From contig NZ_LT607802.1 of NCBI RefSeq assembly GCF_900090205.1, positions 2,036,554 through 2,100,553 of the forward strand: a stretch of 64,000 bases of DNA. The letters are read 5' to 3'. Below, one piece after another: positions 1-64,000 of the stretch. How positions within the stretch are numbered: the first letter of the stretch is position 1; each line of letters opens with the position of its first letter. This stretch comes from Vogesella sp. LIG4. GTDB lineage: Bacteria; Pseudomonadota; Gammaproteobacteria; Burkholderiales; Chromobacteriaceae. Below the pieces are notes generated by a model. The model was not told the origin of the DNA. It did not search any database and saw only the letters and a program-made list of their open reading frames with translations. The position numbers and the translations under genes were made by a program.

Positions 1-143
1 TTGTGTGCAGTGCAGCACAAAAAAAATCCTTTGTTTTCAAAAGCTAACATGGGTGCGCAAAAACGAATAAATTCGTATGACGATTTTTGTGCAATGCGAA
101 AAAAAATGTAATTAAACGAGCATTTAGTTTGTGCAGTGCAGGG

Positions 144-171
144 CTTGAAATGTCCGGCGATGGCCTTATAT
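144..171 (+). promoter_or_regulatory. Heat-shock (sigma-32-type) promoter of grpE
   Basis: CTTGAAA at 144-150 is an exact match to the sigma-32 -35 box. CCTTATAT at 164-171 resembles the -10 box (CCCCATNT), and the 13-bp spacer is right for this sigma factor. The site lies about 40 bp upstream of grpE. The AT-rich leader before it (1-130) repeats the string GTGCAGTGCAG near 5 and 131. No CIRCE (HrcA) inverted repeat was seen. The promoter call is inferred from sequence. Confidence 0.7.
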
Positions 172-209
172 GGCGAAGGTGTTTATGACTTCACCCAAAT
201 GGAAGCGCC

Positions 210-752
210 ATGCAGGAAAACCAGAATCCCCAAGCAGAAGAAGTGCTTGCACAGAATGACGCCGCAGCCGCCGAGGCCGCCACTGCGGTGGAGCAGACCC
301 CGGAACAGCATATTGCTGCGCTGGAAGCCGAAGTGATGCAATGGAAAGATCAGTGCCTGCGCGCCAAGGCCGAAACCGAAAACATGCGTCGCCGCGCCGC
401 CGAAGATGTGGTCAACGCACAGAAATTTGCGGTGCAGAAGTTCGCCTCCGAACTGCTGGCCGTAAAAGACAGCCTGGAAATGGCGCTTTTGGACCAGTCC
501 GGCCAGTTCGAAAACCTCAAGTTCGGCGTGGACCTCACCCTGAAGCAGCTGGTGTCCGCTTTCGAGAAGGGCCAGATCAGCGAAATCAACCCGCTGGGCG
601 ATAAGCTGGACCCGCACAAACACCAGGCCATCAGCCAGGAAGAGTCCGATGCCGAAGCCGGTACCGTGCTGCGCGTGATGCAGAAGGGTTACCTGCTGGC
701 CGACCGCACCCTGCGCCCGGCCATGGTTGTGGTGGCCAAGCCGAAAGCCTGA
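210..752 (+). CDS. grpE: GrpE nucleotide exchange factor
   Basis: GrpE releases ADP from DnaK and so resets the DnaK chaperone cycle in the cytoplasm. The protein has 180 residues, the usual size. It has an acidic/Ala-rich N-terminus, a long dimerising helix at about residues 35-90 (rich in [14 protein letters not shown] heptads) and the C-terminal beta domain ending in [17 protein letters not shown] shortly before the ATG serves as ribosome binding site. It is the first gene of grpE-dnaK-dnaJ, behind a heat-shock promoter. Confidence 0.97.
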
Positions 753-775
753 AGGCCAGAGTGGTTCAAGTCCCT

Positions 776-802
776 CTTGAAATTGTGGCGATAGCCAATA
801 TC
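776..802 (+). promoter_or_regulatory. Second sigma-32-type promoter, before dnaK
   Basis: CTTGAAA at 776-782 followed by CCAATATC at 795-802 with a 12-bp spacer matches the heat-shock promoter pattern. It would let dnaK be transcribed separately from grpE. The rest of the gap (803-875) holds one copy of the uptake-like word (823-831) within an imperfect hairpin (CTGCG...CGCAG). Confidence 0.55.
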
Positions 803-875
803 TGACAATTCAACCGGCGGCTGCGGCCAACGTTCGCAGCGCCAAATACCAGTTAAAAGCATAGGAAGATTCAAC

Positions 876-2786
876 ATGGGCAAAATCATCGGTATTGACC
901 TGGGCACCACCAACTCCTGCGTGGCAGTAGTGGAAGGCGGCCAGCCGAAAGTAATCGAAAACGCCGAAGGCGCACGCACCACCCCGTCCATCATTGCTTA
1001 CATGGAAGACGGCGAAATCCTGGTGGGCGCCCCGGCCAAGCGCCAGGCAGTAACCAACCCGAAGAACACCCTGTACGCGGTGAAGCGCCTGATCGGCCGC
1101 CGCTTCGAAGACAAGGAAGTACAGAAAGACATCGACCTGATGCCTTTCCAGATCAAGAAAGCCTCCAATGGCGATGCCTGGGTACAGGTACGCGACAAGG
1201 AAATGGCGCCGCCGCAGATTTCCGCCGAAGTGCTGCGCAAGATGAAAAAAGCCGCCGAGGACTACCTGGGCGAGGAAGTGACCGAAGCGGTCATCACCGT
1301 GCCGGCCTACTTCAATGACAGCCAGCGCCAGGCCACCAAGGATGCCGGCCGTATCGCCGGTCTGGAAGTGAAGCGCATCATCAACGAACCGACCGCTGCT
1401 GCGCTGGCCTTTGGCCTGGCCAAGCAGGAAGGTGACCGCAAGATCGCCGTATACGATCTGGGCGGCGGTACCTTCGACGTGTCCATCATCGAAATCGCCG
1501 ACGTAGACGGCGAGCACCAGTTCGAAGTGCTGTCCACCAACGGCGACACCTTCCTGGGCGGCGAAGACTTCGACCAGCGCGTGATCGACTACATCGTTAC
1601 CGAGTTCAAGAAAGACCAGGGCGTTGATCTGAAGAACGACGTAATGGCACTGCAGCGTCTGAAGGAAGCCGCGGAAAAGGCCAAGATCGAGCTGTCCTCC
1701 GCTACCCAGACCGAAGTGAACCTGCCGTACATCACCATGGATGCCACCGGCCCGAAACACCTGGCGATGAAGATCACCCGCGCCAAGTTCGAAAGCCTGG
1801 TGGATGACCTGATCGAGCGCTCCATCGAGCCGTGCCGCGTGGCACTGAAAGATGCCGGCGTATCGCTGGGCGACATCACCGACGTGATCCTGGTGGGCGG
1901 TCAGACCCGTATGCCGAAAGTACAGGAAGCCGTGAAGGCCTTCTTCGGTAAGGAGCCGCGCAAGGACGTGAACCCGGACGAAGCCGTGGCCGTGGGCGCT
2001 GCGATCCAGGGTTCGGTACTGTCCGGCGACCGCAAGGACGTACTGCTGCTGGACGTTACCCCGCTGTCGCTGGGTATCGAAACCCTGGGCGGCGTGATGA
2101 CCAAGCTGATCGCCAAGAACACCACCATCCCGACCAAGGCCTCGCAGACCTTCTCCACCGCCGACGACAACCAGACCGCGGTAACCATCCACGTGCTGCA
2201 GGGCGAGCGTGAAAAGGCTGCGGCCAACAAGTCGCTGGGCCAGTTCAACCTGGGCGACATCCCGGCTGCACCGCGCGGCGTGCCGCAGATCGAGGTTGAA
2301 TTCAACATCGACGCCAACGGCATCCTGCACGTGTCCGCCAAGGACAAGGCCAGCGGCAAGCAGGCCAACATCACCATCCAGGCATCCTCCGGTCTGTCCG
2401 AAGAGGAAATCCAGAAGATGGTGCGCGACGCCGAGCTGAACGCCGAGGAAGACAAGAAGCTGCACGAGCTGGTACAGGCCCGCAACCAGGGTGAAGGCCT
2501 GATCCACAGCGTGAAGAAATCGCTGACCGAATTCGGCGACAAGATCTCCGCCGACGAGAAGACCGCGATCGAAGCCGCGCTGAAAGAAGCCGAGGAAGTG
2601 ATCAAGAGCGACGACAAGGAAGCCATCGATGCCAAGGTAGAGGCACTGATGACCGCCTCGCACAAGCTGGCCGAGCACATGTACGCCGACAAGGGCGAGC
2701 AAGGTGCAGCCGAAGCCCAGCCGGCCGAAGGCAAGAAGGACGACGGCAACGTGGTCGATGCCGAATTCGAAGAAGTGAAGAAGTAA
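876..2786 (+). CDS. dnaK: Chaperone protein DnaK (Hsp70)
   Basis: ATP-dependent chaperone that binds exposed hydrophobic peptides and works with DnaJ and GrpE. It has 636 residues, full length. The nucleotide-binding domain starts with [12 protein letters not shown] and carries [12 protein letters not shown] and [10 protein letters not shown]. The linker ([13 protein letters not shown]) leads to the substrate-binding domain and helical lid. The tail ends EEVKK, a variant of the usual EEVKDKK. AGGAAG precedes the ATG. The expression context is a heat-shock operon. Confidence 0.98.
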
Positions 2787-2805
2787 GCTTTCTTACTGGC
2801 ATCAA

Positions 2806-2996
2806 TGCACAGCCCCGAGGGGCTGTGCAAAATTGCAGATAAAGCCCCGAAGCGTAGCGGAGGGGCTTTGTCGTGAAAACAGGAAGGCTGCCGAAGCAAC
2901 AGCTGATCAGGGGCGGTCCGGCTTTGCCGGGTCCGGTAGAAGCTGGGCATAGCGCTTTGTCCGCAGCCTGGCACAGGCCCTTCGGGGCGCTGTGCC
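2806..2996. repeat. Composite intergenic hairpin repeat, copy A (dnaK-dnaJ gap)
   Basis: Parts in order: a perfect terminator-like hairpin (2806-2829, GCACAGCCCC arm); a hairpin with AAAGCCCC/GGGGCTTT arms (2841-2869); AGGCTGC (2885-2891) pairing with GCAGCCT (2963-2969) around an inner CCGGC-TTT-GCCGG hairpin (2918-2930); and a closing hairpin (2971-2995) that again has GCACAG/CTGTGC arms and is followed by TTTT. The same architecture recurs at 5615-5968 and 26864-27043 with other outer-hairpin sequences. It may act as an attenuator between dnaK and dnaJ, which is inference. Confidence 0.75.
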
Positions 2997-3048
2997 TTTT
3001 CCTTGATATGCGGCCAACCTTTCATGGTTGGCGCAATGGTGATACAGC

Positions 3049-4173
3049 ATGGCGAAAAAGGATTTCTACGAGGTACTCGGCATCAACCGTGACGCCTCGG
3101 AAGACGACATCAAGAAGGCTTATCGCAAGCTGGCGATGAAGTACCACCCGGACCGCAATCCGGACAGCAAGGAGGCCGAGGACAAGTTCAAGGAGGTGAA
3201 GGAAGCCTACGAGATCCTGTCCGACAACCAGAAGCGTGCCGCCTACGACCAGTACGGGCACGCCGGGGTGGACCCGCAGGCCGGCATGGGCGGCGGCGGT
3301 GCCGGCTTTGGCGGCTTCGATTTCGGCGACATCTTCAGCGACATCTTCGGCGGCGGCGCCCGCGGTGGTGGCGGTGGTCGTTCCAATGTGTATCGCGGCT
3401 CCGACCTGCGCTACAACATGGAGATCACGCTGGAAGAGGCCGCACGCGGCTGCGAGAAGCAGATCCGCATCCCGTCGCACGAGAACTGCGACGTGTGTCA
3501 CGGCACCGGCGCCAAGCCGGGCACCCAGCCCAAGACCTGCCGCACCTGTGGCGGCCACGGCCAGGTGCGCATGAGCCAGGGCTTCTTCTCCATCCAGCAG
3601 ACCTGCCCGACCTGCCACGGCAGCGGCAAGGAAATCACCGACCCGTGCCACAAGTGCCACGGCGCCGGCCAGGTGAAGACCCACAAGACGCTGAACGTGA
3701 AGATTCCGGCCGGCGTGGACGAGGGCGACCGCATCCGCCTGGCGGGTGAGGGCGAACCGGGCCAGAACGGCGGCCCGCCGGGCGACCTGTTCGTGGTGAC
3801 CCACGTCAAGAAGCACAGCGTATTCGAGCGCGACGGCCGCGACCTGCATTGCGAAATGCCGATCAGCTTCGCCACCGCGGCGCTGGGCGGCGAGGTGGAA
3901 ATCCCGACGCTGGACGGCATGGTAAAGGTGAAGATCTCGCCGGAAACCCAGTCCGGCCGCGTCTACCGCGTGCGCGGCAAGGGCGTGAAGTCGGTGCGTG
4001 GCAGCGACTACGGCGACCTGATGTGCCACGTGGTGGTGGAAACCCCGGTGGCGCTGACCGAGCGGCAGAAGGAACTGCTGCGCGAGTTCGAGGCCATCAG
4101 CCAGGGCGATGTGGCCACCCACAGCCCGCGCACCAAGTCGTTCATGGACAAGCTGAAGGACTTCTTCGGCTAA
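3049..4173 (+). CDS. dnaJ: Chaperone protein DnaJ (Hsp40)
   Basis: Co-chaperone that delivers substrate to DnaK and stimulates its ATPase. It has 374 residues. The J domain at residues 1-70 has the HPD motif at 33-35. A Gly/Phe-rich stretch covers about 77-120. Four CxxCxGxG zinc repeats follow ([32 protein letters not shown]), then the C-terminal substrate-binding domains. It is separated from dnaK by composite repeat A and preceded by one uptake-like word (3010-3018) that forms a weak hairpin with GTTGGCGC. Confidence 0.98.
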
Positions 4174-4196
4174 ACTGCAGGTAGCCCCTGCGTATC

Positions 4197-4218
4197 GCGC
4201 CGCCCACCCGGGCGGCGC
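4197..4218 (+). terminator. GC-rich hairpin after dnaJ
   Basis: GCGCCGCCC-ACCC-GGGCGGCGC forms a perfect 9-bp stem 24 bp after the dnaJ stop. No T run follows (AATCGTTTG), so it may be a weak or processing hairpin rather than a full intrinsic terminator. Confidence 0.5.
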
Positions 4219-4276
4219 AATCGTTTGTATCGTTCACCCGCGCCGCCTGGCGGTGCGGCCAACCTGGAGCCCTTGC

Positions 4277-4471
4277 ATGGACTTGCTGCATTCCACCTGG
4301 TTCTGGCTGCTGATGATCGCCGGCCCCATCGTCACCGTGGTGGGCACGCTGGCGCGGCTGTCGAAAAAACAGGGCCCGATCAAGCTGCCGCCGGGGGTGA
4401 TTCCCGGCACCTACGCCACCGACAAGCAGGACGAGGACGAGGAAGACGACTGGCCGCAGAAAAAGCCCTAG
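4277..4471 (+). CDS. Small single-pass membrane protein, function unknown
   Basis: A 64-residue protein with one hydrophobic segment at about residues 5-25 (STWFWLLMIAGPIVTVVGTL), a short basic patch (RLSKKQG), a Pro/Gly stretch and a strongly acidic tail (DKQDEDEEDD). I do not recognise a named family. The start at MDLLHST is chosen because it opens directly on the membrane segment. An uptake-like word lies 14 bp upstream (4255-4263) and another lies 14 bp after the stop (4485-4493). The position between dnaJ and hemB gives no functional clue. Confidence 0.7.
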   Translation: MDLLHSTWFWLLMIAGPIVTVVGTLARLSKKQGPIKLPPGVIPGTYATDKQDEDEEDDWPQKKP

Positions 4472-4518
4472 CACTTGTCTGCGTGCGGCCAACCTTGCGC
4501 CGCAACAAGAAAGCGTGA

Positions 4519-5595
<1,077 letters not shown>

Positions 5596-5614
5596 AACCA
5601 GCTGCTGTTAACAC

Positions 5615-5968
5615 GGCCGGCTCCTATGGGAGCCGGCCGTAGTATTTACAAAGCCCGTGCGCACCGCGTACGGGCTTTGTCTTGAGAAACAGGAAGGCTG
5701 CCAATGTAGTGACTTGCGTGAAGCGGCCCGGCTTTGCCGGGTCCGGTGGATTTTGTACAAAGAGCTGTGTTTGCAGCCTGGCCGGCTCCTGCGGGAGCCG
5801 GCCGTAGTATTTACAAAGCCCGTGCGCATCGCGCACGGGCTTTGTCTTGAGAAACAGGAAGGCTGCCACTGCAGAGACTTGCGTGAAGCGGCCCGGCTTT
5901 GCCGGGTCCGGTGGATTTTGTACAAAGGGCTGTGTTTGCAGCCTGGCCGGTTCCTGCGGGAACCGGCC
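5615..5968. repeat. Composite intergenic hairpin repeat, copies B1 and B2 (165-bp tandem)
   Basis: A perfect hairpin with GGCCGGCTCC/GGGAGCCGGCC arms occurs at 5615-5638, again at 5780-5803 and, with slight change, at 5945-5968, an exact 165-bp period. Between the hairpins lie two near-identical modules: an ACAAAGCCC hairpin (5648-5680 in the first), AGGCTGC, a CCCGGC-TTT-GCCGGG hairpin, and GCAGCCT. The few differences include compensated changes in the ACAAAGCCC hairpin. The last hairpin is followed by TTTTTC, so the array probably terminates hemB. No gene lies between 5596 and 6185. Confidence 0.85.
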
Positions 5969-6034
5969 TTTTTCTTGCCGTTTGCAACCTGTTGTTACGT
6001 TGGCCGCGGCAAATGGCCGGATTGACCCCGTCAT

Positions 6035-6054
6035 GTAACGCCGGGTAACGGTGG
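6035..6054 (+). promoter_or_regulatory. Direct repeat, candidate OmpR-family regulator site
   Basis: GTAACGCCGG GTAACGGTGG is a tandem 10-bp direct repeat (GTAAC-N5-GTAAC) about 130 bp upstream of the first Lys/His-rich gene. The spacing is that of boxes bound by OmpR-family response regulators such as CpxR (GTAAA-N5-GTAAA). The assignment is a guess from spacing. Confidence 0.3.
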
Positions 6055-6185
6055 TGCGATATGCGCCAACACGCGGAAACAGCTGGCTTACATACACGGT
6101 GACGGGGTAGTCATAGTATGACGTCAAGGGCAAGTCGCATGGGTGACCCCGGACTTAAGTCTCAATCAATTCAGGAGTGAGCATC

Positions 6186-6398
6186 ATGAACAAACTGACC
6201 GCACTGACCGTAGCCGCCGTACTGGGCCTGACTTCCATGGCGGGTTTTGCCGCTGATGCTCCCAAGCCGGCGGATGCCAAGCCTGCTGTGGCGCAGAAGG
6301 CCCCGGCCAAGAAAATGCATCACAAGAAGGCCATGCACAAGAAGCATGGCAAGCATCACCGCCACCATCACCACAAAGGCATGAAGCACGCCAAGTAA
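6186..6398 (+). CDS. Small exported Lys/His-rich protein 1
   Basis: A 70-residue protein with a clear signal peptide (MNKLTALTVAAVLGLTSMAGFAA) and a mature part of Ala/Pro/Lys followed by Lys and His (KKMHHKKAMHKKHGKHHRHHHHKG). First and most divergent of the tandem family at 6186-7218. AGGAG at 6173-6177 fixes the start 8 bp downstream. The composition recalls acid-shock (Asr-like) and histidine-rich metal-binding periplasmic proteins, but I cannot assign a function. Expected in the periplasm. Confidence 0.8.
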   Translation: MNKLTALTVAAVLGLTSMAGFAADAPKPADAKPAVAQKAPAKKMHHKKAMHKKHGKHHRHHHHKGMKHAK

Positions 6399-6470
6399 GT
6401 AGTTGACGCGTTGAATCCCGGGCCGGCGCCGCCGCCGGCCAACTGAACAGAATTTTTGGAGATACCTGAC

Positions 6471-6668
6471 ATGAACAAACTGACCGCTCTGACCCTGGCA
6501 AGCGTACTGGCCCTGGTTTCCGTAAGCAGCTTCGCTGGCGACAAGAAAATGGACGCTTCCAAGCCGGCCGCCGAACAGAAAGCCCCGGCCAAGAAAATGC
6601 ACCACAAGAAGCACGCCGCCAAGAAGCATCACAAGGCCATGAAGAAGGCTGCTTCCGCTGCCTACTAA
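6471..6668 (+). CDS. Small exported Lys/His-rich protein 2
   Basis: A 65-residue paralogue: signal peptide ending SSFA, then GDKKMDASKPAAEQKAPAKK, an MHHKKHAAKKHHKAMKK block and AASAAY. It ends in Tyr where copies 3 and 4 end in Lys. It starts exactly 275 bp before copy 3. Its own leader has a ribosome binding site (GGAGA). The gap before it contains a GGCCGGCGCCGCCGGCC hairpin. Function unknown. Confidence 0.8.
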   Translation: MNKLTALTLASVLALVSVSSFAGDKKMDASKPAAEQKAPAKKMHHKKHAAKKHHKAMKKAASAAY

Positions 6669-6745
6669 GCTGAACCCGTTTTAATAACGATTGCTGTAGG
6701 CCGGCCAGTGCCGGCCACCCTTTACCGAATACTGGAGATTGAATC

Positions 6746-6943
6746 ATGAAAAAACTGACCGCCCTGACCCTGGCAAGCGTACTGGCCCTGGCTTCCGTAA
6801 GCAGCTTCGCTGGCGACAAGAAAATGGACGCTTCCAAGCCGGCCGTCGAGCAGAAAGCCCCGGCCAAGAAAATGCACCACAAGAAGCACGCCGCCAAGAA
6901 GCATCACAAGGCCATGAAGAAGGCTGCTTCCGCTGCCAAATAA
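6746..6943 (+). CDS. Small exported Lys/His-rich protein 3
   Basis: A 65-residue paralogue nearly identical to copies 2 and 4; one visible difference is KPAVEQ instead of KPAAEQ. It has a signal peptide and then a Lys/His-rich basic tail. The leader (ACTGGAGATTGAATC before the ATG) is identical to that of copy 4, so duplication included the regulatory leader and the preceding GCCGGC hairpin. Function unknown, perhaps buffering of acid or metal ions in the periplasm. Confidence 0.8.
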   Translation: MKKLTALTLASVLALASVSSFAGDKKMDASKPAVEQKAPAKKMHHKKHAAKKHHKAMKKAASAAK

Positions 6944-7020
6944 GCTGAATCCGGCTTAATAACGATTGCTGTAGGCCGGCTAGCGCCGGCCACCCCTTAC
7001 CGAATACTGGAGATTGAATC

Positions 7021-7218
7021 ATGAAAAAACTGACCGCCCTGACCCTGGCAAGCGTACTGGCCCTGGCTTCCGTAAGCAGCTTCGCTGGCGACAAGAAAAT
7101 GGACGCTTCCAAGCCGGCCGCCGAGCAGAAAGCCCCGGCCAAGAAAATGCACCACAAGAAGCACGCTGCCAAGAAACATCACAAGGCCATGAAGAAGGCC
7201 GCCTCCGCCGCTAAATAA
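7021..7218 (+). CDS. Small exported Lys/His-rich protein 4
   Basis: A 65-residue paralogue, 275 bp after copy 3. At the protein level it differs from copy 3 only at the KPAAEQ position; DNA differences are few and mostly synonymous (for example CACGCTGCC for CACGCCGCC). This points to recent duplication or ongoing gene conversion. Signal peptide followed by a Lys/His-rich mature part. Function unknown. Confidence 0.8.
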   Translation: MKKLTALTLASVLALASVSSFAGDKKMDASKPAAEQKAPAKKMHHKKHAAKKHHKAMKKAASAAK

Positions 7219-7239
7219 GTTTGTGCTGGCTGGCTCGCG

Positions 7240-7455
7240 ATGAAAACGCAGCTCGCCGCGACGGTTATTGTGGTGCTGGGGCTTGTTTCGGCAGTCGGTC
7301 TGGCTGCCGAAATCAAGCCCGTCAACATTGTGGTCGCCACCGCTTCGGCGCCGATCGCAACCGGTTTCCGACACAAGCATCCGCACAAGCAGATTGTGCG
7401 GGCTCACCGAGTGCAGAAGCACACCGTGAAGCAAGCTGCTTCGTCGGCACAGTAA
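7240..7455 (+). CDS. Small exported basic protein 5
   Basis: A 71-residue protein with a signal peptide (MKTQLAATVIVVLGLVSAVGLAA) and a mature part with scattered His and Lys (RHKHPHKQIVRAHRVQKHTVK) ending in AASSAQ. It is clearly more diverged than copies 2-4 but shares their size, export signal and basic/His character. It follows copy 4 by 21 bp and precedes a strong terminator, so the five genes may form one transcription unit. Function unknown. Confidence 0.65.
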   Translation: MKTQLAATVIVVLGLVSAVGLAAEIKPVNIVVATASAPIATGFRHKHPHKQIVRAHRVQKHTVKQAASSAQ

Positions 7456-7490
7456 TGACCGGAGCGGAAACGTTATTGCAAGACTTCCCG

Positions 7491-7516
7491 ACCCCTGCCC
7501 ATTGGCAGGGGTTTTT
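7491..7516 (+). terminator. Intrinsic terminator of the small-protein cluster
   Basis: ACCCCTGCC-CATT-GGCAGGGGT followed by TTTTGTTTT is a strong rho-independent terminator 36 bp after the last gene of the array. Confidence 0.85.
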
Positions 7517-7580
7517 GTTTTCGGGCCAGCCTGCGGCAATGGCCAGGCTGGTGTACGGCAGGGGATGGGGAGTGCGCCGC

Positions 7581-7778
7581 TCAGTCAGTCCGCCCGGCAT
7601 GGCGGGCCTTGGCCTCGAACAGCTGGCATTCGTGGCCGCTGCTTTCGCGCACATCGATCATCGGCAGGCGCTTGCTTTTGAAATCCATGGCATGGCAGCC
7701 GTAGGGAAAGCGGGCATCGTGGGTGATGTAGTAATGCCGACAGAAGCGGCAATGCACGGTGGCGGGAGGTGTTTTCAC
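7581..7778 (-). CDS. Small Cys-rich conserved protein
   Basis: A protein of about 65 residues with CRFCRHYYITHD, FPYGCHAMDFKSKRLP and SSGHECQLFEAK, that is C-x2-C-x(n)-C-x(n)-C, a likely zinc-binding arrangement. I recall similar short proteins in many proteobacteria (sometimes mislabelled uracil-DNA glycosylase), without known function. A GTG start at 7778 gives the usual length. An ATG at 7814 in the same frame would add 12 residues. No clear ribosome binding site supports either. Confidence 0.6.
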   Translation of the reverse strand: MKTPPATVHCRFCRHYYITHDARFPYGCHAMDFKSKRLPMIDVRESSGHECQLFEAKARHAGRTD

Positions 7779-8020
7779 AATCGGCAGGCAGGGGGCAACG
7801 CGGCATTGTCGCATGCCGCAGCGGCTATGCTGTAAGAGCCTGTCCCGTGTCTTTGGGAGACGTAGAAAGAGCGTGTACCGGCAGCAGGACAACGGTAACA
7901 CCGGCAGGCGCAAAATCATCGGAAACTGTATCTGAACGATTAAAAAACAGGGGAATACAATGGTGACAATATAGCCATGCCCGCCGCAATCCGGTGGGGG
8001 CTCTTTTCAAGGAACACAGG

Positions 8021-9220
<1,200 letters not shown>

Positions 9221-9226
9221 GAGCGT

Positions 9227-9367
9227 GAGCATGTTCACGATCTAGCAAGCTCGCGCGAGACAAGGCAAAAACGACGGAGAAAGCGGAATTTACATCGAGT
9301 AAATGCGCATTTTGACGTTGTTTTTAACGCCGTATCGCACGAAGCGCAGCAGATCGTGCACAGACTC
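9227..9367. mobile_element. MITE-like palindromic element between kbl and tdh
   Basis: The whole 141 bp is an imperfect palindrome. The ends are GAGCATGTTCACGATCT (9227-9243) and AGATCGTGCACAGACTC (9351-9367). Inner arms also match: a CTCGCGCGAGAC region against GTATCGCACGAAG, GCAAAAACGAC against GTTGTTTTTAAC, and the centre is ATTTAC-ATCGA-GTAAAT. It has no coding capacity. It starts 7 bp after the kbl stop and ends 28 bp before tdh, so it would be transcribed as a long hairpin within the operon. Size and structure are those of a miniature inverted-repeat element. Confidence 0.65.
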
Positions 9368-9394
9368 CGAGTAGGCAATCAAGAGGATTCCAAT

Positions 9395-10420
<1,026 letters not shown>

Positions 10421-10426
10421 GCGTCA

Positions 10427-10446
10427 TGCGGCCAACGTTGGCCGCA
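10427..10446. repeat. Head-to-head pair of uptake-like words after tdh
   Basis: TGCGGCCAACGTTGGCCGCA is a perfect 20-bp palindrome made of two copies of TGCGGCCAAC in opposite orientation, starting 6 bp after the tdh stop. Inverted pairs of DNA uptake sequences placed as terminator stems are a known feature of Neisseria and Haemophilus. Confidence 0.8.
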
Positions 10447-10458
10447 GGCTCATCCCGC

Positions 10459-10493
10459 AATGGTGTTCACCCGGCAAGGTGGGCACCATTTTT
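10459..10493 (+). terminator. Intrinsic terminator of kbl-tdh
   Basis: AATGGTG..CACC..GGTG..CACCATT, a bulged stem-loop, runs directly into TTTTT. It follows the palindrome at 10427-10446. Confidence 0.7.
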
Positions 10494-10577
10494 CATGCGC
10501 GATAGGTAGGGGGCGCAAAGCGGTGTTCCGTCATGTTCAGGCAGGGGGAGGCCGCAGGCTGTGCCTACGGCAGGAGC

Positions 10578-11546
10578 TTACTGGCCGGGGAAATCCAGCG
10601 GCAGGTCGGGGCTGAATACCGCGCCGCTGTTGAAGGCGCTGTGCAGGCCGTCGCCCACCACGCAATTGCGACCGCTGCGCTTGGCGTGGTACAGCCGCTG
10701 GTCGGCTTTCTGCAGCAGGCTGGCAGCCTGTTGTTGCGGCAGCGGGCTGCAACCGGCCACGCCGACGCTGATTGTGACGAAGCCGGATACGCTGGAGCCG
10801 GGGTGTGGGATCGCCAGCCGCTCGATATTGCGGCGCAGGGTTTCCATCAGCAGCCAGGCGCCGTCCGCCGGGGTGGCCGGCAGCAGCACCACGAATTCCT
10901 CGCCGCCGTAGCGGGCGGCAAAGTCGGTGCTGCGCTGCAGGCTGGTGGAGATGGTGCGCGCCACCTGGCGCAGCACGTTGTCGCCACGGGCGTGGCCCAG
11001 GCAGTCGTTGTACTGTTTGAAGCAGTCCACGTCGATCACCGCTACCGACAGCTCGCTGCCGCCGCGTACCGCGTGATCCCATTCCGCCTGCAGCGTGCTG
11101 TCCAGCTGGCGGCGGTTGGGCAGCTCGGTCAGGCCGTCGATATTGGCCAGTGCTTCCAGCATGCGGCGCTGGCGTTCCAGCTTGAGATGGGTGGCGACGC
11201 GCGCCCTGACGGTGATCGGGTTGAGCGGCTTGGTGATGTAGTCGACGGCGCCGAATTCCAGGCCGCGCGCCTCGTCCTCGGCGCTGTTGAGCGCGGTGAC
11301 GAACATCACCGGGATGTGCTTGGTGCGCACGTCGGCCTGCAGGCGCTGCAGTACCGCGTAGCCGTCGAGGCCGGGCAGGATCACGTCCAGCAGGATCAGG
11401 TCCGGCTGCTGCTCCAGCGCCAGGCGCAATGCATCCTGGCCATTGTCGGCGGTAAGCACGCGATGATCCGGCTGCAGCAATCCCTGCAGCAGATGCAGAT
11501 TGATCTCGACGTCATCGACGACAAGTATGGTCTGGATCGGATTCAT
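10578..11546 (-). CDS. Response regulator with GGDEF domain (diguanylate cyclase)
   Basis: 322 residues: an N-terminal receiver domain (residues 1-120; acidic pair D11/D12, phosphoacceptor D54 in LLLDVILPG, K106 in ITKPLNP) and a GGDEF domain (about 130-300) with active-site GGEEF at 214-218. A product-inhibition I-site RSTD lies five residues before it, so both synthesis and feedback by c-di-GMP are expected. This is the WspR/PleD-like layout with a single receiver. The cognate kinase is not adjacent. Confidence 0.9.
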   Translation of the reverse strand: MNPIQTILVVDDVEINLHLLQGLLQPDHRVLTADNGQDALRLALEQQPDLILLDVILPGLDGYAVLQRLQADVRTKHIPVMFVTALNSAEDEARGLEFGAVDYITKPLNPITVRARVATHLKLERQRRMLEALANIDGLTELPNRRQLDSTLQAEWDHAVRGGSELSVAVIDVDCFKQYNDCLGHARGDNVLRQVARTISTSLQRSTDFAARYGGEEFVVLLPATPADGAWLLMETLRRNIERLAIPHPGSSVSGFVTISVGVAGCSPLPQQQAASLLQKADQRLYHAKRSGRNCVVGDGLHSAFNSGAVFSPDLPLDFPGQ

Positions 11547-11769
11547 CGGCTCTGGTCCGGTTGGAAGCGGAGCACTTTACCATGAGCGCAAACGCTGTGA
11601 AGCTGACAATGATCATGGCATGTAGATAAATGTGTCTTTTGTATCGGAAATGTCATGAAGTGGCTGCCGGGGCCGCCGGGCGGTGCGGCCAACCGCAAAC
11701 GGTTTTCCCGTGATTGCGTAAACGGTTAGAATCCCTTTCTGTCTCTCAATCCATCAATCGTTTCGCCAC

Positions 11770-12660
11770 ATGCTCACTTTTCAGGAAATCATCCTTACCC
11801 TGCAGCACTACTGGAACCGTCAGGGCTGCATCCTGCTCCAGCCGTACGATACCGAAGTGGGCGCAGGCACCTCGCATACCGCCACCTTCCTGCGCGCGCT
11901 GGGCCCGGAACCGTGGAGTGCTGCCTACGTGCAGCCCAGCCGCCGCCCCAAGGACGGCCGCTACGGCGAGAACCCGAACCGCCTGTTCCAGCATCACCAG
12001 TTCCAGGTCGTGCTCAAGCCGTCGCCGTCCAATATCCAGGAGCTGTACCTGGGTTCGCTGAAGGAACTGGGCATCGACCCGGCGGTGCATGACATCCGCT
12101 TCGTGGAAGACGACTGGGAAAACCCGACCCTGGGCGCCTGGGGCCTGGGCTGGGAAGTGTGGCTCAACGGCATGGAAGTGACGCAGTTCACCTACTTCCA
12201 GCAGGTGGGCGGCCTGGATTGCAAGCCGGTGCTGGGCGAGATCACCTACGGCCTGGAGCGCCTGGCGATGTACCTGCAGGACATCGAGAACGTGTACCAG
12301 CTGGTGTGGACCTACCTGCCGGACGGCACCCCGGTGACCTATGGCGACGTGTTCTTCCAGAACGAGTTCGAACAGTCCAGGTTCGCCTTCGAGGAAAGCA
12401 ATGTCGAGCTGCTGTTCAAGCAGTTCACCGACTACGAAGCCGAAGCCAAGCGCATGCTGGAAGCCGGCCTGCCGCTGCCGGGCTACGAGATGATCCTCAA
12501 GGCTGGCCACAGCTTCAACCTGCTGGACGCCCGCGGCGCCATTTCGGTGACCGAGCGTGCCGCCTACATCGGCCGCATCCGCAACCTGGCGCGTGGCGTG
12601 GCGCAAGCCTACTACGACGCCCGCGAAGCGCTGGGCTTCCCGATGTGCAAGAAAGCCTGA
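11770..12660 (+). CDS. glyQ: Glycine--tRNA ligase alpha subunit
   Basis: Catalytic subunit of the alpha2beta2 bacterial glycyl-tRNA synthetase. It has 296 residues. It opens with [14 protein letters not shown] and carries the class II signature region ([36 protein letters not shown]). glyS follows but is separated by one small gene, which differs from the directly adjacent glyQ-glyS arrangement seen in E. coli. An uptake-like word lies at 11685-11693, upstream. Confidence 0.97.
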
Positions 12661-12664
12661 TTGC

Positions 12665-13132
12665 ATGAAGACGTGGGCAAGCCTCTTCGTCATCCTGGTG
12701 CTGCTGGGCGTGATGAGCTGGTACTGGCAGAGCTGGGACCGCAACCCCGAGCAAAAGGGCAAGTTCCAGGTTTACCAGTCCAGCGACAAGCTGGAGCTGT
12801 CGCTGGACCTGGACGCCATTGCCAATGTCAACGAAGGGTTTGTCCGTTTCGTCAACCAGGAGCGCTTTGCGGCCACCAAGCAGGAGCCCGGTCTTGGCAT
12901 CAGCTACCAGGTTCGCCGCCTGGAAGGCCGCGCCGACTGCAAGACCAGGCAATACGCCTTCGTGAACACCTCCTACTGGAGTGCCGAAGGCAAGCACATC
13001 TACACCCAGATGTTCCAGTTGCAGCGATTCAACTGGACCTTCGTCCCGGTGGAACCGGATTCCATTGCCGACACCATGCTGCAGATCGTCTGCCGCATGG
13101 CTCCCGAAGCGCCCCGACAGAACATTGAATGA
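12665..13132 (+). CDS. Membrane-anchored protein of unknown function between glyQ and glyS
   Basis: 155 residues with one N-terminal membrane segment (TWASLFVILVLLGVMSWYW), then a soluble domain with two cysteines (RADCKTRQ and LQIVCRMAP) that could form a disulphide in the periplasm. It starts 4 bp after glyQ and its stop overlaps the region of the glyS start, so it is translated with the synthetase genes. I do not recognise the family. A link to glycyl-tRNA synthetase function is not implied by its sequence. Confidence 0.8.
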   Translation: MKTWASLFVILVLLGVMSWYWQSWDRNPEQKGKFQVYQSSDKLELSLDLDAIANVNEGFVRFVNQERFAATKQEPGLGISYQVRRLEGRADCKTRQYAFVNTSYWSAEGKHIYTQMFQLQRFNWTFVPVEPDSIADTMLQIVCRMAPEAPRQNIE

Positions 13133-13134
13133 TC

Positions 13135-15201
13135 ATGACCCAAACCGCGACCCTGCTGATTGAACTGCTGACCGAAGAACTGCCGCCGAAGGCGCTGGAA
13201 AAACTGGCGGCCAGCTTTGCCGATACCATTACCGACGAACTGAAAAAACTGCAGTTCGTGGCTGCCGATGTTGCGGCCAACGTCTACGCCAGCCCGCGCC
13301 GGCTGGCGGTGCAGATTCCGGCCGTGGCCGGCATCCAGCCGGACCAGCACATCGTGCGCCGCGGCCCGGCCGTGGCCGCCGGCATGAAGGACGGCCAGCC
13401 CACCCCGGCACTGGCCGGTTTCGCCCGCTCCTGCGGCGTGGAAGTGAGCCAGCTCACCACCGCGCACGACGGCAAGCAGGACGTATACGCCTACGAATCC
13501 ACCAAGGCAGGCGAAAGCCTGGGCGCGGTGCTGGCCGGCATCGTGACCACCGCGCTGAAAAAGCTGCCGGCGCCCAAGCTGATGCGCTGGGGCGACCTGG
13601 ACGTGCAGTTCGTGCGCCCGGTGCACGGCCTGGTGATGCTGCATGGCGACGCGCAGATCGACGGCGAGGTGCTGGGGCTGCAGAGCCGCACCATCACCCG
13701 CGGCCACCGCTTCCTGTCCAGCGGTGACGTTGCCATTGCCAACGCCGATGCCTACGCCCGCACCCTGGCGGAAGAGGGCAAGGTGATTGCCAGCTTCAGC
13801 GCCCGCCGCGAGCTGATCGGCCACAAACTGGCCGAAGCCGCTGCCCGCCTGGGCGCCACCATCGCCGCGCCGGATGCGCTGTTCGATGAGGTGACCGCAC
13901 TGGTGGAATGGCCGGTGGTGCTGGAAGCCGGCTTCGAGGCCGAATTCCTGGGCGTGCCGCAGGAATGCCTGATCCTGACCATGCAGCAGAACCAGAAATA
14001 CTTCCCGCTGCTGGACGCGCAGGGCAAGCTGATCAACCGCTTCCTGCTGGTGTCCAACCTTGAAACCGCCGACCCGCGCTACATCGTGGGCGGCAACGAG
14101 CGCGTACTGCGCGCGCGCCTGTCCGACGCCAAGTTCTTCTACGAGCAGGATCAGAAGCAGCGCCTGGACAGCCGCCTGCCGCGCCTGGAACACGTGGTCT
14201 ACCACAACAAGATCGGCAACCAGCTGGAGCGCGTTACCCGCCTGTCCAGCATTGCCGCCGGCATTGCCCATGCGCTGGGCGCCGACAGCTCGCTGGCCGG
14301 CCGCGCCGGTTATCTCGCCAAGGCCGACCTGGTGACCGACATGGTGGGCGAATTCCCCGAGCTGCAGGGCATCATGGGCCGCTACTACGCGCGCCTGGAT
14401 GGCGAGGACGACGTGGTGGCCGATGCCATCGAAGGCCACTACCACCCGCGCTTTGCCGGTGACAGCCTGCCGCAGGGCGCCATCGCCACCGCCGTAGCAC
14501 TGGCCGACAAGCTGGAAACCATCGTCGGCATCTGGGGCATCGGCCTGATTCCGACCGGCGACAAGGACCCGTTCGCGCTGCGCCGCGCCGCACTTGGCGT
14601 GCTGCGCATGGTGCTGGAAGCGCCGCTGGACCTGAAAGCGCTGCTGAACACCACCGCTGCCGCCTTCCCGGCCGGCCTGCTGTCCGCCAGCGTGGTGGAC
14701 GAAGTGCATACCTTCTGCCTGGAACGCCTGAAGAACTACCTGGCCGCCGACTACAAGTCCGACGAGATCGACGCCGTGCTGGCGCAGGCGCCGAGCGTGC
14801 TGAACGAAGTGCCGGCGGTGCTGGCCGCAGTGGCCGCGTTCAAGGCGCTGCCGGAAGCCGCCGCACTGGCTGCGGCCAACAAGCGGGTGAAGAACATCCT
14901 GAAAAAGGCCGAGGGCGAGATTGCCGCCGTCAGCCCGGCGCTGTTTGCCGAGGATGCCGAGCGCGCGCTGTTCGCCGCGGTGGAAACACTGGCGCCGGCA
15001 GTGGACGCCCAGTTCGCCGCCCACGACTTTGCCGGTGCGCTGACCCAGCTGGCTTCGCTGCGTGCGCCGGTGGATGCCTTCTTCGATGGCGTGATGGTGA
15101 TGGCCGACGACCTGGCCGTGCGCGGCAACCGCATCGCACTGCTGGCAAGGTTGGCCGCATTGTTCAACCGCGTGGCGGACATCTCGCTGCTGGCGGAATA
15201 A
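13135..15201 (+). CDS. glyS: Glycine--tRNA ligase beta subunit
   Basis: Beta subunit (about 688 residues) that binds tRNA-Gly and completes the alpha2beta2 enzyme. The family N-terminus (TATLLIELLTEELPPKALEKL) is clear, and the C-terminal anticodon-binding region is present. The ATG at 13135 gives the usual start MTQTATLL. An ATG at 13129 in frame overlaps the stop of the preceding gene (ATGA) and would add two residues. Three uptake-like words lie inside the gene (13273, 14872, 15150). Confidence 0.96.
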   Translation: MTQTATLLIELLTEELPPKALEKLAASFADTITDELKKLQFVAADVAANVYASPRRLAVQIPAVAGIQPDQHIVRRGPAVAAGMKDGQPTPALAGFARSCGVEVSQLTTAHDGKQDVYAYESTKAGESLGAVLAGIVTTALKKLPAPKLMRWGDLDVQFVRPVHGLVMLHGDAQIDGEVLGLQSRTITRGHRFLSSGDVAIANADAYARTLAEEGKVIASFSARRELIGHKLAEAAARLGATIAAPDALFDEVTALVEWPVVLEAGFEAEFLGVPQECLILTMQQNQKYFPLLDAQGKLINRFLLVSNLETADPRYIVGGNERVLRARLSDAKFFYEQDQKQRLDSRLPRLEHVVYHNKIGNQLERVTRLSSIAAGIAHALGADSSLAGRAGYLAKADLVTDMVGEFPELQGIMGRYYARLDGEDDVVADAIEGHYHPRFAGDSLPQGAIATAVALADKLETIVGIWGIGLIPTGDKDPFALRRAALGVLRMVLEAPLDLKALLNTTAAAFPAGLLSASVVDEVHTFCLERLKNYLAADYKSDEIDAVLAQAPSVLNEVPAVLAAVAAFKALPEAAALAAANKRVKNILKKAEGEIAAVSPALFAEDAERALFAAVETLAPAVDAQFAAHDFAGALTQLASLRAPVDAFFDGVMVMADDLAVRGNRIALLARLAALFNRVADISLLAE

Positions 15202-15283
15202 AGCCGGTTTGCCTCCTGTGCCATGGCAGTGCCTTCTGGGACTGGCGTGGCGCGGGAGGCAGGAATTTGGTTAAAAGGGAACC

Positions 15284-15826
15284 ATGAAACTCGTCATCCT
15301 CGACCGTGACGGCGTGATCAACGAAGATCGCGACGATTTCGTCAAGAACACCATGGAATGGCTGCCGCTGCCGCGCAGCTGCGACGCCATCGCCAACCTC
15401 ACCCAGGCGGGCTGGCACGTGGTGGTGGCCACCAACCAGTCCGGCATCGGCCGCGGGCTGTTCGACATGCATTCGCTCAACGCCATGCACGAGAAGATGC
15501 ACCGGCTGGTGAACCAGGCCGGCGGGCGCATCGACGCGGTGGTGTTCTGCCCGCATGTGGCCGACGACAACTGCCGCTGCCGCAAGCCGGAGCCGGGCAT
15601 GGTGGAAGAGATCATGGAGCGCTTCAACGTGCGCGGCGAGGGCCTGCCGCTGATCGGCGACAGCCTGCGCGACCTGCAGGCGGTGGCCGCGGTGGGCGGC
15701 CTGCCCATCCTGGTGCGCAGCGGCAAGGGCCTGCGCACGCTGGAAAAGGGCGGTTTGCCGGAAGGCACCCTGGTATTCGACGACCTGTTCGATGCCGCCG
15801 ACTACCTGATCAACCTCGAAGACTGA
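15284..15826 (+). CDS. gmhB: D-glycero-beta-D-manno-heptose 1,7-bisphosphate 7-phosphatase
   Basis: HAD-family phosphatase of ADP-heptose synthesis for the lipopolysaccharide inner core. 180 residues. Motif I is DRDGVINED (nucleophile D7, acid D9). The cap-replacing zinc loop is CPHVADDNCRCRKP, and motif IV is GDSLRDLQA. It lies between glyS and plsC, a common order in betaproteobacteria. Confidence 0.95.
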   Translation: MKLVILDRDGVINEDRDDFVKNTMEWLPLPRSCDAIANLTQAGWHVVVATNQSGIGRGLFDMHSLNAMHEKMHRLVNQAGGRIDAVVFCPHVADDNCRCRKPEPGMVEEIMERFNVRGEGLPLIGDSLRDLQAVAAVGGLPILVRSGKGLRTLEKGGLPEGTLVFDDLFDAADYLINLED

Positions 15827-15832
15827 CATCGC

Positions 15833-16603
15833 ATGCTGCTTGTTCGAAACCTGCTGTACTGGCTGCTGGTTGCCGTATCCACCCCGATCTTCTTCGGCCT
15901 GCTGCTGCTGTCCGCGCCGCTGCCGCGCCGCACCCGCCACGTATTCGGCCAGAGCTGGGCGCGGCTGCTCACCTGGGCGCTGTGGCATATCGTCGGCCTG
16001 CGCTACCGGGTAATCGGCGAGGAAAACATCCTCTCCGAGCCGGCCATCATCTGCGCCAAGCACCAGTCCGGCTGGGAAACGCTGTCGCTGCAGAAGATCT
16101 TTCCGGCACAGATCTTCGTCGCCAAGCAGGAACTGCTGTGGATTCCGTTCTTCGGCTGGGGCCTGGCGCTGATGAACCCGATCACCATCAACCGCTCCGA
16201 CCGCAGCAATGCCAATAACCGCATGCTCAAGCAGGGCCTGAACCGCAAGAAGCACGGCTTCTGGATCAGCGTGTTTCCGGAAGGCACCCGCGTGCGCCCG
16301 GGCCTGCGCGGCAAGTACAAGATGGGGGCTGCGCGCATGGCGCGCCAGCTGGACATGCCGCTGGTGCCGGTGGCGCACAATGCCGGCGAATTCTGGCCGC
16401 GCAATGCCTTCCTGAAGCATCCGGGCGAGATCACCGTGGTGATCGGCCCGGCCATCCGTCCGCAGGACTACGCCGGTCCCGAAGCCATGACCCGCGCCGC
16501 CGAGGAGTGGATCGAAGCGCGTCAGCGCGAGATCGGCGGCGTCGGCCCGTTTGCTCATCCCGATGAACGCAAGGCACGGCGCGCTCACTCTCACGCTGCC
16601 TGA
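15833..16603 (+). CDS. plsC: 1-acyl-sn-glycerol-3-phosphate acyltransferase
   Basis: Membrane enzyme that acylates lysophosphatidic acid to phosphatidic acid. 256 residues with an N-terminal hydrophobic stretch (residues 5-28). The catalytic motif appears as HQSGWE (H77-x4-E82), with Glu in place of the usual Asp of H-x4-D. FPEGTR is intact. The gene begins 7 bp after gmhB, so the two are co-transcribed. The last 41 bp overlap the next gene. Confidence 0.93.
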   Translation: MLLVRNLLYWLLVAVSTPIFFGLLLLSAPLPRRTRHVFGQSWARLLTWALWHIVGLRYRVIGEENILSEPAIICAKHQSGWETLSLQKIFPAQIFVAKQELLWIPFFGWGLALMNPITINRSDRSNANNRMLKQGLNRKKHGFWISVFPEGTRVRPGLRGKYKMGAARMARQLDMPLVPVAHNAGEFWPRNAFLKHPGEITVVIGPAIRPQDYAGPEAMTRAAEEWIEARQREIGGVGPFAHPDERKARRAHSHAA

Positions 16604-17276
16604 CGGCCCGGTAGCGGTACGCCTGACGCGACGCCAGCGGCAGAGCGTGGGCATACGCATCCAGCGCGGCGAGGTGGAAGTCATCGCGCCGCCCGGCGTC
16701 AGCCTGGCCTATCTGCAGGAAGTGCTGGCGAAAAAGCGCGACTGGATCGCCGGCCACCTGGCGCGGCACCGCGACAGCGCTGGCCAGCAGGTGGCTCATC
16801 CCGACATGGTGCTGTTCGCCGGCGAGAACCTGCAGCTGCACTGCCATGCCGCGCAGCGCATCAGCGCGCGGGTGGAAGGCAGCGCGCTGCACCTGGCCGG
16901 GCCGCAGCTGGAACTGCCGGCGCGCCGGCAGGCGGCGCTGGTGTCCTGGCTGCAGCGCGAAGCCAAGCGGCGCTTTGCCGAGCGCCTGCAGCTGTGGCTG
17001 CCACGTGCGGCGCGGCCGCTGTCCGGCTGGGCGCTGTCCGGCGCGCGCAGCCGCTGGGGCAGCTGCTCCGGCCGCGGCGTGGTGCGCCTCAACTGGCGGC
17101 TGGTGCAGGCGCCGCCGGCCATCCTCGATTACGTGATCGCCCATGAGCTGGCACACCTGCTGCACATGAACCATTCCAAGGCTTTCTGGGCCGAAGTGGA
17201 ACGGCTGTACCCCGGCTGGCAGGGGGCGCGCCAGTGGCTGAAACAGCATGGCGAAAGCCTGTTCCACCACGGCTGA
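16563..17276 (+). CDS. YgjP-like (WLM/SprT-type) zinc metallopeptidase
   Basis: About 237 residues belonging to the DUF45/YgjP group. The zinc motif HELAHLLHMNHSKAFW and the upstream SRWGSCSGRGVVRLNWRL segment are characteristic. Members are predicted metal-dependent hydrolases of unknown substrate, sometimes linked to DNA-protein repair by similarity to SprT. The start ATG at 16563 is used; a TTG at 16551 would add four residues. It overlaps the end of plsC. Confidence 0.85.
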   Translation: MNARHGALTLTLPDGPVAVRLTRRQRQSVGIRIQRGEVEVIAPPGVSLAYLQEVLAKKRDWIAGHLARHRDSAGQQVAHPDMVLFAGENLQLHCHAAQRISARVEGSALHLAGPQLELPARRQAALVSWLQREAKRRFAERLQLWLPRAARPLSGWALSGARSRWGSCSGRGVVRLNWRLVQAPPAILDYVIAHELAHLLHMNHSKAFWAEVERLYPGWQGARQWLKQHGESLFHHG

Positions 17277-17380
17277 ACCGAGTGTTTTCGCCGTCACGGC
17301 TTGCCGCCGCGCCGGGTGCCCCCATCTACTGTTGTGACTGAACTGCCGCTGCGTGCGGCCAACCTTTTGCGGAGAAATCC

Positions 17381-17770
17381 ATGCGCCTTCTGCACACCAT
17401 GATCCGTGTCGGCAACCTTGAACATTCGCTGGCGTTTTACACCGAAGTGCTGGGCATGAAGCTGCTGCGCAAGCAAAACTACCCGGACGGCCGCTTTACC
17501 CTGGCCTTTGTCGGCTATGGCGAAGAGGATAGCAACAGCGTGATCGAGCTGACCCACAACTGGGATACCGACAGCTACGAGCTGGGCAATGCCTTCGGCC
17601 ACCTGGCGGTGGAAGTGGACGATGCCTACGCCACCTGTGAAGCGGTGCGCGCCAAGGGCGGCAAGGTGGTACGCGAGGCCGGCCCGATGAAGCATGGCAC
17701 CACGGTAATCGCCTTCGTCGAGGACCCGGACGGCTACAAGATCGAGTTCATCCAGAAGGGCAGCCATTAA
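17381..17770 (+). CDS. gloA: Lactoylglutathione lyase (glyoxalase I)
   Basis: Isomerises the methylglyoxal-glutathione hemithioacetal to S-lactoylglutathione. 129 residues. All four metal ligands sit at E. coli numbering: H5, E56, H74, E122, the nickel-type short form. The uptake-like word at 17355-17363 lies in the leader. The ribosome binding site GGAGA precedes the ATG. Transcription ends in the hairpins at 17786-17830. Confidence 0.95.
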
Positions 17771-17804
17771 GCGCCCGCCGCCAACGTTGGCCGCAAGCGC
17801 TTCC

Positions 17805-17830
17805 AACCCCGGCATTGCCGGGGTTTTGTT
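17805..17830 (+). terminator. Intrinsic terminator of gloA
   Basis: AACCCCGGC-ATT-GCCGGGGTT followed by TTGTTTTT. Just before it (17777-17794) lies an imperfect head-to-head pair of uptake-like words, one copy exact (17786-17794) and one with a single change (GCCGCCAAC). Confidence 0.85.
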
Positions 17831-17965
17831 TTTGCTGCCGCCATGATGGCCAGGGTGGGGAGTTCCGGCCGCCGGCGAGGCCCGGATGACTTTGCCCGCC
17901 GCGCCACACGCCCTATCATCATGAAGCCGGCATGCGCGGCGCTACCGTAATAACAAGGAAAACCC

Positions 17966-19357
17966 ATGAACCGACTGCTTTGCTGCCTGGCACTGCTGGC
18001 CATGCCCGCGCTGGCGCAGGCTGCCACGCTGGATGGCGCCAGCCTGAGCCTGGCCTGGGGGCTGCCGTTTGCCGGCATCCTGCTGTCCATCGCGCTGTTC
18101 CCGATTGTTGCGCCCGGCATCTGGCACCATCACTTCGGCAAGATCACCGCCGCCTGGACTGCGCTGTTCCTGCTGCCGTTCGCCGCCGGCTTTGGCGCCG
18201 GCAGCACTGCCGCGCTGGTGGTGCATGCGCTACTGGCCGAGTTCATCCCCTTCCTGGTGCTGCTGTTCGCGCTGTACACCGTGTCCGGCGGCATCCTGGT
18301 GTGGGGCACGCTGCGCGGCTCGCCGGCGCTGAATACCGGCCTGCTGGCACTGGGCGCGCTGCTGGCGTCGATCATGGGCACCACCGGCGCCGCCATGCTG
18401 CTGATCCGCCCCATCCTCAAGGCCAATGCCCGGCGCCGCCACAATGTGCACGTGGTGGTGTTCTTCATCTTCCTGGTGGCCAATATCGGCGGCGGGTTGA
18501 CGCCGCTGGGCGACCCGCCGCTGTTCCTCGGCTTCCTGAAAGGGGTGGATTTCTTCTGGACCCTGCGCGCCATGGCGCTGCCGGTGCTGCTGCTGGTGGC
18601 GGTGCTGCTGGCGCTGTTCTATGCGCTGGACAGCTATTACTTCCGCAAGGAAGGCCCGCTGCCACACGAGCAGGCACCGGAGGCGCTGAAGCTGTACGGG
18701 CTGCGCAATGTGCCGCTGCTGCTGGCCATCATCGGCGCAGTGCTGCTGTCCGGCTTCTGGCAGCCGGGCGTGAGCTTCGACATCCTGGGTACGCCGCTGG
18801 CGCTACAGAACCTGGTGCGCGATGTGCTGCTGCTGCTGATTGCCGCCATATCGCTGCGCATCACCCCGCGCCAGGTGCGCGCCGGCAACGAGTTCAACTG
18901 GGCGCCGATGCTGGAAGTGGGCAAGCTGTTTGCCGGCATCTTCGTCACCATCGCGCCGGTAATCGCCATTCTGCAGGCTGGCGCACACGGCCAGCTGGCG
19001 CCGCTGGTACAGCTGGTGAGTGCGGCTGACGGCGCACCGGCCAACGGCATGTACTTCTGGATGACCGGCCTGCTGTCGGCGTTTCTGGATAACGCGCCCA
19101 CCTACCTGGTGTTCTTCAACCTGGCCTCCGGCGATGCGGCGCAGCTGATGGGCCCGCTGGCGCACACGCTGCTGGCCATTTCCTGCGGGGCGGTGTTCAT
19201 GGGTGCGCTCAGCTACATAGGCAATGCGCCCAACTTCATGGTGAAGGCCATCGCCGAACAACGCGGCATCGCCATGCCCGGCTTCTTCGGCTACCTGCTG
19301 TGGTCCGGGGCGATCCTGCTGCCGCTGTTCCTGCTGCTGGGGTGGGTGTTTTTCTGA
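17966..19357 (+). CDS. Putative CitMHS/NhaD-type ion transporter
   Basis: 463 residues with a signal-like N-terminus (MNRLLCCLALLAMPALAQAA) and about a dozen hydrophobic segments. The pattern (NIGGGLTPLGDPPLFLGFL, DNAPTYLVFFNLASG, GALSYIGNAPNFMVKAIAE) is that of the CitMHS_2 / sodium:proton antiporter families within the ion transporter superfamily. The conserved Asn/Asp-rich half-membrane helices are intact. Substrate is not decidable; Na+/H+ exchange or a carboxylate are the likely options. Monocistronic. Confidence 0.8.
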   Translation: MNRLLCCLALLAMPALAQAATLDGASLSLAWGLPFAGILLSIALFPIVAPGIWHHHFGKITAAWTALFLLPFAAGFGAGSTAALVVHALLAEFIPFLVLLFALYTVSGGILVWGTLRGSPALNTGLLALGALLASIMGTTGAAMLLIRPILKANARRRHNVHVVVFFIFLVANIGGGLTPLGDPPLFLGFLKGVDFFWTLRAMALPVLLLVAVLLALFYALDSYYFRKEGPLPHEQAPEALKLYGLRNVPLLLAIIGAVLLSGFWQPGVSFDILGTPLALQNLVRDVLLLLIAAISLRITPRQVRAGNEFNWAPMLEVGKLFAGIFVTIAPVIAILQAGAHGQLAPLVQLVSAADGAPANGMYFWMTGLLSAFLDNAPTYLVFFNLASGDAAQLMGPLAHTLLAISCGAVFMGALSYIGNAPNFMVKAIAEQRGIAMPGFFGYLLWSGAILLPLFLLLGWVFF

Positions 19358-19379
19358 GGTGTGGTTCACCCCGGCAGCT

Positions 19380-19461
19380 GTAGGGCGGGTTGGCCGCAGG
19401 CCATACCCGCGCGAGGTTGGTGGTTTGCGCGGGTATGAACCCTTGGTTCAACCCGCCCTAC
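19380..19461. repeat. Inverted repeat with uptake-like word after the transporter gene
   Basis: GTAGGGCGGGTT (19380-19391) and AACCCGCCCTAC (19450-19461) form a 12-bp perfect stem. The loop holds a second inverted repeat (CATACCCGCGC / GCGCGGGTATG). The left arm overlaps an uptake-like word (19389-19397). Two more copies of the word follow at 19498 (minus) and 19526 (plus). It belongs to the same style of hairpin as 21406, 30380 and 44316. Confidence 0.6.
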
Positions 19462-19589
19462 CGTTGGCGGCGCCACCCGTAGATATGGAACAAAAACGTT
19501 GGCCGCATAAGCACGCACAAAGAATGCGGCCAACGTTGTGTAGCGCCAGAGCTGCCCCACGGGGAGCGCCGGCAAAAACGGTATCCGCA

Positions 19590-19870
19590 AGGTTTTAAGC
19601 GGCCGCTTTGTTTGAGCCGCGCGACGGTAGCGCGCGGCGAGTTCGGCCGCGCCTTGCGGGTGCCGTTTTTGGCGGGGTTTCGCGGACCATTGGGGCGAGC
19701 GGGGTCGCGAGGGGGCGGCGGTACGCCCCCTGGCCCGTCCGCCGGGCGGAACCGGCGACTTCAAACCATTATCCGCGCAGCGGATTCCACACCCGATAAC
19801 ACCAACAACGCGACGCGGTAAACGTTGGGCTTCGCTACGCTCAACCCAACCTACGTGGCTACGCTCAACC
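19590..19870 (+). repeat. Dispersed intergenic element, copy 1
   Basis: Runs from GGTTTTAAG through GAGTTCGGC, a CGGGGTTTCG segment, an AGGGGG..CCCCCT hairpin, CCGGGCGGAACCGGCGACTTC and ATCCGCGCAGCGGAT, to TTGGGCTTCGCTACGCTCAACCC. The same blocks in the same order occur on the opposite strand at 27430-27715. Open frames across it look unreliable, and no ribosome binding site or family match supports a gene. It fills most of the gene-free stretch 19358-20007 together with the hairpin at 19380-19461. Confidence 0.6.
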
Positions 19871-20007
19871 CAACCTGCACGCTGCTACGTGAGCAGGGCA
19901 GGGCCCGGCGACAGCGGACGCGCCACCACCCAGGGTTGGCCGCATGCGGCCAAGCCTGCCGCTTTGCGGTATGCTTGCCCCTTTCCCGAATTCTTCGCTT
20001 CACCATC

Positions 20008-21387
20008 ATGCATATCCACATTCTCGGCATCTGCGGCACCTTCATGGGCGGCATCGCTGCCATCGCCAAGGCGGCGGGTCACAAGGTGACCGGCTGCGAC
20101 GCCAACGTCTACCCGCCGATGAGCACCCAGCTGGAAGCCATGGGCATCGAGCTGATGCAGGGCTTTGGCGCCGAACAGGCGGACATCGGCGCCGACGTGT
20201 TCGTGATCGGCAACGTGGTGACCCGCGGCAAGCCGCTGATGGAAGAAATCATGAACCGCGGCCTGCCGTACATCTCCGGCCCGCAGTGGCTGGCGGAGAA
20301 CGTGCTGCACGACAAATGGGTGCTGGCGGTGGCCGGTACCCACGGCAAGACCACCACCACCTCGATGCTGGCGTGGATCCTGCAGGATGCCGGCCTGGAG
20401 CCGGGCTTCCTGATCGGCGGCATCCCGGAAAACTTCGGCATCTCCGCGCGCCTGCCGGGCGCGCCGCGCCAGGATGCGGCCAGCACCAGCCCCTTCTTCG
20501 TGATCGAGGCCGACGAGTACGACACCGCCTTCTTCGACAAGCGCAGCAAGTTCGTGCACTACCATCCGCGCACCGCGGTGCTGAACAACCTGGAGTTCGA
20601 CCACGCCGACATCTTTGCCGACCTGGCGGCCATCGAAACCCAGTTCCATCACCTGGTGCGTACCGTGCCGGGCAATGGCCTGATCGTGGCCAACGGCCGC
20701 GAGCAGAGCCTGCAGCGCGTGCTGGAGCGCGGCTGCTGGAGCCCGGTGGAGCAGTTCGGAACGGCTGCCGGCTGGCAGGCGGGCGAAGCGGATGCCGACG
20801 GCAGCTTCGACGTGCTGCTGCACGGCGAGAAGCTGGGCCGCGTGGTGTGGGACGTGCCGGGCGAGCACAACCGGCTCAACGCCGTGGCGGCCATCGCCGC
20901 CGCGCGCCACGTGGGCGTTACCCCGGCGCTGGCCATCGAGGCGCTGTCGCGCTTCAAGAGCGTGAAACGGCGCATGGAGGTGAAGGGCAGTGTGCGCGGC
21001 GTCACCGTGTACGACGACTTTGCCCATCACCCCACCGCCATCACCACCACTATTGCCGGCCTGCGCCACAAGGTTGGCCGCAAGCAGCGCATCCTGGCGG
21101 TGCTGGAGCCGCGCTCCAACACCATGAAGCTGGGCACCATGAAGGCAGCGCTGCCGGGTTCGCTGGCCGATGCCGACGAGGTGTTCTGCTACGGTGCGGC
21201 CAACCTGGGCTGGAGCGTGGACGAGGCGCTGGCGCCGCTGGGCGACAAGGCGCAGTGCTTTGACGATATCGATGCGCTGGTGGCCGCCATCGTGGCCGAG
21301 GCGCGCGACGGCGACCAGGTGCTGGTGATGAGTAACGGTGGCTTCGGCGGCATCCACGGCAAGCTGCTGACGGCGCTGGCGGGCTGA
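20008..21387 (+). CDS. mpl: UDP-N-acetylmuramate:L-alanyl-gamma-D-glutamyl-meso-diaminopimelate ligase
   Basis: Recycles the murein tripeptide by ligating it to UDP-MurNAc. 459 residues. The N-terminal Rossmann domain starts HIHILGICGTFMGG, the central Mur ligase P-loop is GTHGKTTTTSM, and the C-terminal domain has VYDDFAHHPTA. The start ATG at 20008 is chosen because the family begins at this HIHILGI motif. Two uptake-like words lie in the gene (21073, 21196). Confidence 0.96.
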   Translation: MHIHILGICGTFMGGIAAIAKAAGHKVTGCDANVYPPMSTQLEAMGIELMQGFGAEQADIGADVFVIGNVVTRGKPLMEEIMNRGLPYISGPQWLAENVLHDKWVLAVAGTHGKTTTTSMLAWILQDAGLEPGFLIGGIPENFGISARLPGAPRQDAASTSPFFVIEADEYDTAFFDKRSKFVHYHPRTAVLNNLEFDHADIFADLAAIETQFHHLVRTVPGNGLIVANGREQSLQRVLERGCWSPVEQFGTAAGWQAGEADADGSFDVLLHGEKLGRVVWDVPGEHNRLNAVAAIAAARHVGVTPALAIEALSRFKSVKRRMEVKGSVRGVTVYDDFAHHPTAITTTIAGLRHKVGRKQRILAVLEPRSNTMKLGTMKAALPGSLADADEVFCYGAANLGWSVDEALAPLGDKAQCFDDIDALVAAIVAEARDGDQVLVMSNGGFGGIHGKLLTALAG

Positions 21388-21405
21388 CACGCTTGCATGC
21401 TCGAT

Positions 21406-21434
21406 GGCGGATCGCCCCTGCGGGGCATCCGTCC
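21406..21434. repeat. GGCGGAT-type hairpin after mpl
   Basis: GGCGGATCGCCCC-TG-CGGGGCATCCGTCC, a near-perfect stem 19 bp after the mpl stop. The same GGCGGA/CCCC words recur in hairpins at 30380-30468 and 44316-44351. Confidence 0.6.
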
Positions 21435-21444
21435 TACGGAAACG

Positions 21445-21471
21445 ACAATGCCCGGCGCTGCCGGGCATTGT
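21445..21471. terminator. Bidirectional terminator between mpl and the GGDEF gene
   Basis: ACAATGCCCGGC-GCT-GCCGGGCATTGT is a perfect 12-bp stem, followed by TCATTTT on the plus strand. It lies between two convergent genes. Confidence 0.75.
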
Positions 21472-21495
21472 CATTTTGCCGCTACTAACTGCTGT

Positions 21496-23355
21496 CTACG
21501 AATTGTCGCCGCGTGCGCTTTCCACCCGGTTGCGGCCGTTGCGCTTGGCGCGGTACATGGCGTGGTCGGCCTCTTTCAGCAGGTTGGACAGCTGGTCGCC
21601 GCTCAACTGGCGCTCGGCCACGCCGGCGGAGAAGGTCACCAGCAGCAGGTGCTCGTCCACCAGCTGCGGCTGTGCCGCCAGGCTGTCGCGCACCTTGTCC
21701 AGCAGTGCATGCGCTTCCAGCAGGTTGAAGCCGGGCAGGGCGATGGCGAATTCCTCGCCACCCAGGCGGCCGAACAGCGCCACCTCCGGTAGCAGCGCCA
21801 CGATGGTGGCGGCGCTCTGGCGCAGCACGCTGTCGCCTACCGCGTGGCCGTAGTGGTCGTTGATGGACTTGAAGCGGTCCACGTCCAGCACCGCCACCGC
21901 AAACGGCTGCTGTTCGCGCCGCGCCTGCTCCAGCGCCTTGCCGGCATTGCTGAGGAAATGGCGGCGGTTGGCGATGCCGGTCAGGTCGTCGCGGGTGGCG
22001 CGCTGGTACAGCTCGTGCTGGGTGGATTGCAGCTGCACCAGGGTGCGCTCGGTGGTCTGCTTTTCCAGCTCCAGGCGCTGGGCGTGCAGCAGGCGTTCGG
22101 TAATGTCGACGAAGCTCAGCACGATGGCGCGCCGCTCGCGGAACAGCAGCTGGCGCATCGACAGCACCGTCCACAGCCGTTCCTCACCGCGGGTGATCAG
22201 CTCTACCTCGCGCTCGCTTACCGGCTGCTGTTCCTTGAGCTGTTGCAGCAGTTGCCGGTACTGCGCCGGGTCGGCAAACAGCTGCTCCAGCTCATGGCGG
22301 AACAGCGCCTGGCGCTGGTAGCCCAGCATGCGCAGCGCCGCTTCGTTCACGGTCAGCAGTGTTTGCTGTTCGGCATCCAGCATCAGCACGCCCACCTGCA
22401 CGGTGTCGATCAGCGTCTGCTGGTCGCGCTGCTCGTCCACCAGCTTCAGCAGGCGCTCGCGCAGGCTGTTGTTGGTGAGGGTGAGCAGGTGGGTGGCCTG
22501 GGTCACTTCCACGCTGTGGCGGATGGCATAGCCGAGCTTGCGGTTGACGCGCACCACCAGCAACAGCAACAGCAGGCTGAGCAGCACCGCGCCGCCCACC
22601 AGGAACAGCGCGAACAGCATGAAGGGCCGCAGGTCCTCGCGCGGGTTGAACTGCACCGACAGCTGCAGCGGCACGGTGTTCAGGCTGCGGTGCTCGCTGT
22701 GGGTGTGCAGCAGCAGGCCGTTGTCGTGCGCGCTGTTGCGGGTGGCAAGGCGGTTGCCCTGCAAGTCCAGCAGGGCGAAATAGGGGCGCGGCAGCAGCAG
22801 CTCCGGGTCCAGCAGCGAGGTGAGGGTGACAAAGCCGGTGATGATGCGCGAGCACTCCTGCTTCAGCTCGGGGCACACCGACATGCTCACCTGCAGCCGG
22901 TCCGGGTTGTCCGGGGTGCTGGCCGGCAGCAGCAGCAGCTTGTCGATGTCCGGGTGCTGCGCCTGCAGTTGCAGCAAGGTATCGCGCGCAGCCGGCGACA
23001 GCGATTGCGGCGGGCCCAGCGGCTGGCTGAGCTGCTCGTTTTCCAGCAGCCACAGTTGGCCGCCTTCCAGCGGGTACAGGCTTACCGCCTGGCCGGCGAG
23101 GCCGGCATCCACCTGGCCGAACAGCTGCAGTTCGCGCTTGAGCGTGTCCAGCCGGGTATCCACCGAGCGGGTGGCCTGCTGCAGCCAGGCCTGCTGGCGC
23201 AGCTCCTGGCGCTGGTTCAGGCTGCTGGCGCGCTCGTACAGGATCTCGGCCACCAGCCACCACAGCAGGATCAGGAACAGCGCGGTGATCAGGCTATCCA
23301 TCCAGCGCAGGCGGGAGTCGCGCTGGTCTATCGGTGTGGGCATATTGCTGATCAT
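21496..23355 (-). CDS. Membrane sensor diguanylate cyclase (PAS-GGDEF)
   Basis: 619 residues. A membrane segment at about residues 19-35 (LITALFLILLWWLVA), a periplasmic sensor region of about 250 residues, a second membrane segment (FMLFALFLVGGAVLLSLLLLLLVV, split here as two runs), a PAS domain (VGVLMLDAEQQTLLTVNEAALRM), a coiled linker and a GGDEF domain with active GGEEF. The RxxD inhibition site is absent (PEVA at that place). The start ATG at 23355 overlaps the stop of the PilZ-like gene (ATGA), so the two are translationally coupled. Confidence 0.88.
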   Translation of the reverse strand: MISNMPTPIDQRDSRLRWMDSLITALFLILLWWLVAEILYERASSLNQRQELRQQAWLQQATRSVDTRLDTLKRELQLFGQVDAGLAGQAVSLYPLEGGQLWLLENEQLSQPLGPPQSLSPAARDTLLQLQAQHPDIDKLLLLPASTPDNPDRLQVSMSVCPELKQECSRIITGFVTLTSLLDPELLLPRPYFALLDLQGNRLATRNSAHDNGLLLHTHSEHRSLNTVPLQLSVQFNPREDLRPFMLFALFLVGGAVLLSLLLLLLVVRVNRKLGYAIRHSVEVTQATHLLTLTNNSLRERLLKLVDEQRDQQTLIDTVQVGVLMLDAEQQTLLTVNEAALRMLGYQRQALFRHELEQLFADPAQYRQLLQQLKEQQPVSEREVELITRGEERLWTVLSMRQLLFRERRAIVLSFVDITERLLHAQRLELEKQTTERTLVQLQSTQHELYQRATRDDLTGIANRRHFLSNAGKALEQARREQQPFAVAVLDVDRFKSINDHYGHAVGDSVLRQSAATIVALLPEVALFGRLGGEEFAIALPGFNLLEAHALLDKVRDSLAAQPQLVDEHLLLVTFSAGVAERQLSGDQLSNLLKEADHAMYRAKRNGRNRVESARGDNS

Positions 23356-23852
23356 CGGCGCTTGCCCACCTGCTGGCGATGGCAGCGGAACACCCAGCGC
23401 TCCCAGCCCTGCTGTACCGCTTCCGGTACCGCGGCCCAGTCGGCGGTGAGCACGAAGCCCGCATCCTGAGCGTTGCACTGGCGGATGCTCACCGGCAGGT
23501 GCAGGGTCATGGCCGAATCCAGCCCGGTCTGCAGGCTCAGCAGCCACTGGCTGCCCACCGGCAGCGCGCTGTCCTGCCACCAGGCCAGGCTTTCCAGCCC
23601 GATGCGGCAGTCGCGCAGCGTCAGCGCCGGCGCCGGGCGGGCGCGCAGCGCCAGTTCCAGCGACAGGTCGAGCTTGGCCTCCAGCCGCTGCAGTTGCGCG
23701 CTGCCGTCGCCGGCATCGCCGGGGGCGGCGAGGACGGCCAGCGCCAGCCGGGTTTCCAGCAGCGCGCGCGCGGTCTGCTGCGCGTCGGCGCTGCTCAGCA
23801 GCAGGGGCAGCTGCGCATCGAAGCTGGCGGTATCGAGCTGGGGCAGGTTCAC
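23352..23852 (-). CDS. PilZ-like protein coupled to the diguanylate cyclase
   Basis: About 166 residues from a GTG at 23852. The C-terminal part resembles a PilZ fold: a DCRIGLESLAWW..ALPVGSQWLLSLQTG strand pattern, a second strand set (AGFVLTADW) and a closing helix with basic end (ERWVFRCHRQQVGKRR). The canonical RxxxR and D/NxSxxG c-di-GMP contacts are not clearly present, so binding may be lost or altered. The N-terminal 60 residues are Ala/Leu-rich helix. It begins 12 bp after serB. Family call is tentative. Confidence 0.55.
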   Translation of the reverse strand: MNLPQLDTASFDAQLPLLLSSADAQQTARALLETRLALAVLAAPGDAGDGSAQLQRLEAKLDLSLELALRARPAPALTLRDCRIGLESLAWWQDSALPVGSQWLLSLQTGLDSAMTLHLPVSIRQCNAQDAGFVLTADWAAVPEAVQQGWERWVFRCHRQQVGKRR

Positions 23853-23863
23853 GGGTTGGCCGT

Positions 23864-24712
23864 TTACAGGAACAGTTTGCGAATGGCGTCCAGGCCGCAG
23901 ACGTTCAGGCGATAGGCCGCCTGGGCGCGCACCACCGGCTTGGCATGGGCGGCAATGCCCACGCCGGCCTCGGCCAGCATGTTCAGGTCGTTGGCGCCAT
24001 CGCCCACGGCGATCACCTGATCCGGGCGCAGGCCCAGTTCCTCGCGCTTGGCGATCAGCAGCCGGCGCTTGGCTTCGCCGTCCACGATATCGCCCAGCAC
24101 GCGGCCGGTGAGTTTGCCATCGACCACTTCCAGCTGGTTGGCTGCAGTGTAGTCGAGATTCAGCTCGGCTTTCAGGCGCTCGGTAAAGTAGGTGAAGCCG
24201 CCGGAGACCAGCATGAACTTCACGCCGTATTCGCGGCAGTCGGCCAGCAGTTCGCGCGCGCCGGGCATCAGTTGCAGGCGCTGTTCGTACACCTGGGCCA
24301 GCGCGGCTTCCGGCAGGCCGGCCAGCAGCGCCACGCGCTCGCGCAGCGACTGGGTGAAGTCCAGCTCGCCGCGCATGGAGCGTTCGGTGATGGCCGCCAC
24401 CTGCGGCTTGAGGCCCTGCATGTCGGCGACTTCGTCGATGCACTCGATGGTGATCAGCGTGGAATCCATGTCGGAGACCACCAGGCCGAAATCGGCGAAC
24501 CGGCGCTCGGGGTCGACAAAGTTGGCATCCACGCCCAGCGCAGCGGCGCGCTCCAGCACCACCTCGCGCCGCGCCGGGTTACAGCCGGACACGCGGGCTA
24601 CGCCGTCGTGGATGGCGGGCACGTTGGCCGCACCGGCCAGGATGGACAGTTCGGTAACGCGGGTGGGATCGAGGCGTGGGGACTGCAGAACGAGAATCTG
24701 GTTGGCGCTCAT
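23864..24712 (-). CDS. serB: Phosphoserine phosphatase
   Basis: Last step of serine synthesis: hydrolysis of O-phosphoserine. 282 residues. An N-terminal ACT-like region (residues 1-70) precedes the HAD core with nucleophile D81 and acid D83 (VVSDMDSTLI), ECIDEVAD, the serine motif LVSGGFTYF and GDGANDLNML. It is first of a minus-strand group with the PilZ-like and GGDEF genes downstream. An uptake-like word lies at 24623-24631. Confidence 0.95.
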   Translation of the reverse strand: MSANQILVLQSPRLDPTRVTELSILAGAANVPAIHDGVARVSGCNPARREVVLERAAALGVDANFVDPERRFADFGLVVSDMDSTLITIECIDEVADMQGLKPQVAAITERSMRGELDFTQSLRERVALLAGLPEAALAQVYEQRLQLMPGARELLADCREYGVKFMLVSGGFTYFTERLKAELNLDYTAANQLEVVDGKLTGRVLGDIVDGEAKRRLLIAKREELGLRPDQVIAVGDGANDLNMLAEAGVGIAAHAKPVVRAQAAYRLNVCGLDAIRKLFL

Positions 24713-24775
24713 GGCGTGGCAAATCGATAGGGTTGGCTAGGAATTGCCGCCGATTATGCCACGCGTGGCGCTGCC

Positions 24776-25252
24776 TCAGCCAAACCGTTGTTTGATCAGC
24801 TGGTCCAGCGCCAACCGGCCGGGGCCGCCGGCCAGCAGCAGGGCCAGCATCATGCCCCACACCAGGTGGAATTCCAGCGCACGCGCATCCAGCCCGTGCC
24901 AGTAGCTGATCACCGCCATGAGGTTGAGCACGGTGAGCCCCAGCGCGGCAAAACGGCCAAACAGCCCGGCCACCAGCAGCGGCGGCAGCAGCAGCTCGCC
25001 GCCGGCGCCCATCACCGCCGCCAGCGCCGGGGGCAGCAGCGGCACGTGGTATTCCTCGGTGAACAGCAGCAGGGTGGTGTCCCAGTCCTCGAGCTTGGTC
25101 AGCCCGGACTTGATGAACACCTGCGCCAGGTACAGGCGCATGGCCAGCAGTGCCAGCGGCAGCAGCCAGCGCTCCAGCATGGTGGCGGCACGTTGGCCGC
25201 ACAGTACGATGCGTTGCAGCATGGCTGGTTTCAGGATGGCGGGTTTCAGCAT
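24776..25252 (-). CDS. DoxX-family membrane protein of the bufferin operon
   Basis: 158 residues with four hydrophobic segments and the DoxX features (RLYLAQVFIKSGLTKLEDWDTT, GRFAALGLTVLNLMAVISYW). DoxX proteins commonly accompany bufB/bufC (DUF692/DUF2063) operons and may handle redox or export of the modified peptide; the exact role is unknown. Its ATG lies 4 bp before the end of the bufC stop region, that is, the genes overlap by 7 bp. An uptake-like word lies at 25192-25200. Confidence 0.85.
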   Translation of the reverse strand: MLKPAILKPAMLQRIVLCGQRAATMLERWLLPLALLAMRLYLAQVFIKSGLTKLEDWDTTLLLFTEEYHVPLLPPALAAVMGAGGELLLPPLLVAGLFGRFAALGLTVLNLMAVISYWHGLDARALEFHLVWGMMLALLLAGGPGRLALDQLIKQRFG

Positions 25253-26001
25253 GATGGTTCCTCCACGGTGGACAGGCAGCCGTGCTGCAGCAATTGCAGC
25301 AGCGCCGCCTGCAGGTCGAACGCCGGGTTCAGTGCCAGGGCCGCGTCGGTGGCGGCCTCCAGCGCCTTGCCCTGCAACAGCAGGCTGGCAAAGCGGTAGC
25401 CGGCGGCATCCAGTGCTGTCAGCTGCATGCGGCCAACGTGGTCGCGGTACAGCAGCAGCGGCTGCGCCTGCTGCATGTCCACCACGGTGCGTTCGCCGCC
25501 CGGCTGGTGCCAGGCGTGAATGGCGGCCAGCGGCCAGCGCGTATCCAGCACATGGCAGGCCGGGTGGGGGCCAAAGCGCAGCGTGCCCCATTGCTGCGGC
25601 GGCATGCCGGCCAGCGTGGCCAGCTCGATGCACGGCGCATCCGGCGCGTAGTAGCCGCGGTGCAGCGCCCACTCCAGCCGCGCTACATCCGGCAGGTAGG
25701 GCAGCTCGGCACAATGCGGGAAGGCGGCGATGAAATCGGCCAGCGTGGCGCCGTAGTCGTGCAGGTTGCCGCTGGCAGAGGGCGTGTCGCGCACGTATTC
25801 GCGCGCCAGCGCTTCGAAGAATTCCTCGCCCAGCAACTGCCGGCAGATCGGGTAGACCTGCTCCAGCAGCGCCATCAGCCCCACGCGGTAATTGTTGCGG
25901 TATACCGCCAGCGCGGCAGCGGGAAAGCCGGGCTGCGGCGGGGTGTGCGGGTCGCGGATGGCGGCCAGCAGCGCCGCCTGCCACTCTGCGGCGGCGCTCA
26001 T
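25246..26001 (-). CDS. bufC: BufC-type DUF2063 protein (partner of the BufB oxidase)
   Basis: 251 residues. The N-terminal DNA-binding-like/RRE-type DUF2063 domain is recognisable by ALAVYRNNYRVGLMALLEQVYPICRQLLGEEFF, followed by a second domain. Proteins of this family bind the precursor leader and present it to the MNIO enzyme. The start overlaps the bufB stop (ATGA). Order bufA-bufB-bufC-DoxX matches the described copper-responsive bufferin clusters. One uptake-like word (25429-25437). Confidence 0.85.
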   Translation of the reverse strand: MSAAAEWQAALLAAIRDPHTPPQPGFPAAALAVYRNNYRVGLMALLEQVYPICRQLLGEEFFEALAREYVRDTPSASGNLHDYGATLADFIAAFPHCAELPYLPDVARLEWALHRGYYAPDAPCIELATLAGMPPQQWGTLRFGPHPACHVLDTRWPLAAIHAWHQPGGERTVVDMQQAQPLLLYRDHVGRMQLTALDAAGYRFASLLLQGKALEAATDAALALNPAFDLQAALLQLLQHGCLSTVEEPSC

Positions 26002-26837
26002 GCTGCGTGCTCCTGCAGGATGCGCTGCGCCTGTGCGGCTTCGGCCTGCAGCGTATCCAGCGGCGGGATGTCGATGTCCCATTCGATCAGCGTTGGCCGC
26101 GGCCCGAAGCGGGCGATCACCTGGCGGTACAGCGCCCACACTGCCGGGTACACCGGCTGGCTGTGGGTATCCACCAGCAGCGTGCTGCCGTCGTCGAACT
26201 GTCGCGTGCTGTAGCCGGCCAGGTGGATTTCGGCAATGGCGTCGCCGGGCAGTGCTTCCAGAAAGGCGGCCACGTCGGTGCCCAGGTTCTGCTGGTTGAC
26301 GTAGAGGTTGTTGACGTCGAGCAGCAGGCCGCAGCCGGTGCGGCGCACCAGCTCGGCCAGGAATTCGGCCTCGCTCATGTCGTTGTGCGGGTACTGCAGG
26401 TAGGCGGACAGGTTTTCCAGCAGCAGCGGGCGGCCGATGGCGTCCTGCACCTGCTGTACGTTGGCCGCAACCCGCGTCAGCATGTCGCTGGTGTAGGCGA
26501 TGGGCAGCAGGTCGTTGGCGTAGTGGCCGCCGGCATCGTGGTTGCAGGAAAGGTGCTCGGATACCGCCGCGGCCGGCACGGCAGCCAGCAGCCGGCGCAG
26601 CGCGGCCAGGTGTGCGGCATCGGGCGTGGCGGCGGAGCCCAGCCCCAGGCCGACGCCGTGCAGCGACAGCGGGTAGCGCTCGGCCAGCGTCTGCAGCATG
26701 GCCAGCGGCTGGCCGCCGGCAAAGAAGTTCTCGCTGTGCAGCTCCAGCCAGCCAAGCTCGGGCTGTTCGCTCAGCACCTGGCGGTAGTGCGGGTGGCGCA
26801 GGCCGATGCCGGCGCAGACGGGCAGGGTGGTGTACAT
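25998..26837 (-). CDS. bufB: BufB-type multinuclear non-haem iron oxidase (MNIO, DUF692)
   Basis: 279 residues of the DUF692 TIM-barrel family, which modifies cysteines of bufferin precursors. Visible metal-site motifs: LELHSENFF, LHGVGLGLGS, SEHLSCNHD, LLLDVNNLYVN, EIHLAGYSTR and DTHSQPVYPAV. The start MYTTLPVCAGIGLR is chosen as the family N-terminus; an ATG further upstream would run into the intergenic repeat. Two uptake-like words (26092, 26460). A composite repeat separates it from bufA. Confidence 0.9.
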   Translation of the reverse strand: MYTTLPVCAGIGLRHPHYRQVLSEQPELGWLELHSENFFAGGQPLAMLQTLAERYPLSLHGVGLGLGSAATPDAAHLAALRRLLAAVPAAAVSEHLSCNHDAGGHYANDLLPIAYTSDMLTRVAANVQQVQDAIGRPLLLENLSAYLQYPHNDMSEAEFLAELVRRTGCGLLLDVNNLYVNQQNLGTDVAAFLEALPGDAIAEIHLAGYSTRQFDDGSTLLVDTHSQPVYPAVWALYRQVIARFGPRPTLIEWDIDIPPLDTLQAEAAQAQRILQEHAA

Positions 26838-26863
26838 GATGCGGACCGGGCGGGTGTCAGTGA

Positions 26864-27043
26864 GCCGGCGGCCTGAGCCGCCGGCGGTGAGTGTTGGCAA
26901 AGTCTTTTCGCTTAGCGAAAGGACTTTGTTTTGCAAACAGAAAGGCTGCCGGCTCAAAGACTTAGCAGAAGCGGCCCGGCTTTGCCGGGTCCGGCTGAGT
27001 GCAAATGGGTACTTTGTCTGCAGCCTGTGCCGCCGGCGGTGAG
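26864..27043. repeat. Composite intergenic hairpin repeat, copy C (bufA-bufB gap)
   Basis: A hairpin with GCCGGCGGC/GCCGCCGGC arms (26864-26885) is followed by an AAAGTC..TTTCGC hairpin (from 26899), AGGCTGC (26943-26949), a perfect CCCGGC-TTT-GCCGGG hairpin (26975-26989) and GCAGCCT (27020-27026). The 15-mer GCCGCCGGCGGTGAG occurs at both ends (26877-26891 and 27029-27043). It therefore has the same plan as copies A and B but different outer words. It occupies nearly all of the 214-bp gap inside the buf operon and may uncouple bufA from bufB expression. Confidence 0.75.
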
Positions 27044-27051
27044 GCGGGGGC

Positions 27052-27306
27052 TTACTGTTGCATCATGTCCAGTTTGCCGCCCATCTGGCTGCAGCTGCCC
27101 TTGGCCACGTATTTCCAGTCCATCGGGTCTTTGTCCACCTTGGCCTGGCCGGCGCAGCTGTGGCCGGAGGCGGCGCAGTCGTTGTGGCCGGCGGTGGCCA
27201 CGCCAAAGCATTTTTCCTTCTCGGCGGCGGTGGCCGGGGCGGCTACGCTCATGGCTACCATGGCGGTGAGGGCGGATGCGATCAGGGTGCGGGTAGTTGC
27301 GGACAT
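27052..27306 (-). CDS. bufA: BufA1-type bufferin precursor (DUF2282)
   Basis: 84 residues: a signal peptide (residues 1-28, ending PATAA) and a short mature part with four cysteines at 33, 44, 51 and 72 ([19 protein letters not shown]). This is the DUF2282 precursor type. From published work on bufferins, the cysteines are modified by BufB/BufC and the exported peptide binds copper. A ribosome binding site (AGGAGATTCATC) precedes the ATG. Regulation by copper is likely, but no regulator is adjacent. Confidence 0.88.
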
Positions 27307-27429
27307 GATGAATCTCCTGTGTAGGTGAGGTTGGCAAACGCGGTAAATATCGCGTTCCGGGCTTTAGTCGCGGTACAGGGCGGGAGATTACAGCAAGTCG
27401 CAAAATTTTTTTGCGGGGGCAGGGGGAGG

Positions 27430-27715
27430 TGCCTAAGCCCAGCTTGTAGGTTGGGCCCCGCGCAGCGAAGCCCGACGTTTACCGCGTTATTGCCTTGGCT
27501 ATGCCTGGTCTTGTATCCGCTGCGCGGATGATGTTTGAAGTCGCCGGTTCCGCCCGGCGAGCAGGCTAAGGGGGCCACCGCGGCCCCCTTAGCGATCCCC
27601 GGCTCCCCGGGGCTGCTCGAAACCCCGTGCAAAAAGGCACGCCCCAGGCGCCGCCGAACTCGTCCCTCGCTAACGGCTCGGGACTCAGACAGATCGGCGT
27701 CTTAAAACCTGGGGC
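27430..27715 (-). repeat. Dispersed intergenic element, copy 2
   Basis: Read on the minus strand it shows the same ordered blocks as 19590-19870: GGTTTTAAG, GAGTTCGGC, CGGGGTTTCGAG, CTAAGGGGGCC..GGCCCCCTTAG hairpin, CCGGGCGGAACCGGCGACTTC, ATCCGCGCAGCGGAT, GCGGTAAACGT. It fills most of the gene-free gap 27307-27886. No believable gene was found in it. Confidence 0.6.
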
Positions 27716-27841
27716 GCACCATTTTGCCCGGCTCGCGCCAACGGGTTTGGGGCACGTCGCTATGGTTCTGCGGGTTGGCAAGTTGGCAGCCTGCGTACAG
27801 GTGGGTAAAGGCAGTAGCTGCATTTACGCTGTTGGCAAATA

Positions 27842-27868
27842 ACAAGGCCGCCCGGAGGGCGGCCTTGT
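27842..27868 (-). terminator. Intrinsic terminator of the que genes
   Basis: ACAAGGCCGCCC-GGA-GGGCGGCCTTGT is a perfect 12-bp stem 18 bp beyond the queE stop. On the minus strand it is followed by TATTTG. Confidence 0.8.
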
Positions 27869-27886
27869 GCTGGCGCAGAGACAAAC

Positions 27887-28516
27887 TCAGCGGATGTTTA
27901 CCACCTTGTGGGTCTGCACCGACAGCCGCCACTCGGGGTGCGCCATGCACCAGGCAATCGCCTCGCGGGTGTTCTGGCGTTGCAGCGGGCTGTCCATCGG
28001 CTGCAGGTAGCGGTGCTCGAAATCGAGATCGGCCGGCAGTTCCGACGGCAGCAGCGTGGGCTGCGGGTAGACCAGCTTCAGCTCGTTGCCGCTGCGCTGC
28101 ACCCAGTCGGCGCCGGCCTTGGGGCTGACGCAGATCCAGTCGATGCCGGCCGGGGCCGGCAGGCTGCCGTTGGTTTCCACCGCCACTTCGAAGCCCACCG
28201 CATGCATGGCATCCACCAGCGCCGCATCCAGCTGCAGCAGCGGCTCGCCACCGGTGAACACCACGTAGGGTTGGCCGCCGGCGCCCTGCCATTCGGCAGC
28301 GATGCGTGCGGCCAACTCTGCCGCGGTGGGGAACTTGCCGCCGTCCTCTCCGGTGCCGACAAAGTCGGTATCGCAGAACTGGCAGATGGCCTTGCTGCGG
28401 TCTTCCTCGCGGCCGGACCACAGGTTGCAGCCGCTGAAGCGGCAGAACACCGCCGCGCGGCCGGCCTGGCGGCCTTCGCCCTGCAGGGTGTAGAAGATTT
28501 CCTTCACGGTATACAT
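27887..28516 (-). CDS. queE: 7-carboxy-7-deazaguanine synthase
   Basis: Radical SAM enzyme converting carboxytetrahydropterin to 7-carboxy-7-deazaguanine for queuosine. 209 residues. The iron-sulphur cysteines have the unusual C-x14-C-x2-C spacing (C30, C45, C48) known from the Burkholderia enzyme. FTGGEPLLQ contacts SAM. Start at MYTVKEIFYTLQGEG. It is third in queC-queD-queE on the minus strand. Two uptake-like words (28270, 28308). Confidence 0.95.
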   Translation of the reverse strand: MYTVKEIFYTLQGEGRQAGRAAVFCRFSGCNLWSGREEDRSKAICQFCDTDFVGTGEDGGKFPTAAELAARIAAEWQGAGGQPYVVFTGGEPLLQLDAALVDAMHAVGFEVAVETNGSLPAPAGIDWICVSPKAGADWVQRSGNELKLVYPQPTLLPSELPADLDFEHRYLQPMDSPLQRQNTREAIAWCMAHPEWRLSVQTHKVVNIR

Positions 28517-28529
28517 GGCCAGCGCTCCC

Positions 28530-29546
28530 TTAATGGCCAAACAGCAGCGGCCAGCGCATGTCGCCGTGCCAGGTCAGCGAGGCGCCGTGCTGCGGCGTGC
28601 TCATCAGGTCGATGCGCGCCAGCTCCGGCACGCGGCCCTTGAGCTGGCCGTGTACCCATTCGGCGACGCTGGCGGCGTCGTGGCCCTGGATGTCCGGCAG
28701 CTTGTCCAGCGGGTTGTGGTCCAGCTGGCGGTAGATGGGCTTGAAGCGCTCTTTCACGTCGCCGAAGTCCAGCACCCAGCCCATCACCTGGTCGAGTTTG
28801 CCCTGCAGCATCAGGCGGATCAGGTAGCTGTGGCCGGTGTACATGCCTTCGTCGTTGAACGGCACCGCGCTTTCAAAGTGCTGCTCCTTCCAGATGCGGA
28901 AGTTCTGGCCATCGAACTGGCTGCCGGCGGTATGCGTCTCGCGCACTTCCACCCAGGCAAGGCCGGCCAGTGCCGGCTGCAGCTCGTGGTACAGCCAGGC
29001 GGCCAGCACTTCGCTGGTGGGGTTGCCAAGGCCGGGGATGTCGTTCAGGTAGCGGTGGTTCAGCCGCGCGAACAGCGGCGGCCAGGCCTTGAGCAGGATG
29101 TCGTTCACGCCGGCCTTGTCGGCGGCGGCAACGATGCGCACGCCAAAGCCGTGGCCGTGCAGGCGGCCGCACTTGTGGCCGGGCGGCACGTGCGGCAGGT
29201 GGTGCGCGGCTTCGAAGCGGGTATCCAGGTAGACGTAGGCATCGCCGTTTTCACCCAGCAGCACGCCGCGATCCGGCGCGCTGGCCAGGTGCAGGTCCAC
29301 CGGCAGGCTGCATTGCGCCGCCAGGTGCTGCGCCAGCGCCAGGTCGCTGCAGTGTTCCAGCTTGTGGTTGAGGTGGCTGTAGTCGAGCGCGGCGGCGGCG
29401 CGCTGCAGTTCGGCGGCCAGGGTGAGCTGGCCGGGTACGGCATTGGCGCGCGCCAGCACGCGGAAGCTGTGGCCGTGCTCGCCGACGCCGGGCAGGGTGC
29501 GCGCGGCCTCGAAACCGGCCGCGGCCAGCTGGTTGTGGCTGTTCAT
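28530..29546 (-). CDS. queD: 6-carboxytetrahydropterin synthase, three-module form
   Basis: Converts dihydroneopterin triphosphate to 6-carboxytetrahydropterin. At 338 residues it is almost three times the 120-residue E. coli QueD. Three T-fold modules can be traced: 1 (about 8-108; FEAARTLPG, H24/H26, ALDYSHLN), 2 (about 109-222; FEAAHHLPH with H115, C126, H130 and H132 of CGRLHGHGF, then NPTSEVLAAWLYHEL and VEVRETH) and 3 (about 223-330; FESAVPF, GHSY, GWVLDFGDVK, QLDHNPLD). Only module 2 holds the full zinc triad and cysteine. The GMVxDF and LDH elements of the same active site lie in module 3. Confidence 0.9.
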   Translation of the reverse strand: MNSHNQLAAAGFEAARTLPGVGEHGHSFRVLARANAVPGQLTLAAELQRAAAALDYSHLNHKLEHCSDLALAQHLAAQCSLPVDLHLASAPDRGVLLGENGDAYVYLDTRFEAAHHLPHVPPGHKCGRLHGHGFGVRIVAAADKAGVNDILLKAWPPLFARLNHRYLNDIPGLGNPTSEVLAAWLYHELQPALAGLAWVEVRETHTAGSQFDGQNFRIWKEQHFESAVPFNDEGMYTGHSYLIRLMLQGKLDQVMGWVLDFGDVKERFKPIYRQLDHNPLDKLPDIQGHDAASVAEWVHGQLKGRVPELARIDLMSTPQHGASLTWHGDMRWPLLFGH

Positions 29547-29548
29547 GC

Positions 29549-30244
29549 TCAGGCTCCCTGGCTGCGCAGCAGCAGCGGGTCGATCACGCCGGCTTCGTCG
29601 AAGCCCTTGGCGCGCAGCTCGCAGGAGGCGCAGTGGCCGCACGGCGGCACTTCGCCGTTGTAGCAGGTGTGGCTCCAGGCCAGCGCTTCCATGGCGCCTA
29701 CCTGCTGCGCCAGGTGCACGGTTTCTGCCTTGCTCATGAACATCAGCGGGGTGTGCAGGGTGACGCGGCTGTCCATGCCCAGGCGCAGCGTCAGCTCCAG
29801 CGCCTTCAGCGTGTTCTCGCGGCAGTCGGGGTAGCCGGAGTAGTCGGTCTGCGCCACGCCGGTCACCACGTGCTCGATGCCGCGGGTGTAGGCAAAGGCG
29901 GCGGCAAAGCTGAGGAATACCAGGTTGCGGCCCGGCACGAAGGTGTTGGGCAGCGCGGCATCGCCGTCGTCGCGAGCCCCGGCTTCCGGGGTGATGGCGT
30001 CGTCGGTGAGCGCATTGCCGCCGATGGCGGCGAAGGTGTCGATGGGCAGCACGGTCTGGCGCACGCCGGCCATGGCGGCCACCTTGCGTGCGGCGTCCAG
30101 CTCCACGCGGTGGCGCTGGCCGTAGTCGAAGGTAACGGCTTCTACGTTGGCCGCACCGAATTCGCGCAGCGCCCAGTACAGGCAGGTAGTGGAGTCCTGG
30201 CCGCCAGAGAGCACGACCAGGGCTTTACGGGTGTTGTTTGGCAT
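29549..30244 (-). CDS. queC: 7-cyano-7-deazaguanine synthase
   Basis: ATP-dependent formation of preQ0 from 7-carboxy-7-deazaguanine. 231 residues. PP-loop SGGQDST at 13-19; zinc-binding cysteines near the C-terminus (HTCYNGEVPPCGHCASC). First gene of the que operon; queD begins 2 bp after its stop. I looked for a preQ1 riboswitch in the 100-bp leader and saw only one GC-rich hairpin (ACCCGG..CCGGGT). Uptake-like word at 30146-30154. Confidence 0.96.
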   Translation of the reverse strand: MPNNTRKALVVLSGGQDSTTCLYWALREFGAANVEAVTFDYGQRHRVELDAARKVAAMAGVRQTVLPIDTFAAIGGNALTDDAITPEAGARDDGDAALPNTFVPGRNLVFLSFAAAFAYTRGIEHVVTGVAQTDYSGYPDCRENTLKALELTLRLGMDSRVTLHTPLMFMSKAETVHLAQQVGAMEALAWSHTCYNGEVPPCGHCASCELRAKGFDEAGVIDPLLLRSQGA

Positions 30245-30379
30245 GATTCCGTCGAAATACAGTCGAGTGGAAAAGGTGCGCGCACGGGATCGGTCTCACC
30301 CGGCGCGGCGAACCGGGTATTTTACCGCACTATAGCCTTGAGTTGACGGGGTTTTTTGCGCTGCGGCCATGGTCGTTGC

Positions 30380-30468
30380 GTAGGGCGGAAGCCCCGCAGG
30401 GGCGTTCCGCCACCATGCGGCCAACCTTGCACAGTAAGGGCGGAACGCCCTGCGGGCTTCCGCCCTAC
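30380..30468. repeat. Long GGCGGA-type hairpin before the lipid kinase stop
   Basis: A left arm GTAGGGCGGAAGCCCCGC (from 30380) and right arm GCGGGCTTCCGCCCTAC (to 30468) form a stem of about 30 bp. The 27-nt loop contains an uptake-like word (30417-30425). It lies between the divergent que promoter region and the 3' end of the lipid kinase gene and may end transcription of the latter. Confidence 0.65.
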
Positions 30469-30473
30469 TGTAT

Positions 30474-31385
30474 TTACCAGCCCGCCAGGCAGTTCAGCGC
30501 CGCCGGCACGATGTCGAAGCGCACCGGCGTGCTGCCGTACAGCTCGCCATCCAGCTCCAGCGCGCATTCCGCCGCCACGCCTTCCACCGTCAGCGAGCGG
30601 CCGCGCAGGTAGCTGATGCGCGCGTCGTCCAGCCGCCGGGCGCGGCGCAGCTGCGGCAGCAGGTGCATGAAGTCCAGGCTGCTGGCATTGCGGATCAGCA
30701 CCACGTCCAGCAGGCCGTCGTCGCAGCGTGCCTCCGGCGCAATGCCGAGCCCGCTGCCGAAATAGCGGCCGTTGGCAGCGGAGACGCAGGTGAATTCGCC
30801 GCTGATTTCCTCGCCGTCCAGCAGCAGGCGCATCGGCTGCGGCTGCCATGCCAGCAGCGCCGCGCACACCGCGCTGTAGAACGCCACGCTGGCCGGCAGC
30901 CGCGGGCTCATGCGCTTGACCCGGCGCACGATGTCGCTGCTGATGCCGATGGAGCCGATGTTGTTGCACCAGCTCACGCTGCCGTCGGCATGGCTGACGC
31001 GTATCAGGTCCAGCGCGCGGATGTGGCCGGCGGCGATCAGCGCCAGCAGGTGCTGCAGGCTGTCGCCGGTATCCAGGCTGCGGGCGAAGTCGTTGCCGGT
31101 GCCGGTGGGCAGTACACCCAGCACGGTGTTGCGGCGCAGCTCCGGCGGGGCGCTCATCAGCCCGTTCACCACTTCGTGCACGGTGCCGTCGCCGCCGACG
31201 GCGATCACCCAGCGCGCGCCGGACAGCGCCGCCTCGCGGGCGAAGCGGGTGGCGCTGTCAGCGGAGCTGGTGAGCAGCACGTCGATGTCGAAGCTGCCGC
31301 GCAGCGGCGCCAGCTGCGATTCGGCCAGGCCACGGGGGTTGTGGCGGCCGTGCACGATGAAAACGATGCGGGGAAGCGGCGTCAT
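30474..31385 (-). CDS. YegS/DagK-family lipid kinase
   Basis: 303 residues of the diacylglycerol/sphingosine kinase catalytic family. Signature GGDGTVHEVVNG and GVLPTGTGNDFARSL in the nucleotide-binding half, followed by the C-terminal beta domain (GLGIAPEARCDDGLLDVVLI). It likely phosphorylates a membrane lipid such as diacylglycerol; the substrate is not known. The start at MTPLPRIVFIVHG is preferred over upstream ATGs because the family begins there. It is divergent from glpR. Confidence 0.88.
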   Translation of the reverse strand: MTPLPRIVFIVHGRHNPRGLAESQLAPLRGSFDIDVLLTSSADSATRFAREAALSGARWVIAVGGDGTVHEVVNGLMSAPPELRRNTVLGVLPTGTGNDFARSLDTGDSLQHLLALIAAGHIRALDLIRVSHADGSVSWCNNIGSIGISSDIVRRVKRMSPRLPASVAFYSAVCAALLAWQPQPMRLLLDGEEISGEFTCVSAANGRYFGSGLGIAPEARCDDGLLDVVLIRNASSLDFMHLLPQLRRARRLDDARISYLRGRSLTVEGVAAECALELDGELYGSTPVRFDIVPAALNCLAGW

Positions 31386-31524
31386 GTCGGTGGCGGGTGA
31401 TGGCAATGCTGCCATTATCGATATCTGGCGTGGCGCGGCAATACTGTCTGCATGGCGGGCGCTTGCGGCCAACCTCGGCGGCTCGGTTACAATGCCCCAT
31501 CATCACTTTTGCCGCGGCTGCCGC

Positions 31525-32295
31525 ATGCTGATCCTCAATCAACGCCAGAAAGACCTGCTTGCCTGGGTAAAACGCGAGGGCTACGTGTCGGTGGACCGGC
31601 TGGCCGCGCAATTCCAGGTCACCACCCAGACCATACGTCGCGACATCACCCTGCTGGCGGAAAACCGCCTGCTGCAGCGCTACCACGGCGGCGCCAGCGT
31701 GCTCTCCAGCGTGGAGAACGTGGCCTACGACGCGCGCCAGGTGCTGATGGCGGACGAAAAACGCCGCATTGCCCAGGCGCTGGCGGCGGAGATTCCCGAC
31801 AACGCCTCGCTGTTCATCAACCTGGGCACCACCACCGAGGAAGTGGCGCGCGCGCTGGCGCAGCACCGCGGCCTGCGGGTGATCACCAACAACTTCCACA
31901 TCGCCAACCTGATGTGCGACTACCCGGACTGCGAAGTGCTGGTGGCCGGCGGCAGCCTGCGCAAGCGCGACCGCGGCCTCACCGGCGAAGCCACGGTGCA
32001 GTTCATCCGCCAGTTCAAGGTGGACTACGGCATCATCGGCATTTCCAGCATCGAGGCGGACGGCACGCTGCGCGATTTCGACTACCGCGAGGTGCTCACC
32101 AGCCAGGCCATCATGCAGCAGTCGCGCCAGGTGTGGCTGGTGGCCGACCACTCCAAGTTCGACCGCCCGGCTATGGTGGAGCTGGGGCATCTGTCGCAGG
32201 TGGATGCGCTGTTTACCGACCGTCCGCTCGGCGCCGACATGCAGGAAGTGCTGGCGCGCTCCGGTACCCGGCTGGTGGTGGCGGGGTCGCCATGA
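31525..32295 (+). CDS. glpR: DeoR-family repressor of the glycerol regulon
   Basis: 256 residues: N-terminal helix-turn-helix (RQKDLLAWVKREGYVSVDRLAAQFQVTTQTIRRDI) and sugar-phosphate sensor domain (INLGTTTEEVARAL, VAGGSLRKRDRGLTG, VADHSKFDRPAMVELG). It would repress glpD and glpK and respond to glycerol 3-phosphate. The glpD, glpF and glpK genes lie 0.6-4.6 kb away on the other strand, which supports the name. Its leader contains an uptake-like word (31465-31473). Confidence 0.92.
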   Translation: MLILNQRQKDLLAWVKREGYVSVDRLAAQFQVTTQTIRRDITLLAENRLLQRYHGGASVLSSVENVAYDARQVLMADEKRRIAQALAAEIPDNASLFINLGTTTEEVARALAQHRGLRVITNNFHIANLMCDYPDCEVLVAGGSLRKRDRGLTGEATVQFIRQFKVDYGIIGISSIEADGTLRDFDYREVLTSQAIMQQSRQVWLVADHSKFDRPAMVELGHLSQVDALFTDRPLGADMQEVLARSGTRLVVAGSP

Positions 32296-32873
32296 GTGAC
32301 TACCGGCAGCTGCTGGCCGATGTCCGCGGCTGCCGGCTGTGTGCGGCCAACCTTCCGCTGGGGCCGCGGCCCTTGCTGCAGCTGGCGCCGTCGGCGCGCA
32401 TCCTGATTGCCGGCCAGGCACCGGGGCGCAAGGCGCATGAAAGCGGCGTGCCGTTCGACGACGCCAGCGGCGAGCGCCTGCGGCAGTGGCTGGGTGTGGA
32501 TCGCGCCTGTTTCTACGATGCAGAACGCATTGCCATTCTGCCTATGGGGCTGTGCTACCCCGGCAGCGGCAAGTCCGGCGACCTGCCGCCGCGGCCGGAA
32601 TGCGCGCCGGCCTGGCGTGATGCGCTGCTGGCGCAACTGCCGCAATTGCAGCTGACGCTGGTGTTGGGGCAGTACGCGCTGGCCTGGCATCTGCCGCAGT
32701 ACGCCACGGTAAGCGAGGCGGTAGCCGACTGGCAGGCCACGTTGCCGCGCGGCGTGCTGGCCTTGCCGCATCCCAGCCCGCGCAACCAGCGCTGGCTGGC
32801 GCAGCACCCGTGGTTTGCCACCGAGGTGCTGCCGGCATTGCAGGCGCGGATAGCGGCCCTGCTGCCGGGCTAA
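32292..32873 (+). CDS. Uracil-DNA glycosylase-like protein
   Basis: 193 residues of the UDG superfamily (family 4/5-like). C14-x2-C17 (GCRLC) would be part of an iron-sulphur site; LIAGQAPGRKAHESGVPFDD is the uracil-binding loop and LPHPSPRN the C-terminal active motif. Further cysteines are at GLCYPG and RPECAP. Its start overlaps the glpR stop (ATGA) and its stop overlaps the glpD stop on the other strand by 4 bp. A DNA repair role is inferred from the family. Confidence 0.8.
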   Translation: MSDYRQLLADVRGCRLCAANLPLGPRPLLQLAPSARILIAGQAPGRKAHESGVPFDDASGERLRQWLGVDRACFYDAERIAILPMGLCYPGSGKSGDLPPRPECAPAWRDALLAQLPQLQLTLVLGQYALAWHLPQYATVSEAVADWQATLPRGVLALPHPSPRNQRWLAQHPWFATEVLPALQARIAALLPG

Positions 32874-34390
32874 CCGGCGCGCAGCAGCAGCTTGTCGCTG
32901 CCCTGGCGGGCGCGGTATTCGGCCAGCCAGGCCTCCACCGCCGCATCGGCACCGGCCGGCAGATGCAGGCGCAGCTTGCTGCGCCGCCACAGGATGTCAT
33001 CGGCGCTGTGCGCCCATTCCTTTTCCACCAGGTAGTGCAGCTCGGCTTCGTACAGGCCGGGCTGGATCTCGCGCCCCAGCGCCGCCAGGCTGCTGGCGTC
33101 GCCCAGCAGCGCATGCACGCGGCTGCCGTAGGCGCGCGCCAGTCGTGCGGCCAACGTTGCCGGCAGCCACGGCTTGGCTTGCTGCAGTTTGGCCAGGAAG
33201 GCGTCGAAGTTCGCGTCCGGCAGATCGCCGCCGGGCAGGGCGCTGCCGGCGGTCCAGCCGGGGCGGTTGTTGCCCAGCAGCGGCGCCAGCTGGTCCATTA
33301 CCTGTTCCGCCAGTTTGCGGTAGGTGGTGATCTTGCCGCCGAACACCGACAGCAGCGGCGCGCCGTCGGTATCCAGCTCCAGCGCGTAGTCGCGGGTAAC
33401 GCCGCTGGCGCTGCTGTGTTCGTCGTCCAGCAGCGGGCGCACGCCGGAGTAGGTGGCCACCACGTCGGCCGGGCTGATCTGGCGTTCGAAGTAGCGGTTG
33501 CTCATCGCGCACAGGTAGGCGATCTCGTCGCCGTCTATCGCCACCTGGTTGGCATCGCCGTGGAAGTCCACGTCGGTGGTGCCGATCAGGGTGAAATCCT
33601 GCTCGTAGGGAATGGCGAAGATGATGCGCTGATCCGGGTTCTGGAAGATGTAGGCATACGGGTGGTCGAACAGCTTTTTCACGATGATGTGGCTGCCCTT
33701 CACCAGGCGGATGGCCTTGCTGGCCGGGGCGTGGATCACGCCGCCCAGCAGCTGCTGCACCCATGGCCCGGCGGCGTTCACCACCGCGCGGGCGCTCACT
33801 TCGCGCTGGCCGTGTTCGTCCTGCAGCGTGCAGAGCCACTGCTCGCCGCTGCGCCGTGCCGCCACGCAGGCGGTGCGGGTGCGGATGCTGGCGCCGTGCT
33901 CGGCGGCGTCCATGGCGTTCAGCACCACCAGCCGTGCATCGTTCACCCAGCCGTCGGAGTAGACAAAGCCCTGCTGGTAGCGGCCCTGCAGCGGGGCGCC
34001 GGCCGGGTGGCGGTCGAAGCGGATGCGCTGGCTGCCGGCCAGGCGCTTGCGGCGGGCCAGGTGGTCGTACAGGAACAGCCCGCAGCGGATCAGCCAGGCC
34101 GGGCGCTGTTCGGCGTCGTGCGGCATCACGAAGCGCAGCGGCCACATGATGTGCGGCGCGGCATCCAGCAGCAGTTCGCGTTCCTGCAGCGCTTTGCGCA
34201 CCAGGCCGAATTCGTAATATTCCAGGTAGCGCAGGCCGCCGTGGATCAGCTTGGTGCTGGCGGAGGAGGTGTGTGCGGCCAGGTCGTCCTTTTCGCACAA
34301 CAGCACTTTCAGGCCGCGGCCGGCGGCGTCCCGGGCAATGCCGGCGCCATTGATGCCGCCACCGATCACGAGCAGGTCAAAACTTTCCAC
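32870..34390 (-). CDS. glpD: Aerobic glycerol-3-phosphate dehydrogenase
   Basis: Membrane-associated FAD enzyme oxidising glycerol 3-phosphate to dihydroxyacetone phosphate and feeding electrons to quinone. 506 residues. FAD-binding motif DLLVIGGGINGAGIARDAAGRG at the N-terminus, TKLIHGGLRYLE, and the C-terminal helical domain. It has its own AT-rich promoter region with a GlpR-type operator (34481-34496). The uptake-like word is at 33147-33155. Confidence 0.96.
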   Translation of the reverse strand: MESFDLLVIGGGINGAGIARDAAGRGLKVLLCEKDDLAAHTSSASTKLIHGGLRYLEYYEFGLVRKALQERELLLDAAPHIMWPLRFVMPHDAEQRPAWLIRCGLFLYDHLARRKRLAGSQRIRFDRHPAGAPLQGRYQQGFVYSDGWVNDARLVVLNAMDAAEHGASIRTRTACVAARRSGEQWLCTLQDEHGQREVSARAVVNAAGPWVQQLLGGVIHAPASKAIRLVKGSHIIVKKLFDHPYAYIFQNPDQRIIFAIPYEQDFTLIGTTDVDFHGDANQVAIDGDEIAYLCAMSNRYFERQISPADVVATYSGVRPLLDDEHSSASGVTRDYALELDTDGAPLLSVFGGKITTYRKLAEQVMDQLAPLLGNNRPGWTAGSALPGGDLPDANFDAFLAKLQQAKPWLPATLAARLARAYGSRVHALLGDASSLAALGREIQPGLYEAELHYLVEKEWAHSADDILWRRSKLRLHLPAGADAAVEAWLAEYRARQGSDKLLLRAG

Positions 34391-34480
34391 GATGCAGTCC
34401 TTTGCAGACCGGCGCTGCGGCGCCGGTGTTCATCTTGATGATAGAAGATACGAAAATGGAAACGTAAAAACAACATAAAA

Positions 34481-34496
34481 CGAAAATAAATGTTCG
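34481..34496. promoter_or_regulatory. Candidate GlpR operator upstream of glpD
   Basis: CGAAAATAAATGTTCG is a near-perfect inverted repeat whose TGTTCG/CGAA halves match the E. coli GlpR operator words (ATGTTCGAT / TCGAACAT). The following GATAT extends the match. A weaker half (ACGAAAATG) lies at 34450-34458. The 173-bp glpF-glpD gap is strongly AT-rich compared with its surroundings. Confidence 0.55.
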
Positions 34497-34513
34497 ATAT
34501 ATGTTGTATTGAG

Positions 34514-34542
34514 GCGAAAAAAACGGGCGCACCAGGCGCCCG
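34514..34542 (-). terminator. Intrinsic terminator of glpF
   Basis: On the minus strand, CGGGCGC-CTGG-TGCGCCCG is followed by TTTTTTTTCGCC, 21 bp beyond the glpF stop. glpD is therefore transcribed mainly from its own promoter. Confidence 0.75.
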
Positions 34543-34563
34543 CAAGGGAGAGCAACAAGCAAA

Positions 34564-35268
34564 TCAGGCAATGCCGTGTGCCACCGCGGCCAGGCTGGCG
34601 CCCAGCAGGGAGCCGATCACCGGCACCCAGGCATAGCCCCAGTCGCTGTCGCGCTTGCCGCGAATCGGCAACAGCGCGTGCATGATGCGCGGCGCCAGGT
34701 CGCGCGCCGGGCTCATGGCATAGCCGGTGGTACCGCCCAGCGACACGCCGATGCCCAGCACCAGCAGCGCTACCGGCAGCGCGTCCATGGCGCCCAGCGA
34801 TACCTTGGGCGCCACCATGCTGAGAATGGCGTACACCAGCACGAAGGTGGCCAGCACCTCGGACAGCAGGTTGGCCGGCAGGCTGCGGATGGCCGGGCCG
34901 GTGCAGAAGGTGGCCAGTTTGTTGTCGGCGCATTCGGTGCTGTCGAAGTGGTCGCGGTAGATCAGCCACACCAGCAGCGCGCCGGCCATGCCGCCGGCCA
35001 TCTGCGCGGCAACGTAGCCGGGCACGTCGGCCCAGGCGAACTTGCCGGCCACCGCCAGCGCCACGGTGACGGCCGGGTTGATGTGCGCGCCGCTGATGGC
35101 GGCCACGCTGAACACGCCGACGAACACCGCCATCGCCCAGCCGAAGGCCACCACGATCAGGCCGCTGTTATGGCCCTTGGTGCCCTTGAGCAGCACGTTG
35201 GCCACTACGCCGTTGCCCAGCAGCACCAAGAGTGCGGTACCGATGAATTCTCCAAACAATGCATGCAT
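34564..35268 (-). CDS. glpF: Glycerol uptake facilitator (aquaglyceroporin)
   Basis: Channel for glycerol diffusion across the inner membrane. 234 residues, six membrane segments. The first pore motif is intact (GAHINPAVTVALA). The second reads GYAMSPARDLAPR, so the usual Asn of NPA is Ser. The selectivity-filter Arg after it (ARD) is present. Order on the minus strand is glpK-glpF-glpD. Confidence 0.93.
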   Translation of the reverse strand: MHALFGEFIGTALLVLLGNGVVANVLLKGTKGHNSGLIVVAFGWAMAVFVGVFSVAAISGAHINPAVTVALAVAGKFAWADVPGYVAAQMAGGMAGALLVWLIYRDHFDSTECADNKLATFCTGPAIRSLPANLLSEVLATFVLVYAILSMVAPKVSLGAMDALPVALLVLGIGVSLGGTTGYAMSPARDLAPRIMHALLPIRGKRDSDWGYAWVPVIGSLLGASLAAVAHGIA

Positions 35269-35377
35269 ATCTATCTCCTAGGCCCCGCCCGCCTTGCGGC
35301 CAACCTTGCGGGCTGGCAATGCGCTGCCCGCGCCGGCGTGTGGCCACGACGGCGGGGCGGGGCAGTCAGTCAGGGGG

Positions 35378-36880
35378 TCAGGCCTTGTCGTTGGCCCAGT
35401 TGATGGCGGAGCGGGTGGCGCGCTGCCAGCCGGCTACGTAGCGCTGCACCGTCTCCTGCGGCAAGGCCGGCTCGAAGCGGGTGTCGAGCTGCCACTGGCC
35501 CTGGATGTCGTCGGTGCCCTGCCAGTAGCCCACGGCGAGGCCGGCGAGGTAGGCCGCACCCAGCGCGGTGGTCTCGGTGATCTTCGGCCGCGCCACATTG
35601 GTGCCCAGGATGTCGCTCTGGAACTGCATCAGCACGTTGTTGACGCTGGCGCCGCCGTCCACGCGCAGCTCGGCGATGGTGATGCCGGCATCGGCCTGCA
35701 TTGCGCCCAGCACGTCCATGGTCTGGAAGGCGATGCTGTCCAGCGCCGCGCGGGCGATGTGCGCCGCGCCGGTGCCCTGGGTCATGCCCACCAGCGTGCC
35801 GCGCGCATTGGCGTTCCAGTGCGGCGCGCCCAGGCCGGCGAAGGCCGGTACCAGGTAGACGCCGTCGCTGTCCGCCACCTGGGCGGCCAGCGGGCCCACG
35901 TCGCTGGACTGCTTGATGATGCCCAGGCCGTCGCGCAGCCATTTCACCACCGAGCCGCCGATGAAGATGCTGCCTTCCAGCGCGTACTGCACCTTGCCGT
36001 CCAGCTGCCAGGCAATGGTGGTCAGCAGCTGGTTGTGCGAGGCGATCGGCGTGTCGCCGGTGTTCATCATCATGAAGCAGCCGGTGCCGTAGGTGTTCTT
36101 CACCATGCCGGGGCGGGTGCACTGCTGGCCGAACAGCGCGGCCTGCTGGTCACCGGCCACGCCGGCAATGGGCACCGCCACGCCCAGGTGGGCGGCGTGG
36201 GTGTGGCCGTACACCTCGCTGGAGCTTTTCACCGCCGGCAGCATGCTGGCCGGAATGCCGAAGATGTCCAGCAGCGCCGCATCCCACTGCAGGGTGTGGA
36301 TGTTGTACAGCATGGTGCGCGAGGCGTTGGATACGTCGGTCACGTGCACCTGGCCGTGGGTGAGTTGCCAGATCAGCCAGCTGTCGATGGTACCGAAGGC
36401 GAGCTTGCCGGCCTCGGCACGGGCGCGGGCGCCGGGCACGTTTTCCAGGATCCAGCGCACCTTGGTGGCGGAGAAGTAGGCGTCCACCAGCAGGCCGGTC
36501 TTGTCGCGGATGCTGTCGGCCAGGCCGCGGGCGCGAATCTCGTCGCAGAACGCCGCGGTGCGGCGGTCCTGCCACACGATGGCGTTGTACACCGGCAGGC
36601 CGGTTTCACGGTCCCACACCACGGTGGTTTCGCGCTGGTTGGTAATGCCGATGGCAGCGACCTGGCTGCCCGGAATGCCGGCGCGCGCCAGCGCCTCGGC
36701 GGCGACGCCCACCTGGCCGGCCCAGATTTCCAGCGGGTCGTGCTCCACCCAGCCGGCCTGCGGATAGATCTGGCGGAATTCCTTCTGCGCAGCGGAAACG
36801 ATATTGCCACCACGGTCGAACAGGATGGCGCGCGAACTGGTAGTGCCCTGGTCGAATGCCAGGATGTACTGGTCTTGCAT
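35378..36880 (-). CDS. glpK: Glycerol kinase
   Basis: ATP-dependent phosphorylation of glycerol, trapping it as glycerol 3-phosphate. 500 residues. FGGY-family motifs: [17 protein letters not shown] at the N-terminus, [22 protein letters not shown] and [19 protein letters not shown] strong ribosome binding site (AAGGAG) precedes the ATG. It is first in glpK-glpF, with an AT-rich promoter region upstream that is interrupted by a palindromic element. Confidence 0.97.
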
Positions 36881-36904
36881 TGAAAAGTCTCCTTGGGCTT
36901 AAGA

Positions 36905-37050
36905 GCCTGTTCAAAACCTTTTCGCGGCCCCGAAGGGCTGGCCGGCAAACAGTCTGCTGCGGTGTTGGCCGGCCTGGCCCTGGAATCACCAGGACCGGCA
37001 TCGTCCGCCGGGTATGGCCCGGCGCACTAGCGAAAAGACTTTGAACAGGC
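36905..37050. mobile_element. MITE-like element in the glpK leader
   Basis: A 146-bp segment bounded by GCCTGTTCAAAACCTTTTC-GC (36905-36925) and GCGAAAAGACTTTGAACAGGC (37030-37050), terminal inverted repeats of 21 bp with two mismatches. It has no coding capacity. It sits between the AT-rich glpK promoter region and the start codon, so it would be in the mRNA leader. The CTTTTCGC words also appear in the first inner hairpin of composite repeat C. Confidence 0.55.
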
Positions 37051-37075
37051 CCTATGGCCATGTCTTTGGTTGTGA

Positions 37076-37140
37076 TTGTTTTATGTTTGTTTTCAGGTTT
37101 ATTTTTGTTTTTATTTTGTTGTTTTTATTTTCGTTGTGAT
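37076..37140 (-). promoter_or_regulatory. AT-rich glpK promoter region
   Basis: A T-rich tract (plus strand) in a GC-rich genome, with TTTATTTTCG at 37124-37133, the same word as half of the candidate GlpR site before glpD, and further TTTATTTTTG/TTTATTTTG repeats. It probably carries the glpK promoter and GlpR sites. The rest of the gap to 37426 contains one uptake-like word (37146-37154) and no gene. Confidence 0.4.
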
Positions 37141-37426
37141 TCTATGCGGCCAACGCGGGCTGTCAATGACCGGTAACAGGAAAAAGTGAAAATCCGTTAT
37201 CCGGTAGTCATGAGTGTGGTGTAGTCGTATGACTACCTGCCGGCCAGAAAACCCCTGTGTGGCCAGCTTGCCAGGTGCCCGCATTATGGCGCTGGTCTAT
37301 CGAAAGAATTTCTCCTAGAGTGGAGGAACATGCCAGTTGCGTAGGTGGATGACCGACAGACGATGGCCCGCGCGCACGGCATGTTGCCGTTTGCCCCCCA
37401 TTCCATGCCGAGGACGGATCCCCCGC

Positions 37427-40400
37427 ATGAGTAAAGTCAGGCCAAGCCCGTTGTCTATCGATACCGCGCTGGATGCCCTGCCGCTGCCGGCCTTCCGTGC
37501 CGGGGAGCCGGGCAGGTTGATGCATGCCAACGCGGCCTGCTGCGCACTGCTGGCGCTGTCGGCTGCCGAAGCCGCCGGCGAGGGCTGGCTGTGCCGCATC
37601 GCCGCTGGCGAGCGCCCGCTGCTGTTGGCCGCATGGCAGCAGGCGCAGGCCAATGGCGAGCCGCTGGTCTACCAGTGCCGGCTGCAGCTGCCGGGCGGCA
37701 GCCAGGAAGTGCTGCTGCAGGTGCAGGATGGCGTGGCCAGCCTGCAGGCCGGCGTGGTGCCGGCCGCGCCGCGCGGCGAAGCATTGGGCGCCAGCCTGCC
37801 TTATATGGTGTATCGCTGCCGCGGCGATGCGGCGCGCACCCTGGAATACTGCAGCGGAGGCTGCCAGGCCATTACCGGGCTGCCGGTCGCCACCATGCTG
37901 GGGCGGCCGGAATACGGCCTGACGGCGCTGCTGCATGCCGAAGACGCCGCCACCGTGCAGCAGCAATACCACCAGCAGCTGGCCAACCGCCTGCCGTGCC
38001 ACCTGGAGTACCGGCTGGTGGCGGCGGATGGCAGCGTGAAATGGGTGGAGGACGCCTGCCATGGCGTGTACGACGCCGCCGGGCAGCTGGTCTACGTGCA
38101 GGGCTTTCTGTCCGATATCAGCCACCACCACGCTGGCAAGGCAGTGCGCCAGCCGGCGCTGCAGGAAGCCTACGACAACGCGCCGGAACTGCTGCTGTCG
38201 CTCGACCCCTACAGCGGCCTGGTGCTCAACTGCAACCGCACCCTGCTGGACGTGCTGGGCTACCAGCGGGAAAACCTGGTCGGCCACCCCGTTTTCGAAT
38301 TCCATACCCCGGCCAGCAGCCGGCAACTGGAGCGGCAGGTGCTACCGGCACTGCTGCTCGGCGAGGACGTGCGTGGCGTGCCGCTGGAAGTGCTGGCCAG
38401 CGACGGCGACGCGCTGCCGGTGGTGCTGGATATCAGTGCGGTGCGCGATGCCGAGGGCCGCATCATCCGCGCCCGGGCGCAGTGGCACAGCCCGCAGGCG
38501 CTGCAGCGCCGCGTCAACGGCCTGGAGGCAGACCTGCGCCTGCATGCACAGATATTGGACAGCATGCTGGAGGGCGTGTGCCTGGTTGGCGCCGGCGGGC
38601 AGCACATTCTGTACGCCAACCCGCGGCTGCTGACCATGTACGGCTACCCGCAGGGCAGCATGAGCGGGCTGCCGCTGGCACGCCTGCTGTCGCCGGATGG
38701 ACAGACGCTGCCGGCCTCGCTGCAGCCGGCACTGCAGGAGCAGGCGTACTGGCAGGCGGAATGGCAGTGCTACCGGCTGGACGGCAGCCGTTTCTGGACC
38801 CGCACCGGCATCTCGCTGTTCCGCCACCCGCGCGACGGCATGGTGTGGCTGGTGTCGCAGCAGGACATCTCCCACAGCCGCCAGGCGCAGCAGCAGCTGG
38901 CGTTGTCGTCTGCCGAGCTGCAGGCGGTGGCCAGCATCCAGGGCGACTACATCGAGAACCATGACGAGCAGCACACCTACGAAACCATCCTGGCGCAGCT
39001 GCTGCAGCTGACCGGCAGTGCCTACGGCCTGGTGGGCGAGGTGCTGCACGACGCCGACGGCGAGCCGTTCCTGCGCGTGCATGCGCTCACCGACATCAGC
39101 TGGGATGCCGCCTCGCGCGCCGCCTATGCCAGCCGGCGCATCAACGGGCTGGAATTCCGCCGCCAGGATACCCTGCTGGGGCACACGCTGCGCACCTGCC
39201 AGCCGCTGATCACCCACCACCCGGCCGGGGACGAGCGCTCAGGCGGCCAGCCGGCAGGTCACCCGGCGCTGGACAATTTCATGGCGCTGCCGGTGATGCA
39301 CGGCGAGGAAATGGTGGGCCTGGTGGGCGTGGCCAACCGTGCCGGCGGCTACGACGAAGCCCTGCTGGCGCTGCTGCAGCCGCTGCTGGTGACCTATGGC
39401 CAGGTCATCAGCGCCACCCGCAGCCGCAACGAATACCGCCAGGCCAGCGAGGCGCTGCGGCAGGCCGAGGAGCGCTGGAAGTTCGCCATCGAGGGCGCCG
39501 GCCACGGCGTGTGGGACTGGAGCGTGGCCACCCGCCAGGTGGTGGGCTCGGCCCTGCTGGCGCGCATGCTGGGTTACGAGGAACAGGAGCTTTCCTGCGA
39601 CGAGAACGACTGGCGCATGCGCGTGCACCCGGATGATCGCCAGCAGGTGGAGGACAGCCTGCAGCCGCCGCTGAACGGGCCGGACAATACCTTCATTGCC
39701 GAGCACCGCGTGCTGTGCAAGGACGGTAGCTATATATGGGTGCTGGGGCGCGGCATGGTGATAGGCCGCGACCGCGACGGCCACCCGCTGCGCATGATCG
39801 GCACCTTCACCGACATCAGCCACAGCAAGGCCACCGAGCTGGCGCTGAAAGCCAACCAGCTGCGGCTGTCCACCATGATCGATACCGCGATGGACGGCAT
39901 CATCACCACCGATGCCAGGCTCGATATCGTGGTGTTCAACCCGGCGGCGGAGCGCATGTTCGGCGTGTCTGCGGCCAACATGATAGGCCAGCCGCTGGAC
40001 TGCCTGCTGCCGACGGGCAGGGCAGAGCGGCACCGCGAGCTGATGCTGGGCTTTGCCGACGAGGCGAAACTCAGCGGCGGCATGACCAGTCGCAGCGCCC
40101 GCCCGTTGCTGGGGCGGCGCGCCGATGGCAGCCAGTTCCCGGTGGAAGTGTCGATTTCCTATGCCGACAACGGCGGCGAGCCGATCTACACCGCCATGGT
40201 GCGCGACATTACCGAGCGCAAGGCGGCGGAAGAGGAACTGCTGCAGCTGGCCACCACGCTGGAATACCGCGTGCAGGAACGCACCAGCGAGCTGCAGGCC
40301 GCCCGCGAAGTGGCGGAAAGCGCCAACCGCGCCAAGAGCAGCTTCCTTGCCAATATGAGCCACGAGATCCGCACCCCGCTCAACAACGTGCTGGGCATGG

Positions 40401-43096
40401 CGCACCTGGCGCAGCAGACGGCGCTGGACGACAAGCAGCGCGACTACCTGAACAAGATCGCCATTTCCGGCCAGCATCTGCTGGCGCTGATCAACGATAT
40501 CCTGGATTTTTCCAAGATCGAAGCCGGCAAGCTGGAGCTGGACGAAACCGATTTCGACCTGCGCACCGTGCTGGACGAACTGCGCGACGTGGTGGCGCAA
40601 AAGGCCGCGGAAAAACGGCTGCAGCTGGACATCCAGCTGGAGCCGCAGGTACCGCGCTACCTGCATGGCGACGTGCTGCGGCTGCGCCAGGTGCTGCTGA
40701 ACCTGCTGAGCAATGCCATCAAGTTCACCGAGCAGGGCATGGTGCGCCTGCTGGTAGTGTCGCAGCCGGACGACGGCATCCGCTTCAGTGTGCGCGATAG
40801 CGGCATCGGCATGAGTGCGGACGTGCAGACGCGGCTGTTCCAGAGCTTCGAGCAGGCCGACAGCTCCACCTCGCGCAAATACGGCGGCACCGGGCTGGGG
40901 CTGGCCATCAGCTACCAGCTGGTACAGCTGATGGGCGGCAGCCTGCAGGTGGCCAGCCAGCAGGGGCAGGGCAGCGAATTCAGCTTCGAACTGCACCTGC
41001 CGGTGGTGCGGCATGCGCCGCCACCGGCAGCGGTGGCGCGCCCGGTGGCCGACTACCGCCGTCAGCTGGGTGGCAAGCGCGTGCTGCTGGCGGACGATCA
41101 CCCGTTCAACCAGCAGGTGGCGACGGAACTGCTGCAGGCGGTGGGCATGCAGGTGAGCGTTGCCGGCGACGGCCTGCAGGCGCTGCAGCTGGCGGCTCGG
41201 CAGACTTTCGACGTGGTGCTGATGGACATGCAGATGCCGGAGCTGGACGGCGTGGAAGCCACCCGCCAGCTGCGGCGCGAGCCGGCCTTCGACCAGGTGC
41301 CCATCATCGCCATGACCGCCAACGTCAGCACCGAGGACAGACAGCGTTGCCTGCATGCCGGCATGAACGACTTTATCGGCAAGCCGGTGCAGCCCGACAA
41401 GCTGTACCACACCCTGGCCTACTGGCTGAACGACAGCCTGGCGCAGCAGCCGCCCGAGCCCGCTGCCGCCGAACCTGCGGCTACAGTAGCCGCCGCGCCG
41501 CTGCTGGACTGCCAGGTGCTGCACACCATGCTGGGCGATGACGCGGACAAGCAGCGCCACTACTGCGACAAGTTCGCGCAGTGGCTGCGCGAAGGGTTGG
41601 CCGCATTGCAGCTGGCAGTGACGCAGCTGGACAGCGATGCCGTGGCGCGCGAAAGCCACCGCCTGAAATCGGTGGCGCGCACCGTGGGGGCGATGGCACT
41701 GGGCGAGGCGCTGGCCGAGCTGGAAAAATGGCCGCAGCAGCGTGGCACCAGCGAGCTGCCGCGCGGGCTGGAGGCGGTACGGCAATGCTTTGCCGCCACC
41801 TGCGCCGAGCTGCAGCAGCGCCAGCTGCTGACCGCCGACCCGGCGGCGGCCACGGCGACGGAAGCCGCCGATACCGCTGCCGGCGAGGGCATGCGGCTGA
41901 TGCTCGTCGATGACGACGCCTTTACCCTGGACTACCTGCAACAGCAGCTGCTGGAGCTGCCCGTTGGCCAGGTGGTGGCCTGCAACAGCGCCCAGGCCGC
42001 GCTGGCGCGGCTGGACGGCCATGCGCCGCCGGACTGGCTGGTCTGCGACCTGCAGATGCCGGACATGGACGGCATCGCCTTCCTGCGCCTGCTGGGTGAA
42101 CTGCACTACCCGGGGCGGGTGGTGATCCTGTCCGGCATGGACAGCCACGTACTGAAAGCCACCGAGCGGCTGGCGCGCTCCTTCGGCCTGGATTTCCAGG
42201 GGGCGCTGGCCAAGCCGGTAAGCCGCGACGCGCTGCGCACCCTGCTGGCGCAGCAGGCCGGCGGGCGCACCGTGCGGCCAAGCCGCAGCATGAGCGAGCC
42301 GCAGCTGGACGAGGCCGAACTGCGCCGCGGCCTGCAGCACGGGGCGATCGAACTGTACTACCAGCCCAAGGTGGATACCGCCAGCTGGCAGGTGCATGGC
42401 GCCGAATGCCTGGCGCGCTGGCACCACCCGCAACTGGGCTTGCTGGGGCCGGGGCTGTTCGTGCCGATGATGGAATCGCTGGGGCTGATCGACGAAATGA
42501 CCTTCATCGTGCTGCAGCTGGCCATGCAGCAGCAGCAGCGCTGGCAACAGCAGGGGCTGGACCTGCAGCTGGCGGTGAATGTGTCGATGGACAACCTGTC
42601 GCGGCTGGAGCTGCCGGAACAGTTTGCCGAACTGGCGCAGCAGCATGGCGTGGCGCCGGGCGACATCATGCTGGAAATCACCGAAACCCGGCTGGGGCGC
42701 GACCACGTGATGTGCCTGGACATCCTCACCCGGCTGCGCATCAAGGGCTTCGGCCTGTCCATCGACGATTTCGGCACCGGCTTTTCCACCATGGAACACC
42801 TGATGCGCACACCGTTCACCGAGCTGAAAATAGACCGCGCCTTCGTTACCGGCGCCAGCCGCGACCCGTGGGCGCGCACCATCCTGGAAGAAAGCGTCAG
42901 CCTGGGGCGGCGTTTCGCGCTGAAGCTGGTGGCAGAAGGGGTGGAAACCCAGGAAGACCTGGACCTGGTGGTGGCCGCAGGCTGCCAGGCGGTGCAGGGT
43001 TATTTCATCGCCAGGCCGATGGCGGCCGGCGATTTTGTCGTCTGGCTGCAGCAGTGGCAGCAGCGGCATGAGCGGCTGCTGACCAGCGACCGTTAG
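37427..43096 (+). CDS. Hybrid histidine kinase with PAS/GAF sensors, two receivers, HPt and EAL domain
   Basis: 1889 residues with no clear membrane segment. Order: about four PAS-like domains (to about residue 490), GAF (about 500-660), two more PAS domains (about 680-930, each ending DITER/DISHS), histidine kinase core ([10 protein letters not shown] with H near 978; catalytic part with [12 protein letters not shown] and GGTGLGLAI), receiver 1 ([22 protein letters not shown]), HPt ([10 protein letters not shown]), receiver 2 ([20 protein letters not shown]) and C-terminal EAL phosphodiesterase. The EAL motif is [28 protein letters not shown] and EGVET are all present, so c-di-GMP hydrolysis is likely. 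Start ATG follows AGGACG. Confidence 0.93.
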
Positions 43097-43163
43097 TACA
43101 GCGCACAGGCATGCCGGCACACACCAGGGCCGGTGACCGACTACCGACAGGGGAAAAAGCACG

Positions 43164-44306
43164 ATGAGCGACGACGATAGGGCAGCACTGCTGGTGGTGG
43201 ACGACGACCGCTTCATGCAGGATTTCATTGCCGACAGCCTGGGCGGGCTGTACGCGGTGCGCTGCGCCGGCAGTGGCGCGGAAGCGCTGGAACTGGCGCG
43301 ACAGCAGCCGCCGGCGCTGATGCTGGTGGACGTGCAGATGCCGGACATGGACGGCTATGCGCTGTGCCGCGAGGTGAAGGACGACTGGGACATCAGCGAC
43401 ACGCCGGTGCTGTTCCTGTCGGCGCTGGACGGCATCGAAGACCGCCTGCGCGGCTTCGAGGTGGGCGGCGAGGACTTCGTCACCAAGCCGGTGAACCCGC
43501 GCATCCTGCAGGCCAAGGTCGCCCGCGTGCTGGCGCTGCAGCAGGAGCGGCATCAGCTAAAGTCGCAGGCGCAGTACGCTACCACCACCGCCATGACCGC
43601 GATGACCAGCATGAGCGAAACCGGCCTGCTGCTGGAGGTGATGAAGCGCTTCAACCAGTGCGGCGAGGCGCGCGAGCTGGCGCAGGCGCTGCAGGAATCG
43701 CTGGCGCTGTTCGGCGTGGATGGCCCGGTGGAACTGCTGCTGGCCGACGGCGACAACATTGCGCTCAACAGTCGCGGCCCGGCCAGCGAACTGGAAATCT
43801 CGGTGTTGCAGCACATGGCCGCTATGGACCGCATCACCCAGTACAAGAGCCGGCTGTCGATCAGCTACCCGCATGCACGGCTGGTGGTGGTGAACCTGCC
43901 GCTGGACGACCCGGACCGCTGCGGCCGCCTGCGCGACCACCTGGCCATGCTGCTGGAGGCGGCCGAGGCGCGACTGGCGGCGATCAGCAGCGCCCGGCTG
44001 GCCAGCAGCCGCGGCGACGCCATCAGCGGCACCATCGAAACGCTTACCCAGGTGCTGTCCGACATCGACCACAAGCAGCGCCAGGGCCGGGCCGATGCAC
44101 TGACCGTGCTCAACGGCGTGCTGATGCGGCTGGAGCAATCGCTGGTGGGGCTGGCACTGACCGAGCGGCAGGAGGAGGCGCTGCTGGCACTGGTGCGTGA
44201 AGGGCTGGAGGACGTCTACGGCAGCCAGCAGGCCGAGGCCGGCTACCAGGACCAGCTCAGCGCCGCGGTGAACGGCCTGCAGCTGGCCATCCACGGCGGG
44301 CGCTAG
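43164..44306 (+). CDS. Response regulator with uncharacterised helical output
   Basis: 380 residues. The N-terminal receiver (ALLVVDDDRFMQD; phosphoacceptor in LMLVDVQMPDMDGYA; ITKP-like VTKPVNP) is followed by a coiled linker and a roughly 230-residue region without GGDEF, EAL, HTH or kinase motifs (FGVDGPVELLLADGDNIALNSRG resembles a degenerate sensor domain). It lies 67 bp after the hybrid kinase and is preceded by GGGGAAAAAGC. It is probably a partner of that kinase. Output is unknown. Confidence 0.8.
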   Translation: MSDDDRAALLVVDDDRFMQDFIADSLGGLYAVRCAGSGAEALELARQQPPALMLVDVQMPDMDGYALCREVKDDWDISDTPVLFLSALDGIEDRLRGFEVGGEDFVTKPVNPRILQAKVARVLALQQERHQLKSQAQYATTTAMTAMTSMSETGLLLEVMKRFNQCGEARELAQALQESLALFGVDGPVELLLADGDNIALNSRGPASELEISVLQHMAAMDRITQYKSRLSISYPHARLVVVNLPLDDPDRCGRLRDHLAMLLEAAEARLAAISSARLASSRGDAISGTIETLTQVLSDIDHKQRQGRADALTVLNGVLMRLEQSLVGLALTERQEEALLALVREGLEDVYGSQQAEAGYQDQLSAAVNGLQLAIHGGR

Positions 44307-44315
44307 GGTTGTGCA

Positions 44316-44351
44316 GCAGGGCGGATGCCCCGACGGGGCGATCCGCCCTGC
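44316..44351 (+). terminator. GGCGGAT-type hairpin after the receiver gene
   Basis: GCAGGGCGGATGCCCCG and CGGGGCGATCCGCCCTGC form a long stem 9 bp after the stop. Two uptake-like words follow (44361 minus, 44464 plus), and GGGCATCCGCCCT at about 44390 repeats one arm. The whole gap 44307-44489 is repeat material. Confidence 0.6.
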
Positions 44352-44489
44352 AGATGTGACGTTGGCCGCAAGCCGGCGGATCACCCTTTGGGCATCCGCC
44401 CTGGCATATGTGGTTGCCAGGGTGGCTTGAACCGGAGGTGCATACCCGCGCGGCCATGGCCTTGCGGCCAACCCGCCCTGCCTGTCGGG

Positions 44490-45185
44490 CTACAGATGGC
44501 GGGCAGGCTGCAGCCGCGCGAGCAGCGCCCGCGCCACGCCCTCCGATGATGCCGGGTTCTGGCCGGTGATCAGCAGGCCGTCTTCCACCACGTGCTCCGC
44601 CCAGTCCGGCCCTTTCTGGTAAAGCGCGCCCTTGGCCTTCAGGCCGTCCTCCACCAGCAGCGGCACCACCTCGCTCAGGCCCACCGCGGCTTCCTCGCTG
44701 TTGCTGAAGCCGGTGACATGCTTGCCGGCCACCAGCGGCGTGCCATCCGCGGTCAGCGAGCGCACCAGCACTGCCGGTGCATGGCACACCGCCGCCAGCG
44801 GCTTGCCGGCGTTGATGGTGGCGGCGATCAGCGCCAGCGAATAGGCATCGTTGGCCAGGTCCCACAGCGGGCCGTGGCCGCCGGGGTAGAACACGGCATC
44901 GAAATCCCGGGCGTTGACGCCGGCCAGCGGCAGCGTCTGCGTGAGCTTGGCCTGCAGCGCGGCATCGTTATCAAAGCGCCGGGTGGCCGGGGTGGCGAAA
45001 TCCGGGTCGGCGCTTTTCGGGTCGATGGGCGGATGCCCGCCCTTGGGCGAGGCCAGGGTGATCTGCACGCCGGCATCGGCCAGCAGGTAGTAGGGGGCGG
45101 CGAATTCTTCCACCCAGAAACCGGTCTTGTGGCCGGTGTTGCCCAGCGTGTCGTGGCTGGTGAGCACGAACAGCACATGCTTCAT
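44490..45185 (-). CDS. DJ-1/PfpI-family protein (type 1 glutamine amidotransferase-like)
   Basis: 231 residues. The nucleophile elbow is AAVCHAPAVL (C134), with the partner Glu near 26-27 (FWVEE) and PGGHGPLWDL. The length and ASPKGGHPPIDPKS segment place it with the Hsp31/glyoxalase III-like branch, so detoxification of methylglyoxal or repair of glycated molecules is plausible. Monocistronic; an uptake-like word lies in its leader (45219-45227). Confidence 0.85.
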   Translation of the reverse strand: MKHVLFVLTSHDTLGNTGHKTGFWVEEFAAPYYLLADAGVQITLASPKGGHPPIDPKSADPDFATPATRRFDNDAALQAKLTQTLPLAGVNARDFDAVFYPGGHGPLWDLANDAYSLALIAATINAGKPLAAVCHAPAVLVRSLTADGTPLVAGKHVTGFSNSEEAAVGLSEVVPLLVEDGLKAKGALYQKGPDWAEHVVEDGLLITGQNPASSEGVARALLARLQPARHL

Positions 45186-45474
45186 GGTGTCTCCCCCTGT
45201 GTTCTGGCGTGGCAGCTTGCGGCCAACCCCGGCTGGCCTGTAACAGCAGCATAGTGCAGGCGGGGCAAGCCTGTCGGGCTCCTGTTGCCGCGCCAGCGGG
45301 ATGCGGCTGCCGGATTGCGCCGGCTCCTGTCAGGCCCCGGATTGGCGGCAGGTTCGCCCGCGGCTGGCGGTGGGAAATCCCCAATAGCGACGCTGCGGCT
45401 GTCGGTTTCAGACTGCTCTGACCATGTACCGGCAAGGTACTGGCAACGACGATGAAAACTGGAGGAGATTCAGG

Positions 45475-46548
45475 ATGGAGAGCAAGAAGACGCTGTGGAA
45501 ACTCGCAGGGCTGGTAGCGATGTGTGCCGCTCTAAGCCCGGCAGCCATGGCCGGGGAGGGCAACGGCTATTACCAGTTGCAGTCAACGCTGAAACTCAGC
45601 GCGGCGCAACCGAGCTGGGACTATCTGACTTTTGATGCCAGCCGGCAGTACCTGTTCATCAACCGCCACGAAGATGGTGTCAGCGTTGTAGACGTCAAGC
45701 GCATGGAAGTGGTGAAACCGAAGATCGCCGGCACCGAGCATGCCGGCGACACTGCTCTGGCGAGTGCGGAAGGCCTGGGTTTCACCAGCAATGAGGATGG
45801 CTCCACCACCCTGTTCAAGCTGTCTGACCTTTCCCTGGTCAAACGTATCAAGTTTGGCAGCAATGCGGACGGCAATGCGTATGACCCGGTCACTCACCGC
45901 GTCGCCTTCATGATGGGCGACGATGCTACGGTGCTGATCCTGAACGCCCGCGATGGCAGCGAGCTGGGACGCGTCAAGGTGGATGGGGAAAAGCTTGAAC
46001 GCCCGGTAGCAGACGGCAAGGGCAATATCGTGTTTGCACTGCGCGACAAGAACCGTGTCATCCGCCTGGATATGGACAAGATGATGGTCAGGGACGAATG
46101 GCCGGTAGCCTGCGTCCAGTCCAACAGCGTGGCCATCGATAAAGGCAATGACCGTATTTTCGTCGGCTGCCGTGGCGAAAAGCCGGTGCTGCTGGTGCTG
46201 GACGGCAAGGATGGCCATCAAGTGGCGACGCTGCCGCTGGGGCGCGGGGTCGATGAGGTGATCTACGACGCGGAGGGCAAGCAGCTGTTCGCCAGCAACG
46301 GCGTCGAGAGCAATCTGGTGGTGTACCGGCAGAAGGATGCGGACAACTACGAGATGGCGCAGTCGGTGATGACACGTCCCAGTGCACGCACCATGGCGAT
46401 GGACCCCAGAACCAAGAAAATCTATCTGGTAACGGCAGAAGGCGTGCAGGATCCCGGCAAGAAGGTGAATCGTGCACCATCCTTTTTCTACCCCAACTTT
46501 TTCCAGCCGGACAGCTTTGTGCTGCTGACCTACGGGGTGGGAAAATAA
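45475..46548 (+). CDS. Exported beta-propeller (YncE-like) protein
   Basis: 357 residues with a signal peptide (residues 1-26, ...SPAAMA). Repeated strands of the YVTN type follow (YLFINRHEDGVSVVDVKRMEV, VAFMMGDDATVLILNARDGSEL, IFVGCRGEKPVLLVLDGKDGHQV), as in periplasmic seven-bladed propellers. GGAGGAGATTCAGG precedes the ATG. Function unknown. The gene ends before a strong terminator and stands alone. Confidence 0.82.
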   Translation: MESKKTLWKLAGLVAMCAALSPAAMAGEGNGYYQLQSTLKLSAAQPSWDYLTFDASRQYLFINRHEDGVSVVDVKRMEVVKPKIAGTEHAGDTALASAEGLGFTSNEDGSTTLFKLSDLSLVKRIKFGSNADGNAYDPVTHRVAFMMGDDATVLILNARDGSELGRVKVDGEKLERPVADGKGNIVFALRDKNRVIRLDMDKMMVRDEWPVACVQSNSVAIDKGNDRIFVGCRGEKPVLLVLDGKDGHQVATLPLGRGVDEVIYDAEGKQLFASNGVESNLVVYRQKDADNYEMAQSVMTRPSARTMAMDPRTKKIYLVTAEGVQDPGKKVNRAPSFFYPNFFQPDSFVLLTYGVGK

Positions 46549-46607
46549 ACCGTGGCGACACGCCGGCCTTTTGGCTGGCGAGGCCGTGTTCTTGAGAGTC
46601 AGTCCCG

Positions 46608-46634
46608 AAGCGGCCAGGTCAGGCCGCTTTTTTT
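46608..46634 (+). terminator. Intrinsic terminator of the propeller gene
   Basis: AAGCGGCC-AGGTCA-GGCCGCTT followed by TTTTT. The 230 bp from here to the nemA stop hold one uptake-like word (46749-46757) and a GGCCGCCCTG hairpin but no gene. Confidence 0.85.
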
Positions 46635-46859
46635 ATCAGGTGTGGCGCACACGCTGTTGATAGGCAATGGCAGCCGCTTGCTGTGGCGGCCGCGCCAGCG
46701 CGCCTGGCGAGTGGCGCTTCAGGCGGGGCCGCCCTGGTGCGCTACAAGGTTGGCCGCAAGCGTGGCACAAACAAAATGCCGCCCACGTGTCGTGAGCGGC
46801 ATTCGTGCAGCGCGGTGACGGGCAGCCTGGCCGCATGCGGGCAGGCTTTGCGCCTAAGC

Positions 46860-47960
46860 TCAGTCGGCCAGCGCCGGGTAGTCGGTGTAGCCTTCGGCAC
46901 CGCCGCCGTAGAAGCTTTCCGGGCGCGTCGGGTTCAGCTCGGCGCCGCGGGCGAAGCGGGCCGGCAGGTCCGGGTTGGCGATGAAGGGGCGGCCGAAGGC
47001 CACCGCGTCGATCAGCCCGGCGCCGATCAGCTGCTCCGCCTTGTCCACGCTGTAGCCGCCTGCCGCCACGATGGGGTGCGGGTAGGCGGCGCGCACGGCG
47101 CGGCGGAACTCGTCCGGCCATTTCGGGCCGCCGGCCCAGTCCGGCTCGGACAGGTGCAGGAAGGCGATGTTGCGCTTGGCGATCTCGCCGATCAGGTACA
47201 GCGCCATTTCCTGCTGGTCGGTCTCGGACAGGCCGTTGAACACGCCCAGCGGCGACAGGCGGATACCCACGTGGGCGGCATCCCATTCGGCGATCACCGC
47301 ATCCAGCACTTCCAGCACGATGCGGGCGCGGTTTGCCACGCTGCCGCCGTACTGGTCGCTGCGCTGGTTGGCCGCAGGCGACAGGAACTGGTCCAGCAGG
47401 TAGCCGTGGGCGCCGTGGATTTCCACCAGGTCGAAGCCGGCGCGGCGCGCGTTGTCGGTGGCGCGGCGGTAGTCTTCGATCAGGTCTTCGATCTCGGCGG
47501 TTTCCAGTGCGCGCGGGGTGGAAGTGGGGGCGCGCACCAGCTGGCCGTTTTCGTCACGGATATTGGTGTTGCTGTCGGCCTTGATGGCAGACGGTGCCAG
47601 CGGCGCCTCGCCGCCCGGCTGCAGGCTGGTGTGCGAGATGCGGCCGGTGTGCCACAGCTGGATGGCGATCTTGCCGCCTTCGGCATGCACCGCGTCGGTT
47701 ACCTCGCGCCAGGCGCGTACCTGCTCCTCGCTGTAGATGCCGGGAGCGCCGGCGTAGCCCTTGGCGGTGGGGGAGATGTGGGTGCCTTCGTTGATGATCA
47801 GGCCGGCACCGGCGCGCTGGCGGTAGTACTCGGTGGCAAGCTGGGTGGGTACGTCGCCCGGCTCGGTGTTGCGCAGGCGAGTCAGCGGTGCCATCAGCAC
47901 GCGGTTGTTCAGGGTAATGGCGCCAAGGTGCAGCGGGGTAAGCAGTTTGTCGGCTTGCAT
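46860..47960 (-). CDS. nemA: N-ethylmaleimide reductase (Old Yellow Enzyme family)
   Basis: FMN-dependent reductase of electrophiles such as N-ethylmaleimide, quinones and nitro compounds. 366 residues. OYE motifs: [45 protein letters not shown] and AAGGYS. The start at [13 protein letters not shown] is the family N-terminus. It lies downstream of nemR on the same strand, with an operator-like palindrome just before it (47990-48004). Confidence 0.94.
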
Positions 47961-47989
47961 GAGATGTCCTCTGGCTGGGTTGATTTGAT

Positions 47990-48004
47990 TAGACCGGTCG
48001 TCTA
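47990..48004. promoter_or_regulatory. NemR-type operator before nemA
   Basis: TAGACCGGTCGTCTA matches the operator before nemR (TAGACCG-GT-CGGTCTA) with one base missing. It lies 30 bp upstream of the nemA start. Confidence 0.65.
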
Positions 48005-48050
48005 GTAACATTGCCAAAAAAACCGTCTGCCATCGCAAACGGTGCCTGTT

Positions 48051-48656
48051 CTACGCTGCATTACAGGGCTGCAGCAGGCCCCGGGTATGAATCATCGCCG
48101 CCTGCAGGGGCTGCAGGCTGTGCTGGGTCTTGTACATCAGCGCCGCGCCCAGCCACAGGCTGTACAGCGCATAGGCGGTATCGTCCGGCGGCAGCTGCGG
48201 CTTGATGGAGCCATCGGCCTGGCCGGCGCGGATGCATGCGGCCAACCTTTGCACGATGGCCAGCATGCCGTCGTCCAGCGCCACGCGCATCGGCTCCGAC
48301 AGGTCGGAAACCTCCGCCGCCAGCTTCACCGCCAGGCAGCTCTGCGCCTCGCAGCGCGCGTGGTTGTCCAGCCATTGCTGGAAGTAGCACAGCAGCCGCT
48401 CGCGGCCATTGCCCACGCTTGCATCGGTAAGCAGCCCGCCCACGCGTTCGCGGTAGCTGCTGAAGTAGCGCATCAGCATCGCCACCCCGAAGTCTTCCTT
48501 GGACTTGAAGTAGTGATAGAACGAGCCCTTGGGCACGCCGGCTTCCGACAACAGTTCGGTCAGCCCCAGCGCGGTAAAGCTGCGGCCGTGAATCAGCTCC
48601 TCGCCGGTGGCCAGGATGTGTTCGCGGGTGTCGGGTTGCTGTCGGTCTCGTGTCAT
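48051..48656 (-). CDS. nemR: TetR-family repressor NemR
   Basis: 201 residues: N-terminal TetR helix-turn-helix (FTALGLTELLSEAGVPKGSFYHYFKSKEDF) and a ligand domain with cysteines in LLCYFQQWLDNHARCEAQSCLAVKL. In E. coli NemR a cysteine in this region senses reactive chlorine and electrophiles. Gene order nemR-nemA and two matching palindromes support autoregulation. Uptake-like word at 48238-48246, the last one before the island. Confidence 0.9.
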   Translation of the reverse strand: MTRDRQQPDTREHILATGEELIHGRSFTALGLTELLSEAGVPKGSFYHYFKSKEDFGVAMLMRYFSSYRERVGGLLTDASVGNGRERLLCYFQQWLDNHARCEAQSCLAVKLAAEVSDLSEPMRVALDDGMLAIVQRLAACIRAGQADGSIKPQLPPDDTAYALYSLWLGAALMYKTQHSLQPLQAAMIHTRGLLQPCNAA

Positions 48657-48675
48657 GCTTGCAATGTATAACAAT

Positions 48676-48691
48676 TAGACCGGTCGGTCTA
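48676..48691. promoter_or_regulatory. NemR operator before nemR
   Basis: TAGACCGGTCGGTCTA is a perfect inverted repeat (TAGACCG-GT-CGGTCTA) 20 bp upstream of the nemR ATG and agrees with the known E. coli NemR box. Confidence 0.75.
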
Positions 48692-49104
48692 GTGTTTTTT
48701 TACCTGCCGTGGCGGATCCATGCTGTTCCTGCCTATTAAAGTCGTAAACAGCATCAGACCCTTGTCTAGCATAGGTTTGGTCCGAGCTTCTTACGACGCG
48801 TTTGTATGAGCTGGGGCAGGTAGCTGCACTGAAGCCGAAGGTCGGCTTTCTGGCTTAAGAACACTCACTCTCGACCCGTTGCAGGCCTTCGCACCCGAGC
48901 AGCTTGAATAACAGTTAACAAAGTACTGTCGAACTGGTCATCGACAGGTCCTCGGCCTTAGCGGCCACTGGTCTGTACCCTGCACAACGTCAGCAACCTG
49001 GTAGCTAGCTGCCCGTGGCGATACGCGCTGTCTGAATGGCTGCTTTCCTCAGCAGCAGGGGGCGTCCCCCCGACCAAAACCGTCTTTCTGGAGGGGGGAA
49101 AAAG
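48692..49104. other. Gene-free left part of the accessory island
   Basis: No believable gene. It contains the inverted copy of the boundary word (TTAAAGTCGTAAACA, 48736-48750). Composition is lower in GC than the core. The uptake-like word is absent. Confidence 0.5.
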
Positions 49105-49128
49105 AAGAACCCCGCTAGCGGGGTTCTT
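49105..49128 (-). terminator. Intrinsic terminator of cbtB-cbtA
   Basis: A perfect palindrome (AAGAACCCCGC / GCGGGGTTCTT) followed on the minus strand by CTTTTTCC, 24 bp beyond the cbtA stop. Confidence 0.8.
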
Positions 49129-49151
49129 TGGCGAAGGGGCAGACTCCGAAC

Positions 49152-49895
49152 TCAGCTAATACGATAAGCGCTGTGCCGCTCTTCCAGCAGTCGTTCTACC
49201 AAGCTACCGAACAACACGCCCAGGCCGGTCCACAGTACTGCCTGGATACCAAACGAGGCCATCCGAAAGCGCCACAACAGCACGGCCGAGAACTGATCCG
49301 GAATCTCGTTCACCTCGGGTAATAGCCATTGAGCCAGCAGTACCAAGCCCAAGAACACCGCACTTGCGCTCAGCGTGGCGTTCCAGGTTCCAAAGCGTGC
49401 GGCGAGTTTTCGAGCGACAAACAACGCAATCGCCAGCGCTGCCAACGACAGGCCGATCATCGTGAAAAACAGCGCCGTACGTGAGCCGATGGTGCCAGGG
49501 TCGCCCACCGCCGGCGGATTGGGCGGGTACTTGAGGAAGGGGACGAGTACAAACGCGATGAAGCCGAACAGGGCCATCAGCATTGACGTAGCACGGGCAT
49601 ACAACGCGCCAATACGGCCATAAACAAAGGCGAATACCAGCGCAAACAGACCACCGACAGCGGTGCCAAATACCCCTACACCAATGAACAGGCCAATGCC
49701 GGACTGCACCTCGCGGCTGACTAGTTCTGGTGCGGCGTCATGCTCATGTGCGCCGCTTTTTGCCTGCTCCATTTGCATTTCAAAGGCAATTGCACGATCC
49801 ACCTGCGGTTCACCGACGACCTTGGCAAAACCAAACGCCAACAGGCTCGCCAGAAAGCCCGCGATCATGCCGCGGATCAGAAGACTCCTTACCAT
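49152..49895 (-). CDS. cbtA: CbtA-type cobalt transporter subunit
   Basis: 247 residues with about five to six hydrophobic segments. CbtA/CbtB pairs are predicted cobalt importers found behind B12 riboswitches. The periplasmic loop contains GAHEHDAAPELVSREVQSG with two His. It follows cbtB by 12 bp. It ends at a strong terminator. Confidence 0.88.
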   Translation of the reverse strand: MVRSLLIRGMIAGFLASLLAFGFAKVVGEPQVDRAIAFEMQMEQAKSGAHEHDAAPELVSREVQSGIGLFIGVGVFGTAVGGLFALVFAFVYGRIGALYARATSMLMALFGFIAFVLVPFLKYPPNPPAVGDPGTIGSRTALFFTMIGLSLAALAIALFVARKLAARFGTWNATLSASAVFLGLVLLAQWLLPEVNEIPDQFSAVLLWRFRMASFGIQAVLWTGLGVLFGSLVERLLEERHSAYRIS

Positions 49896-49907
49896 GATGG
49901 CCCCGCT

Positions 49908-50120
49908 TTAGTGGCAAGGGAAGCCGAGCAAGTGACGCCCATCATGGGCAAACTCGTGCACATACATGTTGTTGAAGATGGCGGCAGCCCCTTCTTCAAT
50001 ACCAACGAAGTAGATGGCCAAAAGCATGAGCATGCTGCCGAAAATCGCCCATGGCAGCAGTTCGCGAACAGGGATGGATACCGGTTGAATGGTCGGTGTG
50101 ATGGTGATGCTTGCGTGCAT
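49908..50120 (-). CDS. cbtB: CbtB-type cobalt transporter subunit
   Basis: 70 residues: one membrane segment (ELLPWAIFGSMLMLLAIYFVG) and a His-rich C-terminus (YVHEFAHDGRHLLGFPCH), the hallmark of CbtB, likely the metal-binding site. AAGGAG precedes the ATG. It lies directly behind the cobalamin riboswitch. Confidence 0.88.
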   Translation of the reverse strand: MHASITITPTIQPVSIPVRELLPWAIFGSMLMLLAIYFVGIEEGAAAIFNNMYVHEFAHDGRHLLGFPCH

Positions 50121-50164
50121 GATGTATCTCCTTGAGGATGACGCGTCCTGAAACGGATGAATGC

Positions 50165-50285
50165 TTCAATGTGAAGGTCTGACTTTTCAGCCTTATTCGT
50201 CGAAACGACGCATCAGGTTGATACACAGTGGCGCGACCGTGCCGGATTCTCACCAGCTTCTTCCCATCGAGGTGCTGTGCATTCT
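50165..50285 (-). promoter_or_regulatory. Cobalamin (B12) riboswitch controlling cbtBA
   Basis: On the minus strand the leader reads GGGAAGAAGCTGGTGAGAAT, CCGGCACGGTCGCGCCACTGTG, then AAGTCAG (the B12-box region), in the order and spacing of the cobalamin riboswitch core. It ends about 45 bp before cbtB. Adenosyl- or methylcobalamin binding would switch off the cobalt transporter. Recognised from conserved core words. Confidence 0.8.
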
Positions 50286-50340
50286 AGAGGGGCACACCGA
50301 CATGTCAAAGAACTTTGGCGATTGAAAGAGTGGTAACAGA

Positions 50341-50940
50341 ATGACGACGCGCATTACCTTGCTGTGCCTGCCGGCGACCTCGGCCCTGCGTGCCGGGCGG
50401 TTTCCGGCGGATGAGCCACTGGATCTCGAACAAGCCGAAAGCATTGCAGGCTTGGCCCATGTCTTCAGCCGCTCAGACCAGGTACTGTGCAGCCCGGCGC
50501 GCTGTGCTCAGCACACGGCCAGGGCATTGGGACTCGTGCCCACGATTGAGCCCGCTTTACGCGAAGTGAACTACGGGCGCTGGGCTGGGCTTTCACTCAA
50601 GGAGGTCGCTGTATCGGAGCCGCTTGAGATTGCCTCGTGGTTATCCGACCCGAAACTGGATTCACACGGCGGGGAGTCCTTAAACAGTGCAATCGAGCGG
50701 ATCAGCCAATGGCTCGAGCACTATGGCTGGGCACCTGGACATACGCTGATCATCACCCACGCCAGTGTAATCAAAGCAGTCATCCTGCATGTGCTGCGAG
50801 CCCCCAACCAAGCCTATTGGCAACTCGATATTGCGCCGCTAACGCAAACCATCCTGTCGGTACATCAAGATAAATGGCGCTTGCAGTCGAGTGGTGCTCC
50901 TGTACCTGCCGGGCAGCCAACGCGTGCAATTCGGCCCTAG
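50341..50940 (+). CDS. Degenerate CobC-like histidine phosphatase family protein
   Basis: 199 residues of the histidine phosphatase superfamily, nearest to alpha-ribazole phosphatase CobC. Recognisable elements: LCSPARCAQHTARAL, REVNYGRWAGLSLKEV, GGESLNSAIERI, LIITHASVIKAVI. The catalytic RHG motif at the N-terminus is replaced (LLCLPATSALRAGRF), so the phosphohistidine is missing while the second His is kept. It is divergent from cbtBA, consistent with a cobalt/B12 link but not with phosphatase activity. Confidence 0.78.
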   Translation: MTTRITLLCLPATSALRAGRFPADEPLDLEQAESIAGLAHVFSRSDQVLCSPARCAQHTARALGLVPTIEPALREVNYGRWAGLSLKEVAVSEPLEIASWLSDPKLDSHGGESLNSAIERISQWLEHYGWAPGHTLIITHASVIKAVILHVLRAPNQAYWQLDIAPLTQTILSVHQDKWRLQSSGAPVPAGQPTRAIRP

Positions 50941-51056
50941 CAGTCTTGCGACAGGTTGATGCATTTGCCTGTGACCGGACTGGAGGCCGAAACAAGCCTG
51001 GTCACCTGTAGTACCAAAAACGCCTTCGCGGTCTGACCTCTGCTTTCTTGTTTTTT

Positions 51057-51074
51057 CCTATCCCCCTGGATAGG
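51057..51074. promoter_or_regulatory. Operator of the metal sensor
   Basis: CCTATCC-CCCT-GGATAGG is an inverted repeat with a central C tract, 10 bp before the sensor gene, the form of operators bound by RcnR/CsoR-family repressors. Confidence 0.6.
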
Positions 51075-51084
51075 ATATTAAGCC

Positions 51085-51354
51085 ATGAGTACACATACCT
51101 CTCACCCCGACATCATCAAGCGGCTCAAGCGCGCCGATGGCCACCTCAAGAGCATCATTGCCATGCTCGAAGAAGGGCGTAGCTGCCTGGACATCGCCCA
51201 GCAGCTTCAGGCCGTCGAAAGTGCCGTCACCAATGCCAAGAAAATCCTGGTGCATGACCATATCGAGCACTGCCTGGAACATGCGGTGCGCGAGGGCCAG
51301 CAAAGCGCGGACGCTACCCTGCGCGAGTTCAAAGAGATCACCAAATACCTGTAG
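51085..51354 (+). CDS. Metal-responsive repressor of the CsoR/RcnR family (DmeR-like)
   Basis: 89 residues, all-helical DUF156 fold (IIKRLKRADGHLKSIIAMLEEGRSCLDIAQQLQAVESAVTNAKK, split by family motif). Candidate ligands are N-terminal His residues (H4, H7), C34, and H57/H59/H62/C63. This resembles nickel/cobalt sensors such as DmeR and RcnR rather than copper CsoR. It would repress the exporter gene that follows 63 bp downstream and its own promoter. Confidence 0.85.
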   Translation: MSTHTSHPDIIKRLKRADGHLKSIIAMLEEGRSCLDIAQQLQAVESAVTNAKKILVHDHIEHCLEHAVREGQQSADATLREFKEITKYL

Positions 51355-51417
51355 CGGGCGACCGTCCGGCGCGGCTACCCCATAACAGGGCAACTACCAG
51401 GCAAGTGAGAAATCGTC

Positions 51418-52467
51418 ATGAATTGGAAAGAAGGACTACGCCAGACTGGCGTGCCGGCAGCGCTGGGCGCAGCGCTGTTATTCGGCGCAGGCACGCCGTT
51501 TGCCAAGCTGCTGCTGCACAACGTGAACCCATGGTTGCTGGCCGGGCTGCTCTATCTGGGCTCTGGCGTTGGCCTGACACTGTACCGTCGCCTGATGCGA
51601 GCAGCTGCCGTCCATTTGCCGCGTCATGAAGCCCCATGGTTTATCGGGGCCATCGTATCGGGCGGTGTCATCGGGCCGGTGTTACTCATGCTGGGTCTGA
51701 CCGGGATGCCTGCTTCCGGGGCATCGCTGCTGCTCAATGCCGAGGGCGTGTTCACCGCGCTGCTGGCCTGGTTCGCCTTCAAGGAAAACTTCGACCACCG
51801 CATTGCGTTGGGGATGGTGGCCATTGTGGCCGGGGCTCTGATCCTGAGTTGGCCGGGAGAGGCGCGCTTCGCTGGCATGTGGCCGGCACTGGCGGTTGTT
51901 GGCGCGTGCTTCGCCTGGGGGATCGACAACAATCTGACGCGTAAAGTCTCCCTGACGGATGCAACCTGGATCGCCTCGGTAAAAGGGCTGGCGGCCGGCT
52001 CGGTCAATCTGGCCCTGGCGTTAATGTGGGGGGCTTCTCTGCCGCCGCTACCGAACCTCGGCGGGGCCATGCTCGTTGGCTTCCTTGCCTATGGTGTGAG
52101 CCTGGCGCTGTTCGTGGTCGCGCTGCGCCACCTCGGCACTGCCCGCACCGGGGCCTACTTCTCTGTCGCGCCGTTCTTCGGAGCACTGCTGGCGTTGGCC
52201 ATGGGGGAGTCGATCACGCTGCCCTTGTTGCTTGCAGGTGGTTTGATGGCGCTCGGCATCTGGCTGCACCTCACCGAACGCCACGAACATGAACACACAC
52301 ACGAAGCGTTGGAACATGAGCACGAGCATGTGCATGATGAGCATCACCAACATGACCATGACTATCCGGTCGCACCAGGCACCAAGCACCGTCATCGGCA
52401 TCGGCACGATGTGCTGACGCATGCCCACCCGCATTTCCCTGACTCTCATCACAGGCACAAACATTAA
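51418..52467 (+). CDS. DMT/EamA-type exporter with histidine-rich tail
   Basis: 349 residues. Ten membrane segments of two EamA repeats (residues about 10-283), then a C-terminal tail of about 65 residues with 24 histidines (HEHEHTH, HDEHHQHDHD, HRHRHRHD, HHRHKH). With the adjacent nickel/cobalt-type sensor, export of Ni2+ or Co2+ is the best guess. His-rich tails are typical of metal efflux proteins but unusual for the EamA family. Confidence 0.82.
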   Translation: MNWKEGLRQTGVPAALGAALLFGAGTPFAKLLLHNVNPWLLAGLLYLGSGVGLTLYRRLMRAAAVHLPRHEAPWFIGAIVSGGVIGPVLLMLGLTGMPASGASLLLNAEGVFTALLAWFAFKENFDHRIALGMVAIVAGALILSWPGEARFAGMWPALAVVGACFAWGIDNNLTRKVSLTDATWIASVKGLAAGSVNLALALMWGASLPPLPNLGGAMLVGFLAYGVSLALFVVALRHLGTARTGAYFSVAPFFGALLALAMGESITLPLLLAGGLMALGIWLHLTERHEHEHTHEALEHEHEHVHDEHHQHDHDYPVAPGTKHRHRHRHDVLTHAHPHFPDSHHRHKH

Positions 52468-52816
52468 AACTGTAGCTGTCCGCTTCGAGGGCAAGAGCGG
52501 ACGTTGCCTCGATGGAGGGAGTGTTTGCTTAGGGCCGAGTCCGGCCATTCGGGAAGTGGCAAGCGGTTTTTTCTGCCATCAACGGCTGAATAGAAGACGA
52601 CTGGCACATCGCATCAGGGTCTGACCACTGCCCCAAGGTCTGCTGTGACCGACCTACCACCCCCTTGCAAACCCTCGGCCAAAGTGACTATTTGGGCCGG
52701 ATACATTAATCGGCTGCTGTGCGGTGTTCACCAGCCATGGGGCAGTGGCTACGAGGCTAAGGCGAATCAGAACCAACTGCCTGTAGCAGGGTCCCTTCAA
52801 TGGAGGAGGAAAGTGT
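52468..52816. other. Gene-free stretch in the island
   Basis: No gene seen. It begins with a degenerate CTGTCCGCTT..AAGCGGACG inverted repeat (52478-52504) and ends with the GGAGGAGGAAAG ribosome binding site of the next gene. Confidence 0.4.
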
Positions 52817-53548
52817 ATGGGGCACATACTTATCTTGTTGCTAGGGATGCTGCTCTCTATTCCTGCCTGGTCCGGAACAATCACGGCAGTTGCCGATCCG
52901 TACCCGCCTTTCGTAGATGCTACGCAGCCAAAGCAAGGGATTTCCTTGCAAATTGTCCGAGCTGCGTATGCCACTCAAGGCTACGACATCGAGATGCACT
53001 TCGTACCCTGGGCCCGCGCGATCAATGCCGTAAAAGATGGCGAATACGATATCTTGCCAAATGCATGGTGGACACAAGAGCGAACAGCGTTCTTGCTGTA
53101 CAGCGCACCGTATCTCAAATCGGAAATCAAGTTCATCAAGCGTAAAGGTGATCCATTCGAGTACAGGGGTTTGGAAAGCCTGAACGGAAAGACGGTAGGT
53201 ATCGTTCGGGGATATGGCTATGGCGATGCCTTTCTCAAGGCTACCAACTTCACCCGTCCCGAGGTCGCGACTGTCATGCAAAACATTAAGAAGCTGCTCC
53301 TCGGCAGAATTGACCTGACTCTGGAGGACGAGATTGTAGTTCGCTCGATCATTAAGCATGATGCCCCAGAGCTACAACAACTGATCGAATTTACGCAGAA
53401 TCCCTTGTCCATTCAGGAGTTGCATGTCACTAGCGGCTTGAAGAACCCTCGGCACCAAGCCATCGTTGATGCGTTCAATAAGGGACTAGCTATCATCAAG
53501 GCGAATGGTACTTACGATAAAATTCTCATCGAAAACGATTTGGAATGA
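52817..53548 (+). CDS. Periplasmic solute-binding protein (SBP_bac_3 type)
   Basis: 243 residues: a signal peptide (residues 1-19, ...SIPAWS) followed by an amino-acid-binding-protein-like fold (ITAVADPYPPFVD, LQIVRAAYATQGYDIEMHFVPWARAINAVKDGEYDILPNA in two pieces, LNGKTVGIVRGYGYGD). Such stand-alone proteins occur with transporters or as sensors; no ABC permease is nearby. A strong ribosome binding site precedes the ATG. GC is lower than in core genes. Confidence 0.82.
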   Translation: MGHILILLLGMLLSIPAWSGTITAVADPYPPFVDATQPKQGISLQIVRAAYATQGYDIEMHFVPWARAINAVKDGEYDILPNAWWTQERTAFLLYSAPYLKSEIKFIKRKGDPFEYRGLESLNGKTVGIVRGYGYGDAFLKATNFTRPEVATVMQNIKKLLLGRIDLTLEDEIVVRSIIKHDAPELQQLIEFTQNPLSIQELHVTSGLKNPRHQAIVDAFNKGLAIIKANGTYDKILIENDLE

Positions 53549-54206
53549 TTGAATCGCCCCTCGTTTACTAGATACTCTTTTGGCCTCTGCCAACATATAA
53601 ACAGTCATTTTTCATCTGGCATGCGAAGGATCGCCGTCCTGCGGGGATGAGGGGGATTTTTATCGTTGCTGCCTGGCAAGAAGTACGCCGAGCGTACAGT
53701 AAAGGCTCCCCACCACCTTGTTCTGCCACTTGGTAACGGCTGCATTGCGTTGCAGAAAGATACCTATGCGCCCGGCAACAGTGGCATATCGCCCGCGACA
53801 ACGGCGGCATCATGCTTCAAAGCTGCCGTTTCCTGGTCATAACGGAGAACGACAGCTTGGGGTCGATACCTGGCGCAAGCCAAACGCATTCTACTCAGCC
53901 GAAGTACGCTGCCATGCTATTGTGCTAGCATGGCAGCTGACGGCCACAAGCGGACGTCGGGGAAATTGCTTCAAAGCAGCCGTAGGCAAGAGATGCTCAC
54001 AGGATTACCGTCGAAGTGTGAATGGCATAATCTCTGGGCCATTGGCTGCGCCACGTATGACTGCCATATATTCTCGTAGATATTGCCTGGAATCTTCTTA
54101 TCGCCTGTATCGGTAAGGCTTCCTAGCTGCTGTGCTATCCAGGATATACGGCGCCCTGACAGTGTTATGCAGCTGTAACGCCGTCTATTTTACGTTAGAG
54201 GTTGCA
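53549..54206. other. Gene-free stretch in the island
   Basis: No supported gene in 658 bp. A GCTTCAAAGCTGCC / GCTTCAAAGCAGCC repeat (about 53813 and 53968) and GCCATGCTATTGTGCTAGCATGGC hairpin parts (about 53911-53935) are visible, suggesting decayed mobile or intergenic material. Confidence 0.4.
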
Positions 54207-54602
54207 ATGGTTAAGCCTGTTATCATTTTGATTGCTTTTCTTTTTTCTACTGCAACGACTGGACAGGATTTGGGAAAAGAAATGCAATGCAGAAATGGCG
54301 GTGCATTGGTAATGGGTGCATGGCATCAGTTGTCTTTCTGTCTGCACTATCACAAATTAAACATAGGAAAAGTTTCGGAAGTAAGGCAGTTAGTTTCTAA
54401 AACATACCCCCAAATCGTCCAAGAAATAGACTCTGAGAGCGAACTATCATTGTCCATGAAGCAAATTGCTTATGCCTTACCTTTCGACTTTAGCAACAAC
54501 CAAAATGCAAACCTACTAGAAAGTATTTGTGAGTCATCAATAAGTGCCATGAACACTTATGTTGAACCAAACTGGCAAAAAGAATTGTCATGTTGGCAAT
54601 AA
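54207..54602 (+). CDS. Small exported protein, AT-rich, function unknown
   Basis: 131 residues with a signal peptide (MVKPVIILIAFLFSTATTG) and a mature part with four cysteines (MQCRNGG, SFCLHYHK, ESICESS, ELSCWQ). It is distinctly AT-rich with codons unlike the core genes, so it was probably acquired. GTTAGAG just before the gene and GCCTAAC 16 bp after the stop resemble integron cassette junction words. No family recognised. Confidence 0.6.
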   Translation: MVKPVIILIAFLFSTATTGQDLGKEMQCRNGGALVMGAWHQLSFCLHYHKLNIGKVSEVRQLVSKTYPQIVQEIDSESELSLSMKQIAYALPFDFSNNQNANLLESICESSISAMNTYVEPNWQKELSCWQ

Positions 54603-55105
54603 TCTCTACGCGCCGCAGCCTAACAAGGGCGTTAATCGTCCGCTTTTCAAAGCGGCGACTGTCGCCTTTGGGGCGGCAGCAGACGTAGTCACCAATTTCA
54701 GTGACTGTCTGCTTCGGCCGACCTGCTGCCGATCAAGCTGCATGAGTGGTAGATCGAAAGCATCATGTAAAGCATCAATCAGAGGAAGCTGATGCCATCC
54801 TGTTGGTAGGGCAGAACCGTGCCTTGTGTTTTCGACTTTAATTGACGCTTAGCGGGCGAACTTGGCCTGTGAAGCTGGCTTGTTTACGACTTTAGCTGTA
54901 TCCATTGCGAGGAGAGCTAGGCGGGACAAGGGGGCTTGTTTGCGACTTTAATCGGGCTGTGCAAATGCCTACAGGCGATAAGCAGGTTCGATAGCGGGCC
55001 TATGCCCCGTCCTGCCCGGGGTGCGGGAGCTGATTGTGGCCATGTGCCGGCTGGCGCCCGGCGGGGAAGGTGGGGCCGACCGAGTGGCCGACCCCGTGTT
55101 GCTGC
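54603..55105. repeat. Gene-free right end of the island with three boundary repeats
   Basis: Three copies of TGTTT(A/T/G)CGACTTTA(A/G) lie in the same orientation at 54827-54841, 54881-54895 and 54937-54951, spaced 54 and 56 bp. They are the reverse complement of the word at 48736-48750. Also present is a hairpin with AGTCAC/GTGACT arms (about 54686-54706). No gene was found. Confidence 0.6.
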
Positions 55106-55762
55106 TTACTTGCGCGGCATCGGCGTGGTGCGCAGGTAGGGCAGCTTGATGTCGAGGCTGCCGTATTTCTCGCGGGCCTGATCATCGTTGAGCGCCAGTG
55201 CCACGATGACATCCTCGCCCACCGTCCAGTTGGCCGGCGTGGCCAGCGGCACGTTGTAGGTCAGCTGCAGGGCGTCCAGCGCGCGCAGCACTTCGGCAAA
55301 GTTGCGGCCTACCGACATCGGGTAGGTCATCGACAGCTTGAGCTTCTTGTCCGGGCCGATGATGAACACCGAGCGCACGGTGGCGGTGTCGGCGGCGGTG
55401 CGGCCATCCGGCAGGTAGGCCTCGGCCGGCAGCATGTCGAAGGCCTTGGAAACCGCCAGGCCATGGTCGGCAATGATGGGGAAGCCGGCCTTGCTGCCGC
55501 CGTAGCTTTCGATGTCGAGCTTCCATTTGCGGTGCGCGTCGGCATCGTCCACCGATACGCCTATCACCTTGGTATTGCGACTGGCCCATTCATCCGCCAG
55601 CCTGGCAACGGCGCCGAATTCGGTGGTGCACACCGGGGTAAAGTCCTTGGGGTGGGAAAACAGGATCGCCCAGCCACTGCCTATCCAGTCGTGAAAACTG
55701 ATGCTGCCCTGGTCGGTGTCGGCGGTGAAATCGGGAACGGTATCGTTGATGCGCAGAGCCAT
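55106..55762 (-). CDS. 1-Cys peroxiredoxin (Prx6-type)
   Basis: 218 residues. The peroxidatic C45 in PKDFTPVCTTEFG is the only cysteine in the protein, so it is a true 1-Cys type needing an external thiol. The long C-terminal dimerisation extension (NWTVGEDVIVALALNDDQAREKYGS, split) is present. The start MALRINDTVPDF is the family N-terminus. Reduces hydroperoxides in the cytoplasm. It marks the return to core sequence. Confidence 0.93.
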   Translation of the reverse strand: MALRINDTVPDFTADTDQGSISFHDWIGSGWAILFSHPKDFTPVCTTEFGAVARLADEWASRNTKVIGVSVDDADAHRKWKLDIESYGGSKAGFPIIADHGLAVSKAFDMLPAEAYLPDGRTAADTATVRSVFIIGPDKKLKLSMTYPMSVGRNFAEVLRALDALQLTYNVPLATPANWTVGEDVIVALALNDDQAREKYGSLDIKLPYLRTTPMPRK

Positions 55763-56063
55763 GATCGAATCTCCGGTTGGTGGTGCGGCACGCAGGCTAT
55801 GTGCTGGCTGCCTGCGGCCAACGCCGGCACCGCTGGCGGCGGGTGTGTCCGCCACGGGGCCGGTCAAGCAAGCAGTATAGACAGGCACCGCGTGCAATCT
55901 AGTACGGTAACCCCGGGGATGCGCCTTGTTCGCCGCCTACTCCCAATGGCCTGTTTCGCCGCCGAAAAATTATCGATAATGTCCAGACTGGCGCCCCGCA
56001 CCTTGCGCGCGCGGGAGTAATATGCCGGCAATTTCAAATGCGGCTTTTATTTACAAGTAAACA
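55763..56063. other. Divergent promoter region between peroxiredoxin and sensor genes
   Basis: Contains an uptake-like word (55814-55822) and a perfect 12-bp palindrome ATTATCGATAAT (55969-55980) that could be a regulator site for either divergent gene. No gene seen. Confidence 0.4.
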
Positions 56064-59000
56064 GTGGCGAGTAGTGCTATTCAGGGTAATAACAACGTAC
56101 AGGCCATGACACCGACTCTGACTGTAGCAAGTCCGTCCAAGCAGGCGCCGCGGCACTGGCTGCTGACAACGCTGTTGCTCGGCGCGGCCTATGTGGTCTG
56201 CGGCAAGCTCGGTTTGCTGCTGGCCATTCCCCCCGGCTATGCCTCCGCCATTTTCCCGCCAGCGGGTATCGCGGTGGCGGCTGCATTCATGATCGGGCGG
56301 CGCGCCATACCCGGCGTGCTGCTGGGTTCTTTCATTCTCAATCTGTGGATTGCCTACGACAGCAGCCATCAGCTGAGCCTGCTGGGCGGCTGCGCTGCCT
56401 TGCTGATTGCGGTGGCTTCGCTGCTGCAGGCGCTGCTGGGCGGTGCGCTGTTGCGCCGGGTGGTGGGCTACCCGGCCGCATTCGATAATCTGCGCGATGT
56501 GCTGAGCTTCCAGCTGCTGTCGCCGCTGATCTGCCTGACCAGCGCCACGCTGTCGGTGAGCAGCCTGCAGCTGCTGGGCCTGGTGGTGCCCGGCGGCTTC
56601 GCGCTGAGCTGGTTCATGTGGTGGGTCGGCGACACCCTGGGCCTGCTGGTGCTGGTACCGCTGACCATGGTGGTGGCCGGCGCGCCGCGCCCGCTGTGGC
56701 GCAAGCGCTTTGGCACCGTGGCCGTACCGATGCTGTTCGCCTTTACGCTGCTGGTGATCCTGTATGTCAACGTCAGCCACTGGGAGCAGGCGGAGTCGCT
56801 GGTGGAGTTCCGGCTGCAGTCGCAGCGGCTGGCCGATACCATGCAGGCGCGGCTGGACGAGCAGGAGTCGCTGCTGGAGCAGACCAAGGGGCTGTTTGCC
56901 GGCGACGACCGGGTCACGGCGGAAGAATTCCACCAGTTCACCCGCCAGGCGCTGAAGCGTTTTCCCATGATCCAGGCCATCGAGTGGGCGCCCAGGGTGG
57001 AAGGGGGGCGGCGGGCGCAGTTCGAGGCCGAGCAGCGGCCGCGCGTGCCCGGCTTCCAGGTGCGGGAGCGGGATGCGGCCAACGTTTTGCAGCCTGCCGC
57101 GCGGCGGGCTGCACATTACCCGGTCACTTTCGTCGAGCCGCTGGCCGGCAACCAGCCGGCGCTGGGTTTTGACATCGTGTCCACGCCCAACCGCGCGGCG
57201 GCGGTGGCCAAGGCGATCAGCAGCGGCCGCAGTGTGGCAACGCCGCCGCTGCACCTGGTACAGGCTCCCAGCCACCCGTTCGGCTTTCTGCTGCTGCAGG
57301 CGGTGTCCACCGAGCATACCGGCAACGGCATCGTGCTGACCGCCATTCGCGTCGATGACTTCCTGGCCAAGCTGCTGCCGCACGACAAGGCGCAGCTGTG
57401 CATCCGCCTTACCGACAGCGGCACGGGGCAGGTGGTGCACAATAATTTTGTCTCCCCGGACAAAATCGTCTGGCAGCAGCAGCTGGCGTTCGGCCAGCGT
57501 GTATTGCTGCTGGAAACCAGCCCCAGCCCGGCCTATCTGGCGCAGCACCGCGGCTGGCAGAGCCCGCTGGTGCTGGCGGCCGGCATCCTGGGTACCGGCC
57601 TGCTGGGCGCCTTTCTCATGCTAGGCACCGGCTATACCGCCCGGGTCGAGGCGCAGGTGGAGGAGAAAATCGCCGAGCTGTCGGAAAGCAGCGAGAAGCT
57701 GACCGGCCTGTACCAGCTGTCGCCGCTGGGCATTGCGCTTACCGATATGGGTGGTCGCTTCATCGACTTCAACGAGGCCTTCCTGCGTATCTGCGGCTAC
57801 CCGGAGGCGGAGCTGCGCGCGCTGGACTACTGGACGCTGACGCCGCGCCGCTACGAGGCCGACGAGGCAGCGCAGCTGGCATCGCTGCAGCGTAGCGGCC
57901 GCTACGGGCCGTACGAGAAGGAATACCTGCGCAAGGATGGCAGCCTGGTACAGATCAGCCTGAACGGGCTGCTGCTGAACGGGCGCAATGGCGAGAAGTA
58001 CATCTGGTCCATCGTGGAAGACATTACCGAGCGCAAGCAGGCCGAAGCCACGCTGCGCGACAGCGAGGAGCGCTGGAAATTTGCGCTGGAGGGCGCCGGT
58101 GACGGTGTCTGGGACTGGAACCTGCAAACCGGCGAGCTGTACCTGACCAAGCGGGAGATGGAGGTTCTGGGCTTCGAAGGTGAAGAAGCGCAATGGACCC
58201 ATATCGACCACTGGGCAGACCGCCAGCACCTGCAGGACAAGGTGGTACGCAAGCTCGCGTTCGACAACTACCTGGCCGGCAAGGCACCGGTCTACAGCTA
58301 TGAATTCCGCACCCGCACCCGCGATGGCCGCTGGAAGTGGGTGCTGGCGCGCGGCATCCTGGTGAGCCACAGCGCGGATGGCCGGCCGCTGCGCATGATC
58401 GGCACCCATACCGATATCGACGAGCGCAAGCGCCAGCAGGCGCAGGATGCCCGGCGCAGCGCGGTGATGGAGATGCTGGCCCGCGGCGGCAAGCTGCACG
58501 ATGTGCTGGAGACCCTCATCGCCAGCCTGGAAGTGGAAAACGACGAACTGACCTTCATGGTATTCAGCCAGGAAGCCGGCGAGCAGCCGGGCGGGCAGGG
58601 GCGCCACCTGCCGATGAACTGGTTCGACAACCCCGGGCTGGACAAGGTGCGCGGCGGCAGCGCCCTGCTGCGCGGCACGCCGCACGAGCAGCCGATTACC
58701 AGCAGCAGCTATCTGCGCAGCCTGCAGGCGCAGGCGCAGTCGATGCGGCTGGAGCTGTGCTGGTCGGAGCCCATCGTCTCCGGTGATGCCACGCTGGAAG
58801 GGGTGCTGGTGTCGTTCCGCAACCCGGCGGAAAACCATGCCTTGCCCGACCTGCTGCAACAGCAGCAGGCGGCCAACCTGCTCAGTATCGCCATCCAGCA
58901 CGAACGGGTGGAGCAGCAGCTGCAGCTGGCCAATTCGGTGTATGTCACCAGCAGCGAAGCCATTGTGGTGACCAGCGAAGACAACCTGATCCTGGCCGTC

Positions 59001-59804
59001 AACCCGGCGTTCGAAACCATTACCGGCTACAGCGCCTTCGAGGTTGTCGGCAGCAATGCCAGTATTCTGCGCGCCGGGCAGGAGTCCAGCGATTTCCTGC
59101 AGGCACTGTGGGCCTCGCTGCGGGAAACCGGCGCCTGGCGCGGCGAGTTCGGCATACGCCGCCGCGACGGCGCCACCCTGGCCGTGGCCCTGAGCGTGAA
59201 CAGCATTCTGGACGAGGGTGGCAAGGTGACGCGGCGGGTGGCGGTGTTCTCGGACATCACCGCCAGGAAGGAAGCGGAGCAGCAGATCAACCATCTGGCG
59301 CATCATGACCTGCTGACCAACCTGCCCAACCGGGCGCTGTTCGCCGACCGGCTGTCACAGGCGCTGGCACTGGCGCGCCGCAATGGCGGCCATTTTGCGC
59401 TGCTGTATATCGACCTGGACAATTTCAAGCCGGTCAACGACAACCACGGCCACGGCGTGGGCGACAGGCTGCTGCAGGCGGTGGCTGGCAGAATGCTGGA
59501 ATGCGTGCGCGAAACGGACACCATCGCCCGCATCGGTGGCGACGAGTTCGTGGCCATCCTGTCGGGCGTGCAGGGGGTGGACGATGCCGGCCACGTGGCC
59601 GAGAAGATCCGCCTGGCGCTTGGCCAGCCGTTCGAGATCGGCTCGCATGTGCTCGACATTTCCTCCAGCATCGGCGGCGCGGTATACCCGGAGCAGGGCA
59701 CGGACGAGAGCCAGCTGATGCAGCATGCCGATATCGCGATGTACCAGGCCAAGAACGAGGGCCGGAATACCATCCGCTTTTACCGCGGGCCGGCGGCGGG
59801 GTGA
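56064..59804 (+). CDS. MASE1-CHASE-PAS-GGDEF membrane diguanylate cyclase
   Basis: 1246 residues from a GTG at 56064; an ATG at 56106 is an alternative and neither has a strong ribosome binding site. MASE1 membrane sensor (about 30-235, with IPPGYASAIFPPAGIAVA), a CHASE-like periplasmic domain (about 240-490), a membrane helix, two PAS domains, a GAF-like region, a third PAS, and GGDEF at the C-terminus. The active site is GGDEF with I-site RETD five residues before it, so an active, product-inhibited cyclase is expected. Two uptake-like words. Confidence 0.9.
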   Translation: MASSAIQGNNNVQAMTPTLTVASPSKQAPRHWLLTTLLLGAAYVVCGKLGLLLAIPPGYASAIFPPAGIAVAAAFMIGRRAIPGVLLGSFILNLWIAYDSSHQLSLLGGCAALLIAVASLLQALLGGALLRRVVGYPAAFDNLRDVLSFQLLSPLICLTSATLSVSSLQLLGLVVPGGFALSWFMWWVGDTLGLLVLVPLTMVVAGAPRPLWRKRFGTVAVPMLFAFTLLVILYVNVSHWEQAESLVEFRLQSQRLADTMQARLDEQESLLEQTKGLFAGDDRVTAEEFHQFTRQALKRFPMIQAIEWAPRVEGGRRAQFEAEQRPRVPGFQVRERDAANVLQPAARRAAHYPVTFVEPLAGNQPALGFDIVSTPNRAAAVAKAISSGRSVATPPLHLVQAPSHPFGFLLLQAVSTEHTGNGIVLTAIRVDDFLAKLLPHDKAQLCIRLTDSGTGQVVHNNFVSPDKIVWQQQLAFGQRVLLLETSPSPAYLAQHRGWQSPLVLAAGILGTGLLGAFLMLGTGYTARVEAQVEEKIAELSESSEKLTGLYQLSPLGIALTDMGGRFIDFNEAFLRICGYPEAELRALDYWTLTPRRYEADEAAQLASLQRSGRYGPYEKEYLRKDGSLVQISLNGLLLNGRNGEKYIWSIVEDITERKQAEATLRDSEERWKFALEGAGDGVWDWNLQTGELYLTKREMEVLGFEGEEAQWTHIDHWADRQHLQDKVVRKLAFDNYLAGKAPVYSYEFRTRTRDGRWKWVLARGILVSHSADGRPLRMIGTHTDIDERKRQQAQDARRSAVMEMLARGGKLHDVLETLIASLEVENDELTFMVFSQEAGEQPGGQGRHLPMNWFDNPGLDKVRGGSALLRGTPHEQPITSSSYLRSLQAQAQSMRLELCWSEPIVSGDATLEGVLVSFRNPAENHALPDLLQQQQAANLLSIAIQHERVEQQLQLANSVYVTSSEAIVVTSEDNLILAVNPAFETITGYSAFEVVGSNASILRAGQESSDFLQALWASLRETGAWRGEFGIRRRDGATLAVALSVNSILDEGGKVTRRVAVFSDITARKEAEQQINHLAHHDLLTNLPNRALFADRLSQALALARRNGGHFALLYIDLDNFKPVNDNHGHGVGDRLLQAVAGRMLECVRETDTIARIGGDEFVAILSGVQGVDDAGHVAEKIRLALGQPFEIGSHVLDISSSIGGAVYPEQGTDESQLMQHADIAMYQAKNEGRNTIRFYRGPAAG

Positions 59805-59865
59805 TGTGCACCCGAGCGCGTGAACCCGGTGGTTGATGCCGGCTGGCTCCGTTTGTATGGACAAG

Positions 59866-59898
59866 ACAAAGCCCTTGCGCAGCGCGCAAGGGCTTTGT
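59866..59898. terminator. Bidirectional terminator hairpin
   Basis: ACAAAGCCCTTGCGC-AGC-GCGCAAGGGCTTTGT is a perfect 15-bp stem between convergent genes. It is the same kind of hairpin as the ACAAAGCCC hairpins inside composite repeat B, but stands alone here. Confidence 0.75.
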
Positions 59899-59925
59899 TC
59901 ATGGCGAGCCGGGGCTCGTGCTTGC

Positions 59926-61209
59926 TTAGGCCAGCAGCTTGCGCTCGGCCTTGCCGTACTTCAGCGATTTCTCGTCCGGCAGCATCAGGCCGGTATGCTC
60001 GTCGCGGCCCTGCAGGATGAAGCGCGCCTGCGGGGTGCCAAGCTGCTCTGCGGCCAACTTGCTGTCGGCGCCGATCTCGCCTTTCTTCATGCGGTTCACG
60101 ATCACGCCCACCGAGGTGTCGGCGAAGTCGCGCAGCATCCAGGCATCGCCGTCGCTGTCGCCGGCTACCAGCACCGGGCCGTAGCCCTTGGCGGCCACCA
60201 GCACGTTGCGGATGCCCACGGTCTTGCCCGGGCCCCAGTTGAAATGCCAGCCTGCCTTGTAGTTATCGGTGTATTTGCCATCCTGCATTTCCAGGCGCAG
60301 GCCGATCACGTTCTCCGCCGGCACGCCATAGCCGTAGTTGGGGTGGCCGGCGAACACGCGTACCACGTCGTCGATCGAGGCGGTGCTGACATACACATCG
60401 ATGCCGTTGCTGCGCAGCGCATTCATCAGCGCGCGGATTTCTTCATGGATGCGGATGCCGTGGAAATGGGTATCGGCTACCACGCCGGCCTTGCCTGGCA
60501 GTGTTTTCGGGCTTTCGTACTTCACCTTGCGCAGCGCATCGCCGATGTCGTGGTTGTTCGAGGCCTCGGCCATGGCCTGCAGCTCGGCGGTGCTCATGTT
60601 CTTGTAGAAGTAGATGATCCACTTGTAGCCGATTTCCAGCGGATGGGTGTCACAGATGGCGTCGTACATGAAGTACAGCTTGGCGCGGAAATCCTTGAAC
60701 TGATCGCTGGCCTGGATCTCCTCCAGGCTCATGCTGCCGGCCAGACCCTTGTAGTTGGCATGCAGCCAGCGGTAATCGGCCTCCACGTCGGCAGCCAGGT
60801 CGTCCATCGTCACCGGCTTGCCGTCCACCGTGGTGTAGTCCTTCATGAACGGGCCCTTGGGCACGTCCTTCCACATGACTTCCACGAACTCATCCGGCGT
60901 CAGCTTGTACTGCAGATGGTTGATCTGGTACATCAGCAGCGCTTCTTCGCAGTCGTTCATGATGCAGGTGTTGTCCCAGTCGAACACCGCGTACGGGCGC
61001 TTGTTGGCGTTGTAGTGCTTGCTCTTCACGCCGTGCTCGTCCAGCACCAGCTGCAGGCGTTTGGCGTTGAGCGGCGACCAGCGCGCCGGGTCCAGCGTGG
61101 GGGCGCTGAGCTGGGTGGTCGTGGCGGCCTGGGCCTGACCGGCCTTGAGCAACACGGTACTGCTGACGGATACGGCGGCAAGGGTATTCAGAAACTGGCG
61201 ACGCTGCAT
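59926..61209 (-). CDS. Tat-exported HAD-family phosphatase
   Basis: 427 residues. A twin-arginine signal (MQRRQFLNTLAAVSV...GQAQA) directs the folded enzyme to the periplasm. HAD motif I is FDWDNT (D77, D79) and the C-terminal motif is AGDSDGDAWML. The overall form resembles phosphorylcholine phosphatase of Pseudomonas, so a small phosphate ester is the likely substrate. It is divergent from a DeoR-family regulator, which may control it. Confidence 0.85.
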   Translation of the reverse strand: MQRRQFLNTLAAVSVSSTVLLKAGQAQAATTTQLSAPTLDPARWSPLNAKRLQLVLDEHGVKSKHYNANKRPYAVFDWDNTCIMNDCEEALLMYQINHLQYKLTPDEFVEVMWKDVPKGPFMKDYTTVDGKPVTMDDLAADVEADYRWLHANYKGLAGSMSLEEIQASDQFKDFRAKLYFMYDAICDTHPLEIGYKWIIYFYKNMSTAELQAMAEASNNHDIGDALRKVKYESPKTLPGKAGVVADTHFHGIRIHEEIRALMNALRSNGIDVYVSTASIDDVVRVFAGHPNYGYGVPAENVIGLRLEMQDGKYTDNYKAGWHFNWGPGKTVGIRNVLVAAKGYGPVLVAGDSDGDAWMLRDFADTSVGVIVNRMKKGEIGADSKLAAEQLGTPQARFILQGRDEHTGLMLPDEKSLKYGKAERKLLA

Positions 61210-61446
61210 GTTGACTCTCCCTGTGTAGGACCCGGTGGTGGGCGGTGATCGGCCGGCGCGGCAAGCGGCGCACGACGCATACATTGAAGAGCATAATCGC
61301 GCATCATTTCCACAAAATTACACAAATGCCACAAATTGACACATCGCGGCCGTAACATCGACGCGACACTTTGCCGTCGGCACTGGCTTGACAGCCCGCT
61401 GGCGACCGACACAATGCCTGCAACGACATTCCGAATGGAGCCTGCC

Positions 61447-62220
61447 ATGTGGCAAGAAGAGCGCTACCAGCGCATCCGCAGCCTGCTGCACAGCCTGCAG
61501 CGCGTCAGTACCGAGCGCATCGTGGCCGAGCTTGGCGTTTCGCGCGAAACGGTGCGCCGCGACCTGGTGGCCATGGAGCAGCTGGGGCAGCTCAAGCGCA
61601 CCCATGGCGGCGCGATCCGTATCGAGGATGAGGCGCCGATTGCCGAGCGGGCGCAGCAGAACGTGCAGGCCAAGCGCCTCATCGCCCGCGCCGCACTGGC
61701 CGAGCTGGCGCACGGGCAGACCGTGTTCGTCGATGCCGGCACCACCACCGCGATCCTGGCCGAGGAGCTGGCCAGGTTCGGCGGTCTGACCGTGATCACC
61801 AATTCCTTCGACGTGGCGCTGACGCTGCGCGATGCCGCCAGCAGCGAGGTGCCGTGCAACCAGGTGGTGGTGCTGGGCGGCTCGCTGGGCGAGCGTGCGC
61901 CGTCCACGCTGGGTGCCGGCACGGTGGCCGAGATCGGCCGCTACCGCGCCGACGTGGCGCTGATTTCGCCGGTGGGGGTGGAGGCGGCGCGCGGCGCCAG
62001 CAACTACGACCACCAGGAAGCCGCAGTGGCGCGCGCGATGGTGGATAACGCCAGCCGCGTGGTGATGCTGGCCGACAGCAGCAAGCTGGGCGTGGGCAGC
62101 CGGGTGGTGTTCTGCGCGCCGGAGCGCATCGACACCCTGATTACCGAACGCAGCGCCGGCAGCGTGCCGGCGCTGGCGGAACTGGCGGCAAAGGTTGGCC
62201 GCATCGTGCAGGCCGGCTAG
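61447..62220 (+). CDS. DeoR-family transcriptional regulator
   Basis: 257 residues: N-terminal helix-turn-helix (RVSTERIVAELGVSRETVRRDLVAMEQLG, split) and sugar-phosphate-sensing domain (FVDAGTTTAILAEELA, VVLGGSLGERAPSTLG, LADSSKLGVGS). The ATG at 61447 follows GGAG by six bases, better placed than the ATG at 61435. Divergent from the HAD phosphatase; ligand unknown. Confidence 0.87.
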   Translation: MWQEERYQRIRSLLHSLQRVSTERIVAELGVSRETVRRDLVAMEQLGQLKRTHGGAIRIEDEAPIAERAQQNVQAKRLIARAALAELAHGQTVFVDAGTTTAILAEELARFGGLTVITNSFDVALTLRDAASSEVPCNQVVVLGGSLGERAPSTLGAGTVAEIGRYRADVALISPVGVEAARGASNYDHQEAAVARAMVDNASRVVMLADSSKLGVGSRVVFCAPERIDTLITERSAGSVPALAELAAKVGRIVQAG

Positions 62221-63152
62221 CTGGCCGCGCCGGATTCGGCCGCCGCACCCTGGCGCGCCAGGAAGCTGCGGTAGAAGGTGATGAAGGCGCGCGCCGCCGG
62301 CGGCGTATGGCGGCCCGGCGGGAGCACGGCGTACAGCCCGCCCTTGGGCAGCGACCATTGCGGCAGCAGATGCACCAGCCGGCCGGCAGCCAGATCCTGG
62401 CGGATGCTGTAGTGATCGAGCACGGAAATGCCGGCCCCTTGCAGCAGCAGCGCCCGCAGCGAGGTACTGGAGTCCACCCGTAGCCGGGACTGCATGCGCA
62501 CCGTGCGCAGGCCGCCATCGGCGGCGTGGAAAGTCCAGGTCAGCGGCGTGCGCATCAGGGTGAATGCCACCCAGTTGTGCCCGGCCAGCTGCTCCGGTGT
62601 GTCCGGCACGCCGTGGCTGCGCAGATAGCCGGGGGAGGCCACCAGCCGCTGCTCGAACTCCCCCAGCCTCACGGCGCGCAGCGAGGAGTCGCGCAGCGCC
62701 CCCAGGCGGATGGCGACATCGATGCCTTCCGCCACCAGGTCCACCACCTGGTCGCTGGTATGCAGATCCAGCTGCAGCGACGGGTGCAGGCTGGCGAACT
62801 CGGTCACGGCCGGCGACAGCGACTGCATGAAATGGTCGATGGGGGCGGTCAGGCGCAGCGTGCCGCCCAGGGCGGTATCGCTGCGGCCAACCTGCTGCAG
62901 CGCATCGCGCAGCACCAGCAGGGCCGGCTGGGCCTGCGCCAGCAATGCCTGCCCGGCATCGGTCAGCCGTACCTGCCGCGTGGTGCGGGTGAACAGCGGC
63001 ACGCCCAGCTGGGTTTCCAGCCGCGAGATATGCAGGCTGACATTGGCCTTGGTCATGCCCAGCCGCTCGGCCGTGGTGGTGAAGCTGCCGCTGTCCGCCA
63101 CGGTGGCAAACACTTGCAGGCCGTTCAGGTTGTCCAGCAGATTGCGTTTCAT
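62217..63152 (-). CDS. LysR-family transcriptional regulator
   Basis: 311 residues with an N-terminal winged helix-turn-helix (LQVFATVADSGSFTTTAERLGMTKANVSLHISRLE, split) and a periplasmic-binding-like effector domain. It is divergent from the NAD(P)-binding protein gene at 63295, the usual arrangement for a LysR regulator and its target. Its stop overlaps that of the DeoR gene by 4 bp. Confidence 0.9.
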   Translation of the reverse strand: MKRNLLDNLNGLQVFATVADSGSFTTTAERLGMTKANVSLHISRLETQLGVPLFTRTTRQVRLTDAGQALLAQAQPALLVLRDALQQVGRSDTALGGTLRLTAPIDHFMQSLSPAVTEFASLHPSLQLDLHTSDQVVDLVAEGIDVAIRLGALRDSSLRAVRLGEFEQRLVASPGYLRSHGVPDTPEQLAGHNWVAFTLMRTPLTWTFHAADGGLRTVRMQSRLRVDSSTSLRALLLQGAGISVLDHYSIRQDLAAGRLVHLLPQWSLPKGGLYAVLPPGRHTPPAARAFITFYRSFLARQGAAAESGAAS

Positions 63153-63294
63153 CGCTGTCGATGCCCTGGCTGTCAATTTCTTGGTAACAATGAATTATGG
63201 AATCGGCGGTTTATCTGATCAATGCGCCGTTGCACTATTGCGTCCATCGCCCGTGCTGATGGCAGTGCGGCAATTACCAGATGGGAGTTCCAGC

Positions 63295-63933
63295 ATGAAT
63301 ATCGCATTGATCGGCGCAAGCGGCTTTATCGGTTCCGGCCTGCTCAAGGAGGCACTGGCCCGCGGCCACCACGTAACCGCCCTGGTGGCGCATCCGGAAA
63401 AACTGGCGCCGCAGCCGCAACTCACCGTGTTGCAGGCCGATGTGCAGGACACCGCGGCACTGGCGGCACAGCTCAAGGGCCACGATGCCGTGCTCAGCGC
63501 CTTCAGCGGCCACGCACAGCAGAATCTCTACGATTACTACCTGGATGGCATCCGCTCCATCGTGGCCGCCAGCAAGGCAGCCGGCGTCGAGCGCCTGCTG
63601 GTGGTGGGCGGTGCCGGCAGCCTGGAGGTGGCACCGGGGGTGCAGGTGGTGGATACCCCGGACTTTCCTGAGCAGTGGAAGCAGTCGGCACTGGGGGCGC
63701 GCGAGGCATTGCGCCTGCTGCAGCAGGAGCAGGAGTTGAACTGGAGCATGCTCAGCCCGTCGGCACTGATCGCGCCGGGCGAGCGCAGCGGCCGTTTCCG
63801 GCTGGGGCTGGACCAGCTGCTGGTCGATGCCGACGGCAAGAGCCATATTTCCGTCGAAGACTACGCGGTAGCCATGCTGGACGAGCTGGAGCAAGGCGCG
63901 CACCCGCGCCAGCGCTTTACCGTGGGTTACTGA
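63295..63933 (+). CDS. NAD(P)-dependent oxidoreductase of the NmrA/SDR type
   Basis: 212 residues. Rossmann motif IALIGASGFIGSGLLKEAL at the N-terminus, then GHDAVLSAFSGHA and LLVVGGAGSLEVAPG. Short proteins of this type act as quinone or flavin reductases or redox sensors; the substrate is not known. Probably regulated by the divergent LysR protein. The last 67 bp of the window contain no gene start I can support. Confidence 0.85.
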   Translation: MNIALIGASGFIGSGLLKEALARGHHVTALVAHPEKLAPQPQLTVLQADVQDTAALAAQLKGHDAVLSAFSGHAQQNLYDYYLDGIRSIVAASKAAGVERLLVVGGAGSLEVAPGVQVVDTPDFPEQWKQSALGAREALRLLQQEQELNWSMLSPSALIAPGERSGRFRLGLDQLLVDADGKSHISVEDYAVAMLDELEQGAHPRQRFTVGY

Positions 63934-64000
63934 GCCGGGGGCGCCCAGCCGGCATAGCTGGGCCATACCAACGCTGCATTGTCGATAAGGGCTGATGTAT

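Follow-up and report, generated by a model that had tools for sequence, protein, structure and literature searches.

The word in the Vogesella window

The 64-kb stretch of Vogesella chromosome analyzed here (the window) includes dnaK, a gene read as dnaJ, and cobalt-transporter and metal-repressor genes, and carries the 9-mer GCGGCCAAC 52 times, 30 on the plus and 22 on the minus strand. This recount is identical to that of an earlier sequence-only reading of the same DNA; 100 dinucleotide shuffles, used as background, gave a mean of 2.37 and a largest count of 7. A T precedes 46 of the 52 copies, as that reading had also stated, to give the 10-mer TGCGGCCAAC. The features are as follows (copies are of TGCGGCCAAC unless stated otherwise):

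822..831, plus, copy upstream of dnaK (876-2786); exact in 5/6 alignable other Vogesella
2219..2228, plus, copy within dnaK; exact in only 4/12 other Vogesella
3009..3018, plus, copy between dnaK and gene 3049-4173 (dnaJ in the sequence-only reading); exact in 11/12 other Vogesella
4254..4263, plus, exact word match
4484..4493, plus, copy; exact in 7/10 alignable other Vogesella
5241..5250, plus, copy; exact in 5/11 alignable other Vogesella
10427..10446, plus and minus, inverted back-to-back pair; perfect 20-bp palindrome, convergent genes either side
11684..11693, plus, exact word match
13272..13281, plus, exact word match
14871..14880, plus, exact word match
15150..15159, minus, exact word match
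17354..17363, plus, exact word match
17786..17795, minus, exact word match
19389..19398, minus, exact word match
19498..19534, minus then plus, inverted pair; T-run adjoining, terminator-like
19935..19944, minus, exact word match
21073..21082, minus, exact word match
21195..21204, plus, exact word match
24623..24632, minus, exact word match
25192..25201, minus, exact word match
25428..25437, plus, exact word match
26460..26469, minus, exact word match
28307..28316, plus, exact word match
30146..30155, minus, exact word match
30416..30425, plus, exact word match
31464..31473, plus, exact word match
32342..32351, plus, exact word match
33146..33155, plus, exact word match
35295..35304, plus, exact word match
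37145..37154, plus, exact word match
37624..37633, minus, exact word match
39970..39979, plus, exact word match
41596..41605, minus, exact word match
44361..44370, minus, exact word match
44463..44472, plus, exact word match
45218..45227, plus, exact word match
46749..46758, minus, exact word match
47367..47376, minus, exact word match
48237..48246, plus, final copy ahead of the word-free stretch
48247..55812, no strand, word-free stretch of 7.6 kb; GC 0.57, cobalt-transporter and metal-repressor genes
55813..55822, plus, first copy past the word-free stretch
57074..57083, plus, exact word match
60049..60058, plus, exact word match
62194..62203, minus, exact word match
62882..62891, plus, exact word match
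5999..6007, minus, GCGGCCAAC without leading T, probably background
9194..9202, minus, GCGGCCAAC without leading T, probably background
23055..23063, minus, GCGGCCAAC without leading T, probably background
26092..26100, minus, GCGGCCAAC without leading T, probably background
28270..28278, minus, GCGGCCAAC without leading T, probably background
58869..58877, plus, GCGGCCAAC without leading T, probably background

On the 3' side of the 9-mer, C (26/52) or G (19/52) is followed by T (36/52) and T (27/52). The (C/G)TT extension proposed earlier is only partly borne out: the signal past the 10-mer is weak (C 0.56, T 0.50, T 0.56 in single copies) and the G variant is partly due to back-to-back palindromic pairs. 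A first base other than T before GCGGCCAAC is rare (C 19, G 12 and A 5 in 464 kb), as are single-letter variants of TGCGGCCAAC. With codon-model gene calls made in the present analysis, 21 of the 46 10-mers in the window are intergenic, 24 are genic and one straddles a boundary, the uniform expectation being 11.9 intergenic; this is close to the figure of about 23 copies between genes given previously, and the copy described as lying just upstream of dnaJ indeed falls in the gap that precedes that gene. When the sites are followed across 12 other Vogesella genomes, 34 of the 54 alignable cells keep the word unchanged, as compared to 35% for 10-mers of like GC.

Abundance and dialects in the Chromobacteriaceae

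A count over the full genome, which the sequence-only reading had proposed as a check, bears out the excess: TGCGGCCAAC occurs 2,895 times (1437 and 1458 by strand), while the reversed word occurs 8 times (4 on each strand). It is the top 10-mer in a 40-kb sample, and is present in 1,871-2,895 copies in all 13 Vogesella genomes searched and in 8-58 copies in the 48 other Chromobacteriaceae genomes searched.

Rather than the single new word first described, TGCGGCCAAC is one of at least three dialects in the Chromobacteriaceae. Dialects were detected de novo in samples of at most 40 kb and then counted genome-wide, yielding TTCGGCCAAC in sister genera (183-2,168 copies per genome in 8 genomes) and CTCGGCCAAC in genus g5 (1,590 and 1,940 copies in 2 genomes); the same scan recovered known-type DNA uptake sequence (DUS) words in both Neisseriaceae controls. 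These dialects differ from the Vogesella word by one or two letters. All three have CGGCCAAC in common, and a CT(T) tail on the 3' side that is directional but weak, the CT extension being weak in genome G057 (C 0.31, T 0.46). TTCGGCCAAC is probably the ancestral dialect of the family.

Methylation-linked repair might instead maintain such a word, as a HIP1-like iterated sequence or as the site of a restriction-modification system or an orphan methylase. The word contains GGCC, its one-letter variants are rare, and cyanobacterial HIP1, which is likewise short and highly iterated, is tied to orphan methylases in an excerpt of PMC4390886. HIP1, however, is the palindromic GCGATCGC, whereas the Vogesella word is an asymmetric 10-mer with a directional tail, and dialects that change at one end beside a constant CGGCCAAC would better fit a receptor site. 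We consider this explanation improbable.

Placement on the chromosome

In 400 kb, 100 of 309 copies of TGCGGCCAAC are intergenic versus 57.6 expected, and convergent gene ends are favored, with 37 of 98 intergenic copies in gaps that make up 15% of intergenic bases. Inverted pairs separated by less than 60 bp number 30 in 464 kb, 10 of them perfect 20-bp palindromes, and direct pairs number 0. Two inverted pairs lie in the window, one of them beside a T-run, in keeping with the terminator stems noted earlier; the link to terminators is nevertheless modest, since a T-run adjoins 8 of the 30 pairs as compared to 9% of control spots.

In the 0.86 Mb read for islands, no TGCGGCCAAC occurs in a 38.3-kb integrase/ParB/BREX-like island or in a 13.3-kb glycan cluster. 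The word is depleted in these two acquired-looking islands, which are also lower in GC. A gap like the one at 48247..55812 is expected 0.2 times per window by chance, and that stretch is possibly acquired DNA.

Thousands of genome-wide, genus-specific copies would also be expected of a chromosome-organizing or recombination motif of the Chi, KOPS or matS type, retained because replication or segregation requires it. Chi and KOPS favor one strand, whereas the word is equally distributed between strands both in the whole genome and in its first 400 kb (164/145), and neither inverted pairs at convergent gene ends nor absence from whole islands would be anticipated for such a motif, making this origin quite unlikely. 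The inverted pairs and palindromes bring to mind a palindromic repeat, either small and mobile or of the REP type; however, 295 of 355 copies in 464 kb lie outside such pairs and flank conservation is slight past about +12, some three bases beyond TGCGGCCAAC, indicating that these are not copies of a longer repeat and rendering a repeat origin very improbable. Finally, generation of the word by Ala-Ala-Asn codon or amino-acid preference and high GC is ruled out: the frame bias that the sequence-only reading had named as a possible refutation is present (87 of 117 sense genic copies in 400 kb), yet 60 synonymous-codon shuffles of 464 kb yielded 8.2 +/- 2.6 genic copies (maximum 14) versus 233 observed, so that frame preference is not the source, and both the intergenic enrichment and the scarcity of the word in the 48 other genomes of the family, whose GC is partly similar, speak against it.

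Probable relation to neisserial uptake sequences and a candidate receptor

Uptake words have been described from the Neisseriaceae and Pasteurellaceae. The Pasteurellaceae USS, of the AAGTGCGGT type, is unrelated to the Vogesella word but resembles it as a short, abundant self-DNA word, and is tied to natural transformation; its receptor is predicted, in an excerpt of PMC12616744, to be another minor pilin, ComN/PpdA.

The closest system is the neisserial DUS (AT-DUS, AG-DUS, mucDUS, simDUS, kingDUS, king3DUS, eikDUS and wadDUS), whose receptor is ComP. In both systems a 10-mer core has, on its matching strand, a preferred AG dinucleotide at the 5' side; the copies number about 2,000 and are balanced between strands, inverted pairs occur where genes end, and dialects differ at the genus level. 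The sequence-only reading had called the word unlike the Neisseria type; read on the opposite strand, however, the family is (AG-)GTTGGCCGxx, and the Vogesella form AG-GTTGGCCGCA and sister dialect AG-GTTGGCCGAA align position by position with Neisseria dialects, which is suggestive rather than proof. In a comparison with seven of the eight dialects, the TTC dialect (TTCGGCCAAC) matches mucDUS and simDUS at 9/12 positions, a score reached by 0.0099 of 20,000 shuffles, while the matches of the Vogesella word (8/12, 0.081) and the CTC word (8/12, 0.062) are weaker. The Vogesella word shares C at +9 with king3DUS. The host family differs, and so do the words, GTTGGCCG(AA/CA/AG) as opposed to GCCGTCTGAA types: positions +6 to +8 are CCG in all three Chromobacteriaceae dialects, and +10 is A in two and G in genus g5, so that none of the three combines CTG at +6 to +8 with A at +10. 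CTG at +6 to +8 was found in all eight neisserial dialects (Frye 2013) and, in an excerpt of a 2024 Neisseriaceae genome survey (PMC11316581), in all of seven further candidate 12-mers. The TGA stop noted in every dialect except king3DUS (Frye 2013) is lost here because CCG replaces CTG. The same study examined five genomes of Laribacter, Lutiella, Pseudogulbenkiania and Chromobacterium and reported that none had an obvious DUS. The Chromobacteriaceae word family and the neisserial DUS are probably homologous, CCG in the former standing in place of CTG.

The competence genes that the sequence-only reading had suggested looking for are present. A ComP-like minor pilin gene was found in 23/23 word-rich genomes among 61 of the family; it does not discriminate, since 34/38 word-poor genomes carry it too. 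ComEC (59/61 genomes, 11/13 Vogesella) and DprA (61/61) are not diagnostic, because these families also match in 10/14 and 11/14 control genomes, respectively. The top PDB matches of three ComP-like proteins and two profiles are neisserial ComP (2m3k, 5hz7, 2nba); two other Vogesella pilins match PilE/PilA and no ComP. The protein of the window genome scores 23.8 bits on Pfam ComP_DUS, under the 27.3 cut-off, while the other eight members of alignment A2 (42-65 bits) and six further Vogesella copies (36-50 bits) pass it. In 5/5 Vogesella loci read, the gene and an aroB-(183 aa)-secretin cluster are no more than ~1 kb apart; at other loci it sits next to PilY1, or polA and an MFS gene flank it. 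Neisserial ComP has two disulfides, of which one ties the DD loop to beta-1; by contrast, all 10 aligned ComP-like proteins share the C-terminal cysteine pair only and have no cysteine at the beta-1 position; the match to 2nba stops at residue 101 of 119, leaving out the final part of the DD-loop region. The candidate receptors may therefore have another way of binding DNA, or none.

Genus-wide, strand-balanced abundance, an excess that codon use does not account for, inverted pairs at gene ends, the lack of copies in acquired-looking islands and a ComP-like candidate lend good support to the DUS-like element first proposed, and TGCGGCCAAC is very likely the DNA uptake sequence of Vogesella, one dialect of a Chromobacteriaceae family within the ComP/DUS system. 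We infer three things: binding of the word by ComP, a bias in uptake, and common descent with the neisserial words. The minor type IV pilin ComP would bind the word outside the cell as a label of self DNA, allowing naturally competent cells to import DNA from within their genus preferentially; such uptake, followed by recombination, would keep the word and spread it around the chromosome. Evenly balanced, in our judgment, is a longer history whereby ComP/DUS predates the Neisseriaceae/Chromobacteriaceae split. Receptor and word would have drifted in step across the supposedly invariant CTG core (CCG here) as a DNA-contacting loop lost a disulfide, leaving a single continuous series of at least 11 dialects (eight described, three here) in two families, with the word lost repeatedly in lineages such as g2, g3 and g4.

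With a second word family, which has dialects of its own and a reduced ComP, questions of how self-DNA recognition arose and changes become testable: which receptor residue reads each base, how a whole-genome label is switched and what becomes of the label once recognition is lost. If uptake holds true, the word would provide a practical key to Vogesella and Gulbenkiania genetics.

Abundance and placement of the word in Vogesella

The sequence-only reading had claimed 52 copies of the 9-mer GCGGCCAAC in the 64-kb window, and a recount returned that number, 30 on the plus strand and 22 on the minus strand, against a mean of 2.37 and a maximum of 7 in the dinucleotide-shuffled window. The T extension also held, as a T precedes 46 of the 52 9-mers to give the 10-mer TGCGGCCAAC. 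In the source genome, a single contig of 4,147,242 bases with the window at C1:2036554-2100553, TGCGGCCAACSTT occurs 477 + 483 times on the two strands and its reversed control 0 + 0 times.

Enrichment between genes had been proposed, and the window's 46 copies of the 10-mer indeed divide into 24 genic, 21 intergenic and one straddling. Over 400 kb, 309 copies comprise 208 genic, 100 intergenic and one straddling, with 57.6 intergenic expected; these intergenic shares are rough, as the codon-model gene calls miss genes of unusual composition. Convergent genes flank 37 of 98 intergenic copies in the 400 kb, while such regions make up 15% of intergenic bases. Within 464 kb, 30 inverted pairs and no direct pairs lie less than 60 bp apart; 12 of the inverted pairs are between convergent genes, 11 between tandem genes, one between divergent genes and six within genes. 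Ten of the 30 form perfect 20-bp palindromes, and a T-run adjoins eight of the 30, compared with 9% of random intergenic spots.

Codon usage had been named as the point to check. The sense genic copies do prefer the Ala-Ala-Asn frame (87 of 117), but a codon-driven excess is ruled out by synonymous shuffles: 233 genic copies in 464 kb compare with 8.2 ± 2.6 (maximum 14) in 60 such shuffles. A mobile repeat is made unlikely by unconserved flanks, since the surroundings of 295 single copies hold little shared sequence past the 3' CTT.

The window also contains other repeats. A search of 464 kb of the genome with an intergenic repeat of about 130 bp at 9232-9363 gave seven matches, one being the repeat itself; many more, at about 80-88%, are among the matches listed in Vogesella sp. 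LIG4 and its congeners. A scan of the window against Rfam gave no match. A second dispersed repeat lies at 5615-5968, 2841-2972 and 26880-27032, the first of these holding two tandem copies 165 bp apart and 95% alike.

Distribution and sister dialects

Among 61 genomes of the Chromobacteriaceae (G-numbers; genera are numbered g2-g10), TGCGGCCAAC is present at 1,871-2,895 copies, near-equal between strands, in 13 of 13 Vogesella genomes and at 8-58 copies in the 48 others, with the reversed control at 3-26 across all 61. The closest relatives by DnaK (window 876-2786) are V. oryzae, V. margarita and V. aquatica (93-96% identity), where the 13-mer occurs 717, 1,356 and 568 times, respectively; it occurs 0-1 times in 17 other named genomes, including Gulbenkiania, Chromobacterium, Crenobacter, Paludibacterium, Laribacter, Snodgrassella and Neisseria. 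Across a sample of 399 genomes of the order, in which the family is represented by 13 genomes only, GGTTGGCCGMA was counted 1,171-1,520 times in six Vogesella, 962 times in G058 and 635 times in G030, and at most 30 times (control 27) in the remainder.

De novo scans for over-represented 9- and 10-mers were run on 11 sets, 15-40 kb from each of ten named genomes and the source genome, and then on 20-40 kb from each of 11 further genomes. Both Neisseriaceae controls returned DUS-type words, the Snodgrassella giving TTCAGGCAGC/TCAGGCAGCC and the Neisseria giving TCAGACGACC. A TTC dialect, TTCGGCCAAC, emerged in Gulbenkiania mobilis, G030, G057, G058, G065 and G066, and weakly in G056 (20 kb), and a CTC dialect, CTCGGCCAAC, emerged in G054 of genus g5. 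No such word was found in Chromobacterium haemolyticum, TC5R-5, Crenobacter, Paludibacterium, Laribacter (16 kb only) or Chitinibacter, nor in 20-40 kb each of G022, G051, G059 and G045; Andreprevotia yielded a tandem-type repeat rather than such a word.

Whole-genome counts of the TTC dialect are 1,368 in G030, 579 in G056, 2,168 in G057, 1,245 in G058 (Gulbenkiania mobilis), 1,851 in G065, and 1,104, 183 and 893 in G066-G068, with 8-78 copies in the other 53 of the 61 genomes. The CTC dialect reaches 1,940 copies in G054 and 1,590 in G055, and 13-165 in the other 59. The 61 genomes divide into 23 that are word-rich and 38 that are word-poor (nine g2, 19 g3, four g4 and six g8). Slightly raised TTC/CTC counts in G060 (62/92) and G063 (45/85), both g8, and in G067 of g10 (183/55) are possibly relics of a decaying uptake-word system.

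The three dialects have CGGCCAAC in common, together with a weaker 3' C-T(-T) that is weakest in G057. Read from the other strand they become AG-GTTGGCCGAA, AG-GTTGGCCGCA and AG-GTTGGCCGAG, the same AG-10-mer layout as the neisserial dialects. Each word was compared with seven neisserial dialects on either strand at offsets of -2 to +2. The TTC dialect is identical to mucDUS and simDUS at 9 of 12 ungapped positions, a match equalled by a fraction of 0.0099 of 20,000 word shuffles; the Vogesella and CTC words reach 8 of 12, with shuffle figures of 0.081 and 0.062. According to Frye 2013 (PMC3630211), all eight neisserial dialects have CTG at +6 to +8 and A at +10. The Chromobacteriaceae words have CCG at +6 to +8 instead, and by the CTG definition the word is therefore set apart from the neisserial DUS family; the C at +9 in the Vogesella word is the same change as in king3DUS. 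The same study (PMC3630211) reports a TGA stop inside every dialect except king3DUS, whereas none of the three Chromobacteriaceae words contains a complete stop codon in any of the six frames, so that they may spread more easily in genes. The Chromobacteriaceae words most likely work like neisserial DUS.

Among the literature matches listed, from a search with subscription journals and preprints outside its scope, no title or abstract start describes this word family. Table S1D of Frye 2013, which lists over-represented 10-mers in five genomes without obvious DUS, may already hold a dialect. The single CGGCCAAC of PMC3868556 is a PCR primer, and passages of PMC6546665 and PMC11316581 present Neisseriaceae words only.

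Word-free stretches and site conservation

Stretches devoid of the word were sought in 0.86 Mb of the Vogesella sp. LIG4 genome (contig C1), window included. In the longest, C1:610892-649238 (38.3 kb, GC 0.55), an integrase gene sits about 1 kb in from the left end, and further genes encode ParB-like, helicase, Eco57I-type methylase and BrxC-type proteins (loci L299-L301); of 13 ORFs scanned, four lacked any match. By its gene content it is a predicted BREX-like defence island. The second, C1:659623-672945, has a GC of 0.44, and the five ORFs scanned there encode sugar epimerases or glycosyltransferases; two more stretches measure 9.6 and 9.5 kb (GC 0.52-0.53). With a word every 1.4 kb, the two longest stretches should hold about 27 and 9 copies, respectively; lower GC confounds this absence. 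The window itself has no words at 48247-55812 (GC 0.57), where CbtA is encoded along with a metal repressor and transporters. The low-GC cluster at 48700-55000 encodes a CbtA cobalt transporter, a metal-sensitive repressor, a solute-binding protein and an EamA transporter with a histidine-rich tail.

Nine word sites were followed in the 12 other Vogesella genomes. In the 54 alignable cells of 108, the other 54 being set aside, 34 sites are exact, 13 have one change and seven have more; comparison 10-mers with seven G/C are exact in 35%.

A candidate receptor and a possible history of the dialects

ComP, a minor type IV pilin, is the DUS receptor of Neisseria. ComP-like minor pilins were located by tblastn with g5, g6 and g7 proteins as queries, which gave the following Vogesella candidate:

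L131:1420-1839, candidate ComP-like pilin of Vogesella, 139 aa (tblastn)

In the PDB it matches the ComP structures 2m3k, 5hz7 and 2nba best, and so do the g5 and g7 proteins and alignment profiles A2 and A3. A protein search with it found five proteins, the query among them. In the source genome, the two strongest Pfam ComP_DUS matches (72.6 and 53.8 bits) were rejected as ComP on their PDB matches to PilE/PilA; the retained candidate scores below both. Since 60 of 61 genomes exceed its cut-off, Pfam ComP_DUS has no value as a marker among the Chromobacteriaceae.

Profile A2 gave a near-full-length match of at least 87 bits in 57 of 61 genomes, nine of which had contributed rows to the profile itself; the G065 (g9) pilin of alignment A1 had been omitted from A2 as doubtful, and a better G065 match scores 124.8 bits. 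The four genomes without a match, one of them Crenobacter intestini, all belong to g4 and are word-poor. A ComP-like gene is thus found in 23 of 23 word-rich genomes, but also in 34 of 38 word-poor ones, so that its association with the word is by itself weak; one g8 copy (G059) has an internal stop. ComEC (59 of 61) and DprA (61 of 61) are not diagnostic.

Neighbours were named by Pfam on one member per gene family, the others being assigned by BLAST. In g6, G022 and G030 the gene has polA on one side and an MFS efflux gene on the other; it adjoins PilY1 in Gulbenkiania and G066, and in five of five Vogesella loci it lies about 1 kb or less from a cluster of aroB, a 183-aa gene and a secretin gene. 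A minor pilin that by eye is FimT/GspH-like stands upstream of comP in Vogesella and g6 (L131, L187, L188), where these pilins have a KSNLDLQGC-type stretch in common; it is a possible partner of ComP. The beta-1 cysteine that holds the DD loop in Neisseria ComP is absent from ten of ten aligned proteins; PMC12061091 reports both ComP disulfides as crucial for DUS binding.

A ComEC tree of 18 of 20 rows (G054 and G056 are missing, as the longest frame chosen was not ComEC, and the G065 row covers 33% of columns) groups G030, a TTC genome, with two word-poor g2 genomes at support 98/93, over a backbone without resolution. This grouping and the wide spread of TTC suggest that it is the ancestral dialect, which probably changed in Vogesella and in g5 and was lost from g2, g3 and g4.

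Taken from sequence, the word most likely serves as a DNA uptake sequence that ComP, on type IV pili, would recognise. ComP would bind the word, and biased uptake together with recombination would maintain it, which would explain its genus restriction, strand balance, tight sequence, pairs at gene ends and absence from new islands.
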